From Liolophura sinensis (lineage: Eukaryota > Mollusca > Polyplacophora > Chitonida > Chitonidae): DNA of 64,000 bases. The notes beneath the pieces are model-generated. The model worked only from the letters and a program-made list of their open reading frames with translations. It had not been told where the DNA came from and ran no database searches. The position numbers were made by a program, and so were the translations under genes. This document shows positions 1-64,000 of this stretch, piece by piece (the stretch's first letter is position 1; each line of letters begins with the position of its first letter). The DNA lies in contig NC_088296.1 in NCBI RefSeq assembly GCF_032854445.1, forward strand, positions 1,488,001 to 1,552,000, written 5' to 3'.

Positions 1-2780
1 AGGATAAACTACTATCTGTTCTGCTCTAACAGTGCTCCTGCTGATTTGTATACCTGAGATAAATATCACCCAGGCACTAAAGAATACACATACACCGCTC
101 CTGACCTAACATTACACCTTCTAATTTGTACACATACAGTACACAGCGTGGGACAACGAGGGGTACACTACTATCTGTCCTGATCTAACAGTACACCTGC
201 TGATTTGTACACATGGTGTAATTATCACTCAGACACTCAGTGGTAAAATATGTTATCTGTTCTGTCCTAACAGTACACTTGTTGATTTGTACACGAGGTA
301 ATTATCACTCAGACATTCAGTGGTACAATATGTTATCTGTTCTGTCCTAACACTACACCTGTTTATTTGTACACATGAGGTAATTATCACTCAGACACTC
401 AGTGGTAAAATATGTTATCTGTTCTGTCCTAACACTACACCTGCTGATTTGTACACGAGGTAAATATCACTCAGACACTCAGTGGTACAATATGTTATCT
501 GTTCTGTCCTAACACTACACCTGTTGATTTGTACACATGAGGTAATTATCACTCAGACACTCAGTGGTACAATATGTTATCTGTTCTGTCCTAACACTAC
601 ACCTGTTGATTTGTACACATGAGGTAATTATCACTCAGACATTCAGTGGTACAATATGTTATCTGTTCTGTCCTAACACTACACCTGTTGATTTGTACAC
701 GAGGTAATTATCACTCAGACATTCAGTGGTACAATATGTTATCTGTTCTGTCCTAACACTACACCTGTTGATTTGTACACATGAGGTAATTATCACTCAG
801 ACACTCAGTGGTAAAATATGTTATCTGTTCTGTCCTAACACTACACCTGCTGATTTGTACACGAGGTAAATATCACTCAGACACTCTGTGGTACAATATG
901 TTATCTGTTCTGTCCTAACACTACACCTGTTGATTTGTACACATGAGGTAATTATCACTCAGACACTCAGTGGTACAATATGTTATCTGTTCTGTCCTAA
1001 CACTACACCTGTTGATTTGTACACATGAGGTAATTATCACTCAGACATTCAGTGGTACAATATGTTATCTGTTCTGTCCTAACACTACACCTGTTGATTT
1101 GTACACGAGGTAATTATCACTCAGACATTCAGTGGTACAATATGTTATCTGTTCTGTCCTAACACTACACCTGTTGATTTGTACACATAAGGTAATTATC
1201 ACTCAGACATTCAGTGGTACAATATGTTATCTGTTCTGTCCTAACACTACATCTGTTGATTTGTACACAAGGTAATTATCACTCAGACATTCAGTGGTAC
1301 AATATGTTATCTGTTCTGTCCTAACACTACACCTGTTGATTTGTACACATGAGGTAATTATCACTCAGACACTCAGTGGTACAATATGTTATCTGTTCTG
1401 TCCTAACACTACACCTGTTGATTTGTACACATGAGGTAATTATCACTCAGACATTCAGTGGTACAATATGTTATCTGTTCTGTCCTAACACTACACCTGC
1501 TGATTTGTACACGAGGTAAATATCACTCAGACATTCAGGGGTATAATATGTTATCTGTTCTGTCCTAACACTACACCTGTTGATTTGTACACATGAGGTA
1601 ATTATCACTCAGACACTCAGTGGTAAAATATGTTATCTGTTCTGTCCTAACACTACACCTGTTGATTTGTACACGAGGTAATTATCACTCAGACACTCAG
1701 TGGTACAATATGTTATCTGTTCTGTCCTAACACTACACTTGCTGATTTGTACACATGAGGTAATTATCACTCAGACACTCAGTGGTACAATATGTTATCT
1801 GTTCTGTCCTAACACTACACCTGTTGATTTGTACACAAGGTAATTATCACTCAGACACTCAGTGGTACAATATGTTATCTGTTCTGTCCTAACACTACAC
1901 CTGCTGATTTGTACACATGAGGTAATTATCACTCAGACACTCAGTGGTACAATATGTTATCTGTTCTGTCCTAACACTACACCTGCTGATTTGTACACAA
2001 GGTAAATATCACTCAGACATTCAGGGGTATAATATGTTATCTGTTCTGTCCTAACAGTACACCTGATTTGTACACATGAGGTAATTATCACCCAGACACT
2101 GAGGAGTACATTGCCATCTGTCCTGCTCTGGCAGTAAAATTTCTACATGAGGTAAATATCACCCATACTCTGACGGGTACACTTTCATTTGTACCGATCT
2201 AACAGTATACACCTGCTGATTTGCACACCAGGTCAGTATTACTCAGACACTGAGTGGTACCCTGCCATGTGTTCTATTCTAACAGTGCACTTTTTGATTT
2301 CTACACACGAGGCAAATATCACCCAGACACCAAAGGATAAACTACTATCTGTCCTGCTCTAACAGTGCTCCTGCTGATTTGTATACCTGAGGTAAATATC
2401 ACCCAGGCACTAAAGAATACACATACACCGCTCCTGACCTAACATTACACCTTCTAATTTGTACACATACGGTACACAGCGTGGAACAACGAGGGGTACA
2501 CTACTATCTGTCCTGCTCTAACAGTGCTCCTGCTGATTTGTATACCTGAGGTAAATATCACCCAGGCACTAAAGAATACACACACACTGGTCTTGATCTA
2601 ACATTACACCTTTAATTTGTACACATACAGTACACAGCGTGGGACAACGAGGGGTACACTACTATCTGTCCTGTTCTAACTTTACCTCTTACTTACTTCT
2701 GTTGATTTTTATACAGAGGGTAAATATCAGGTAGTCACTGAGAGTCACTGCCCTCTGTCCTATTTTAACTGTACAGCTGC
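1..2780. repeat. 82/79-bp minisatellite array, cut by the window start
   Basis: Tandem units of 82 bp, with a 79-bp form lacking three bases in the GTACACATGAGG segment (GTACACGAGG), run cleanly from about 200 to 2,090. Units share TATCACTCAGACA and ATATGTTATCTGTTCTGTCC. About 23-24 clean units are present; diverged, shuffled units flank them on both sides (1-200 and 2,090-2,780). The long form and two kinds of short form recur in a semi-regular order, suggesting blocks of several units were copied together. No gene is visible inside. The array continues beyond the left edge of the window. Confidence 0.95.
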
Positions 2781-3010
2781 TGATATATAATTCTACAATG
2801 TACTTCATTTTTTTTTTTTGATAAAGAAAAACTGCTGTATACACTACATTTTTTTTAAATTATTTTTAGCCATCCATGCTGTATATGGCTTACATTGGCT
2901 TTAAATTTCTTAGGATGGCCTACTGAATGCCTTTTGATTGTTGAGCCCAAAGTGCACTTTACAAGTACCAATGCTTCACATTAGTTTGGTATCCTCTGTA
3001 AACACCCTAC
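2781..3010. other. AT-rich spacer between two arrays
   Basis: This is unique AT-rich sequence with T-runs (for example around 2,810 and 2,850). I see no coding exon, RNA gene or transposon here. It lies downstream of the TRIM stop codon, but I found no convincing poly(A) signal on the minus strand. Confidence 0.5.
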
Positions 3011-4575
3011 TGTTTACCTTACATTAGTTTGTGCCTTCTGGGCAGACCCTACTGTATACCTCACATTACTTTGTGTCTTTTGTGCACACACTACTATATA
3101 CCTCACATTAGTGTGTGTCTTCTGGGCACACTCTACTGTCGACCTCACATAAGCCTGTGTCTTCTGGGCGCACCCAACTGGATACCTCCCATCAGTTTGT
3201 GTCTTCTGTGCACATCCTGCTGTATACCTCACATGGGTTTGTACTCTGGACACACGCTACTGTATACCTCACATTGGCCTGTGTCTTCTGGGCAGTACAG
3301 CAGTACTACTGTGCTCCCTCACGTTAATCTGTGTCTTCTGAGTACACCCTACTGTATACCTCACAGCAGCCTGCGTCTTCTGGGCAGTACAGCAGTACTA
3401 CTGTATACCTTATTCAGTCTCTTCTGTGCACACTCTATGGTATACCTCACATTAGCCCGTGTGTTTTGTGCACACCCTACTGCATACCTCACATTAGTTT
3501 GTATCTTTTGTGCACACCCTTTTGCATGCCTCAGATCAGTTTTTATCTTTTTTGCCCACCCTATAGCATGCCTCACATTAGTTTGTATCTTTGTATCTGC
3601 TGTGAACACCCTAATACATGCCTGACCTTAGTTTGTATCTGCTGTGAACACCCTAATACATGCCTGACCTTAGTTTGTATCTTTTGTGAACACCGTAATA
3701 CATGCCTGACCTTAGTTTGCATCTTCTGTGAACACCCTAATACATGCCTGACCTTAGTTTGCATCTTCTGTGAACACCCTAATACATGCCTGACCTTAGT
3801 TTGCATCTTCTGTGAACACCCTAATACATGCCTGACCTTAGTTTGCATCTTCTATGAACACCCTAATACATGCCTGACTTTAGTTTGTATCTTCTGTGAA
3901 CACCCTAATACATGTCTGACCTTAGTTTCTATCTTTTGTGAACACCCTAATACATGCCTGACCTTAGTTTGTATCTTTTTTGAACACCCTAATACATGCC
4001 TGACCTTAGTTTGTATCTTCTGTGAACACCCTAATACATGCCTGACCTTAGTTTGTATCTTTTGTGAACACCCTAATACATGCCTGACCTTAGTTTGTAT
4101 TTTTTGTGAACACCCTGATACATGCCTGACCTTAGTTTGTATCTGCTGTGGGCACCTCAATGGATGCTTGACACAAGTTTATGTTTTGTGCACACCCCAA
4201 TGCATGCCTCACATTAGTGCCTGTGTTCTGTGTACACCCTACTGTACACCTTGCATTACCCTGTGTCTTTTGCCCACACTCTAATGTAAACCTAATATCA
4301 GTCTGTGTTTTGTTCACACCCTATCGTACACCTCATACCATTTTTACTTTTTGTAAACTCTTCTCACTTTCGTTTCTCTCTGAATACTGTTCATTTTCTT
4401 GGCGCACCCTGCTGTATTACTTCTCATATCGGTTTGTTTCCTTAACACAGTGTATCGTGTGTTTTGCACACACACAGCTGTGCGCCTTCTCCACTTTATG
4501 TTTGTGTCTTTGATGCACATACTAGTGTAAACCCTACAGTCGTCTATGGTCTCTGGGCACACCCTACTGTATACC
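3011..4575. repeat. 42-bp minisatellite with diverged edges
   Basis: The core at about 3,588-4,160 consists of near-identical 42-bp units sharing CATGCCTGACCTTAGTTTG and GTGAACACCCTAATA (about 14 units). Older diverged units of 39-45 bp carrying TATACCTCACATTAG extend to both sides. Because 42 is a multiple of three and the unit lacks stops in several frames, open frames exist on both strands (up to 317 codons at 3,331-4,284). Their proteins are pure 14-residue repeats with no domain. I treat them as artefacts of the repeat. The right edge abuts the end of the TRIM reading frame. Confidence 0.93.
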
Positions 4576-4577
4576 TT

Positions 4578-4785
4578 TTATACATATAAGAACCTACTTG
4601 TAACATGTGGGTGTGACTTTTGTCCACCGACTGCTGCTTCTATGTCCTGACTTTCTTGCACTGTCTCTTTTACTGTCACGTGTCTGGGGACAACAACGTC
4701 ATCTTGTACAAAATCTAGAAGCTTCTGTTTGCTGACCTCATGTTTCTCCAGATCTGCTCTTATCTCATTCAGCTGGTCGTCAATT
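4578..4785 (-). CDS. TRIM last recognised exon
   Basis: The acceptor is TTCTTCTCACAG. The first base completes the Thr codon begun in the microexon, then the frame reads IDDQLNEIRADLEKHEVSKQ, finishing the coiled coil, and continues through an acidic tail to TAA at 4,580-4,578. A possible donor (CAA then GTAGGT, near 4,590) would let the gene continue to a C-terminal domain outside the window. The stop lies within a few bases of the 42-bp minisatellite. Confidence 0.72.
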
Positions 4786-7700
4786 CTGTGAGAAGAAGAC
4801 AAAAAACAAAGACACACAGTGTGTACTAATCTTGGGTACCACACAGTTATGAGAATGCCATGACGTACTATTCCTAGCAGGTTAGATCTGATTTGTCTGG
4901 ACAAACGGATGTACAGTACATATATTTTCCACTTGGGTCATGTTTTGGACAACTACAGGGCTGGTACTCAGTGTTACAGAAGCACCTTTGCTGACAATAG
5001 TCACGTGCATAGAGAGGCATAACACATTTATACATACGTTTTGGAGAAGCCCGTGGAACCCTGTCAACAAACAGAATTGAAAACACATATAAAATCATGT
5101 AAAGATGATAACCGAAACTGAGATACTCTAGCCATACTTTCACCTCAACATGTAACAAGAACACAGTTGTAATTGAAATGTCTCACCTCTCCAAGTATAT
5201 AGGCACCCTTGGCTATTACCTCAAACATTTAGACCATCCCCTGATCCATTACATAGTACACATCAGCTCTCAATTCAGGTTAATAAATTTCATGGAGTTT
5301 CATACAATGCAATTTCCCCCCAAAGATCTGTTTACATACAAAACTTGTTTTTGAAAAACAACATACAATATATTTTGACATTACATACTACTTCTTTCTT
5401 GTTTTAATCAGACAGTGGTCTGGTTATGGGTAGAGAAGTCGACAGCGACCGGAGGGTACCACTGAGCAAAATAAAGCTGTTGAACTTAGGATCTACAACT
5501 TTAGTAGATCTGGCAGCATGAGATGAATTTGAACACGTGATCCCAGTTCCTAAGGCTGGTTAGGTCATGGGTAACATCTGGAGTTGAGGCAGCTGAACCA
5601 GTGTTAGAGATTGTGCATGTTTGATTTACCTGTAAAAACTTGACGTCCATTGACGCCAACAAATCCTTGGAAGCCTGTACCATCCCCTCCATTTCTTGCA
5701 CCTGTAGCTGGAAATGTTTGAGTATGGCGCTACATTCCACACTCCACTGTGAATAGCGGGTTTTCATACCATCTAAGGAGTGCTGCCTCCAGGCTTGTAA
5801 GGCTTCCAAGGCTGCACAATAAGCTTTCTCTACCTCCTGAGTGTGAAGTTCCTGGTTTTCCTGCCAAACATTTATTACCTTATAAAAATCATTTATTACC
5901 TCATCCAGACCTTTAGAACTGTGTTTAAGAAGTTTTATATGTATGTGTAACAGGGTGAAATATAACCATCACACAACTACGTCTACAATGTACCTCCGGG
6001 ATAGAGGGGATTTCCCTTTAGTCCAGTGATGTACATGTAAGTGTTGACTCAAAACCCAAAGGTACGTGCTTCAATAGCAAAAGCGGTCGTGCCATCACAA
6101 CTGATGCTCCGAACAAGGCGAGATGGTAAAGCCTTAGATGCTTCCCACGGTACTTCAGATACCTGGGGCTGGTTCAAACCCGAACGCCCCATCAGATCAA
6201 ATGGTGTACGTATATATATTATGGATATTATTATGACAGCGTACAATTGGCAATGATATATCAAATTGAGATGTCTGAGGTGGGCATATCGCATGTGTGT
6301 CAATGAGAAGAAAGTCATAATAATATGATAGTCTGATTAGATCAACCAGATATAGGCAAAATAGACTCGTCCTTCACGCTAATACGTCTCCGCATCAATC
6401 CTTGTATTCCCCTCTTTCAGTTCTTATATAAAGTCATCAGTCATCAGTGTTCGGGTTTAACACTTAAATTGTAATCTACATATATAATAGGTGACAGAAG
6501 ACAGCTTTATCAAGACTAGATGATTGACAGATGTATGTTACCTGGATTTGTGAATGATAGCAATACTCCACATAGTTAAAATGAGTCACCAGGGTATGCG
6601 GTACAACACAGGCTGAACAGGTGTCATAGAAAATACAAACCTGTATCTTCTTGTGCAGCCTCATAACTCCTGACAGTGATTCTCTAGCTTCTTGCAGCAC
6701 TTTCTCTAGTTCACTAATCTTGTTCAAAATCGCAGGCTGTAATGGAAAAAATTAAAAAAAAAACGTTAAAAAATCTGCCTTTCAAATGCCCCATCACGCT
6801 GCAGGACAAAATGCCCCATTCTTCACCACAGATCATAAATTTGGGGTCAATATATAGTTCTAAATCATGCCATATTTATTTTCATTATCGACTTATATAC
6901 TAGAATGGTACATGATTTAGATAGCGATTTAAGTTATTCGCCTAGAACATTCCTTGCTTCTTTCTAACATCAATGAAAACCGTTTACTACTTCTCTTGGC
7001 ATGATTCCAAAGTAATTTTGAACATACACAATTTCTTAGTTATTTCGTGGTTCATGTTCATCGCTGTTTTGGGTATTGACCTTACGATTATTGACTCAGA
7101 ACATCCATTTTGTTTGACAGTTGATACACGAATGTCTTTTTCGCATTACCTTGTCATTCTCAGCTGCTGATTTTATATCTAGCACAGCGTGTTTCGGATG
7201 GTCAACCACACACCCCATACAGATCACCATCCTGCATGGTACACAGTACAAGATGAATGGCTGACCGTGTCCAGCACATGACGGCTGCTGCTGCTGCGTT
7301 GATTGGTGCTCCCTGCTGACTTGACTCTGTGAAGTTTCCTGGGAGAGGTACTCCAGGGACGAAATCAGTCGGTGACGTTTCAGAGGCCCCCTCATTGGGT
7401 GACAAATAGCAAGACATTCCTGACAGTAGAACACACCACAGTTGGTACAAAACTTGACAGCTTTAGCGGGATTTTCCTCCTCACACAGAGAACAATATGG
7501 GGCGTCATCCTCAACCTTTACAGCAGAGAACTTCTCCACAATTTCCGCCAGGTGAAAGTTGGGAGGCAGACCAGCCACACCTTCTCTCCCCAGACTGGTC
7601 GATGCCCGACACACAGGGCATGCTATCTGCTGATGAATGTCCTCACTCCCCGTGCTGTCAGAGGTCTCATCTGTCTGCACAGATTTAGACTTGTCAGCAT

Positions 7701-7840
7701 ACAAATGAATGCATTCCCTACAAAAACTGTGCTGACAGGGTAGTATTACCGGTTGCCGGTATGTTTCCATACATATCGAACATGTGAGAACATCATCCCG
7801 ATTCTGCTTGCTTTCGGCCATTATGAGCTCGTTTTTGTTC
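4578..7840 (-). CDS. TRIM-family protein (RING, B-box 1, B-box 2, coiled coil), five-exon gene model
   Basis: The spliced model is 7840-7150, 6736-6641, 5860-5630, 5060-5038 and 4785-4578, giving about 409 residues from ATG 7,821-7,819 to a TAA at 4,580-4,578. The RING has C14/C17, C29/H31, C34/C37, C68/C71; B-box 1 spans about 110-150 (C110, C113, C125, C128, C133, C136, H150); B-box 2 spans about 182-211 (C182, H185, C193, C196, C201, C204, H208, H211). The rest is a predicted coiled coil. The exon lengths 96, 231 and 23 nt and their phases are the classical TRIM series. RING TRIM proteins are usually E3 ubiquitin ligases that oligomerise through the coiled coil; substrate and subclass cannot be told here. 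No C-terminal SPRY, NHL or filamin domain is visible: either the protein is of the domainless class, or exon 5 is spliced onward (a possible donor lies near 4,590) beyond the array. Confidence 0.85.
4786..5037 (-). other. TRIM intron 4
   Basis: This intron lies between the 23-nt microexon and the last exon, with GTATGT at its start and CTTCTCACAG at its end. No repeat or RNA gene is seen inside. Confidence 0.7.
5038..5060 (-). CDS. TRIM 23-nt microexon
   Basis: A 23-nt segment sits between a pyrimidine-rich acceptor (TTCTGTTTGTTGACAG) and a GTATGT donor on the minus strand. It adds GSTGFSK plus two bases of a Thr codon. The following exon needs exactly this phase (two bases carried in), and classical TRIM genes have a 23-nt exon at this place. 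It is too short to find by open frame and is inferred from splice sites, length and phase. Confidence 0.75.
5061..5629 (-). other. TRIM intron 3
   Basis: This intron lies between the 231-nt exon and the microexon. It is unique AT-rich sequence. A second GT/AG-bounded 21-nt segment near 5,220-5,240 was examined and discarded because it carries an in-frame stop. Confidence 0.7.
5630..5860 (-). CDS. TRIM 231-nt coiled-coil exon
   Basis: The acceptor ends TGTTTGGCAG and the donor is GTAAATC. The exon is exactly 231 nt (77 codons, phase 0 at both ends), the length usual for this TRIM exon. The peptide begins ENQELHTQEVEKAY and ends SMDVKFLQ; it is helical in character, without prolines. Confidence 0.9.
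5861..6640 (-). other. TRIM intron 2, possible tRNA-related fragment
   Basis: The intron between the 96- and 231-nt exons holds unique sequence. At about 6,170-6,180 GGTTCAAACCC resembles an RNA polymerase III B box, and the stretch 6,030-6,200 could be a decayed tRNA-headed SINE; no A box or tail supports this firmly. Confidence 0.4.
6641..6736 (-). CDS. TRIM 96-nt coiled-coil exon
   Basis: The acceptor is TTTCCATTACAG and the donor GTTTGT; both flanks are phase 0. It encodes 32 residues (PAILNKISELEKVLQEARES and onward) with heptad-like spacing typical of the start of the TRIM coiled coil. A 96-nt exon at this point is the usual TRIM arrangement. Confidence 0.88.
6737..7149 (-). other. TRIM intron 1 of the coding region
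   Basis: This is a phase-0 intron of 413 bp with a GTAATG donor and CCATTACAG acceptor. No further feature is recognised in it. Confidence 0.75.
7150..7840 (-). CDS. TRIM exon with start codon: RING and both B-boxes
   Basis: The exon opens after a strong 3' splice site (TTCTCATTTCAG, bases 7,852-7,841 on the minus strand), 19 nt before the ATG at 7,821. The 224 codons encode all zinc-binding residues of the RING and the two B-boxes, plus an acidic Ser/Thr-rich RING insert (about residues 44-64) and a Gln-run (176-179) between the B-boxes. It ends with ...AENDK in phase 0 at a GTAATG donor. The acceptor before the ATG shows at least one non-coding exon upstream. Confidence 0.9.
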
Positions 7841-8879
7841 CTGAAATGAGAACGGCAAATCGCTCAGACTGGCACCTGTGAGGGTGTTCCTATTTACAAA
7901 AATATTAACGTTCAAGACAGCACACAGCCTCCATCTCTTTTCGTTTTCCAACAACATATTGGCTACAGTACTTTTGTTGCTATTCTCCAATTCTCGTTTA
8001 AGAAGCATTAAAATATCAATACAGGTATGAGGAGAGTATGCAAACCTCGCTTTCCTGAGAAGAAATCAATTCTGCTCAGTTAGAAATTTGGCGATTCTTC
8101 CTTTTATTCTGTGCAACCGACTTTTTTGACAAAGGTCTGGTCAAGCCAATTTGGGCAGAGGTGTTTGATAGTGATGTTCGATAGATATATAGCTCCCGCC
8201 CATAATTAGCAGATTTGTGTGAAAAAACGAGATTGTCGCGATTTAAAAGTAGGTTTATAAACAACCAGTACGAAAACGCCTTCAGCAGCAATGTCGGCAC
8301 TAAATATGACAATTTGGCCAAGCCTGTTGACTTCAGTGGTTATGAAGGTAACATGACCCTATATACTGTGTGATAACTGGGTCAAACCTCTGGAATATCT
8401 CTATCTGCAGAAGTTTATATAATATATAATAGATATATTAAATACCACATTACTAATAGTGACGAGTAACATGAACAGTTCTTACTTGGATTAAAACGGT
8501 TATTAATTAAGGTCAAATTTAGTCTTCCAGCTCCCAGTGTTTTATTATGTTATTGCCAGGAACCACAGAAGTACAGACTACCACTGAGCTGCTATACCCT
8601 ACGATCAACACTGGTCAAACAAAATGTTTAAACCTTAAATTTTGACTTCGCTCCAACGTGTGAAATACGTCGGATTAGATACAGTGTTATGTCGGGGACA
8701 GTTTAAAGACAACCAAATAGCCTGGATTGGAGATATGTAACCTCAGGTAGACTGTAGAAGTAGGCCAGCGTTAGTTCTGTCCTCAAACAAACAGCTCGGG
8801 CTAATGTATAAGAAGGCCAACGTGCAGCATACGGCTGTCCCGACAGAATCAGCTGTGTCAAGTTACACAAACGATCTTC
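7841..8879. other. Upstream flank of the TRIM coding exons
   Basis: The 3' splice site of the TRIM start-codon exon is at 7,841-7,852 (minus strand), so this stretch is mostly 5' UTR intron. It is AT-rich and unique. No coding exon, SINE or tandem repeat is recognised. Confidence 0.5.
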
Positions 8880-9410
8880 AACAAAACCCTACATAATGCT
8901 TTTCAAGGTCAAAGCTTCTGAAAAGTACATTAATAACGTACTATCTCCCTGTATATATAGTGAGAAGATCGATATAATTAGACAGTATGAACTTGACCCC
9001 AATTCAATCAGTCGTTTTTCTTGAGACGAAGATATTCCAACTGTTTACAGTGTCAGAGCTTCACACAGGCTGAGAGTAGAGTCCATACAGACACACCCCT
9101 CAGTCGTACGTCCACTTCGTGTCCCTTTGTGGACGGGCAGACCACTTAAATACTGTCTGAGAGTCGGTCAAATCATCGAGTAAAGACAACTCCTTCACCT
9201 GATAGAAACATTCCGACATAAACATAGACCTACCTCATCTTACAGTACTTACCTGTCGAAACAATTCCCACTGTGCTTCGCTACTTGACAAATCTGCGCA
9301 GACTGAAATACAAGATATTTAGTTCTGAGAAATAGGTCATCAAAGCAGGGGAGATAAATCCCTCAATATGCTTTTACACATTTACACTCTACATCCTCAC
9401 AATGGTTAAC
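8880..9410. repeat. Old duplicated segment, copy 1
   Basis: This stretch is a diverged paralogue of 10,230-10,750, in the same orientation about 1.35 kb away. Shared landmarks in the same order are CCTGTATATATAGTGA against CCTGTATGTATAGTGA, CACACAGGCTGA, TACTTACCTGTCGA against AACTTACCTGTCGA, TTAGTTCTGAGAAAT, and AGGGGAGATAAATCCCTCA against AGGGGAGGTAAATCCCTCA. On the minus strand each copy contains a GACAG/GTAAGT donor-like site (exon end at 9,253 here). Confidence 0.75.
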
Positions 9411-9600
9411 ACAGTTCCCTTTTCTCTTAACACTGCACAACAGACAGCCTTACGGAGACATCACCTATAGACATTATAAATAGTAAGGCTGAAGATAATG
9501 TGTGCAAATACGTACATTATTTTAAGATTCTATTTACTTTTAGCATCATTTGGGTATACACACGTTCCTTAGCTTTGATGTTATGAGCAATAGACTTCAT

Positions 9601-9645
9601 TTATTTATTTGACTGGTGTTTTACTCCGAACTCAACAATGTGCAC
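9601..9645 (-). mobile_element. SINE-1 tail fragment
   Basis: ATTTATTTGACTGGTGTTTT is the reverse complement of the SINE-1 3' end (conserved block followed by AAATAAAT). Only the last 45 bp or so remain. Confidence 0.5.
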
Positions 9646-9766
9646 ATAATCATAAAAATGTTGGTCTACGCAATGGCCGTTATTCACAGAGTACGGTTTT
9701 AACTACAACTGATCAGATGGCTCACAGATCAACGGTCATAACAATTTAGGCTACCTCTAACAATAT

Positions 9767-10019
9767 TTATTTGTTGATTTATATTCAAGATACTCAAGAA
9801 TACTTTACTTATACGACGGCGGCCAGCATTGCAGTGGGAGGAAACCGGGGCCCGGGGGAAGCCCACGACCCTCCGCATGATGCTGGAAGACCTTCCCACT
9901 TTCGCTTGAGACGAAGCCAGCATGAGCTGGACTTGAACTCACAGCGATCACATGGGTTGTAATCTTCTTGGTCATTGCTCAGTGCTAGCGTACTAATACC
10001 CTCGGCCACGGAGATCCCT
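9767..10019 (-). mobile_element. SINE-1, near full-length copy
   Basis: Read on the minus strand, it begins with a decayed tRNA-like head (GGGATCTCCGTGGCC, then a B-box-like GAGTTCAAGTCCAGCTC) and passes through GGGAAGGTCTTCCAGC, the GTTTCCTCCCA / GCTGGCCGCCGTCGTAT core, and the AGTATTCTTGAGTA tail block. This is the most complete of the SINE-1 copies. The family is the abundant tRNA-derived SINE of mollusc genomes; I do not assert a database family name. Confidence 0.85.
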
Positions 10020-10229
10020 ATGAGCAACCGATATAGGCTATTATATGACAGACAGACGGACGTACATGCATTAAGAGAACGTTTATACCCTTAACAGGAT
10101 TTTTTACTATCTTTTGTTTTTCATCTGTTTTTATATTTGGACCAGACAGGCGAACGTTGTAAGTAAACAAACAGCAATCCACATAGGCAAGATATACTTA
10201 CTTTGTGTGCCATAGGCGGCAGGTCACCG

Positions 10230-10750
10230 CCAGTAATCGACCTTCAGCATAACTGCATAATATCCCCTGTATGTATAGTGACAAGACCGACACAGTTAAA
10301 CATTATAAACCTGAACAAAAATCAGTAGTTTTTCTTTATGCGCAAATATCTACAGTTAACGGTTCACACACAGGCTGACATGGCTGATGTTAAAGTCTAT
10401 GAAAGGAAACGGCCTACTTGTATATCTATGTTGTGTCGATTTGAGGACGACCAGGCCAATTAAGCTGTGTCTGGTGATTAATTATTTATTTATTCCCATC
10501 AAGTCGGCGATACGATCAAGTAAAGACAAGTCCTTAACCAGTGTGATCATTTCCATCCAAACTACATATAATCGTCTTACAGAACTTACCTGTCGACACA
10601 AATCCCACCTGGCTGCATAACTTGAAAATGAGCAGAATGAAATAGAAAGTACTTAGTTCTGAGAAATGCACCTGATTTGTGCAGGGGAGGTAAATCCCTC
10701 AGTATGTTTGCACACATGTATACTCTGTGACATCTCAAGAATGCTTTCCG
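10230..10750. repeat. Old duplicated segment, copy 2
   Basis: This is the partner of 8,880-9,410, with the same order of conserved blocks and the same minus-strand donor-like site (exon end at 10,590). The copies are clearly diverged, with small indels, so the duplication is not recent. Confidence 0.75.
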
Positions 10751-11873
10751 CAGCTCGCCATTAACTTTAGGCCAATATGTGAATGTCACATTTCAACTAA
10801 CAACCAGTTTCCCACAAAATTACTTTAGTCAATGGGTTCAAATCATTTATACTTGTTATCACGTTTAGTTCTAAACAGAATACATTGGAAATATAGTTGA
10901 GAAATGTCGGATTGATTTTCTCAAACTAGCATAATGACATTAGGCTATAGCTGCAATAGTTGCCCATTGAATTCAAGCGGCATTACCCTCGTGGGGTCTC
11001 CAAGACGAAAAGAATAGGACCTCAGTCTTCTTGGCAAGCTTGTCGTAACCTAGAGCTCTGTCGTGTGGCCTCGGTGAAATATAATGGACTCACATCTCTT
11101 ATATTTGTATGAGGGGCCATAGAGGAACAGGCCTATGTGTTTGACCTGGGTTGTGACCCTTAATTGAAGAGAACGCTCTTGCGAGATTTTCAAGCCCAAA
11201 CCTCCACTTCGGCTCTTTTTTAGTTAGAGACTGAAGATCGGATTAGCCCAGTCTGACAAACTGGTTGGAGCAGATATGCTCCAAACTAAAATCACAAGGG
11301 CTGTAAATGTTAAGCGATTCATAACATAAAAGTCACAGTGACAGCAAACTCAATACACACTTATCGACAATAAATAACCCCACTTTTCCTCAGCCGTTCT
11401 GAATTTGCCGGTACAGTGCTCAAGTAGACCTATACATACCTAATCCATCCAGGTGCTTGACATGCCAAAAGTTAGGCATGGTAATGGCCAATGTAGAAAT
11501 ACTTTGTTTTTCTTCCGAAGTGCAGGAGAAGGCTATATGTTAAAATGTTAAAATTGCGACGAAGCCTATATGACCTCCTCTATCGACTGTTCTCTCTTTA
11601 TAAAAGAGAAACAGGTCATTACCTTGAAAGTTCAAAACCATACAACTTTTCAAGTAGCACATCGCCTCATCTCTTCCTCGAGCATTGTCCTGAAAACTTC
11701 ATGCGCCAATGTGGTCAAGAAAATATCAACATTTATTGACACTCAAATATCACTGACTTGCCGATGATAGGTGACGGTAAACGTAAACAATATCTGTGAA
11801 AAAATTAACTAACCTGTCAATAAAACCACATCTTCATCTGGCTCTGCACTAAATCAAGGCTTTCTTAAGATCT
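10751..11873. other. Intergenic, nothing recognised
   Basis: This is unique sequence between the duplicated segment and the next SINE. The only feature of note is a minus-strand GACAG/GTTAGT donor-like site with exon end at 11,814. Short open frames (64-65 codons at 11,545-11,767) overlap in two frames and show no family signature. Confidence 0.4.
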
Positions 11874-12075
11874 CGGGGCTTCCGTGGCCAAGGTGATTAG
11901 TGTGCCAGCGCGACGCAATGACACAGGGGGTTCTCACCAATGCGGTTTCTGTGAATTCAAGTCCAGCCTATGCTGTCTTCCTCTCCGCTTGTTAGTGGGA
12001 AGGTCTTTCAGCAGCCTGCGGAAGGTCCACGGGATGTGCCCAGTTTCCTCCCGGTCATCTGTGATCGTAACAACT
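11874..12075 (+). mobile_element. SINE-1, truncated at the 3' end
   Basis: It starts with the tRNA-like head (GGGGCTTCCGTGGCC, then TCTCACCAATGCGG and GAATTCAAGTCCAGCCTATG) and continues through GGGAAGGTCTTTCAGCAGCC to GTTTCCTCCCGG. The conserved tail block is missing. Confidence 0.8.
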
Positions 12076-12708
12076 GATAGTACTTGTAGTCATAGTAATA
12101 TTTGTGACTAATATTTATGAGCCATTGGAGACTCTCTGTGGCTTGTTTAATCATGATATTTGGATTAGTGGTAATTTTTCCACCGTCATGGAGGAAGGCG
12201 TGTATTATACCGCTTCCAAAACCCGGAAAGGAACACAGTGAGCCATCTATTCACCAAGATTTTGAGGCTCAGCCTTGATGAGTTTAGAACCATGCCCGTG
12301 GAGAGTTAATACCTTGTGGCTAACCAATCTTTAGTATACAACAATTGTATATGACATACAGTCAGTATGCTACAAAACTTAAAGCACATCCATCAAGGCT
12401 TGCCTACGACTGTGATGTGTAAATATATGTAGATAGATGGTTTGATGTTCGGGTTCAGTAATTTATTTTGATACCAACGTTAACAAAGAGGATATAGCCC
12501 GTTTGTCTCTTCCGGAGTTTCCTCCCTAGCTTCTTCCAAAACCTAAATAAATATCTGATCCACGTAAACATTAGAAATAAGATACAAATCCTCTTATGAT
12601 TCAGTTTGTGAGGGACAGCTGATTCTAGTCCAGTAACGTCTAATATATAACAGTTAACATCATTGCAGTGTTGTCGCTTTTTCAGGGTTCCAAACTAAAA
12701 GTTTAATT

Positions 12709-12860
12709 TGTTGATGTATTTGATTGGTGTTTACGTATTTGATTGGTGTTTACGCCGTTCTGAAGAATATTTCATTTATACGACAGCGGCCTGCATTATG
12801 GTTGGAGGAAACCGGAAAAGTCCTGGGGAAACACAGGACCATTTGCAGCCATGCAGTCGT
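12709..12860 (-). mobile_element. SINE-1 3' half with a small tail duplication
   Basis: On the plus strand it shows TATTTGATTGGTGTTTACG twice, then CCGTTCTGAAGAATATTTC, ATACGACAGCGGCC, GGAGGAAACCGG. It is the inverted 3' half of SINE-1; the terminal 19-20 bp are tandemly duplicated. Confidence 0.8.
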
Positions 12861-14879
12861 GAATCCCTAGGCTTGAACCCCTATTGTATCTGTTCGAATT
12901 ATTATTATTCTAGGGAGTTTGGTGATACATTTGATGTAAAGCGACAAGTGATACATTCCTGGAACTTCAGTATGATTTAGGAATGTATCGTTATATGTAT
13001 TCCGATTGGATAGGCAATATGTCAGTTGATCGGGGGGCAAGGGAGCCAACCCCTGTAGGTGTTAATGACTCCAACAAGCATTGCTTTAACTAGGAAGACG
13101 AAGTCTCTTATTCCTTTGCAGAAGGCCCGAGTAAACAATTTGAGCAGAAAGTGGAGTACATGTCCAGAAACCAGTTTTACATAGCTTCTCTCGAGTATAT
13201 GTCAATATTTCATAGCTTTACCATACGCCTTTTGACTACACAAACTTAATATCACAGTAATAGGTCTCTCGCAATTTCTGATTAACTTCAAAGTTTGACA
13301 AAGCGTTTAATTCACTTTTGATAGTTATGTCAAAGTCCATGCGGAATATATGCCTGGTTAAAGCAACACTATATTAAATCAATCCAACAGTTCAAATATT
13401 GTCCAAATAACTTCTTTTTCAGTCATACTCATTTCATTTTTTTCTGCTAATTTTAAGCTTATACATGATAAACATGCATTTCAAAAAAAATATACAATTA
13501 ACAGCACTCGCACACATTTTTCGCGAGCTTTGCAAACAAGACTTGAATTTGTGTACGATCTTCATTAGATTTAATTTTGGATTCAGTCTCCATTTCAATC
13601 TGAAACCGCGAAGCCATTTCATAAGTCGTTCATTGTTTCTCTTCGCCAGAGGCAAACTCCGCTTAAACTCCTATCTTAAACACAGTCATTATCAACTGAG
13701 AAAATCTTAATTAGCCGCTAACAAGGTGCTAATGTTTGATATCTTATGGTGATTTGTGCATACACGTGTGTAAGCGCTATTGTTTTTACCCATGTTTTCT
13801 GAAATTCTTTTCGTCAGCGATGTACAAAGAACCGTTCTTCTCGGACAAATCTCCACAGCTGACCATTATCGTCGTTCGAAAATTCTAGATTTATATCTCA
13901 CGACAGCCTTAACGTGTTAATGTAGCCACATGTGTATGTCGCCAAATGATGCCAGATGATATCTGTCCATGTATGTAGATTCAGACGTTTGTAGGCACGT
14001 GACTCCGGACTGGAAGAGCTTTTTATATATTTAAAGCAATATGTAGGTCATTGTTGAGGCAGACTTCTCATGCGAATCTTACCAAGTTTTAAACTGAAGA
14101 TACAGCAGTGAGATATTCCAGGCAAATTTGTTTATTATGAAGACATGCTTCAAAGGACCAATTACCCTCATTCGTGTCATCATATCAAATTCTGCTTACA
14201 AGCAATTCATACCCCATTGGGGCCCATGTAGAATTTATATGGAGGTGCGCATTTTATGTTTACAGCATGATTACAGCTGTTGTTGTGGTTCGATGAGTGT
14301 ATGTTAAAAATCAGCGTATTAGGTCTGGAATTTCTGGAAGGAAATTCTTGCTGTAATTCATCTGTTACCCTACACATAATTCGGTTTCAGTGTTATCTAA
14401 ATGGCACGAGCGTGTACCACAGGCGACACATCCATTTGGAAATGTGCACACTATATATTAACTCCATTCTGGATGATTTGCAATTCGGTTCGTGAAGCTG
14501 CACTTTATAAGCAACCGTACAGGTCAGCTTTGCAGTACCATGTCATGGAACAGCACGATTGATACATTTTGCCTTTGTTTATGACTTACCTGTCAATAAC
14601 AAATGAGACGCCAGTATATTCTACTTGGAAATATTGCTTAATTTAAAAATTAATCGTTAAAGGTTAGGCATAACTGTTTAACGTAATAGTTGATGTTAAT
14701 GTGCAAAAAAAACCCCGTTATTTGAAAGTAACTAAAACACCTCAGCGATAACGGTATGTATATATTGCTTGTAGACATATGTGATGTACCGAACGAAAGG
14801 GCATGAACATGAGTGTGTATTGTTTGTAGAGTTGCAAATGGTCCACGTGAAAAATAGATGTCTTTTATCATGCCTGTAA
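12861..14879. other. Intergenic, nothing recognised
   Basis: No gene, SINE or tandem array is seen. Overlapping opposite-strand open frames near 13,434-13,710 lack family signatures. A GACAG/GTAAGT donor-like site on the minus strand ends at 14,590. Confidence 0.4.
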
Positions 14880-14990
14880 CGTTGCTCTTTCTTGAGTTTC
14901 CTCCCACCATAATGCTGGTCGCCGTCGTAATAGTGAAATATTCTTGAGTACGGCGTAAAACACCAATCACATAAATAAATAAATCAAATA
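14880..14990 (+). mobile_element. SINE-1 tail fragment
   Basis: It contains GAGTTTCCTCCCACCATAAT, GCTGGTCGCCGTCGTA, AATATTCTTGAGTACGGCGT and AAACACCAATCACATAAATA: the conserved 3' part of SINE-1. Confidence 0.85.
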
Positions 14991-15117
14991 ATGACACAGA
15001 GTTGACAAAAATTGCCTAAAATTTCCAACAAAGTATCTTTAAAGAACTGAGGTAAAAGTGAGGTATGTCAAAGCTCTTCCCACTGAGTGTTAGGATGTAT
15101 TTAGTTATCAGACTGGT

Positions 15118-15168
15118 ATCTATGCTGTTCTCAAGAATATGTTATTTATATGACAGTGGTAACAACTC
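15118..15168 (-). mobile_element. Decayed SINE-1 tail fragment
   Basis: GCTGTTCTCAAGAATATGTT followed by ATATGACAGTGG resembles the inverted SINE-1 tail. It is short and diverged. Confidence 0.45.
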
Positions 15169-15635
15169 ATGAAGAAACAAACGCACCTCACAAGGTGCCT
15201 GGCAATCTTTCTGATTTCTGACAGCATGCAGAACTGAAGAGATTTGGGGACGCTGTCTTGCGGTGTAATTGACCCCTAGAGCCCCCATAGCCAACAAGGG
15301 TCAGCAACACAGGCCTACCTACGTTAACTTGAAACACCGCTGAATCTAGGGATAGACAATACAATAAACAGAACGTACGTGTGACACACATAACCGGCAA
15401 CAAATATGACGGGTCTTTCCCTTGTGATCCAAGGTAAACATATCAAAATGACTAGCCATAACGTTTTTATAATATATCAGAGAAAAACGTACGTATGCAG
15501 GATTTATCTGTATACTAGTTCATAACCCAAATAACCCAAAACTGTATTTTGTTATATAGGCCAATTGCCTACATAAATATTTAAAGACAGCAATCGCAAG
15601 CAATACTGTCAAATGAATATCGAGGCGACTGTGGA

Positions 15636-15781
15636 GTCGACTGTGTAGTATCTTTGCCGAACATAAGGAAAGTCTACACAGTCGACTAAGATGCCGTATT
15701 GAGCATCACATTAAGAAACTCGGGAGCACTGCTCCCATCAAGAATAAAACTGTGTGTCAAACGAGAATGTCCAATACGGCA
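15636..15781. other. Cluster of inverted repeats
   Basis: There are three hairpin-capable pairs. GTCGACTGTGTAG (15,636-15,648) pairs perfectly with 15,674-15,686 across a 25-nt loop. TGCCGTATTG (15,692-15,701) pairs with 15,772-15,781. GGGAGCA and TGCTCCC (15,723-15,737) overlap as a near-palindrome inside the second loop. No terminal inverted repeat plus target duplication was found that would make this a transposon. Confidence 0.6.
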
Positions 15782-16164
15782 CCTCGTTAAAACTAGTTGG
15801 ACTCCTCTAGATATACCATGTATATAAGATTTACAGCCAATAGCAGGGTGAAAGCGTGAAGTCTGTTATGCATCTATAAATTCCCATTTACCATAACACA
15901 GACAACGAACATTTTTAAGAATGTTGGATCGAAAATCAGCTTAGGGTATTTTTTATTTTCGATTCGTAGGTTAATTTAGGACAGCCTCTGACTCCCGGTC
16001 TAGGCTTTAAATAAAGAGAATGCATGTCGATAGTATCATAAGAAACAAAGGTTAAGACAGTTTTTGTGTTTTCTGACATCACCTCCCGCCTCCTCATCGT
16101 GAGTAGTATAGATGTCTGTCCCGCTGGTAGGTCAAATATAAAATTAAAATAAACTGTTGACATA

Positions 16165-16720
16165 ATAAAGTCAACATCCCCAATATTTAACGCCTGGCGG
16201 TAGGCGTGGGTGTATGAGCGCTGTTGATCCGGCCTTAACTCGAAACAGACGGTCGAATCTATACCGACGGCTGGAACTCGAATTATTCGTTAATTAAAGA
16301 ATGGGTGTGATGTAAACATTATTTATAACCGAGACGACATGGCGTTGTGGGGAATAAAATAAAATCCGCATGGACAGTTCCAGCGGGATTTTCAAAAGTA
16401 AAAATAAATTGATAACGTAACCCAAAAATATGTGGTCAACGTCTCCAATATTTAACGTGTGGAGGTAGTTGTAGTATACGAGAGCTGTTGACATATACAC
16501 CCCTGCGTTACAGCGTTTCCGGGAATAAAATCTGTATACACCATTCCAACGGGATTTCTGAAAAATAATATATATATATATACGGCCTTCATCTTCAATA
16601 GTTAATGCGTGCAGGTGATGGCAGTATATGAGCGCTGTTGAGAGGTCATTAGCATAGCACCGGCGGTGCGAATCCTGAATTAATTAAAGAAGAACTGATG
16701 TGTCGTAAACATTATTTATA
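16165..16720. repeat. Imperfect three-copy module
   Basis: Blocks with CAATATTTAACG or its variant, then a GC-rich stretch and ATGAGCGCTGTTGA or a variant, start near 16,170, 16,435 and 16,581. A second shared block (AATTAAAGAA then GTAAACATTATTTATA) flanks them near 16,290-16,328 and 16,678-16,720. The copies are old and unevenly spaced. Confidence 0.6.
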
Positions 16721-17611
16721 GTCACACTATAAAAACGTAGAGACCTGCTGAGACGAGCATTGAGCCCGTGGGTATAATAACGGCTTAGGTCATTCGACGT
16801 TTTTAACTCCGATCGGTTAATTAGGTCGGATGGTAGTCGACCCAGCCTCCTTATAAAGACGTTGTCAGAGACCGGCTGTATAGAACCGAAGAGCATAATA
16901 ACTGCTTACGTCATCTCTTTTAGGTTAATTGGGTCAGATTATCTAACAGGATCCAGGAGGAAGGAAAACATGGCCACTAATACGACCAAATTTGAAAACA
17001 AACCTCAAGATGAAAGTGTCGGTACCTAAACCTTTACCCAAAATTATATGGATAAATAACTGCAAGGGACTTCACATAGGACATACAGTTGTGAGGAATA
17101 CTATCGAAATACGCGGTTCTAGTTGGATCATAATAATGGGGTGAGCGGCTGTTTGAAGTTTCCGTAAGGAATTTAGATAACTCGTGTATAGGTACGTAGT
17201 GAAAACCTTCAACCATTACCAATGTCGCCTGTCATTCAACAAATACGACACGTTGACAGTTAACGGGAGCAGTTGTGGTCACAGGTCATAGGCATTCACC
17301 AGCACAATCTCTGTTAATATTCTAGCCCCATGCATAACAGACCTGTCAACAATGTCGTGCGTGACAGGCGTGCAGATAATGCACATATTCAGTATAGACT
17401 GACCCTACAACTTTCCCTATGTCTCCAGCTCACAGTATCATAGAGGAAATATATATAAATCAATAGAAGTCTAAAACCAATTTCGAGGCCCGTTGATTAA
17501 TTTAATTACTAATTTTTTGCATACCTAAATTGTATGGTATGTTAAAACATATGTTGTTGTATTAAAGGGGTAAGATATGTACATGGTAGGAGCATGCGTG
17601 CGTGTGTAGGT

Positions 17612-17905
17612 ATTAGTTATTGTGTGATAGTGGCAGTCGCTCGGCGCTCAGCAATGAGAGGTTATAGAACAAGGAAACAAGCCTGGTTGACCCGGTGTCA
17701 GTATAATGTGATTGGGTGGAGTGTTGTCTGGTCCCTTCGGCATGATACTGCCGTGGTGTCAGCACTTTGGCGGCATGGACTCTCCTTTCCACAAGAAGAT
17801 ACAATACATGTACACACACCTAATGACCACTCATAGTCATATGCTAGAAAAAGTGTTAGGCATTGTCTACCACGTTGAACGCTAAGCATACATATATGGT
17901 ATAAT
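17612..17905 (+). mobile_element. SINE-2 copy, 5' truncated
   Basis: It matches the second SINE family seen at 37.6 kb: GCGCTCAGCAATGAGAGG, GGAAACAAGCCTGGTTGACC, CCGGTGTCAGTATAATGTGA, AGCACTTTGGCGGCATGGAC, ACAAGAAGATACAATACATG, TACACACACCTAATGAC. The tail block is disrupted by an insertion before AACGCTAAGCATAC. The tRNA-like head is absent. Confidence 0.75.
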
Positions 17906-18777
17906 GGCAGCAGTATCCACAAACATAACACATCCAGTACTTCATCCATTTTCAAGACTTACTATTATGACGTCTGTTTATACTAACGTTTAATTTACTT
18001 GGAAGCGATTGCATCTAGTAAGGAAACTGGCTATTTCTTCTCGTATTAGAACAAGCCGGATACCAGGTTTTGGATCTACACGAAAGGCAGACAAAGTTAC
18101 GTACACGTAATTTCCAAGACAACGTATCGTCTTTAACTACTGCATGGTTGCTGTAGTAATTACCTGTACGTAACTCTTAGAGTGCTTCGTGCAGATTACG
18201 AAGATGATATGATGAAGGAATGCTTTCAAGGGGAATTCATGCTCTGTATTGTCCTCTCTGCGAATCTTTGTCTTTCATTACGCCCTTTTCTTATCACTGT
18301 TACTTGTGTAGTACTTTGCTACATGCCGTGACATGATGCACATATCTTCAAAGTCACGGTTGATGCAAGTCACGGTTACACATATTACCAAGTAATTCTT
18401 ATCAGTTGGGTCACATTACCTGTCAACATGGAGGCTTCAACACAATTGGTTTGAATTGTCGATTGCTATGATTTTAATCTAAATAACTATATACGTACAT
18501 AAATGTTGCAAAAGTTACCTGAAGGCCATTTGGAATTACTGAAATCTCGGTATTCCTACGAGGGCCAGGTTTTCAACTTTCCTGGTCTTTCCTGTACCGT
18601 ATTCAGTGTCAAAGGTCTTAAATTTAAAGTCTGAAATTTGGAAATTTAAGAGATGTTACAGAAAATTCAATATAATACATACATTAGAAGAGTGCTTAAA
18701 AATGCCCCAAAATGTCAAGGTCATTCTGCAATAATGTGTAAAAGGAGAGATGCATCAGAATCTGTATGTTCTGTCTA

Positions 18778-18843
18778 CAATGTTATCCCCAAGCAATGTT
18801 ATCCTCAAGCAATGTTATCCCCAAGCAATGTTATCCCCAAGCT
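18778..18843. repeat. 16-bp tandem repeat, about 4 units
   Basis: The units read CAATGTTATCCCCAAG with one C-to-T change in one copy. This is a short minisatellite with no evident function. Confidence 0.85.
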
Positions 18844-19860
18844 GCCCTAATGATTCCCCATGATAGAGCTGAAATATTGCCCAAAACATCGCGTATAAGT
18901 CATAGTTATTAATTTATTCATTAACATGCAGTAATTAAATATTTCCACACACTGCTCTGTTTATCTGAATTGAGTCACATTATACATGTATATATGGCAC
19001 CAAGGGTTTACCGCTTCCTACATGTATGCTCTTATAACAATTTATTATTGGTTATGATGTTTCATACTGAATAGGGACTCACGCTAAGGCCTGGCTGTCG
19101 ACGCAGGCGATTGGCTCACGACTGATCAGGGCACGTATTCAAATCCAGACTCTACTGATTCAGCTACGGTTTTATCTGAGGAAAGTTAATGGGGATCTGT
19201 GGTCATCCACATGGTTTACATCAAACTCAGCATCAGTCCATGCTATTAAATCTGATTGGTCAATAATGTTAACTTAAGAAAAGGGAAAGAATTTTGTTCT
19301 TAGTCATTTTGAAGTCAAAGAGCTGTCTCCCCTAGTTCACTGAACGCAGCATTTAAAAGTAAACAGTTCAATTATTGGTTTTGAACTGCAAAGACATTAT
19401 TTAAACCAAGACATCGACCCATATACGATATGGCGTGATGTTGGGTCAGGTGTGACCTAGATGTCGCTTTTTAAACTGATATTTGGTGAGTCAGCACTTG
19501 GTCGGTGAGTAAACCTGGAAGTGTGCGAAAATAATTAAATCGACTTACAGAACTACCGTTACTCGCCGATACATATATCCTTAGCCTCATGAAAAGACGC
19601 ATGTTTAGAAACCATGACTTATTCATTTAATTCTTTTATACATGCATACCTTAAGACTGAAATTGTGGTTAAGCGGTCACAAATCACGTGACACACACTG
19701 TAAAACTGTATGAAATGATAATTTTATGTGACAGAAAAAAACAGTTCATCTTTAAAAGAAAATAAAACGATGGATAAAGCTTTATATCATAGCTGAAAAC
19801 ATATCTACTGAGAAGGTATCCAGCACCAAACTGGATCAATGGTCGATTACTTCTACATCA
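18844..19860. other. Intergenic, nothing recognised
   Basis: This stretch is unique AT-rich sequence. A weak RNA polymerase III B-box-like string (GTATTCAAATCC, near 19,136) may mark a decayed SINE, but there is not enough to annotate one. Confidence 0.35.
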
Positions 19861-19902
19861 AAATGAAATATTCTTGAATACGGCGTAAAACACCAGTGAG
19901 AT
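19860..19902 (+). mobile_element. SINE-1 terminal fragment
   Basis: AATATTCTTGAATACGGCGT then AAACACCAGTGAGATTGGTT is the last part of the SINE-1 conserved block. Confidence 0.65.
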
Positions 19903-20009
19903 TGGTTTCAGAAAAATAAAGCATATTCGCTAATGAATGTAAATTTTTATATGTATTATATATATTAAATTTTGTCGAAATATTCTGAGTATATGCTTTT
20001 GCAGTGTAG

Positions 20010-20127
20010 GCAAGCTGACATACTCAGACACTGACATACTCAGACACTGACATACTCAGACACTGACATACTGAGACACTGACATACTCATACACTGACA
20101 TACTCAGACACTGACATACTCAGACAC
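20010..20127. repeat. 16-bp tandem repeat, about 7 units
   Basis: The unit is GACATACTCAGACACT with occasional single changes. Directly downstream, ACAGTATATGTACACACACC and the ATGACTGAACAATTGTAAAG string resemble the end of SINE-2 (to about 20,190), so the repeat may have grown next to a SINE-2 fragment. Confidence 0.85.
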
Positions 20128-20737
20128 AGTATATGTACACACACCCACTGACTCCTCGTCATATGACTGAACAATTGTAAAGTACGAAAGTGAATCTCCA
20201 AGAATACCTACCGAGATGAGTCCACGTTAAATGAATGGGCTTAAATTTCTATTTCTGAAACAGGGTATGGCATTTCAACACTTCAAGGGAGACAACTATT
20301 AACTAAAGCTAGAACATGTTCCAGTACCACGGAGATCACATACCCTGCCATACAATTGCGCACAAATTACAATTTTCCAGCCCTGGGTTTTCATTTCCAG
20401 GCCACAGAAATTAAGTACCTTCAAATCCCTAAAATTATATTCTTTGACTATTTCTCAAAAGTTACAAAACATACAAAGTAGATTCGGAATCACTGGCCCT
20501 ATAAATACACCGGAAGTTATATCCAGATTTCAAACTTTTATGACGTCATATATTCGACCAATGGCGAGCCTTTTTAACAGATTTTAATGTCTTTATCACA
20601 CTTTACTGCTCTGCATGCATATTAGTTTTCAGAAGGTTCCACCTATTGTTTCTTGAGATGACGATGTTTAAAAGTTTCCCTTGAAATCCTATAAGTCACC
20701 GATACATTACAGTTTTCAAAGCCAAGATAGTCTTCTA

Positions 20738-20932
20738 CGGATGCACTGCGAACAAAGGTTACAATTTGCGCACTATCTCGTTATTCTGTGAGTTACCTTC
20801 TCCAGATGCACTGCGAACAAAGGTTACAAGTCCCGCACTCTCTCGTTATTCTGTGAGTTGCCTTCTCCAGATGCACTGCGAACAAAGGTTACAAATTGCG
20901 CACTCTCTCGTTATTCTGTGACTTGCTAGAAT
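20738..20932. repeat. 65-bp tandem repeat, 3 units
   Basis: Three consecutive units begin ATGCACTGCGAACAAAGG at 20,741, 20,806 and 20,871 and share CTCGTTATTCTGTGA. They differ by a few substitutions. Confidence 0.9.
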
Positions 20933-21027
20933 TTTTCATTAGCGACATCTATGTGAAATCAAAAGTTATAAAAGAGTAATCTTTATGAAGCTGAGGGGTT
21001 GGTGTGCTATATAGCAGCAACATAGGT

Positions 21028-21185
21028 CATGAGCCTCTCACCAATGCGATCGCGGTAAGTTCAAGTCCAGCTGATTCGGGCTTCCTGTCCATTCGTACAT
21101 GAGAAGGTTTGTCAGGATCTGCACGGTTTCCTTCCTCCATAATGCTGGCCATCGTCGTACAGTAAAATGTTCTCAACATCATTTT
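21028..21185 (+). mobile_element. SINE-1, diverged copy
   Basis: It contains GAGCCTCTCACCAATGCGAT, AAGTTCAAGTCCAGCTGATT, GGTTTCCTTCCTCCATAATG and CTGGCCATCGTCGTA in family order; the tRNA head and terminal tail are lost. Confidence 0.75.
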
Positions 21186-21879
21186 CAGCTTTAGTCGATT
21201 CTCTTCAGTGTAAATATGGAGCTGGTTCGCTATACAAGGAGGCACAAGGACCGGATCGAGCAAACGGTTGTGTAACGTCACCAACTAGATATTGTCGACA
21301 TGATAAAAAAAATGTCTACGATGAGCGTCATGTTGATATGTATGTCAGGCAGTGTAGCTGAAATTACGAAGTGACGTATAGACTTACCTATTCATTCATA
21401 CATGTATTCTCTTAAATGACCTTTAACCCGGTGAACTTCATTATGTACAGGCCTAGAGTCATAGCCTGTGCTTTATTCTTTGGTGGCCTTATTTTTATTG
21501 TTATCAACTCACAGGTGTTTTAAAATAAACTATTTTAGGGAATATCCGATCATCGCCTGTTTATTGAAACTGATCGATATAGGTGCATGACATGTATATA
21601 GGCCCCATATCAGTTGTGATCCACAGCTGGAATTTTCACTGGCAGATACACACATATATAGAGCCTACCAACCGATACATTAGCCACTAACTTAATTTTG
21701 TGTATATCACGAGTACTGAAAACATTTAAAACTTTCTTTAGCCAATAGACTTTCGTTTCTAATTTGAACCTCAGCTGATGTTCTTTGTTCAGTAACTGCT
21801 GAAGTTGGGCATGGCCTTAATCAAGGGGGAATAACTCTGGTTGTATCTTTCCTCATTACCGCCTTCGCCTCATTTGCAT

Positions 21880-22125
21880 GTCGAACCAACATGGCGGTTT
21901 CGTCTCAGCCCGACACAATCACCGGCATGTGACTGATTTTCGTTCTGCTCGGGTGTGCACGGATTAAGGAAGGTTCCAGCTGTCAAATCTGGAGGGAGTT
22001 AATCGTGGCCAGTGGAAATAGGAGTTGTTGCGCTATTTCATTGCGTAAATTCTGCAGAACTAAGCCTGCTTTTCGTCTGTAGTTGTTGTTGGGCCGCAAC
22101 TTGACAGTTCGTCGAGGCTTTCAAC
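21880..22125 (+). promoter_or_regulatory. Probable VPS13 promoter / 5' UTR with YY1-like site
   Basis: GC- and CpG-rich sequence rises from an AT-rich background just before the VPS13 ATG. AACATGGCGG at 21,888-21,897 matches the YY1 core common in housekeeping promoters. If transcription starts upstream of it, the same ATG (21,891) opens a 13-codon upstream reading frame closing at TGA (21,932). No TATA box is evident. The transcription start itself cannot be placed from sequence. Confidence 0.5.
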
Positions 22126-22225
22126 ATGGTGTTCGAGTCGATCGTGGTTGAGTTAATCAACCGTTATTTGGGGGATTTCGTGGAAAATCTAGACCGATCC
22201 CAGCTGAAACTCGGCATATGGGGAG
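22126..22225 (+). CDS. VPS13: VPS13 exon 1 (coding part)
   Basis: The start is ATG in a good context (CAACATGG). It encodes 33 codons plus one base, ending ...LKLGIWG before a GTGAGT donor. The Met-Val-(Phe/Leu)-Glu-Ser start and the GIW motif are hallmarks of VPS13 N-termini. It ends in phase 1, the phase exon 2 accepts. Confidence 0.93.
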
Positions 22226-25200
22226 GTGAGTTTTATAACTTTCGTTTGACGCCTTCATGAGTATTTATTTCAGCTTTGTTCTCTTCTTTCACTGCAAAAT
22301 ATCCACGCATGTCGGAGCAGAATACATGAACACATTGTACGCATATGAAGTACGTTGGCATTGCTCCGACAGACAATGGCAGATGCATTTGTGTATATGA
22401 ATGAATCGTGATGAATTTATAAATTCACAGCGCATCAATAACAACTGCTGCTATAGTGATTCCACACACACTATCATATCCACTGACATACACATATCTC
22501 ACCTCATATAGAAATATTGATTTGACAAACATAGTGTAAGGTATTTATATGCCAGAGTCGGATCGGCCGACTTACAGATGTGCAGTGACAGCCCTTTGTT
22601 ATTATTCTACTGCAGAACATGGCTATAAATAGATCAACCTGCCCTTTGACAGTTGAATGGAAGAATATTGCGATGAAACCCAAAACTGTGGACCAGTTCA
22701 CCCATAGTTTTGCATTTACGGCAATACTTATAATGTGTTGAATATATACATTGAAACTCAACCAATTCAGTTATTTGTTTGATTAGTGTTTTACGCCATA
22801 CTCAGGAATATTTCACTTCTATGACAGCAATCAGCATTCAGCAAATTTAAATCATTGTACATGTAATTATGTTTTGTACCATTTGGTGGCAAAGGGCATA
22901 TTTTCACATTTGTGACACTTAACGATGTCATTTTTTCTCTCACAGTGGTGGGAATTTTGAGTTGACATGTGTGAAAATGTCAGATCTAATGTGTTTAGTA
23001 TTATTGCTGTAATATGAACTACTTTCTGTGTCCAGCTAGACATGGTGCTTAGCTTCGTAATATTTTGTCATAAAAATGCTACAAATAATTCGCAATATTT
23101 TGTCATAAAAAGAATTGGCTGGGTCACCTCTGACAAACATGAAAGACTTATTCCCTTCCAACAAGGATTGGAGTGTGAACCACTGCGTCATATGGGAGTG
23201 TGAACCACTGCGTCATATGGGAGTGTGAACCACTGCGTCATATGGGAGTGTGAACCACTGCATGTATGTCATATGGGAGTGTGAACCACTGCGTCATATG
23301 GGAGTGTGAACCACTGCGTCATATGGGAGTGTGAACCACTGCGTCATATGGGAGTGCGAACCACTGCGTCATATGGGAGTGTGAACCACTGCGTCATATG
23401 GTCATCTGGTGTCATTATAAAACACATGCATATGCTGTACATGTAATGACTCCATCTGGGGTAAATTCTTGAGTGTGCTGTAAAACAACAAACTAATAAA
23501 TGTGTTAGCCTGGGCCAGTTTGTCTGTTTACACCATGTACAGGAAGTTGTGGTATTCATAAGATGAGAAACAACCACTCTACCTTGTAGGTGGCAAGTGG
23601 CTTCAGGGCTCTGCAATGAGATGGCAGGGCTCTGCAGTGTGATGGCAGGGCTCTGCAGTGTGATGGTAGGGCTCTACATTGAGATGGCAGGGCTCTGCAC
23701 TGAGATGGCAGGGCTCTGCAGTGTGATGGCAGGGCTCTGCAGTGTGATGGTAGGGCTCTGCAGTGAGATGGCAGGGCTCTGCAGTGAGATGGCAGGGCTC
23801 TGCACTGAGATGGCAGGGCTCTTTAATGAGATGGCAGGGCTCTTTAATGAGATGGCAGGGCTCTGCAATGAGGTGAAAGGGCGGCAAGCTCATTTGCCTC
23901 TTGAAAGAGAGGTCTCGTGTTAAAGCCTGACTACTGTTTAAAATGCGAGATGATATTTTCAAAAACTAAAACACATTTATAAATGTACTTTACATCATAA
24001 TGTAACGGGAAGTAACAAGATGTATTCAACACCTATGTAACACCTATGTACTCATCATTGTTTTATAGGCACAAGTAAAGACCTCTCAGACTGAAACAAT
24101 AACTAAAGATATTGGGTCAGTCTGCACTTGTATGTATTCATAATTTGGTTATTGCGTTTTTATGTAGAGCCAAATGCATTCATAGTTTGGTTATTAGGTT
24201 TTTATGTAGAGCCAAATGCATTCATAATTTGGTTATTAGGTTTTTATGTAGAGCCAAATGCATTCATAATTTGGTTATTAGGTTTTTATGTAGAGCTGAA
24301 TTAATCTGTGAGTCAGTAATGTATATGCATACATGTACATGTAGCATGTATAGAGCGCTACAGATGCTTCTTGAGTAAAGTGTTTAACACGAATCAAGTA
24401 AACTAATCTGTGGATGTATGGATACTAAATTTACTGTAAACATGCAGGATATAAAGTGCAGGTGTTAGGACTTCATGTCTTTACACAGTTACCTATAAAT
24501 TCACAATGCCTTATCCTGCACTACTAAAAATTCTTAAATTCTGCGTTGCCTTCCACCAATCCACAGCCCCGCAGGCCCCCAACCCCACATGATACACATA
24601 ACATGTTCAGTAACAGTGTACACACAATGTGCACCTGCACTGAGGCTGGCTATACACATACTGGTACCTTAATTCCTGGTACCTTAATTCCTCAGTGTTT
24701 GCACTTGTAGTGCCATTTTTAATTTGATTTTGAAATCAAAACTACATTGGTTGGATTGTCCACCTTGAGGGCTTCAGAAAAACTTTACTTTTGTGAGGCT
24801 ACACAGAATAATGGCTTCAAAACATGCCTGAATAAAGACTTTGTAAACATGCGAGAAGGTTGAACAATTACCATAGGTAATACTGTATATATACATATCA
24901 TACAATGTGTATATTTCAACGCATGGCTTAGCTAAGTCTACAAGGTCATTCCTCTGTGTGATGTGTGGTCATTAATCCAGTGGGAGTACCTGACCCAGAT
25001 ATCACAGGTAACCTTGTCCCTGTATACACGCCCCCCAGCCAGCTGGCTGACTTATCACTGTCACATGATCTACGCCCACACAAAGAGAAAGTGAAAGCAC
25101 AAAAGGTGAGACATTGTGCTCAAGTGATGAGGCTTAATAGCAAACTTGTGCCCTTAGGAAGACATGTTTGTTGTTCTTCAGAGAGCTTTTACATCCGGGC

Positions 25201-28200
25201 GTCCCTCTATAGGGTTCGAATTTTCAGCAGATCTGGTGATTTAACGAGAAATGAAGATTTTCCCATTGCCTGTACATGTATCTAACCTTGACCAAAATCA
25301 CCCAAGCGAATTATTTTTCTGATAGGTGTCGGCTAGCGGAAAAAATTTCAGCTCAATTTGATGGAAAAGATTCTCTTCCCTGCTTTTAGTTTTAATAGCC
25401 TAATTTGGCTAAAATATTTTCCAGATATTACAAAACTTTAACTGCAAGGCTATAACATACCAAATGATTTCGCTGTTGTGGAGTGTGTTTAGTTTGACAA
25501 GGGACTTTCACATACAGTGCACCTGGAGGGAACAGTGTAACTGGAGGGAACAGTGTACTCGGGGGAACAGTGTACCTAGAGGGAACAGTGTAACTGGAGG
25601 GAACAGTGTACTCGGGGGAACAATGTACCTAGAGGGAACAGTGTAACTGGAAGATCAGTGTACTCGGGGGGAACAGTGCACCTGGAGGGAACAGTGTAAC
25701 TGGAGGGAACAGTGTACTCAGGGGAACAGTTTACCTAGAGGGAACAGTGTAACTGGAGGGAACAGTGCACCTGGAGGGAACAGTGTAACTGGAGGGGAAC
25801 AGTGTACTCGGGGGAACAGTTTACCTAGAGGGAACAGTGTAACTGGAGGGAACAGTGTAACTGGAGGGAACAGTGTACCTAGAGGGAACAGTGTAACTGG
25901 AGGGAACAGTGTAACTGGAGGGAACAGTGTACCTAGAGGGAACAGTGTAACTGGAGGGAACAGTGTACCTAGAGGGAACAGTGTAACTGGAGGGAACAGT
26001 GTAACTGGAGGGAACAGTTTAAATAGAGGGAACAGTGTAACTGGAGGGAACAGTGTAACTGGAGGGAACAGTGTATCAATCAGAATTGGAACTTAAATAT
26101 AAATAACCCCAGGAAACCTTTCACAGACAGTTTAGTACAAAACAAGCAAACTATTTTCCTACTTTGATGGAACATATTTTTTCTTTGTTTTTTTTTTTTA
26201 TCTTTCCTTGTTTGGGGTACCAAAACTAATTATGCCCACACCTTTCTTTCTTCGTTTGGGGCACCCAAACTAATTATGCCCACACCTTTCTTTCCTTGTT
26301 TGGGGAACCCAAACTAATTATGCCCACACCTTTCTTTCCTTGTTTGGGGAACCCAAACTCATTATGCCCACACCTTTCTTTACTTGCTGGGGCACCCAAA
26401 CTAATTATGCCCACACATTTCTTTACTTGTTGGGGCACCCAAACTAATTATGCCCACACCTTTCTTTCCTTGTTTGGGGAACCCAAACTCATTATGCCCA
26501 CACCTTTCTTTACTTGTTGGGGCACCCAAACTAATTATGCCCACACTTTTCTTTCCTTGTTTGGGGCACCCAAACTAATTATGCCCACACCTTTCTTTCC
26601 TTGTTTGGGGAACCCAAACTAATTATGCCCACACCTTTCTCTACTTGTTGGAGCACCCAAACTAATTATGCCCACACTTTTCTTTCCTTGTTTGGGTGCA
26701 TAAACCGGATATGCCCAAATCCTACATATAGGGCTCAAAATTGGGCTGCATTAGGCCTGTTTGTAGAAAAAAAAGGCACGTTTTAGTCTACATTTTCAGG
26801 TATACTGTATGGCAGATTTGCACATCTATCTGATCGTACATGCAGTGTCTAAAATTGAGGTGAGCTGTAGGTACTGCCCATCTCCAGTCTAATCTTGATG
26901 TTACACAAGCTGTAGTTTAACATTACAATCTCTCTCCAGATAGTCAGAGTATCAGACTCCATTGATAAAACAGGTACACATGCATACACTCTGTCAGGCA
27001 TATCCAGGTCTGTTTGTGGTATCTACAGTGTGACCTACATGTACATATCCAGATGTGTTTGTGGTATTTACAGTGTGACCCACATGTACATGTTCAGGCC
27101 TGTTTGTGGGGTCTACAGTGTGACCCACATGTACATGTTCAGGCCTGTTTGTGGGGTCTACAATGTGACCCACATGCACATATTCAGGCCTGTTTGTGGG
27201 GTCTGCAGTGTGACCCACATGCACATATTCAGGCCTGTTTGTGGGGTCTACAGTGTGACCCTCATGTACATATTCAGGCCTGTATGTGGGGTCTGCAGTG
27301 TGACCCACATGCACATATTCAGGCCTGTTTGTGGGGTCTACAGTGTGACCCTCATGTACATATTCAGGTCTGTTTGTGGTATTTACAGTGTGACCCACAT
27401 GTACATGTTCAGGCCTGTTTGTGGGGTCTACAGTGTGACCCACATGCACATATTCAGGCCTGTTTGTGGGGTCTGCAGTGTGACCCACATGCACATATTC
27501 AGGCCTGTTTGTGGGGTCTACAGTGTGACCCACATGTACATATTCAGACCTGTTTTGGGGGTCTACAGTCTGGCCAACATGTACATGAACATGCAAATAT
27601 GCATTGTACAGCTTTTGCACTGTACTGGAGTTTGGTTTGTAAAAATACCATTTCAAAAGCAAAAGGTTGATGAGCCAATCAGAATGAAGCAAAATTGGTC
27701 TCTTTTAAACTTACAGTATTTACATGTGAAGTACAGTATTGAAAATCTTTACCAAATAATGAAATGCAGGCCTTTGGACCACCTCACACATGGACACGTA
27801 CTGTCTGTATTTTGCCCAAAGCTTTAATAGCCTGTAATAGTGTGCTTTCAGAGGACTGTAAAGTCCTAAAAATGATATTTTTGAAGCTAGTGCAAGCCCT
27901 TAGCTGTAGTCTTTTAACAGGGTACTGGTCCCTATGTGCACCCTGCCCCTTTTTGTCCAACACAACAAATGGGCAGTGGCGTCAACACATTAAAAGTTTT
28001 TGTGATAAGAAATTCGTGTAAGTAACCATGTAAGTTGGATGAATCAGTCAGAGTTGAGCCAAATGTAGTCACTTAACACAGTACTTTAGATGAGGTGCAG
28101 TATTCCTTGTTTGAGGTGTGCATGGACCGAGTTGTGTTCAAATGACTGACAGTGGTATACCGGCTGGGTGGGTTGGTAGGGGAATTCTGCAGCTTTGTAT

Positions 28201-31200
28201 GTGGTTGTCATGGAAACTTGGTGGTTGTCATGGAAACTTGATGAATGTTCTGTTGGATGTGAAGCTTGATGTGCATGTAGATCAGTGCATTCTAAAAATG
28301 TGGACTAGTAACTGTACTGATGTGGGGGTGTTTTGGCTGGTGACTGTTAGCAAGACATTTGTGGATAATTGCGTGTGTCCATGTACTGTGTTAAGGTGTA
28401 TAATGTAACGGCATTTACACTGTATGCAAGTTGCTACTCAGAACCTGTAGAGTTTTTCCTCAGAACACGTGGAGTTTCTCCTCAGAACATGTGGAGTTTC
28501 TCCTCAGAATATATGGAGTTTCTCCTCAGAACATGTGGAGTTTCTCCTCAGAACATGTGGAGTTTCTCCTCAGAATATATGGAGTTTCTCCTCAGAACAT
28601 GTGGAGTTTTTTCTCAGAACATGTGGGGTTTCTCCTCAGAATATATTGAGTTTCTCCTCAGAACCTGTGGAGTTTTTTCTCAGAACATGTGGGGTTTCTC
28701 CTCAGAATATATTGAGTTTCTCCTCAGAACCTGTGGAGTTTCTCCTCAGAACATGTGGAGTGTCTCCTCAGGACATGTGGAGTTTCTCCTCAGAATATAT
28801 TGAGTTTCTCCTCAGAATATATTGAGTTTCTCCTCAGAACCTGTGGAGTGTCTCCTCAGAACATGTGGGGTTTCTCCTCAGAACATGTGGAGTTTCTCGT
28901 CAGAACATGTGGAGTTTTTTCTCAGAACATGTGGAGTTTCTCCTCAGAACATGTGGAGTTTCTCCTCAGAATATATGGAGCCACAAACAGGATTTTTTTA
29001 GAAGATTCGCAGAATCGAGAAGTAGATAAATGTAGTGGGATGTGAAGGTTCATTTTTCAGCGGGAATGTGGGAATCCAATTTCCCAAATGTTCCCGTAAA
29101 TCAAGGCTACAGCAGCTTACCCTCAATAACCTAAAGATTCAACCACAAAAGAACATTTGTGGAGGCAAAGAAATGTAACGATATTACATCTGGTGCTAAA
29201 GTTTACATTTTCCTGGTGGGCTAAAATCCTACCTTCCAAACAAACCTTCTAAGATAGCACCTTAGCACCAACAGAATTCCCAGAATCTGGAAAAATGAGA
29301 AACTTGGTTATGGAAGAAATTTTAGGTCATTTAAGTGATTTAGGGTACTTGTATCTGTAACCCTTGTATCTGTAACCCTTGTATCTGTAACTCTTGTATC
29401 TGTAACCCCGAGAAAAAGGTAAAGTGCTCACTGAAGAGATCAATAAGTGATTTAGGGTACTTGTATCTGTAACCCCGAGAAAAAGGTAAAGTGCTCACTG
29501 AAGAGATCAATAAGTGATTTAGGGTACTTGTATCTGTAACCCCGATTTAAGTGATTTAGGGTTCTTGTATCTGTAACCCCGATTTAAGTGATTTAGGGTA
29601 CTTGTATCTGTAACCCCAAGAAAAAGGTAAATTGCTCACTGAAGAGATCAATAAGTGATTTAGGGTACTTGTATCTGTAGCCCCGAGAAAAAGGTAAAGT
29701 GCTCACTGAAGAGATCAATAAGTGATTTAGGGTACTTGTATCTGTAGCCCCGAGAAAAAGGTAAAGTGCTCACTGAAGAGATCAATAAGTGATTTAGGGT
29801 ACTTGTATCTGTAGCCCCGGGAAAAAGGTAAAGTGCTCACTGAAGGGATCAATAAGTGATTTAGGGTACTTGTATCTGTAACCCCGAGAAAAAGGTAAAG
29901 TGCTCACTGAAGAGATCAATAAGTGATTTAGGGTACTTGTATCTGTAACCCCGAGAAAAAGGTAAAGTGCTCACTGAAGAGATCAATAAGTGATTTAAGG
30001 TACTTGTATCTGTAACCCCAAGAAAAAGGTAAAGTGCTCACTGAAGAGATCAGTAAGTGATTTAGGGTACTTGTATCTGTAACCCCAAGAAAAAGGTAAA
30101 GTGCTCACTGAAGAGATCAGTAAGTGATTTAGGGTACTTGTATCTGTAACCCCAAGAAAAAGGTAAAGTGCTCACTGAAGAGATCAGTAAGTGATTTAGG
30201 GTACTTGTATCTGTAGCCCCAAGAAAAAGGTAAAGTGCTCACTGAAGAGATCAGTAAGTGATTTAGGGTACTTGTATCTGTAACCCCAAGAAAAAGGTAA
30301 AGTGCTCACTGAAGAGATCAATAAGATTTTTACCTGTCTGAAAAATTTCGTATTTACCTGTATCCTTGATACAGCTTCATACATTTCATCAGTTGCATGT
30401 ATGTGTATTGCCTTAAGAAAAAATGACATCTTAAAAGGGAACTAGAAGAGGAATTCCCAGTAGTCATAGAGCTGAGGCTAAAAGATACTACTGTAAAGTA
30501 CTTATTGTTCACTGGAATTTATTTCACGTATTTAACAGGCATAGCGAAGATTGATCAAACCAACGACGAATTAACCCCCACTTTGTTTTACACCCACCAT
30601 GCCTTAGCACCACAGTTTGTATATATTTAAACCATAATTTCCCTTCCCTGTAGTTAAAAACATTTAGCTGGCCCGTTGGGCCTTTTTAGCTTTCTGAGCC
30701 TGGGAAAGATTTCACTTCATTATTACTACTACCTGTAGTATATGATTCAGTTTTGGATATTTTTTTCGCTGGAATTATTTTTCGCGAAAATCCACAAAAA
30801 TTAGTTCCATGCGAAAATTAAGTACTCTGCAGTACCTCCTTAAACTTCATCCCAGTGGTAGGACAGTACAGGGAGCTATGGGGGTATTTGAGCTGTACCA
30901 TTATATTGGGGTGTGATAAAGGTTGGCAGAGTTTTAGGATGTTTATCTCTCGTAATGAATGTCATATGTGTTGTTGCAAAAACTTGAGAGGCCTCCTAAG
31001 AATGACTAGCTTACGGATGCCAAGATTTCAGAGGTGGCAGACACTGTTACAAAATGAATTTCCCAAGGACGGAAGTTAATGCCCTTTTTGTCATGGAAGG
31101 AAACATGCATATGAGGGAAACAAAGTTTGGAGAGCAAAATGAATTTGCATAAGCCAAAGGTGAATGTTAAGTTTCAAAGCTGTGGAGTTCTAGCATTCTC

Positions 31201-34200
31201 ACTAATGGCATCCTACACGAACCTTAAGAAACCTTGTTGTTCCAGAAGCCTGCTTTTGAAAGCCTCAACCAGAGCACTGTGAACCACTACATCCCAGTCA
31301 AAGATGAATTTTTTTCACCATAAATATTTTGGCTATATTTCCCTGTTGTTTACCTTGTTACCATGGTTACGTCCAGTGTAACCTCAGCCAGGAAGCCTGT
31401 AGTAGAGTTAACTTGACCATTATCTACATGTTGGGCACTTATGCATGGGGCTGCTGTGGTAATTACTTGTCATAACTACTCTGCATGCATGCAGTTATGA
31501 AATCAGTGGTAACCTTGACAAGCTGTGTTTCCTGTGTACACATGATCATGTGGGACCATTGAGCCAAGGCTGTCTGCAACCTCAGCTATTTATAGAACCA
31601 CTTGCTGTTAACTCTGCAAATGCCTAGCCAGCCCCCCTCCCCCTCCCCACACCACACACACACACACTACCCAGTCCCTCTCATATCTACAGTAAAGACA
31701 GCATGCAGTTTCAGATTTAAAGATGTACTTTAAGCCCAGCTGTTCTGATACTCCTCCCCCACCACACCCACTTATTGCAGCATCTGAAGGACTGTGAACT
31801 GCATGGGGAGGAAGCCAGTATCATGCCAATGGTCGAGGGTTCCCAAATTCCTGACAGTTACATGCAGTTTCCCTTTCTCCCGGCTTATTTACACTTCAAT
31901 CACTGACTCTTGTAGTAGGGGAGTATGTGTGTTTGATGGAACAGCCATGTGTTTCAGGGTAAGACATTGACCTGGCTGATACTAGCACTTATAGGTCAAC
32001 ATGTACAACTGACTTCCACTTTGATACTGAAGCAGTGTTCTGTTCTCAAGAGTACAACAGGCAGGGGTCACTGACCTACTCTGGCACAGGCTGAGCTGTT
32101 TGCCCAGAGCATAGAAAAAATCAATTTACCACAGTACACTGTCCACAGGTTGGTGGCTTGCTGGTAAGATAGATGTACTTGCAGTGAAATGCCATGAAAC
32201 ACAATTAAGGCAAGCAGCAAAACAAGATGGGGTATAACTTTGCTCTGAAGCTCACATATCAATATTAGCATACAATGCAATGCTTGAGTGACTCGTGCAT
32301 GTGTAAGATTATACATGTAGCACAGTGTAAAACTTGCATATAACACTACAATACAATGTAAAACTTCTTTGCACCACACCTATACATTACAATACAATGT
32401 AAAACTTTATTGCACCACTACTATACAACACTATAATACAAAAACTTTATTGCACCACTCCTATACAACATTACAACACAGTGTAAAACTTCATTGTATG
32501 ACTCCTATATAGCATTACAATACACTGTAGAATTGTATGACTCCTATATAACATTACAATGCACTGTAGAATTGTATGACTCCTATATAACATTACAATG
32601 CACTGTAGAATTGTATGACTCCTATATGACATTAAAATACAGTGTAAAACTTTATTGCACCACTCCTATACAACATCACAACACAATGTAAAACTTCATT
32701 GCATGACTCCTATACAACATTACAATTCAATATAAAACTTCATTGCATGACTGCTGTATAAAATTACAATACACTGTAGAATTGTATGACTCCTATATAA
32801 CATTACAATGCACTGTAGAATTGTATGACTCCTATATGACATTAAAATACAGTGTAAAACTTTATTGCACCACTCCTATACAACATCACAACACAATGTA
32901 AAACTTCATTGCATGACTCCTATACAACATTACAATTCAATATAAAACTTCATTGCATGACTGCTGTATAAAATTACAATACACTGTAGAATTGCATGAC
33001 TGCTATATAACATTACAATGCACTGTAGAATTGTATGACTCCTATATAACATTACAATGCACTGTAGAATTGTATGACTCCTATATAACATTATAATACA
33101 CTGTAGAATTGCATGACTGCTATATAACATTACAATACACTGTAGAATTGCATGACTCCTATATAACATTACAATGCACTGTAGAATTGTATGACTCCTA
33201 TATAACATTACAATACACTGTAGAATTGTATGACTCCTATATAACATTACAATACACTGTAGAATTGTATGACTCCTATATAACATTACGATACAATGTA
33301 AAACTTTATTGCAAAAAAACTTTAGGGTTATAATATTATAATACAATGTAATGTATTTTTTTTAAAGGATGGCCTTATAGAGTTGAAAGCTATGGGATAC
33401 AGCAGGGAAAAGATCATATCCTTGGTATCTTAATATAGCCCTGTATGCATTTCACAGGCTTCATGATATATTAGGTAATGGAGTTGTATTAAGCAGGAGT
33501 TGTATCTGATCTGGTGACCTCATTGGCGAGAGACTACAGTGGTTGTCAGTGACAGTGCATGGGCCTATCACCTGATAAATGTACACCCAAGGCTCCTATA
33601 CATGTACCTCCAGAATACATCATGTGGGGGAGTATCTGAAGTGGTGTTATCAGGATGCTGAGAGAGGTAGCCTTTAACATCAGCTGAGACTTGAGCATTG
33701 CTACTCTGGGTGGGGCCCCTGGGAGAGGGGTGTATAGGCTTACATGTACCGTACATATTTCAAAAATGTGCCCATGCACAGAGTTTGAGATATAGGTATT
33801 CTCTTAAATTTCTGTGTTGGTTCAGGATTAGAAAATTTGACGAATGCAACCCATTCATTGAATTTTTGAAGAAGCCGAAATTGGGGTATCAAATGCTTGT
33901 AGACGCAAATCATTGGCTCCAGAGTTTAGTCTTAATATTTCCTCCCCTGAATTATGGAATCAATTTGAGTGTTGTTTCAAAAACAGAATTAATAGTGATG
34001 TCTACACAGAAGAAATATAGCAGACAGGCTTGTAGACATGGAAGGTACTCTACTGGATGTGTTAATGATTAATAAACAAGAGGTGAATGAACTGTGAAAT
34101 TCTGCAGAGTACAAGTAACTACCATTAGTTGTAAATGTACTGTATGTGTGGGCTCATGCACTGAGGGATTGTAGCACATATTGCATATGGCTGGGTTACC

Positions 34201-37200
34201 CTGACATGGCAAGGCAGCCTGTGAGGCTCTAGACAAGGGGGTCTTGTCGTGGAGAATACCGAGCTGTCTGGGATGTACATGAATGTGGAAGATGTTTGAA
34301 GGTCTATAGGTGCGTGATCGGACTGTTACTGCAGTTATAAAACTTTATCCGATTTGTTATTGCCTTATCTGTCACATTATATTGACACAACAACAACAAG
34401 AAGATAATTCTACCGATGTACAAGTATGCGTGTAAAGTTTTGAAAGGAAACCTGCAAAAACACAATTAACCTTAGTGCACCACAAAAAAAAAGTCCCAGT
34501 ATGTTTGAAATTGCATTTTTAATATCTAAAAACGGAGGTATGGATTTGAATTGTATGTGCGTGTATAGATGATAATTTTCAGAAGGTAAACTTGAGGGGT
34601 TAAAAGAACTAACAACCTTTGAATGAAATCCACCATGCAGCATCAAAATGTCCTAGCGACTGAAAGACTATGAAACATCATAACCATGATTTGCTTATCA
34701 CTGGGTTTAGTGGTGACCTTGAAAATGTAATACCCGAATTCCTCAATCTATTCCCATACAGTAACTTTCAGAGCAATTTGTGCACATTTTAAATTTGTTT
34801 TTGGAAAGAAAACTACACTTTTGGGATTGGCAAGTGTCCAGGCTTCACAAAATGTCTAATTTTATCAGTCAGCAGAGAATAGTGCCTTCAGAATATGCTT
34901 GAATCAACATCTTGCAAACATGTGAAGAGGTTTAAGAATTACTGTATTCTGGATTCTGTCTGGTCTCCTACACTGATATGGCCTCCTTCACTGATCTGGG
35001 CTCCTACACAGATTTGTCCTCCTACACCGATTTGTCCTCCTACACCGATTTGTCCTACACGGATCTGGTCTCCAACACTGATATGGTCTCCTACACTGTT
35101 TTGTCCTACACTGGTCTGGTCTCCTACACTGATATGACCTCCTGCACTGATTTGTCCTACACTGATGTGGTCTCCAACACTGATCTGGTCTCCTACACTA
35201 ATCTGGTCTCCTACACTGATTTGTCCTACACTGATATTGTCTCCTACACTGATATGATCACTGGTCGTACACTGATATGGTCTCCTACACTGATTTGTCC
35301 TACACCGATATTGTCTCCTACACGGATTTGTCCTGCGCTGATATGGTCTCCTACACTGATATGATCACTGGTCGTACACTGATATGGTCGCTGTACATGC
35401 ATATCTGTGGAAAAGTTTGTGAGTGATTAGGGCAGGATTGAGGGGCAGCATGTATAGGGAATTTTGTATTTTAAAGATATTATTTTTACATTTTATTTGA
35501 AAATAATAATGAAATAAAAATTCCATTGAAAAGTCCAACAAACACTTGAGCACAGAGGGTCTGTCCAGTTACCTACATGTAAACCCTTGGCCTGGCAATG
35601 TGACCCATAATATTGACTGTGACTGAAAAATCACACCAAACAAGTCCAACAAACACTTGAGCACAGAGGGTCTGTCCAGTTACCTACATGTAAACCCTTG
35701 GCCTGGCCATGTGACCCATACTATTGACTGTGACTGAAAAATCACACCAAACAAGTCCATCAAACACTTGAGCTCAGAGGGTCTGTCCAGTTACCTACAT
35801 GTAAACCCTTGGCCTGGCCATGTGACCCATACTATTGACTGTGACTGAAAAATCACACCAAACAAGTCCAACAAACACTTGAGCACAGAGGGTCTGTCCA
35901 GTTACCTACATGTAAACCCTTGGCTTGGCAATGTGACCCATACTATTGACTGTGAGTGAAAAATCACACCAAACAAGTCCATCAAACACTTGAGCACAGA
36001 GGGTCTGTCCAGTTACCTACATGTAAACCCTTGGCCTGGCCATGTGACCCATACTATTGACTGTGACTGAAAAATCACACCAAACAAGTCCAACAAACAC
36101 TTGAGAACAGAGGGTCTGTTCAGTTACCTACATGTAAACCCTTGGCCTGGCAATGTGACCCATACTATTGACTGTGACTGAAAAATCACACCAAACAAGT
36201 CCAACAAACACTTGAGCACAGAGGGTCTGTCCAGTTACCTACATGTAAACCCTTGGCTTGGCAATGTGACCCATACTATTGACTGTGACTGAAAAATCAC
36301 ACCAAACAAGTCCAACAAAGACTTTAGAAATGATATTAGTGGAAAGGTCTCCAGCAACCTGCGGATGGTCGTGGGTTTCCCCCGGGCTCTGCCCGGTTTC
36401 CTTCCACCATAATGCTGGCCGCCGTTGTATTAGTGAAATATTCTTGAGTACGGCGTAAAACACCAATCAAATAAATAAATAAATTAGAAATCATATTGGT
36501 TGCTGTCTCTCTTGGCACTCAGCACTGAGAAGCTAGAATAAGGAAACAGGACTGATTGGCCTGGTGTCAGAAGATCATGACTGGGTGAGGTGGCGTCTGG
36601 TGAATTAGCGGCAGCACTTTGGCAGCATGGACTCACCCTGTTACAAGAAGACACAGTATATGTACACACACCTAATGACTCCTCATCATGTGACTGAAAT
36701 CATATGACCGCTAAGCCCCAAGCATACATACAATGATACATACATATAAAACAACAATGAAAAGAAGCATGCACTATGTGGTTCATGACCCTGCCTGGTG
36801 TCATCATCTCAGTTTGCTGTGTCTGGCAGGCCTTTGTATGGTGTACATGTTATGACTGCAGGCTACTCATCCATAGAGCTCACACACCACATACAATGTA
36901 CCTGTCACTTAGCTGTGCCTGGCATGATGGAATTGACCCAACAGTGGTGTATAGTTATAATCATCATAAAACTCTGCCCTGACTCACATCTCTAATAACA
37001 GAGTGTTTTCTGGGTCACTGACGCTCACCATCTGTCAGATATCCAGAGCCTACATGTAATATCCCCTCCCTCCCGTTCCATTCCCCACCCCTCCGGCACA
37101 AACACAAGCTTGTTTGTCGAAGCCTACATCTAATAGTACCTCTGTCGGGTTCTGATACATCTAAAAATTTGATCCTGTGATAAGAAAACATTAAACGTAA

Positions 37201-40200
37201 TTTTATTATTTGCTGTGCGAAAAATGGCATTATCAAGTTGTTAACCGAATTGTCCCCAAGTTGGGTTTATTAATTAATTTTGCCAAGCCAGCCAACAAGC
37301 CACTAGTCAGAGAGGTGCCAGTCCAGTTCTTGCTGATTGGGCTACACCTTAAAGTTGAAATGTAAATTTTCAACCACAAAGTGCCTTGATGTATTCGACC
37401 CCTTGACCTTACTGCCCCAGCATGTGCATCAGTTAAACAGTTATGCGAATACAAACCACTTAGTGTTTCATGGCACTCTTAAGAATATTGTATATTTTCA
37501 ACAGTGGCCAGACTGGGGAAGGGAGGAAACTCTGCAGAGCACTGTGGAAAACAACTGCTTTATGTTGTCCATGTACCTGATATGAACCTCTGGAACTTAT
37601 TTATTTACAGACCACTTTGGTGGCCTAATAGTGAGAGCATCCACTTCGATGTCTGCAGACCTGGGATCAAACCCGGGTCAGGTCATACCTTAGACTGTAA
37701 AAATGGTGCTTGCCGCTGCCTTGCTTGATGCCCAGCACTGGGTAGAGCAAGGAAACATAACTGGTTGGTGCAGCGTCAGTGTGATATGTGAGTGGGCTGG
37801 TGTCATGCCTGGTGTCTTCAGTATGATATGTGACTGGGCCAGTGTCATGCCTGGTGTCTTCAGCATGATATGTGACTGGGCCAGTGTCATGCCTGGTGTC
37901 TTCAGCATGATATGTGACTGGGCCAGTGTCATGCCTGGTGTCTTCAGCATGATATGTGACTGGGCCAGTGTCATGCCTGGTGTCTTCAACACAATACCTG
38001 GGCAGCACTTAGGCAGTATGCACTTGCCATACCACAAGAAGACACAATATATATGTACACACACCTAATGACTCTTCATGGTCACATGACTGAAAAGTTG
38101 TTAAGTACGATGTTAAACCCAAGCATGCATGCATATTGACTTACAGCATGACTAGGAGAAGCTGGATTTGAACTCGCGACCAGAGAACAAGCAGAATCTA
38201 AGGATTTTTCAGAGTGGCCTGATGGTGGCTGTATGAACTATGTAGCAAGTAAATATCATTAAATGTCAGATTGAGGGATAAAACTGTTACAGGGATTTGG
38301 TGTGTTAATGGGAAACATTCATCAGAACAGAGATGATAAGGAAACATTGGACTGAGAAAATCTTATTCCACAATAATATGTACTTTTAATCTGTATTAAT
38401 GTACAAGGTACGTAAGACTGTTTTATATTGGTTCAAATTTTTTCTCATGGTTTAATATTAATGCTCCACTTGCATGGTAGCTTTGTTGTTTCCCTCCATC
38501 ATACTATGTGTATTTCTTTCGGGGCCTTCTGTGGTTTGATGCTACCATAGCATCACCCATGTGACCAGGAGCCTCTAACCAATTACCTTGCTGTGAGTTC
38601 AAGTCCAGCTCATGCTGTCCTACTTTTATGTCATATGTGGGAAGGTCTTCCATCAACCTTGTGATGATCATGGGTTTCCACTGGGCTCTACCTGGTTTCC
38701 TCCAACCAGATTTATGCTAGCTACTTTCATATATTTAATGGTTTTCTCCCACCAGATAATGCTTCCTACCATCATATGTTTAATGGTTTCCTCCCACCAG
38801 ATAATGCTTGCTACCATCATGTATTTAATGGTTTCCTCCCACCAGATAATGCTTCCATTTTTTTAACAAGTCAGCAGTGTAGTACACATTTGGCGGATGT
38901 GTTAAAATAAGTGAATTCCATTTTTATCCTTCAGTGTGGTGTACAGTAAAATACATGTACCATTCAAACAAATGAAATACTACGAAAAAATGTGAACAGT
39001 TAACAAATAGATACTATTTCTGCTTTATATATGTGGAGGGTAGTTTAGACAAATGTGAAAATGTGGGTAGTCTTCAAACAATTAGTCAACACCTGGCCAC
39101 TTGGCCATAAAACCATTTGCTCTCAGCAGATAATAATTTTCTCAATTAGCAGAACTTATTTTAAATCATTGGGTTTGCCACGTACCCATTAAGCGGGCTT
39201 TGGTAGGGTCCCAGCCTGGTGGGTTCTGCGACCTTAAAATTCCGGACAGCTGTCATGCAGGAAATATTCTGGAGTACGGCTCATAACACCGACTGTTCAC
39301 GTTAATAAATGAATGTACATGTAGCCCTGCATGTGATTGTGCACTCAATACTGCAGTGTTTCATGACAGGAATTTTAGTCCAACAGGACTTTTAAGGCCG
39401 CTACTTGTTCAAATCGAGTTGTGAAGGAGTTTAGCAGTGACATTTTGCCTTACTCGTCACACGTGTAAATCTGAATGTATGGCCGATTGTGTGTGTATAG
39501 TGTATATTATGTTATCCTGTATCAGACAAAATACTCCACTTTTCATTGGCCAACAACACACCATCACACCATATATTCTCGAATCCTGCAGACACGGTCA
39601 AATGTGTTTGCTGAGTAGGTTATCTCCCATTGTGGGGTTGTGAATACAATAGTCACGCCGCTGACACTGAGTGAAACAATTCACCTACATGTACACTGTA
39701 TACGTGTACATCGATCTTCTGCACTGAACTGATAGGTCTCTGCAGGATAAATTCGTTACCTGGTTACTTAGTAATAGGATACACAGGTATATGGTGTCAG
39801 TAATCCTCCTATTGGGTGAAGCATCACATTGAGCCAGGCGACACCATATATTTGAGTATCCTATCAATGAGTCATCATGCCTTGGGTCAGGCATCACATT
39901 GAGGGAGGTGACACCATATATTTGAGTATCCTATCGCTGAGTCATCATGCCTTGGGTCAGGCATCACATTGAGGGAGGTGACACCATATATTTGAGTATC
40001 CTATCAATGAGTCATCATGCCTTGGGTCAGGCATCACATTGAGGGAGGTGACACCATATATTTGAGTATCCTATCGCTGAGTCATCATGCCTTGGGTCAG
40101 GCATCACATTGAGGGAGGTGACACCATATATTTGAGTATCCTATCAATGAGTCATCATGCCTTGGGTCAGGCATCACATTGAGGGAGGTGACACCATATA

Positions 40201-43200
40201 TTTGAGTATCCTATCGCTGAGTCATCATGCCTTGGGTCAGGCATCACATTGAGGGAGGTGACACCATATATTTGAGTATCCTATCAATGAGTCATCATGC
40301 CTTGGGTCAGGCATCACATTGAGGGAGGTGACACCATATATTTGAGTATCCTATCGCTGAGTCATCATGCCTTGGGTCAGGCATCACATTGAGGGAGGTG
40401 ACACCATATATTTGAGTATCCTATCAATGAGTCATCATGCCTTGGGTCAGGCATCACATTGAGGGAGGTGACACCATATATTTGAGTATTCTATAGCTGA
40501 GTCACCATGCCTTGGGTCAGGCATCACATTGAGGGAGGTGACACCATATATTTGAGTATCCTATCAATGAGTCACCATGCCTTGGGTCAGGCATCACATT
40601 GAGGGAGGTGACACCATATATTTGAGTATCCTATCGCTGAGTCATCATGCCTTGGGTCAGGCATCACATTGAGGGAGGTGACACCATATATTTGAGTATC
40701 CTATCAATGAGTCATCATGCCTTGGGTCAGGCATCACATTGAGGGAGGTGACACCATATATTTGAGTATCCTATCAATGAGTCATCATGCCTTGGGTCAG
40801 GCATCACATTGAGGGAGGTGACACCATATATTTGAGTATCCTATCGCTGAGTCATCATGCCTTGGGTCAGGCATCACATTGAGGGAGGTGACACCATATA
40901 TTTGAGTATTCTATCAATGAGTCATCATGCCTTGGGTCAGGCGTCACATTGAGGGAGGTGACACCATATATTTGAGTATTCTATAGCTGAGTCACCATGC
41001 CTTGGGTCAGGCATCACATTGAGGGAGGTGACACCATATATTTGAGTATCCTATCAATGAGTCATCATGCCTTGGGTCAGGCATCACATTGAGGGAGTTG
41101 ACATCATATATTTGAGTATCCTATAGCTGAGTCACCATGCCTTGGGTCAGGCATCACATTGAGGGAGGTGACACCATATATTTGAGTATCCTATCAATGA
41201 GTCATCATGCCTTGGGTCAGGCATCACATTGAGGAAGGTGACACCATATATTTGAGTATCCTATCGCTGAGTCATCATGCCTTGGGTCAGGCATCACATT
41301 GAGGGAGGTGACACCATATATTTGAGTATCCTATAGCTGAGTCACCATGCCTTGGGTCAGGCATCACATTGAGGGAGGTGACACCATATATTTGAATATC
41401 CTATCGCTGAGTCATCATGCCTTGGGTCAGGCATCACATTGAGGGAGGCGACACCATATATTTGAGTATCCTATCAATGAGTCATCATGCCTTGGGTCAG
41501 GCGTCACATTGAGCCAGGCGACACCATATATTTGCGTATCCTATCACTGAGTCACCATGGACATGTAACTAATAACGATGCCAGTTAGTTAGTAGATTGG
41601 ATGTGTAACCATGGTGATATGTGCATTCAGCTTGTTTTTATTTGTTTCAGGTGATGTTGTTCTGAAAAACTTGGATTTAAAGGAAAGTGCTTTGGTAAGT
41701 ACAACTACTTATACTGCGCATACTGAGACTTACACTTACAGTACATGTATGGAGAGTGTGTGGAGGTGGGCACAGGAATTCTGGTCCGTCCCTGTACAAC
41801 ACTTACCATACATGTATTAAGTGGGTGTGGACGTGGGCACAGGAATTCTGGTCCATCCCTGCACAACACTTACCGTACATATATGGAGAGTGTGTGGACG
41901 TGGGCACAGGAATTCCGGTCCATCCCTGCACAACACTTACCGTACATGTACGGAGTGTGTGTGGACACAGGAATTCTTGTCCGTCCCTGCACAACACTTA
42001 CCGTACATGTATGGAGTGTGTGTGGACATGGGCACAGGAATTCTGGTCTGTCCCTGCACAACACTTACCGTATATGTATTGAGTGGGTGTGGACATGGGC
42101 ACAGGAATTCTGGTCTGTCCCTGCACAACACTTACCATACATGTATTAAGTGGGTGTGGACGTGGGCACAGGAATTCTGGTCTGTCCCTGCACAACACTA
42201 ACTGTACATGTATGGAGTGTGTGTGGACGTGGACACAGGATTTGTGGTCCGTCCCTGTACAACACTTACCGTACATGTATGGAGTGTGTGTGGACGTGGG
42301 CACAGGATTTCTGGTCTGTCCCTGTACAACACTTACCGTACATGTATGGTGTGCGTGTGGACGTGGGCACAGGATTTCTGGTCCATCCCTGCACAACACT
42401 TACCGTACATGTATGGTGTGTGTGTGGACGTGGGCACAGGATTTCTGGTCCGTCCCTGCACAACACTTACCGTACATGTATGGTGTGTGTGTGGACGTGG
42501 GCACAGGAATTCTGGTCCGTCCCTGCACAACACTTACCGTACATGTATGGTGTGTGTGTGGACGTGGGCCACAGGAATTCTGGGTCCGTCCCTGCACAAC
42601 ACTAACTGTACATGTATGGAGTGTGTGTGGACGTGGTTACAGGAATTCTGGTCCGTCCCTGTACAACACTTACAGTACATGTATGGTGTGTGTGTGGACG
42701 TGGGCACAGGATTTCTCGTCCGTCCCTGCACAACACTTACCGTACATGTATGGAGTGTGTGTGGACGTGGGCCACAGGAATTCTGGTCCGTCCCTGCACA
42801 ACACTTACCGTACATGTATGGTGTGTGTGTGGACATGGGCACAGGAATTCTGGTCCGTCCCTGCACAACACTTACCGTACATGTATGGAGTGTGTGTGGG
42901 ACGTGGGCACAGGATTTCTGGTCCATCCCTGCACAACACTTATCATACATGTATGGAGTGTGTGTGGACGTGGACACAGGAATTCTTGTTTGTCCCTGCA
43001 CAACACTAACTGTACATGTATTGAGTGGGTGTGGACGTGGGCACAGGAATTCTAGTCCCTCCCTGTACAACACTTACAGTACATGCATGGAGTGTGTGTG
43101 GACGTGGGCACAGGAATTCTTGTCCGTCCCTGCACAACACTAACTGTACATGTATGGAGTGTGTGTGGACGTGGGCACAGGAATTCTGGTCCGTCCCTGT

Positions 43201-46200
43201 ACAACACTTACCGTACATGTATGGTGTGTGTGTGGACGTGGGCACAGGAATTCTTGTCCGTCCTGCACAACACTAACTGTACATGTATGGAGTGTGTGTG
43301 GACACAGGAATTCTGGTCCGTCCGTGCACAACACTTACCGTACATGTATGGAGTGTGTGTGGATGTAGGCACAGGAATTCTGGTCTGTCCGTGCACAACA
43401 CTTACCGTACATGTATGGAGTGTGTGTGGACACAGGAATTCTTGTCCGTCCCTGTACAACACTTACCGTACATGTGTGGAGTGTGTGTGGACGTGGGCAC
43501 AGGAATTCTGGTCCATCCCTGCACAACACTAACTGTACATGTATGGAGTGTGTGTGGACGTGGACACAGGAATTCTGGTCCGTCCCTGCACAACACTTAC
43601 TGTACATGTATGGAGTGTGTGTGGATGTGGGCACAGGAATTCTTGTCCGTCCCTGCACAAACACTTACCGTACATGTATGGAGTGTGTGTGGACACAGGA
43701 ATTCTGGTCCGTCCCTGTACAACACTTACCGTACATGTGTGGAGTGTGTGTGGACGTGGGCACAGGAATTCTGGTCCGTCCCTGCACAACACTAACTGTA
43801 CATGTATGGAGTGTGTGTGGATGTGGACACAGGAATTCTTGTCCGTCCCTGCACAACACTTACCGTACATGTATTGAGTGTGTGTGGATGTGGGCACAGG
43901 AATTCTGGTCCGTCCCTGTACAACACTTACCGTACATGTATGGTGTGTGTGTGGACGTGGGCACAGGAATTCTTGTTCGTCCCTGCACAACACTAACTGT
44001 ACATGTATGGAGTGTGTGTGGACGTGGTTACAGGAATTCTGGTCCGTCCCTGTACAACACTTACAGTACATTGTATGGAGTGTGTGTGGACACAGGAATT
44101 CTGGTCCGTCCCTGTACAACACTTACCGTACATGTGTGGAGTGTGTGTGGACGTGGGCACAGGAATTCTGGTCCGTCCCTGCACAACACTAACTGTACAT
44201 GTATGGAGTGTGTGTGGATGTGGACACAGGAATTCTGGTCCATCCCTGTACAACACTTGCCGTACATGTATGGAGTGTGTGTGGACGTGGGCACAGGAAT
44301 CCTGGTCCGTCCCTGTACAACACTTACCGTACATGTATGGAGTGTGTGTGGACGTGGGCACAGGAATCCTGGTCCGTCCCTGTACAACAGTTACTGTGCA
44401 TGTACATGTATGGAGTGTGTGTGGACGTGGGCACAGGAATTCTGGTCCGTCCCTGTACAACGGTTACCGTACATGTATTGAGTGTGTGTGGACGTGGGCA
44501 CAGGAATCCTGGTCCGTCCCTGTACAACAGTTACTGTACATGTATGGAGTGTGTGTGGACGTGGGCACAGGAATTCTGGTCCGTCCCTGCACAACACTTA
44601 CCGTACATGTATGGAGTGTGTGTGGACGTGGTTACAGGAATTCTGGTCCGTCCCTGCACAACACTAACTGTACATGTATGGAGTGTGTGTGGACGTGGAC
44701 ACAGGATTTCTGGTCTGTCCCTGCACAACACTTACCGTATATGTATGGAGTGTGTGTGGACGTGGGCACAGGAATTCTGGTCCGTCCTGCACAACACTTA
44801 CCGTATATGTATGGAGTGTGTGTGGACGTGGGCACAGGAATTCTGGTCCGTCCTTGAACAACACTTACCGTACATGTATGGAGTGTGTGTGGACGTGGGC
44901 ACAGGAATTCTGGTCCGTCCATGTACAACAGTTACCGTACATGTATGGAGTGTGTGTGGAGGTGGGCACAGGAATTCTGGTCCGTCCCTGCACAACACTA
45001 ACTGTACATGTATGGAGTGTGTGTGGACATGGACACAGGATTTCTGGTCCGTCCCTGCACAACACTTACCGTACATGATGGAGTGTGTGTGGACACAGGA
45101 ATTCTGGTCCGTCCCTGCACAACACTAACTGTACATGTATGGAGTGTGTGTGGACATGAGCACAGGAATTCTGGTCTGTCCCTGCACAACACTTACCGTA
45201 TATGTATGGAGTATGTGTGGACACAGGAACTCTGGTCCATCCCTGAACGACACTTACCGTACATGTATGGAGTGTGTGTGGATTGGACACAGGAATTCTG
45301 GTCCGTCCCTGCACAACACTTATCGTACATGTATGGAGTGTGTGTGGACACAGGAATTCTGGTCCATCCCTTGCACAACACTTATCATACATGTATGGAG
45401 TGTGTGTGGACGTGGGCACAGGAATTCTGATCCGTCCCTGCACAACACTTACCGTACATGTATGGAGTGTGTATGGACGTGGGGCACAGGAATTCTGGTC
45501 CATCCTTGAACAACACTTACCGTACATGTATGGAGTGTTTGTGGACGTGGGCACAGGAATTCTGGTCCGTCCCTGCACAACACTTAGCGTACATGTATGG
45601 AGTGTGTATGGACGTGGGCACAGGAATTCTGGTCCGTCCCTGCACAACACTTACCGTACATGTATGGAGTGTGTGTGGACACAGGAACTCTGGTCCATCC
45701 TTGAACAACACTTACCGTACATGTATGGAGTGTGTGTGGATTGGACACAGGAATTCTGGTCCGTCCCTGCACAACACTTACGGTACATGTATGGAGTGTG
45801 TGTGGACGTGGGCACAGGAATTCTGGTCCGTCCCTGCACAACACTAACTGTACATGTATGGAGTGTGTGTGGACGTGGGCACAGGAATTTCGGTCCATCC
45901 CTGTACAACACTAACTGTACATGTATGGAGTGTGTATGGACGTGGGCACAGGAATTCTGGTCCATCCTTGAACAACACTTACCGTACATGTATGGAGTGT
46001 GTGTGGATGTGGGCACAGGAATTCTGGTCCGTCCCTGCACAACACTTACCGTACATGTATGGTGTGTGTGTGGACATGGGCACAGGAATTCTTGTTCGTC
46101 CCTGCACAACACTAACTGTACATGTATGGAGTGTGTGTGGACGTGGTTACAGGAATTCTGGTCCGTCCCTGTACAACGCTTACCGTACATGCATGGAGTG

Positions 46201-49200
46201 TGTGTGGACGTGGACACAGGAATTCTGGTCCGTCCCTGCACAACACTAACTGTACATGTATGGAGTGTGTGTGGACGTGGACACAGGACTTCTGGTCTGT
46301 CCCTGCACAACACTTACCGTATATGTATGGAGTGTGTGTGGACGTGGGCACAGGAATTCTGGTCCGTCCCTGCACAACACTTACCGTACATGTATGGAGT
46401 GTGTGTGGACACAGGAATTCTGGTCCGTCCCTGCACAACACTAACTGTACATGTATGGAGTGTGTGTGTGGACATGAGCACAGGAATTCTGGTCCGTCCC
46501 TGCACAACACTTACCGTATATGTATGGAGTGTGTGTGGACACAGGAACTCTGGTCCATCCCTGAACAACACTTACCGTACATGTATGGAGTGTGTGTGGA
46601 TTGGACACAGGAATTCTGGTCCGTCCCTACACAACACTTACCGTACATGTATGGAGTGTGTGTGGACACAGGAATTCTGGTCCATCCCTGCACAACACTT
46701 ATCATACATGTATGGAGTGTGTGTGGACGTGGGCACAGGAATTCTGATCCGTCCCTGCACAACACTTACCGTACATGTATGGAGTGTGTATGGACGTGGG
46801 CACAGGAATTCTGGTCCATCCTTGAACAACACTTACTGTACATGTATGGAGTGTTTGTGGACGTGGGCACAGGAATTCTGGTCCGTCCCTGCCACAACAC
46901 TTAGCGTACATGTATGGAGTGTGTATGGACGTGGGCACAGGAATTCTTGTCCGTCCCTGCACAACACTTAGCGTACATGTATGGAGTGTGTGTGGACACA
47001 GAACTCTGGTCCATCCTTGAACAACACGTACCGTACATGTATGGAGTGTGTGTGGATTGGACACAGGAATTCTGGTCCGTCCTGCTGTACACTAACTGTA
47101 CATGTATGGAGTGTGTGTGGACGTGGGCACAGGATTTCTGGTCCGTCCCTGCACAACACTTACCGTACATGTATGGAGTGTGTGTGGACGTGGGCACAGG
47201 AATTCTGGTCCATCCTTGAACAACACTTACCGTACATGTATGGAGTGTGTATGGACGTGGGCACAGGAATTCTGGTCCATCCTTGAACAACACTTACCGT
47301 ACATGTATGGAGTGTGTATGGACGTGGGCACATGGAATTCTGGTCCGTCCCTGCACAACACTTAGCGTACATGTATGGAGTGTGTGTGGACACAGGAACT
47401 CTGGTCCATCCCTGAACGACACTTACCGTACATGTATGGAGTGTGTGTGGATTGGACACAGGAATTCTGGTCCGTCCCTGCACAACACTTTACCATACAT
47501 GTATGGAGTGTGTGTGGACACAGGAATTCTGGCCCATCCCTGCACAACACTTATCATACATGTGTGGAGTGTGTGTGGACGTGGGCACAGGAATTCTGAT
47601 CCGTCCCTGCACAACACTTACCGTACATGTATGGAGTGTGTGTGGACGTGGGCACAGGAATTCTGGTCCATCCTTGAACAACACTTACCGTACATGTATG
47701 GAGTGTGTGTGGACGTGGGCACAGGAATTCTTGTCCATCTCTGAACAACACTTACCGTACATGTATGGAGTGTATGTGGACGTGGGCACAGGGAATTCTG
47801 GTCCATCCCTGCACAACACTTACCGTACATGTATGGAGTGTGTGTGGACGTGGGCACAGGAATTCTGGTCCATCCTTGAACAACACTTACCGTACATGTA
47901 TGGAGTGTGTGTGGACGTGGGCACAGGAATTTTTGTCCATCCTTGAACAACACTTACCGTACATGTATGGAGTGTGTGTGGACATGGGCACAGGAATTCT
48001 TGTCCATCCCTGCACATCACTTACCGTACATGTATGGAGAGTGTGTGGATGTGGGCACAGGGAATTCTTGTCCGTCCCTGCACAACACTTACCGTACATG
48101 TATGGAGTGTGTGTGGACATGGAGCACAGGAATTCTGGTCTGTCCTTGCATTCCAACTTAAAGTTAAGTTTTACTCATGTGAAATTAATCAAATTGCAGA
48201 AAAATGCCTTTTTTTGTGGCCTTATAAGGTGGTTGTGTAAATGAGAATTGATCAAAATGTGAGATTTGATAAAAAACTAATCTGTAGGTGAAATTTGGTA
48301 GTACAATTTCGTGTATTTGAGCTTGTCTGTGATGTTTTTTTTCAGGGATGAACTTGACCTCCCTGTGAAGATCCGTGCTGGACATATAGGTGAGTTGACC
48401 AGGGGTCAGTTTATGAATCGTACTTAATGTTAACTAGCCCTTAGCTAAGTGCGCGTGTTAACCAGCCCTTATCTAAGTGTGCATGTTAACTAGCCCTTAG
48501 CTAAGTGCGCATCACTAAGTACCCCTAAAACATTTGTTGTTATGGTTATAGTGTGTACTTGTAGGTAGGCCGACTCCTAAACATCCAAGAATGAAATAAA
48601 AATAAAACTTTATTTTGTTCAATCTACATGTTTTTTATGATTTTCATGTTTTTTTTTTAGACTTACTGATCATTTTAATATCTTCAAAAGTTTCCAGGAT
48701 AGTCATCATTTGCACAAATTAAGTGATTTCCGGTGACATTGAAGATTTATTCTACCTGTAAAACCTCAATGAAAGTTGGTGTGACTTGAGGGCTTACATA
48801 GCAAAGTTTGCTTGGTTGGGACCAGGCTGTCTTCCTCACTTCTCCTTGGAGCCAGTGTCTGTTCATACTATAACATATTCAAACACATACTTGTGGACTG
48901 TCCATGTGGCTGTATTATTATGTTCGTTTCGGGGGCGGTAGATCCAGGGTCAATCCAGAGTTGGGTCACACCTAAGACTTAAAGAGGAAGTTGTAGTTTC
49001 CTTGCTTGGTGTTCAGCATTAAGGGTATGGTGCAGTGACTCGTTGACCCGTATCAGTATAATGGCTCGGGTGGGGTCACTTACTTGCCTTTGGTAAGTCA
49101 TCTCATTGAAGCAGCACTAGATAAAAGAGCGATGGAAATCCCTCCTGCAAAAAGGAAGCACAATACACATACCTGCACTCTGAGGATTCCTTTGTCATCA

Positions 49201-49697
49201 TATTACAGTAGAATTGTACGCTTTGTACACAAACATGCCTTGTTTTGTACGTGCCTTGTTTTGTACAAAAACGTGCCTTGTTTTGTACAAAAACGTGCCT
49301 TATTTTGTACACAAACGTGCCTTGTTTTGTACGCAAACGTGCCTTGTTTTGTACACAAACGTGCCTTGTTTTTTACAAAAACGTGCCTTGGTTTGTACAC
49401 AAACATGCCTTGGTTTGTACACAACTGTGGCTTGTTTTGTACACAAATGTGCCTTGTTTTGTACACAAAAGTGCCTTGTTTTGTACACAAACGTGCCTTG
49501 TTTTGTACACAACTGTGCCTTGTTTTGTACATAATCGTGCCTTGTTTTGTACACAATCGTGCCTTGTTTTGTACTCAACTGTGCCTTGTTTCCCCCACAG
49601 CAAACCTCACACTGAAGATTCCGTGGAAGAATCTGTACACTGAGCCTGTGGTTGCGTCTATAGATGGGCTGTACGCCCTGGGCTATCCCCAATATCG
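22126..49697 (+). CDS. VPS13: VPS13 (VPS13A/C type) N-terminal coding exons 1-4, gene incomplete
   Basis: Four exons encode the conserved chorein N-terminus: 22126-22225, 41651-41694, 48346-48389, 49601-49697. The first exon begins [18 protein letters not shown]; the rest aligns with animal VPS13A and VPS13C through [26 protein letters not shown] and [14 protein letters not shown]13 proteins are giant bridge-like lipid-transfer proteins at organelle contact sites; the chorein end forms the cap of the lipid channel. The family is over 3,000 residues long, so nearly all of the gene lies beyond the window or in unplaced sequence. Exon 3 as written carries one extra G relative to the phase left by exon 2. 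Exon 2 recurs at 55,751-55,794 after an assembly gap. VPS13A versus VPS13C orthology cannot be decided from about 95 residues, though several positions read closer to VPS13C. Confidence 0.87.
22226..23166 (+). other. VPS13 intron 1, first part
   Basis: This stretch is unique intron sequence with one inverted SINE-1 tail fragment at 22,768-22,845. No exon is recognised. Confidence 0.6.
22768..22845 (-). mobile_element. SINE-1 tail fragment
   Basis: TTGTTTGATTAGTGTTTTAC, then CTCAGGAATATTTCACTTCT and ATGACAGCAATCAGCATT, is the inverted SINE-1 3' block. Confidence 0.75.
23167..23401. repeat. 25-bp minisatellite, about 9 units
   Basis: The units carry GGGAGTGTGAACCACTGCGT followed by CATAT. One unit has a short insertion (TGCATGTATGTCATAT). 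Confidence 0.93.
23602..23876. repeat. 21-bp minisatellite, about 13 units
   Basis: The units are GATGGCAGGGCTCTGCAGTG plus A, with variants at the CAGTG/CACTG/TAATG positions. The 21-bp period keeps open frames on both strands (108 and 119 codons); these are repeat artefacts. Confidence 0.93.
24133..24298. repeat. 42-bp minisatellite, 4 units
   Basis: The units share TGCATTCATAATTTGGTTAT and TTTTTATGTAGAGCC; three are nearly identical. Confidence 0.9.
24299..25515 (+). other. VPS13 intron 1, unique stretch
   Basis: No exon is accepted here. A 98-nt segment at 25,008-25,105 between CACAG and GTGAGA is open, but it matches no VPS13 region and would shift the frame between exons 1 and 2. Confidence 0.5.
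25516..26074. repeat. 18-bp minisatellite, about 31 units
   Basis: The units are CAGTGTAACTGGAGGGAA with variants TACCTAGAGGGAA and TACTCGGGGGAA, the latter 17 bp. The three types recur in runs, a fine record of unit spreading. Confidence 0.94.
26205..26702. repeat. 44-bp minisatellite, about 11 units
   Basis: The units share CCCAAACTAATTATGCCCAC and TTTCTTTCCTTGTTTGGGG, with 43-bp forms. The open frames across it cycle through frames and are artefacts. Confidence 0.93.
26995..27582. repeat. 45-bp minisatellite, about 13 units
   Basis: The units contain GGCCTGTTTGTGGGGTCTAC, AGTGTGACCCACATGTACAT and ATTCA. The period is a multiple of three and stop-free, which opens frames of 218-265 codons on both strands; their composition follows the DNA repeat, with no domain. 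Confidence 0.94.
27583..28430 (+). other. VPS13 intron 1, with two RFX-like sites
   Basis: This is unique sequence. At 28,201-28,240 a 20-bp segment containing GTTGTCATGGAAAC is present twice in tandem; each copy is close to the RFX X-box palindrome. Confidence 0.45.
28436..28982. repeat. 22-bp minisatellite, about 25 units
   Basis: The units are TCTCCTCAGAACATGTGGAG plus TT, with variants ATATATGGAG, ATATATTGAG and CCTGTGGAG. Pairs of variants alternate in the middle, indicating 44- and 66-bp higher-order copying. Confidence 0.94.
29338..30325. repeat. 67-bp minisatellite with nested 15-bp and 37-bp starts
   Basis: The main unit of 67 bp (AAGTGATTTAGGGTACTTGT, ATCTGTAACCCCGAGAAAAA, GGTAAAGTGCTCACTGAAGA, GATCAAT) is repeated about 13 times. 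Its left edge has CTTGTATCTGTAACC repeated four times (15 bp), and near 29,540-29,600 there are short units lacking the AAAAAGGTAAAG...GATCAAT part. It is unrelated in sequence to the 67-bp array of intron 2. Confidence 0.94.
30326..32330 (+). other. VPS13 intron 1, unique stretch
   Basis: No exon or RNA gene is recognised. A palindromic X-box-like site GTTACCATGGTTAC lies at 31,357-31,370, and a CCCCCTCC / CACACA simple-sequence run at about 31,630-31,670. Confidence 0.45.
32331..33350. repeat. 39-bp minisatellite with composite units
   Basis: The units share GAATTGTATGACTCCTATAT and AACATTACAATGCACTGTA. A second type carries AATGTAAAACTTCATTGCA. A block of about 230 bp (about 32,640-32,760 and 32,850-32,990, including TTATTGCACCACTCCTATAC) is itself repeated. 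Roughly 25 units in all. The 39-bp period explains the open frames on both strands. Confidence 0.92.
33351..34957 (+). other. VPS13 intron 1, unique stretch
   Basis: No recognised exon or repeat. An open frame of 124 codons at 33,698-34,072 has no family signature and no splice context fitting VPS13. Confidence 0.45.
34958..35392. repeat. 18/15-bp minisatellite
   Basis: The units are CTCCTACACTGATATGGT or, shortened, CCTACACTGATTTGT, in mixed order (about 25 units). A longer phrase with GATCACTGGTCGTACACTGA occurs twice. Confidence 0.92.
35535..36318. repeat. 111-bp tandem repeat, 7 units (copy A)
   Basis: The units begin CCAACAAACACTTGAGCACA and include GAGGGTCTGTCCAGTTACCT, ACATGTAAACCCTTGGCCTG and GACTGTGACTGAAAAATCAC. 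Starts are 111 bp apart. The same array with at least 12 units lies to the right of the assembly gap. Confidence 0.95.
36327..36484 (+). mobile_element. SINE-1 3' half (copy A)
   Basis: It joins the last 111-bp unit directly and shows GGAAAGGTCTCCAGCAACCT, GCGGATGGTCGTGGGTTTCC, TAATGCTGGCCGCCGTTGTA, AATATTCTTGAGTACGGCGT, AAACACCAATCAAATAAATA. It is the clearest copy of the conserved tail. Confidence 0.9.
36490..36740 (+). mobile_element. SINE-2 copy, 5' truncated (copy A)
   Basis: It shows GGCACTCAGCACTGAGAAGC, GGAAACAGGACTGATTGGCC, TGGTGTCAGAAGATCATGAC, AGCACTTTGGCAGCATGGAC, ACAAGAAGACACAGTATATG, TACACACACCTAATGACTCC, ending GCTAAGCCCCAAGCATACAT. Confidence 0.85.
37605..38135 (+). mobile_element. 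SINE-2, full-length with internal 42-bp expansion (copy A)
   Basis: A tRNA-like head (GTGGCCTAATAGTGAGAGC, then a B-box-like GGATCAAACCCGGGTC) is followed by CTTGCTTGATGCCCAGCACT, GGAAACATAACTGGTTGGTG, five 42-bp units at about 37,759-37,985 (GTGTCATGCCTGGTGTCTTC, ATGATATGTGACTGGGCCA), then ACAAGAAGACACAATATATA and the tail TTAAGTACGATGTTAAACCC. The 42-bp units open 113-124-codon frames on both strands; these are not genes. Confidence 0.88.
38562..38858 (+). mobile_element. SINE-1 with internal 45-bp expansion (copy A)
   Basis: It shows GTGACCAGGAGCCTCTAACC, GAGTTCAAGTCCAGCTCATG, TGGGAAGGTCTTCCATCAAC, then about three 45-bp units around CCTCCCACCAGATAATGCTT. The units come from the SINE core GTTTCCTCCCACCATAATGC. 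The usual tail is missing. Confidence 0.85.
39195..39312 (+). mobile_element. Decayed SINE-1-like tail (copy A)
   Basis: GAAATATTCTGGAGTACGGC, TCATAACACCGACTGTTCAC and AATAAATGAATG resemble the SINE-1 tail block but are strongly diverged. Confidence 0.5.
39817..41558. repeat. 70-bp minisatellite, about 25 units (copy A)
   Basis: The units contain GGCATCACATTGAGGGAGGT, GACACCATATATTTGAGTAT and ATGAGTCATCATGCCTTGGG. Two main types (CCTATCAATGAG and CCTATCGCTGAG) alternate over long stretches, so the working unit is often a 140-bp dimer. At the corresponding place in the block after the gap (about 55,590-55,660) there is only one unit. The array ends about 90 bp before VPS13 exon 2. Confidence 0.96.
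41651..41694 (+). CDS. VPS13: VPS13 exon 2 (copy A)
   Basis: A 44-nt exon between TTTGTTTCAG and GTAAGT. With the single base from exon 1 it reads [15 protein letters not shown], matching the second strand of the VPS13 chorein region. It leaves phase 0. Confidence 0.93.
41740..48153. repeat. 67-bp satellite-like array filling VPS13 intron 2 (copy A)
   Basis: About 96-98 units follow the donor of exon 2 after some 45 bp. A unit consists of GTACATGTATGGAGTGTGTG, TGGACGTGGGCACAGGAATT, CTGGTCCGTCCCTGCACAAC, ACTTACC (67 bp); a 61-bp form lacks GTGGGC or its equivalent. Nearly every unit has one EcoRI site (GAATTC). 67 is not a multiple of three, and the consensus is stop-free in several frames on both strands, so open frames of up to 565 codons appear (45,274-46,971). 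These are artefacts: frames on both strands are equally open and no start, splice or domain context supports them. Confidence 0.97.
48154..48345 (+). other. VPS13 intron 2, 3' end
   Basis: The unique sequence between the array and exon 3 ends in a long T-run and TTTTTTTTCAG, a strong acceptor. Confidence 0.75.
48346..48389 (+). CDS. VPS13: VPS13 exon 3, one base out of phase
   Basis: The acceptor is TTTTTTTTCAG and the donor GTGAGT. From 48,347 it reads [14 protein letters not shown] plus one base, matching the family. The canonical acceptor, however, leaves an extra G at 48,346: exon 2 ends in phase 0, so the spliced frame would read GGA-TGA and stop. The exon would be 43 nt without the extra base. 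The reading of the exon is secure; the base count at the GGG run (48,345-48,347) is suspect. Confidence 0.85.
48428..48513. repeat. 28-bp repeat, 3 units
   Basis: The units are TTAACTAGCCCTTAGCTAAG followed by TGCGCGTG, with small changes. It lies in VPS13 intron 3 directly after the exon 3 donor region. Confidence 0.85.
48514..48929 (+). other. VPS13 intron 3, unique stretch
   Basis: AT-rich intron sequence; nothing recognised. Confidence 0.5.
48930..49170 (+). mobile_element. SINE-2 copy, 3' truncated
   Basis: It shows a head-like GGGGGCGGTAGATCCAGGG, then GGGTCACACCTAAGACTTAA, TTCCTTGCTTGGTGTTCAGC, GTATCAGTATAATGGCTCGG and GAAGCAGCACTAGATAAA; the match weakens before the tail. Confidence 0.72.
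49226..49590. repeat. 22-bp minisatellite reaching the exon 4 acceptor
   Basis: About 17 units of GCCTTGTTTTGTACACAAAC plus GT with single changes. The last unit, GCCTTGTTTCCCCCACAG, is the pyrimidine tract and 3' splice site of exon 4. Open frames on both strands (up to 159 codons) follow the repeat. Confidence 0.94.
49601..49697 (+). CDS. VPS13: VPS13 exon 4
   Basis: The acceptor is TTTCCCCCACAG and the donor GTGAGT. The exon reads (A)[18 protein letters not shown]... to ...YPQYR, leaving phase 2. The IPWKNLY motif is nearly invariant in VPS13 proteins, which makes this the most secure exon after exon 1. Confidence 0.94.
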
Positions 49698-50555
49698 GTG
49701 AGTTTGTGCTGGCAAGTTTAGTTGTATTGTACTTGCTTTGATATTTAACACGATTTTTGATGAATGTTAAAGAATACATGAAAAAGTAAAGTACAATAAA
49801 ACAAAGAATGTGGCCCTAAGGAAAATTAAGGAAGGTATTCCAATGCATTCAGAAAATTTTTTCTTTGTTGGGGCATATTTTATATTTCTTAATAACCCCT
49901 CTATTTAATGAGTAATTTTCTTCAGTTCTCAAGAATATTGAATATATTGTTGTCCTCAGGGACCATATTAAAAATGCAGTGATATTGATGGGTTTTCAAT
50001 GAAGTGAGTCCCTGGGACCCAGAGGCGGCTAAATGAGTGGGTCCCATTGGAAATGAGTGGGTCCTGAATAAAATGTTTTTCTTGGAGTTAAACTTCTGGT
50101 CGATTTAATAATTTTTAATAAAATAAATTAAATAATGCTTTTGGATGACTCAGACTATGATCAGGAGATCTCTACTGCGCCTGATAAATGCCTATAAGGG
50201 CAATATCTAGGAGAAAACAGTTAAGCTTCTGTTCCCGAACTGGAAACATTGTTTTAGTCACTGAATTTATGTTTAGATTGCTGCATGTCCTTTGCAATTC
50301 ATTCTTCATATTGTACCTGGAACTGGTACTGATTTTCTAGAATAATACTGTAAGGATTTATAACTAGATATAAAATATAGAAACTGTTCCGTTATCTACC
50401 ATTATACAGTGTGTTCATTTCGAAATATTTCTAAGAAGCAGTCTTGTATTTATAAGATAAAAGTTTATAAACAATACAAAACACGTAAATGGCATAGGTC
50501 TAGTAAATCAGCAGTATGTGAGTTCTCACATTAAACAGTGTTCAACAACAACATG
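49698..50555 (+). other. VPS13 intron 4, start, up to the gap
   Basis: This is AT-rich unique sequence up to the Ns. Exon 5 of VPS13 is not seen before the gap. Confidence 0.6.
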
Positions 50556-50755
50556 NNNNNNNNNNNNNNNNNNNNNNNNNNNNNNNNNNNNNNNNNNNNN
50601 NNNNNNNNNNNNNNNNNNNNNNNNNNNNNNNNNNNNNNNNNNNNNNNNNNNNNNNNNNNNNNNNNNNNNNNNNNNNNNNNNNNNNNNNNNNNNNNNNNNN
50701 NNNNNNNNNNNNNNNNNNNNNNNNNNNNNNNNNNNNNNNNNNNNNNNNNNNNNNN
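50556..50755. other. Assembly gap of exactly 200 N
   Basis: The gap is 200 undetermined bases, a round size typical of scaffolding placeholders. The sequence on its right does not continue VPS13 intron 4 but restarts in a copy of the 111-bp array found at 35.5 kb. Confidence 0.98.
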
Positions 50756-52092
50756 GTCCAACAAACACTTGAGCACAGAGGGTCTGTCCAGTTACCTGCA
50801 TGTAAACCCTTGGCCTGGCCATGTGACCCATACTATGGACTGTGACTGAAAAATCACACCAAACAAGTCCAACAAACACTTGAGCACAGAGGGTCTGTCC
50901 AGTTACCTGCATGTAAACCCATGGCCTGGCATTGTGACCCATACTATTGACTGTGACTGAAAAATCACACCAAACAAGTCCATCAAACACTTGAGGACAG
51001 AGGGTCTGTCCAGTTACCTACATGTAAACCCATGGCCTGGCAATGTGACCCATAATATTGACTGTGACTGAAAAATCACACCAAACAAGTCCAACAAACA
51101 CTTGAGCACAGAGGGTCTGTCCAGTTACCTACATGTAAACCCATGGCCTGGCAATGTGACCCATACTATTGACTGTGACTGAAAAATCACACCAAACAAG
51201 TCCAACAAACACTTGAGCACAGAGGGTCTGTCCAGTTACCTACATGTAAACCCATGGCCTGGCAATGTGACCCATAATATTGACTGTGACTGAAAAATCA
51301 CACCAAACAAGTCCAACAAACACTTGAGCACAGAGGGTCTGTCCAGTTACCTACATGTAAACCCATGGCCTGGCAATGTGACCCATACTATTGACTGTGA
51401 CTGAAAAATCACACCAAACAAGTCCAACAAAGACTTGAGCACAGAGGGTCTGTCCAGTTACCTACATGTAAACCCTTGGCCTGGCCATGTGACCCATACT
51501 ATTGACTGTGACTGAAAAATCACACCAAACAAGTCCAACAAACACTTGAGCACAGAGGGTCTGTCCAGTTACCTACATGTAAACCCTTGGCCTGGCTATG
51601 TGACCCATAATATTGACTGTGACTGAAAAATCACACCAAACAAGTCCAACAAACACTTGAGCACAGAGGGTCTGTCCAGTTACCTACATGTAAACCCTTG
51701 GCCTGGCCATGTGACCCATACTATTGACTGTGACTGAAAAATCACACCAGACAAGTCCAACAAACACTTGAGCACAGAGGGTCTGTCCAGTTGTAAACCC
51801 TTGGCCTGGCAATGTGACCCATACTATTGACTGTGACTGAAAAATCACACCAAACAAGTCCAACAAACACTTGAGCACAGAGGGTCTGTCCAGTTACCTG
51901 CATGTAAACCCTTGGCCTGGCCATGTGACCCATACTATGGACTGTGACTGAAAAATCACACCAAACAAGTCCATCAAACACTTGAGCACAGAGGGTCTGT
52001 CCAGTTACCTACATGTAAACCCATGGCCTGGCAATGTGACCTATACTATTGACTGTGACTGAAAAATCACACCAAACAAGTCCAACAAAGAC
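50756..52092. repeat. 111-bp tandem repeat, at least 12 units (copy B)
   Basis: It has the same unit as at 35,535-36,318 but at least five more copies, with the left edge lost in the gap. One unit (near 51,790) lacks ACCTACAT. More units read AAACCCATGGCC here than in copy A. Confidence 0.95.
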
Positions 52093-52106
52093 TATAGAAA
52101 TGATAT

Positions 52107-52254
52107 TAGTGGAAAGGTCTCCAGCAACCTGCGGATGGTCGTGGGTTTCCCCAGTGCTCTGCCCGGTTTCCTCCCACCATAATGCTGGCCGCCATCGTAT
52201 AAGTGAAATATTCTTGAGTACGGCGTAAAACACCAATCAAATAAATAAATAAAT
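52107..52254 (+). mobile_element. SINE-1 3' half (copy B)
   Basis: This is the counterpart of 36,327-36,484 with several substitutions (for example GCCGCCATCGTATAAG against GCCGCCGTTGTATTAG). Confidence 0.9.
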
Positions 52255-52269
52255 TAGAAATGATATTGG

Positions 52270-52516
52270 TTGCTGTCTCTCTTGGCACTCAGCACTGAGA
52301 AGCTAGAATAAGGAAACAGGACTGGTTGGCCTGGTGTCAGAAGATCATGACTGGGTGAGGTGGTGTCTGGTGAATTAGCGGCAGCACTTTGGCGGCATGG
52401 ACTCACCCTGCTACAAGAAGACACAGTATATGTACACACACCTGATGACTCCTCATCATGTGACTGAAATCATATGACTGCTAAGCCCCAAGCATACATA
52501 CAATGATACATACATA
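52270..52516 (+). mobile_element. SINE-2, 5' truncated (copy B)
   Basis: This is the counterpart of 36,490-36,740, differing at scattered positions. Confidence 0.85.
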
Positions 52517-53384
52517 TAAAACAACAATGAAAAGAAGCATGCACTATGTGGTTCATGACCCTGCCTGGTGTCATCATCTCAGTTTGCTGTGTCTGGCAGG
52601 CCTTTGTTTGTATCGTGTACATGTTATGACTGCGGGCTATTCATCCATAGAGCTCACACACCACATACAATGTACCTGTCACTTAGCTGTGTCTGGCATG
52701 ATGGAATTGACCCAACAGTTGTGTATAGTTATAATCATCATAAAGCTCTGCCCTGACTCACATCCCTAATAACAGAGTGTTTTCTGGGTCACTGACGCTC
52801 ACCATCTGTCAGATATCCAGAGCCTACATGTAATATCCCCTCCCTCCCGTTCCATTCCCCACCCCTCGGCACAAACACAAGCTTGTTTGTCGAAGCCTAC
52901 ATCTAATAGTACCTCTGTCGAGTCCTGATACATCTAAAAATTTGATCCGTTGATCTTAATGAAGAAAACATTAAACGTAATTTTATTATTTGCTGTGCGA
53001 AAAATGGCATTATCAAGTTGTTAACCGAATTATCCCCAAGTTGGGTTTATTAATTAATTTTGCCAAGCCAGCCAACAAGCCACTAGTCAGAGAGGTGCCA
53101 GTCCAGTTCTTGCTGATTGGGCTACACCTTAAAGTTGAAATGTAAATTTTCAACCACAAAGTGCCTTGATGTATTCGACCCCTTGACCTTACTGCCCCAG
53201 CATGTGCATCAGTTAAACAATTATGCGAATACAAACCACTTAGTGTTTCATGGCACACTTAAGAATATTGTATATTTTCAACAGTGGCCAGACTGGGGAA
53301 GGGAGGAAACTCTGCAGAGCACTGTGGAAAACAACTGCTTTATGTTGTCCATGTACCTGATATGAACCTCTGGAACTTATTTAT

Positions 53385-53915
53385 TTACAGACCACTTTGG
53401 TGGCCTAATAGTGAGAGCATCCACTTCGATGTCTGCAGACCTGGGATCAAACCCGGGTCAGGTCATACCTTAGACTGTAAAAATGGTGCTTGCCGCTGCC
53501 TTGCTTGATGCCCAGCACTGGGTAGAGCAAGGAAACATAACTGGTTGGTGCAGCGTCAGTGTGATATGTGAGTGGGCTGGTGTCATGCCTGGTGTCTTCA
53601 GTATGATATGTGACTGGGCCAGTGTCATGCCTGGTGTCTTCAGCATGATATGTGACTGGGCCAGTGTCATGCCTGGTGTCTTCAGCATGATATGTGACTG
53701 GGCCAGTGTCATGCCTGGTGTCTTCAGCATGATATGTGACTGGGCCAGTGTCATGCCTGGTGTCTTCAACACAATACCTGGGCAGCACTTAGGCAGTATG
53801 CACTTGCCATACCACAAGAAGACACAATATATATGTACACACACCTAATGACTCTTCATGGTCACATGACTGAAAAGTTGTTAAGTACGATGTTAAACCC
53901 AAGCACGCATGCATA
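53385..53915 (+). mobile_element. SINE-2, full-length with internal 42-bp expansion (copy B)
   Basis: This is the counterpart of 37,605-38,135 at an offset of 15,780 bp, with the same five 42-bp units and almost no differences. Confidence 0.88.
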
Positions 53916-54341
53916 TTGACTTACAGCATGACTAGGAGAAGCTGGATTTGAACTCGCGACCAGAGAACAAGCAGAATCTAAGGATTTTTCAGAGTGGCCT
54001 GATGGTGGCTGTATGAACTATGTAGCAAGTAAATATCATTAAATGTCAGATTGAGGGATAAAACTGTTACAGGGATTTGGTGTGTTAATGGGAAACATTC
54101 ATCAGAACAGAGATGATAAGGAAACATTGGACTGAGAAAATCTTATTCCACAATAATATGTACTTTTAATCTGTATTAATGTACAAGGTACGTAAGACTG
54201 TTTTATATTGGTTCAAATTTTTTCTCATGGTTTAATATTAATGCTCCACTTGCATGGTAGCTTTGTTGTTTCCCTCCATCATACTATGTGTATTTCTTTC
54301 GGGGCCTTCTGTGGTTTGATGCTACCATAGCATCACCCATG

Positions 54342-54638
54342 TGACCAGGAGCCTCTAACCAATTACCTTGCTGTGAGTTCAAGTCCAGCTCATGCTGTCC
54401 TACTTTTATGTCATATGTGGGAAGGTCTTCCATCAACCTTGTGATGATCATGGGTTTCCACTGGGCTCTACCTGGTTTCCTCCAACCAGATTTATGCTAG
54501 CTACTTTCATATATTTAATGGTTTTCTCCCACCAGATAATGCTTCCTACCATCATATGTTTAATGGTTTCCTCCCACCAGATAATGCTTGCTACCATCAT
54601 GTATTTAATGGTTTCCTCCCACCAGATAATGCTTCCAT
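54342..54638 (+). mobile_element. SINE-1 with internal 45-bp expansion (copy B)
   Basis: This is the counterpart of 38,562-38,858, the same structure and unit number. Confidence 0.85.
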
Positions 54639-54974
54639 TTTTTTAACAAGTCAGCAGTGTAGTACACATTTGGCGGATGTGTTAAAATAAGTGAATTCCA
54701 TTTTTATCCTTCAGTGTGGTGTACAGTAAAATACATGTACCATTCAAACAAATGAAATACTACGAAAAAATGTGAACAGTTAACAAATAGATACTATTTC
54801 TGCTTTATATATGTGGAGGGTAGTTTAGACAAATGTGAAAATGTGGGTAGTCTTCAAACAATTAGTCAACACCTGGCCACTTGGCCATAAAACCATTTGC
54901 TCTCAGCAGATAATAATTTTCTCAATTAGCAGAACTTATTTTAAATCATTGGGTTTGCCACGTACCCATTAAGC

Positions 54975-55092
54975 GGGCTTTGGTAGGGTCCCAGCCTGGT
55001 GGGTTCTGCGACCTTAAAATTCCGGACAGCTGTCATGCAGGAAATATTCTGGAGTACGGCTCATAACACCGACTGTTCACGTTAATAAATGA
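54975..55092 (+). mobile_element. Decayed SINE-1-like tail (copy B)
   Basis: This is the counterpart of 39,195-39,312, nearly identical. Confidence 0.5.
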
Positions 55093-55589
55093 ATGTACAT
55101 GTAGCCCTGCATGTGATTGTGCACTCAGTACTGCAGTGTTTCATGACAGGAATTTTAGTCCAACAGGACTTTTAAGGCCGCTACTTGTTCAAATCGAGTT
55201 GTGAAGGAGTTTAGCAGTGACATTTTGCCTTACTCGTCACACGTGTAAATCTGAATGTATGGCCGATTGTGTGTGTATAGTGTATATTATGTTATCCTGT
55301 ATCAGACAAAATACTCCACTTTTCATTGGCCAACAACACACCATCACACCATATATTCTCGAATCCTGCAGACATGGTCAAATGTGTCTGCTGAGTAGGT
55401 TATCTCCCTTTGTGGGGTTGTGAATACAATAGTCACGCCGCTGACACTGAGTGAAACGATTCACCTACATGTACACTGTATACGTGTACATCGATCTTCT
55501 GCACTGAACTGATAGGTCTCTGCAGGATAAATTCGTTACCTGGTTACTTAGTGATAGGATACACAGGTATATGGTGTCAGTAATCCTCC

Positions 55590-55660
55590 TATTGGGTGAG
55601 GCATCACATTGAGCGAGGCGACACCATATATTTGCGTATTCTATCACTGAGTCACCATGC
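55590..55660. repeat. Single 70-bp unit (copy B)
   Basis: GGCATCACATTGAGCGAGGC, GACACCATATATTTGCGTAT and ATCACTGAGTCACCATG occur once, where copy A carries about 25 tandem units. The sequence resembles the edge units of the long array. Confidence 0.85.
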
Positions 55661-55750
55661 ACATCTAACTAATAACGATGCCACTTAGTTAGTAGATTGG
55701 ATGTGTAACCATGGTGATATGTGCATTCAGCTTGTTTTTATTTGTTTCAG

Positions 55751-55794
55751 GTGATGTTGTTCTGAAAAACTTGGATTTAAAGGAAAGTGCTTTG
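55751..55794 (+). CDS. VPS13: VPS13 exon 2, second copy (copy B)
   Basis: Its 44 nt, acceptor and donor are identical to 41,651-41,694. In the order exon 4, gap, exon 2 it cannot be part of the same transcript as a normal exon: it is phase 1 in and phase 0 out, whereas exon 4 leaves phase 2. It is either the other haplotype, a misplaced contig or a duplicated exon. Confidence 0.85.
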
Positions 55795-55837
55795 GTAAGT
55801 ACAACTACTTATACTGCGCATACTGAGACTTACACTT

Positions 55838-58800
55838 ACCGTACATATATGGAGAGTGTGTGGAAGTGGGCACAGGAATTCTGGTCCGTCCCTGTACAAC
55901 ACTTACCGTACATGTGTGGAGTGTGTGTGGACGTGGGCACAGGAATTCTGGTCCATCCCTGCACAACACTTACCGTACATGTATGGAGTGTTTGTGGACG
56001 TGGACACAGGAATTCTGGTCCATCCCTGCACAACACTTACCATACATGTATGGAGTGTGTGTGGATTTGGACACAGGAATTCTGGTCCGTCCCTGCACAA
56101 CACTTACCGTACATGTATGGAGTGTGTGTGGACGTGGACACAGGAATTCTGGTCCATCTCTGTACAACACTTACCGTACATGTATGGAGTGTGTGTGGAC
56201 ACAGGAATTCTGGTGCATCCCTGCACAACACTTACAGTACATGTATGGAGTGTGTGTGGATTTGGACACAGGAATTCTGGTCCGTCCCTGCACAACACTT
56301 ACCGTACATATATGGAGTGTGTGTGGACGTGGGCACAGGAATTCTGGTCCATCCCTGCACAACACTTACCGTACATGTGTGGAGTGTGTGTGGACACAGG
56401 AATTCTGGTGCATCCCTGCACAACACTTACAGTACATGTATGGAGTGTGTGTGGACACAGGAATTCTGGTCCATCCCTGCACAACACTTACCGTACATGT
56501 ATGGAGTGTGTGTGGGCACAGGAATTCTCGTCCATCCCTGCACAACACTTACCATACATGTATGGAGTGTGTGTGGATTTGGACACAGGAATTCTGGTCC
56601 GTCCCTGCACAACACTTACCGTACATATATGGAGTGTGTGTGGACGTGGGCACAGGAATTCTGGTCCATCCCTGCACAACACTTACCGTACATGAATGGA
56701 GTGTGTGTGGACGTGGACACAGGAATTCTGGTCCATCCCTGCACAACACTTACCGTACATGTATGGAGTGTGTGTGGATTTGGACACAGGAATTCTGGTC
56801 CGTCCCTGCACAACACTTACCGTACATATATGGAGTGTGTGTGGACGTGGGCACAGGAATTCTGGTCCATCCCTGCACAACACTTACCGTACATATATGG
56901 AGAGTGTGTGGACGTGGGCACAGGAATTCTGGTCCATCCCTGCACAACACTTACAGTACATGTATGGAGTGTGTGTGGATTTGGACACAGGAATTCTGGT
57001 CCGTCCCTGCACAACACTTACTGTACATATATGGAGTGTGTGTGGACGTGGGCACAGGAATTCTGGTCCATCCCTGCACAACACTTACCGTACATGTATG
57101 GAGTGTGTGTGGACGTGGACACAGGAATTCTGGTCCATCCCTGCACAACACTTACCGTACATGTATGGAGTGTGTGTGGACGTGGGCACAGGAATTCTGG
57201 TCCATCCCTGCACAACACTTACCGTACATGTATGGAGTGTGTGTGGACACAGGAATTCTGGTCCATCCCTGCACAACACTTACCGTACATGTATGGAGTG
57301 TGTGTGGAAGTGGACACAGGAATTCTGGTCCGTCCGTGCAGAACACTTACCATACATGTATGGAGTGTGTGTGGACGTGGGCACAGGAATTCTGGTCCGT
57401 CCGTGCACAACACTTATCGTACATGCATGGAGTGTGTGTGGACTTGGGCATAGGAACTCTGGTCCATCCCTGAACGACACTTACCGTACATGTATGGAGT
57501 GTGTGTGTGGACGTGGGCACAGGAATTCTGGTCCGTCCCTGCACAACACTTACCGTACATGCATGGAGTGTGTGTGGACTTGGGCATAGGAACTCTGGTC
57601 CATCCCTGAACGACACTTACCGTACATGTATGGAGTGTGTGTGGACGTAGGCACAGGAATCCTGGTCCATCCCTGCACAACACTTACCGTACATGTATGG
57701 AGTATGTGTGGACGTGGGCACAGGAATCCTGGTCCATCCCTGCACAACACTTACCGTACATGTATGGAGTGTGTGTGGACTTGGGCATAGGAACTCTGGT
57801 CCATCCCTGAACGACACTTACCGTACATGTATGGAGTGTGTGTGGACGTGGGCACAGGAATCCTGGTCCGTCCCTGCACAACACTTACCGTACATGCATG
57901 GAGTGTGTGTGGACTTGGGCATAGGAACTCTGGTCCATCCCTGAACGACACCGTACATGTATGGAGTGTGTGTGGACGTGGGCACAGGAATTCTGGTCCG
58001 TCCCTGCACAACACTTACCGTACATGCATGGAGTGTGTGTGGACGTGGGCACAGGAGTTCTGGTCCATCCTTGAACAACACTTACCGTACATGTATGGTG
58101 TGTGTGTGGATGTGGATACAGGAATTCTGGTCCGTCCCTGCACAACACTTACCGTACATGTATGGAGTGTGTGTGGACACAGGAATTCTGGTCCATCCAT
58201 GCACAACACTTACCGTACATGTATGGAGTGTGTGTGGACGTGGGCACAGGAATTCTGGTCCGTCCGTGCACAACACTTACCGTACATGCATGGAGTGTGT
58301 GTGGACTTGGGCATAGGAACTCTGGTCCATCCCTGAACGACACTTACCGTACATGTATGGAGTGTGTATGGACACAGGAATTCTGGTCTGTCCCTACACA
58401 ACACTTACCGTACATGTATGGAGTGTGTGTGGACACAGGAATTCTGGTCCATCCCTGCACAACACTTACCGTACATGCATGGAGTGTGTGTGGACTTGGG
58501 CATAGGAACTCTGGTCCATCCTTGAACAACACTTACCGTACATGTATGGAGTGTGTGTGGACGTGGGCACAGGAATTCTGGTCCATCCTTGAAGAACACT
58601 TACCGTACACGTATGGGTGTGTGTGGACGTAGACACAGGAATTCTGGTCCATCCCTGCACAACACTTACCGTTCATGTATGGAGTGTTTGTGGATGTGGG
58701 CACAGGAATTCTGGTCCGTCCCTGCACAACACTTACCGTACATGTATGGAGTGTGTGTGGACGTGTGCACAGGAATTCTGGTCCATCCCTGCACAACACT

Positions 58801-61800
58801 TACCATACACGTATGGTGTGTGTGTGTGGACGTGGGCACAGGAATTCTGGTCCATCCTTGAACAACAGTAACTGTACATGTATGGAGTGTGTGTGGACGT
58901 GGGCACAGGAATTCTGGTCCATCCCTGCACAACACTTACCGTACATGTGTGAAGTGTGTGTGGACACAGGAATTCTGGTCCATCCCTGTACAACAGTAAC
59001 TGTACATGTATGGAGTGTGTGTGGACGTGGGCACAGGAATTCTGGTCCATCCTTGAACAACACTTACCGTACATGTATGGAGTGTGTATGGACGTGGGCA
59101 CAGGAATTCTGGTCCATCCCTGCACAACACTAACTGTACATGCATGGAGTGTGTGTGGACGTGGGCACAGGAATTTTGGTCCGTCCCTGTACAACACTTA
59201 CCGTACATGTATGGAGTGTGTGTGGACACAGGAATTCTGGTCCATCCCTGCACAACACTTACCGTACATGTATGGAGTGTGTGTGGACACAGGAATTCTG
59301 GTCCGTCCCTGCACAACACTTACCGTTCATCCCTGTACAACAGTAACTGTACATGTATGGAGTGTGTGTGGACTTGGGCACAGGAATTCTGGTCCATCCC
59401 TGCACAACACTTACCGTACATGTGTGAAGTTTGTGTGGACACAGGAATTCTGGTCCATCCCTGTACAACAGTAACTGTACATGTATGGAGTGTGTGTGGG
59501 ACGTGGGCACAGGAATTCTGGTCCGTCCCTGCACAACACTTACCATACATGTATGGAGTGTGTGTGGACACAGGAACTCTGGTCCATCCCTGAACGACAC
59601 TTACCGTACATGTATGGAGTGTGTGTGGACGTGGACACCGGAATTCTGGTCTGTCCCTGCACAACACTTACCGTACATGTATAGAGTGTGTGTGGACACA
59701 GGAATTCTGGTCCATCCCTGCACAACACTTACCGTACATGTATGGAGTGTGTGTGGACACAGGAATTCTGGTCCATCCCTGCACAACACTTACCGTACAT
59801 GTATGGAGTGTGTGTGGACGTGGGCACAGGAATCCTGGTCCGTCCCTGCACAACACTTACCGTACATGTATGGAGTGTGTGTGGATTTGGACACAGGAAT
59901 TCTGGTCCGTCCTTGCACAACACTTACCGTACATGTATGGAGTGTGTGTGGACACAGGAATTCTGGTCCATCCCTGCACAACACTTACCGTACATGTATG
60001 GAGTGTGTGTGGACACAGGAATTCTGGTCCATCCCTGTACAACAGTAACTGTACATGTATGGAGTGTGTGTGGACGTGGGCACAGGAATTCTGGTCCGTC
60101 CCTGCACAACACTTACCATACATGTATGGAGTGTGTGTGGACACAGGAACTCTGGTCCATCCCTGAACGACACTTACCGTACATGTATGGAGTGTGTGTG
60201 GACGTGGACACCGGAATTCTGGTCTGTCCCTGCACAACACTTACCGTACATGTATAGAGTGTGTGTGGACACAGGAATTCTGGTCCATCCCTGCACAACA
60301 CTTACCGTACATGTATGGAGTGTGTGTGGACACAGGAATTCTGGTCCATCCCTGCACAACACTTACCGTACATGTATGGAGTGTGTGTGGACACAGGAAT
60401 TCTGGTCCATCCCTGTACAACAGTAACTGTACATGTATGGAGTGTGTGTGGACGTGGGCACAGGAATTCTGGTCCGTCCCTGCACAACACTTACCATACA
60501 TGTATGGAGTGTGTGTGGACACAGGAACTCTGGTCCATCCCTGAACGACACTTACCGTACATGTATGGAGTGTGTGTGGACGTGGACACCGGAATTCTGG
60601 TCTGTCCCTGCACAACACTTACCGTACATGTATAGAGTGTGTGTGGACACAGGAATTCTGGTCCATCCCTGCACAACACTTACCGTACATGTATGGAGTG
60701 TGTGTGGACACAGGAATTCTGGTCCATCCCTGCACAACACTTACCGTACATGTATGGAGAGTGTGTGGACGTGGGCACAGGAATTCTGGTCCATCCTTGA
60801 ACAACACTTACCGTACATGTATGGTGTGTGTGTGGACGTGGATACAGGAATTCTGGTCCGTCCTTGAACAACACTTACCGTACATGTGTGGAGTGTTTGT
60901 GTGGACGTGGATAAAGGAATTCTGGTCCATCCTTGAACAACACTTACCGTACATGTATGGAGTGTGTGTGGACGTGGGCACAGGAATTCTGGTCCATCCT
61001 TGAACAACACTTACCGTACATGTATGGTCTGTCTGTGGACGTGGATACAGGAATTCTGGTCTGTCCCTGCACAACACTTAGCGTACATGTATGGAGTGTG
61101 TGTGGACACAGGAATTCTGGTCCGTCTCTGCACAACACTTACCGTACATGTATGGAGTGTGTGTGGACGTGGGCACAGGAATTCTGATCCGTCCCTGCAC
61201 AACACTTACCGTACATGTATGGAGTGTGTGTGGACGTGGGCACAGGAATTCTGGTCCATCCTTGAACAACACTTACCGTACATGTGTGGAGTGTGTGTGG
61301 ACGTGGACACAGGAATTCTGGTCCATCCCTGCACAACACTTACCATACATGTATGGAGTGTGTGTGGATTTGGACACAGGAATTCTGGTCCGTCCCTGCA
61401 CAACACTTACCGTACATGTATGGAGTGTGTGTGGACGTGGACACAGGAATTCTGGTCCATCTCTGTACAACACTTACCGTACATGTATGGAGTGTGTGTG
61501 GACACAGGAATTCTGGTGCATCCCTGCACAACACTTACAGTACATGTATGGAGTGTGTGTGGATTTGGACACAGGAATTCTGGTCCGTCCCTGCACAACA
61601 CTTACCGTACATATATGGAGTGTGTGTGGACGTGGGCACAGGAATTCTGGTCCATCCCTGCACAACACTTACCGTACATGTGTGGAGTGTGTGTGGACAC
61701 AGGAATTCTGGTGCATCCCTGCACAACACTTACAGTACATGTATGGAGTGTGTGTGGACACAGGAATTCTGGTCCATCCCTGCACAACACTTACCGTACA

Positions 61801-64000
61801 TGTATGGAGTGTGTGTGGGCACAGGAATTCTCGTCCATCCCTGCACAACACTTACCATACATGTATGGAGTGTGTGTGGATTTGGACACAGGAATTCTGG
61901 TCCGTCCCTGCACAACACTTACCGTACATATATGGAGTGTGTGTGGACGTGGGCACAGGAATTCTGGTCCATCCCTGCACAACACTTACCGTACATGAAT
62001 GGAGTGTGTGTGGACGTGGACACAGGAATTCTGGTCCATCCCTGCACAACACTTACCGTACATGTATGGAGTGTGTGTGGATTTGGACACAGGAATTCTG
62101 GTCCGTCCCTGCACAACACTTACCGTACATATATGGAGTGTGTGTGGACGTGGGCACAGGAATTCTGGTCCATCCCTGCACAACACTTACCGTACATATA
62201 TGGAGAGTGTGTGGACGTGGGCACAGGAATTCTGGTCCATCCCTGCACAACACTTACAGTACATGTATGGAGTGTGTGTGGATTTGGACACAGGAATTCT
62301 GGTCCGTCCCTGCACAACACTTACCGTACATATATGGAGTGTGTGTGGACGTGGGCACAGGAATTCTGGTCCATCCCTGCACAACACTTACCGTACATGT
62401 ATGGAGTGTGTGTGGACGTGGACACAGGAATTCTGGTCCATCCCTGCACAACACTTACCGTACATGTATGGAGTGTGTGTGGACGTGGGCACAGGAATTC
62501 TGGTCCATCCCTGCACAACACTTACCGTACATGTATGGAGTGTGTGTGGACACAGGAATTCTGGTCCATCCCTGCACAACACTTACCGTACATGTATGGA
62601 GTGTGTGTGGAAGTGGACACAGGAATTCTGGTCCGTCCGTGCAGAACACTTACCATACATGTATGGAGTGTGTGTGGACGTGGGCACAGGAATTCTGGTC
62701 CGTCCGTGCACAACACTTATCGTACATGCATGGAGTGTGTGTGGACTTGGGCATAGGAACTCTGGTCCATCCCTGAACGACACTTACCGTACATGTATGG
62801 AGTGTGTGTGTGGACGTGGGCACAGGAATTCTGGTCCGTCCCTGCACAACACTTACCGTACATGCATGGAGTGTGTGTGGACTTGGGCATAGGAACTCTG
62901 GTCCATCCCTGAACGACACTTACCGTACATGTATGGAGTGTGTGTGGACGTAGGCACAGGAATCCTGGTCCATCCCTGCACAACACTTACCGTACATGTA
63001 TGGAGTATGTGTGGACGTGGGCACAGGAATCCTGGTCCATCCCTGCACAACACTTACCGTACATGTATGGAGTGTGTGTGGACTTGGGCATAGGAACTCT
63101 GGTCCATCCCTGAACGACACTTACCGTACATGTATGGAGTGTGTGTGGACGTGGGCACAGGAATCCTGGTCCGTCCCTGCACAACACTTACCGTACATGC
63201 ATGGAGTGTGTGTGGACTTGGGCATAGGAACTCTGGTCCATCCCTGAACGACACTTACCGTACATGTATGGAGTGTGTGTGGACGTGGGCACAGGAATTC
63301 TGGTCCGTCCCTGCACAACACTTACCGTACATGCATGGAGTGTGTGTGGACGTGGGCACAGGAGTTCTGGTCCATCCTTGAACAACACTTACCGTACATG
63401 TATGGTGTGTGTGTGGATGTGGATACAGGAATTCTGGTCCGTCCCTGCACAACACTTACCGTACATGTATGGAGTGTGTGTGGACACAGGAATTCTGGTC
63501 CATCCATGCACAACACTTACCGTACATGTATGGAGTGTGTGTGGACGTGGGCACAGGAATTCTGGTCCGTCCGTGCACAACACTTACCGTACATGCATGG
63601 AGTGTGTGTGGACTTGGGCATAGGAACTCTGGTCCATCCCTGAACGACACTTACCGTACATGTATGGAGTGTGTATGGACACAGGAATTCTGGTCTGTCC
63701 CTACACAACACTTACCGTACATGTATGGAGTGTGTGTGGACACAGGAATTCTGGTCCATCCCTGCACAACACTTACCGTACATGCATGGAGTGTGTGTGG
63801 ACTTGGGCATAGGAACTCTGGTCCATCCTTGAACAACACTTACCGTACATGTATGGAGTGTGTGTGGACGTGGGCACAGGAATTCTGGTCCATCCTTGAA
63901 GAACACTTACCGTACACGTATGGGTGTGTGTGGACGTAGACACAGGAATTCTGGTCCATCCCTGCACAACACTTACCGTTCATGTATGGAGTGTTTGTGG
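55838..64000. repeat. 67-bp satellite-like array, copy B, running off the window
   Basis: The same 67/61-bp family as at 41,740-48,153, at least 120 units and unfinished at the window end. Variant units (GTGTGGATTTGGACACAGG; GGACTTGGGCATAGGAACTC followed by CCTGAACGACAC) recur in set order. Two higher-order structures stand out: a block of about 5.3 kb repeated nearly perfectly (55,992-58,660 matches from 61,295 on), and a 378-bp six-unit block repeated at 59.5-60.7 kb. The open frames (up to 580 codons) are repeat artefacts. Confidence 0.96.

Follow-up and report, generated by a model that had tools for sequence, protein, structure and literature searches.

Within the 64,000-nt stretch of Liolophura sinensis DNA analysed here (the window), exon 2 of a VPS13 gene and about 6 kb of flanking intron are present twice, on either side of a 200-N assembly gap. 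Two alleles of a single place, retained in the assembly as overlapping contig ends or as a stray haplotig, offer the best explanation for this apparent tandem duplication, with a probability that we put at roughly 0.87, and the repeat most probably arose during assembly rather than reflecting a new gene structure. Of these two forms, we favour overlapping contig ends, in which the right-hand copy would continue into the rest of the gene, over a stray haplotig placed beside its homologue by a factor of about two. If left in place, a false duplication at this position, together with the overlong exon 3 described below, would lead to a wrong VPS13 model, in which exon 4 is followed by a spurious exon 2 and exon 3 carries a frameshift; the duplication would also register as a false structural variant.

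Extent and divergence of the repeated block

The window contains a single run of N, located at 50,556-50,755 and exactly 200 nt long, which looks like a fixed mark set at a join; the part of a report on one hifiasm and YaHS assembly that bears on this point gives 54 gaps of 200 Ns each (PMC12134992). The repeated region extends over 35,531-41,731 to the left of the gap (copy A) and 51,309-55,831 to its right (copy B), with the elements in the same order. Alignment of 35,531-39,880 with 51,309-55,660 yields an identity of 98.12% over 4,361 columns, with 62 mismatches and 6 gap openings. The match picks up again past a 70-bp minisatellite, at 41,492 in A and 55,592 in B, and continues via exon 2 into a 67-bp array. 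The alignment reproduces the offsets between the copies given in the initial annotation, which are 15,780 bp and then 14,100 bp beyond the 70-bp array; the offset changes because this array is 25 units long in A but has just one unit in B. The presence of exon 2 on both sides of the gap, and its identity in the two copies, had also been proposed earlier and were confirmed here: all 44 nt are the same, and the exon sits within 155 bp (41,585-41,739 in A) that are identical throughout and include 111 surrounding bases.

From the first base of copy B to the end of the window, each element has a counterpart in copy A. In the other direction, the tail of the left contig (48,151-50,555) returned no match at E 1e-3 in the right contig up to the window end, and the sequence left of 35,531 matched the right contig in nine pieces only, of 50 to 198 bp, which are the dispersed repeats described below. 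Exons 3 (48,346-48,389) and 4 (49,601-49,697) are located between the two copies, as previously stated. No junction leading from the end of one copy to the start of the next is sequenced within the window, where the gap is the sole site that could contain one; copy B extends past position 64,000 on its right side.

The intron sequence between the arrays, composed of non-array and SINE-like segments with short runs of 42-bp and 45-bp units, occupies 36,325-39,811 in copy A and 52,094-55,591 in copy B. The copies differ at 37 places in the 3,487 bp of this block in A (1.06%), and these differences form a mosaic along its length. The divergence is 3.0% in the leftmost and densest part (28 differences in 928 bp, 36,325-37,252), 0.9% in the following 225 bp (2 differences), 0.05% in a nearly identical part (1 difference in 1,870 bp, 37,478-39,347) and 1.3% in the last 464 bp (6 differences). 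A stretch of such length with one difference was obtained in 0 of 20,000 random placements, which agrees with the earlier remark that differences crowd at the left and are rare in 37.2-39.5 kb. When the comparison is begun at 36,200, and thus covers a slightly longer stretch, it contains 38 substitutions, 26 of them transitions, as opposed to 3 real indels of 4, 1 and 7 bp, only one of which affects a single base; a fourth listed indel is a ragged alignment start and was left out. We read the differences between A and B as true polymorphism and not as read error, given the predominance of substitutions, their block structure and the 25 units facing a single one in the 70-bp array.

Minisatellites and dispersed repeats

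Three minisatellites, delineated with TRF, punctuate the repeated block, and all three differ in length between the copies. The 111-bp minisatellite has 7.2 units in copy A (35,531-36,324) and at least 12.1 units in copy B (50,756-52,093), where it is cut by the gap and starts with the very next base. The 70-bp minisatellite of copy A (39,812-41,559) consists of 25 units, the first 24 of which are each exactly 70 bp long, and its place in copy B is taken by one unit (55,592-55,661). Unit comparison revealed that this lone unit carries the left-hand mark of A's first unit together with the right-hand marks of A's last. Since it combines the marks of both end units, copy B could represent either the state before the array expanded or a deletion by exchange between end units, and a contrast of 25 units with one that bears such combined marks goes beyond read error. 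Many of the 70-bp units in A alternate between two types.

The 67-bp minisatellite comprises 97 units in copy A (41,732-48,150) and at least 124.5 units in copy B (55,832-64,000), where it runs off the window. Only two exact matches of at least 100 bp connect the arrays of A and B, compared with 7 within A and 43 within B, although many of the latter stem from an internal duplication in B. This duplication relates 55,832-58,693 to 61,135-64,000 at a distance of 5,303-5,307 bp and is nearly exact; from 55,993 on, the two parts differ by one substitution and one 4-bp indel over about 2.7 kb, and the duplication reaches the window end. It may reflect a recent unequal exchange or an error in the assembly of the array. 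The scarcity of shared matches indicates that the unit order of the arrays has turned over while the flank of exon 2 stayed identical. The window is rich in minisatellites generally: of the 20 arrays that were analysed to the left of 41,732, which span 172-41,559, 15 fall in intron 1 of VPS13.

The SINE-like pieces of the block have further partial copies at other places in the window, and are therefore regarded as dispersed repeats; in both copies, the runs of 42-bp and 45-bp units lie inside or beside them. ARAGORN (tRNA) and Rfam scans of the window gave no matches, so that the SINE-like pieces are left without a type, and no paper turned up in a literature search with 16 bases from the SINE tail. 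The tail has what we take to be a molluscan look.

VPS13 exons and the tail of the left contig

All four exons assigned to VPS13 lie on the forward strand. The coding part of exon 1 (100 nt, 22,126-22,225) matches the N-terminus of VPS13C (tblastn, E 4e-14) and is followed by a GTGAGT donor. Exon 2 (41,651-41,694 in copy A, 55,751-55,794 in copy B) has an AG acceptor, a GTAAGT donor and a VPS13-like reading. Exon 3 (44 nt) is delimited by canonical splice signals, and exon 4 is 97 nt long. When each is translated in its own fitting frame, exons 1-4 score 4.6e-48 and 164.3 bits with the Pfam family VPS13_N (PF12624; cut-off 80), and the resulting protein matches PDB chains of VPS13C (2.4e-35) and VPS13A (1.1e-32). 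The four exons thus encode the N-terminus of a VPS13 protein, corresponding to that of the bridge-like lipid transfer proteins VPS13A and VPS13C. A search of the literature on VPS13 and duplication returned no VPS13 among the matches listed. Elsewhere in the window, an open frame on the reverse strand (7,099-7,863) encodes RING and B-box zinc fingers and is TRIM-like.

As written, exons 1-4 do not form an open frame. Owing to one surplus base in exon 3, plain splicing runs into a stop immediately behind exon 2; this base could result from a poor consensus near the contig end or belong to a true null allele. Human VPS13A provides a useful reference, as the relevant part of one report places a 43-bp exon 3 behind the acceptor of c.145 (variant c.145-2A>G) (PMC12411190). 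The boundary of intron 2 is the same in the chiton gene, after coding position 144 (100 + 44), while exon 3 measures 44 nt here and 43 in human (PMC12411190). Four VPS13 alignments end at residue 92 or 93 of 94, just short of the end of exon 4. This exon presumably ends in a phase different from that of human VPS13A, and may have either a different intron phase or a second consensus fault; we did not count it as a second frameshift.

The 67-bp array of copy A, which precedes exon 3, is also unusual in its single-base indels. Wrap-around alignment of both arrays to one consensus identified 24 such indels of 16 types in the 6,419 bp of A and 3 of 2 types in the 8,169 bp of B, an excess of about tenfold per kb (Fisher P 1.7e-6 by events and 1.3e-4 by types), with equal mismatch rates of 4.8% in A and 4.9% in B. 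They supersede a per-unit count from which units deviating from the period by more than 20 bp had been omitted (4 of 92 units in A and 1 of 123 in B). Four types recur, together making up 12 of the 24 events in A, and could represent genuine variants. Another 12 types occur a single time each, and nine of these alter the length of a one-base run according to our reading of their contexts. The first indel in the array is at 42,569, and the 70-bp array just upstream contains none in 1,748 bp.

Control arrays gave a mixed picture. Single-base indels are absent from 15 of 26 arrays, yet among the 20 arrays situated to the left of 41,732 there are 6 that exceed the rate of A's 67-bp array (3.74 per kb), with values from 5.9 to 34.5 per kb, and these 6 are located far from any gap. 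One control array (2,145-2,578) has six indel types in six events, while some other high-rate arrays contain recurrent types. Within the same tail, a 22-bp array (49,222-49,591) has no single-base indel in 370 bp, where about 1.4 would be expected. G-runs in 48,151-50,555, whose length was taken as an indicator of poor consensus, show no overall increase in length. The mixed controls weaken the argument from sequence quality and leave it suggestive at most: the indels and the surplus base of exon 3 hint that the left contig, in its final ~8 kb from ~42.5 kb on, may rest on few reads. This possible thin support of the contig tail is an addition to what the initial annotation had observed.

Origin of the second copy

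An uncollapsed second haplotype had been named as the likeliest cause of the repeat. Our analysis supports this view through the position of the gap, the colinearity of the copies, the substitution-type divergence, the minisatellite lengths and the lack of a sequenced junction. The haplotype reading is favoured because substitutions dominate the differences and form a mosaic, as they do between haplotypes. The individual would carry two VPS13 alleles over the end of intron 1, exon 2 and intron 2. The mean divergence of these alleles would be about 1% outside the arrays, and their minisatellites would differ greatly in length. One contig would traverse this place on the first allele and end at 50,555; the next, from 50,756, would start within this place too, but on the other allele. 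The scaffolder would have placed both side by side with its fixed 200-N mark. The differing minisatellite arrays are a likely reason for the assembly to have broken here.

A real tandem duplication within VPS13 would comprise exon 2, or perhaps exons 2-4, together with the intron minisatellites, and would have its junction inside the gap. We consider it improbable. An artefact is the likelier cause because a true duplication would have to possess a junction, and none has been sequenced in the window, where only the gap could hide one. The two copies of exon 2 are intact and identical and have good splice sites, but the resulting exon order would be 1-2-3-4-2', and the addition of the 44-nt exon 2 alone would shift the frame. 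One possible route is unequal exchange within the 111-bp or the 67-bp array, since arrays near the edges could promote it, and a recent duplication spanning at least 2.7 kb is already present in the 67-bp array of B. The almost complete lack of shared unit order between the 67-bp arrays speaks against the allelic reading to the extent that it is possible for paralogues too. The mosaic of divergence could likewise reflect gene conversion between paralogues; 3% divergence beside nearly identical stretches would, however, require such conversion in addition to the duplication itself. The corresponding full scenario, a recent duplication that is real in the living animal, is situated between hypervariable minisatellites and has been partly homogenised by gene conversion, has equally long odds against it.

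Still more improbable, in our estimate, is a false duplication within one haplotype (homotype), in which error-bearing reads would have entered the assembly two times and sequencing errors would account for the differences. Such an origin would fit the raised number of single-base indels in the 67-bp array of copy A as well as the additional base of exon 3. The non-array differences, however, are 38 substitutions and one single-base indel, arranged in blocks, and 25 as opposed to one 70-bp units with unit-specific variants are not read error.

If the copies are two alleles, as we favour, the combination of very different intron minisatellites with nearly identical flanks is probably real, and would represent an ordinary but clean case of fast array turnover. 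Alleles of hypervariable minisatellites have close flanks and differ in length and unit order. The two VPS13 copies resemble them in their close flanks, differing copy length and differing unit order, and differ from them in that just two copies are available, whose allelic status we infer. A literature search on minisatellites produced nothing on point among the matches listed.

The closest known parallel is the heterotype false duplication described by Ko et al. 2022 (PMC9516828). The marks of false duplication named in the portion of that study relevant here are a gap between copies on the same scaffold, half depth, discordant pairs and single-copy k-mers; falsely duplicated places are given there as richer in heterozygosity and in erroneous k-mers, and one figure legend presents a gene whose false duplicate lies next to it, in a display that marks assembly gaps (PMC9516828). 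In the chiton sequence, the 200 N at 50,556-50,755 separate two copies on one scaffold, and the differences between them are, as judged from the sequence alone, true polymorphism and not read error. The VPS13 repeat therefore shares with the heterotype cases, as far as they are set out in that portion, allele-like copies on the same scaffold, a gap between them and the repetition of part of a gene. It differs in being known from the assembled sequence only, and in being dominated by intron minisatellites whose lengths are very unequal.
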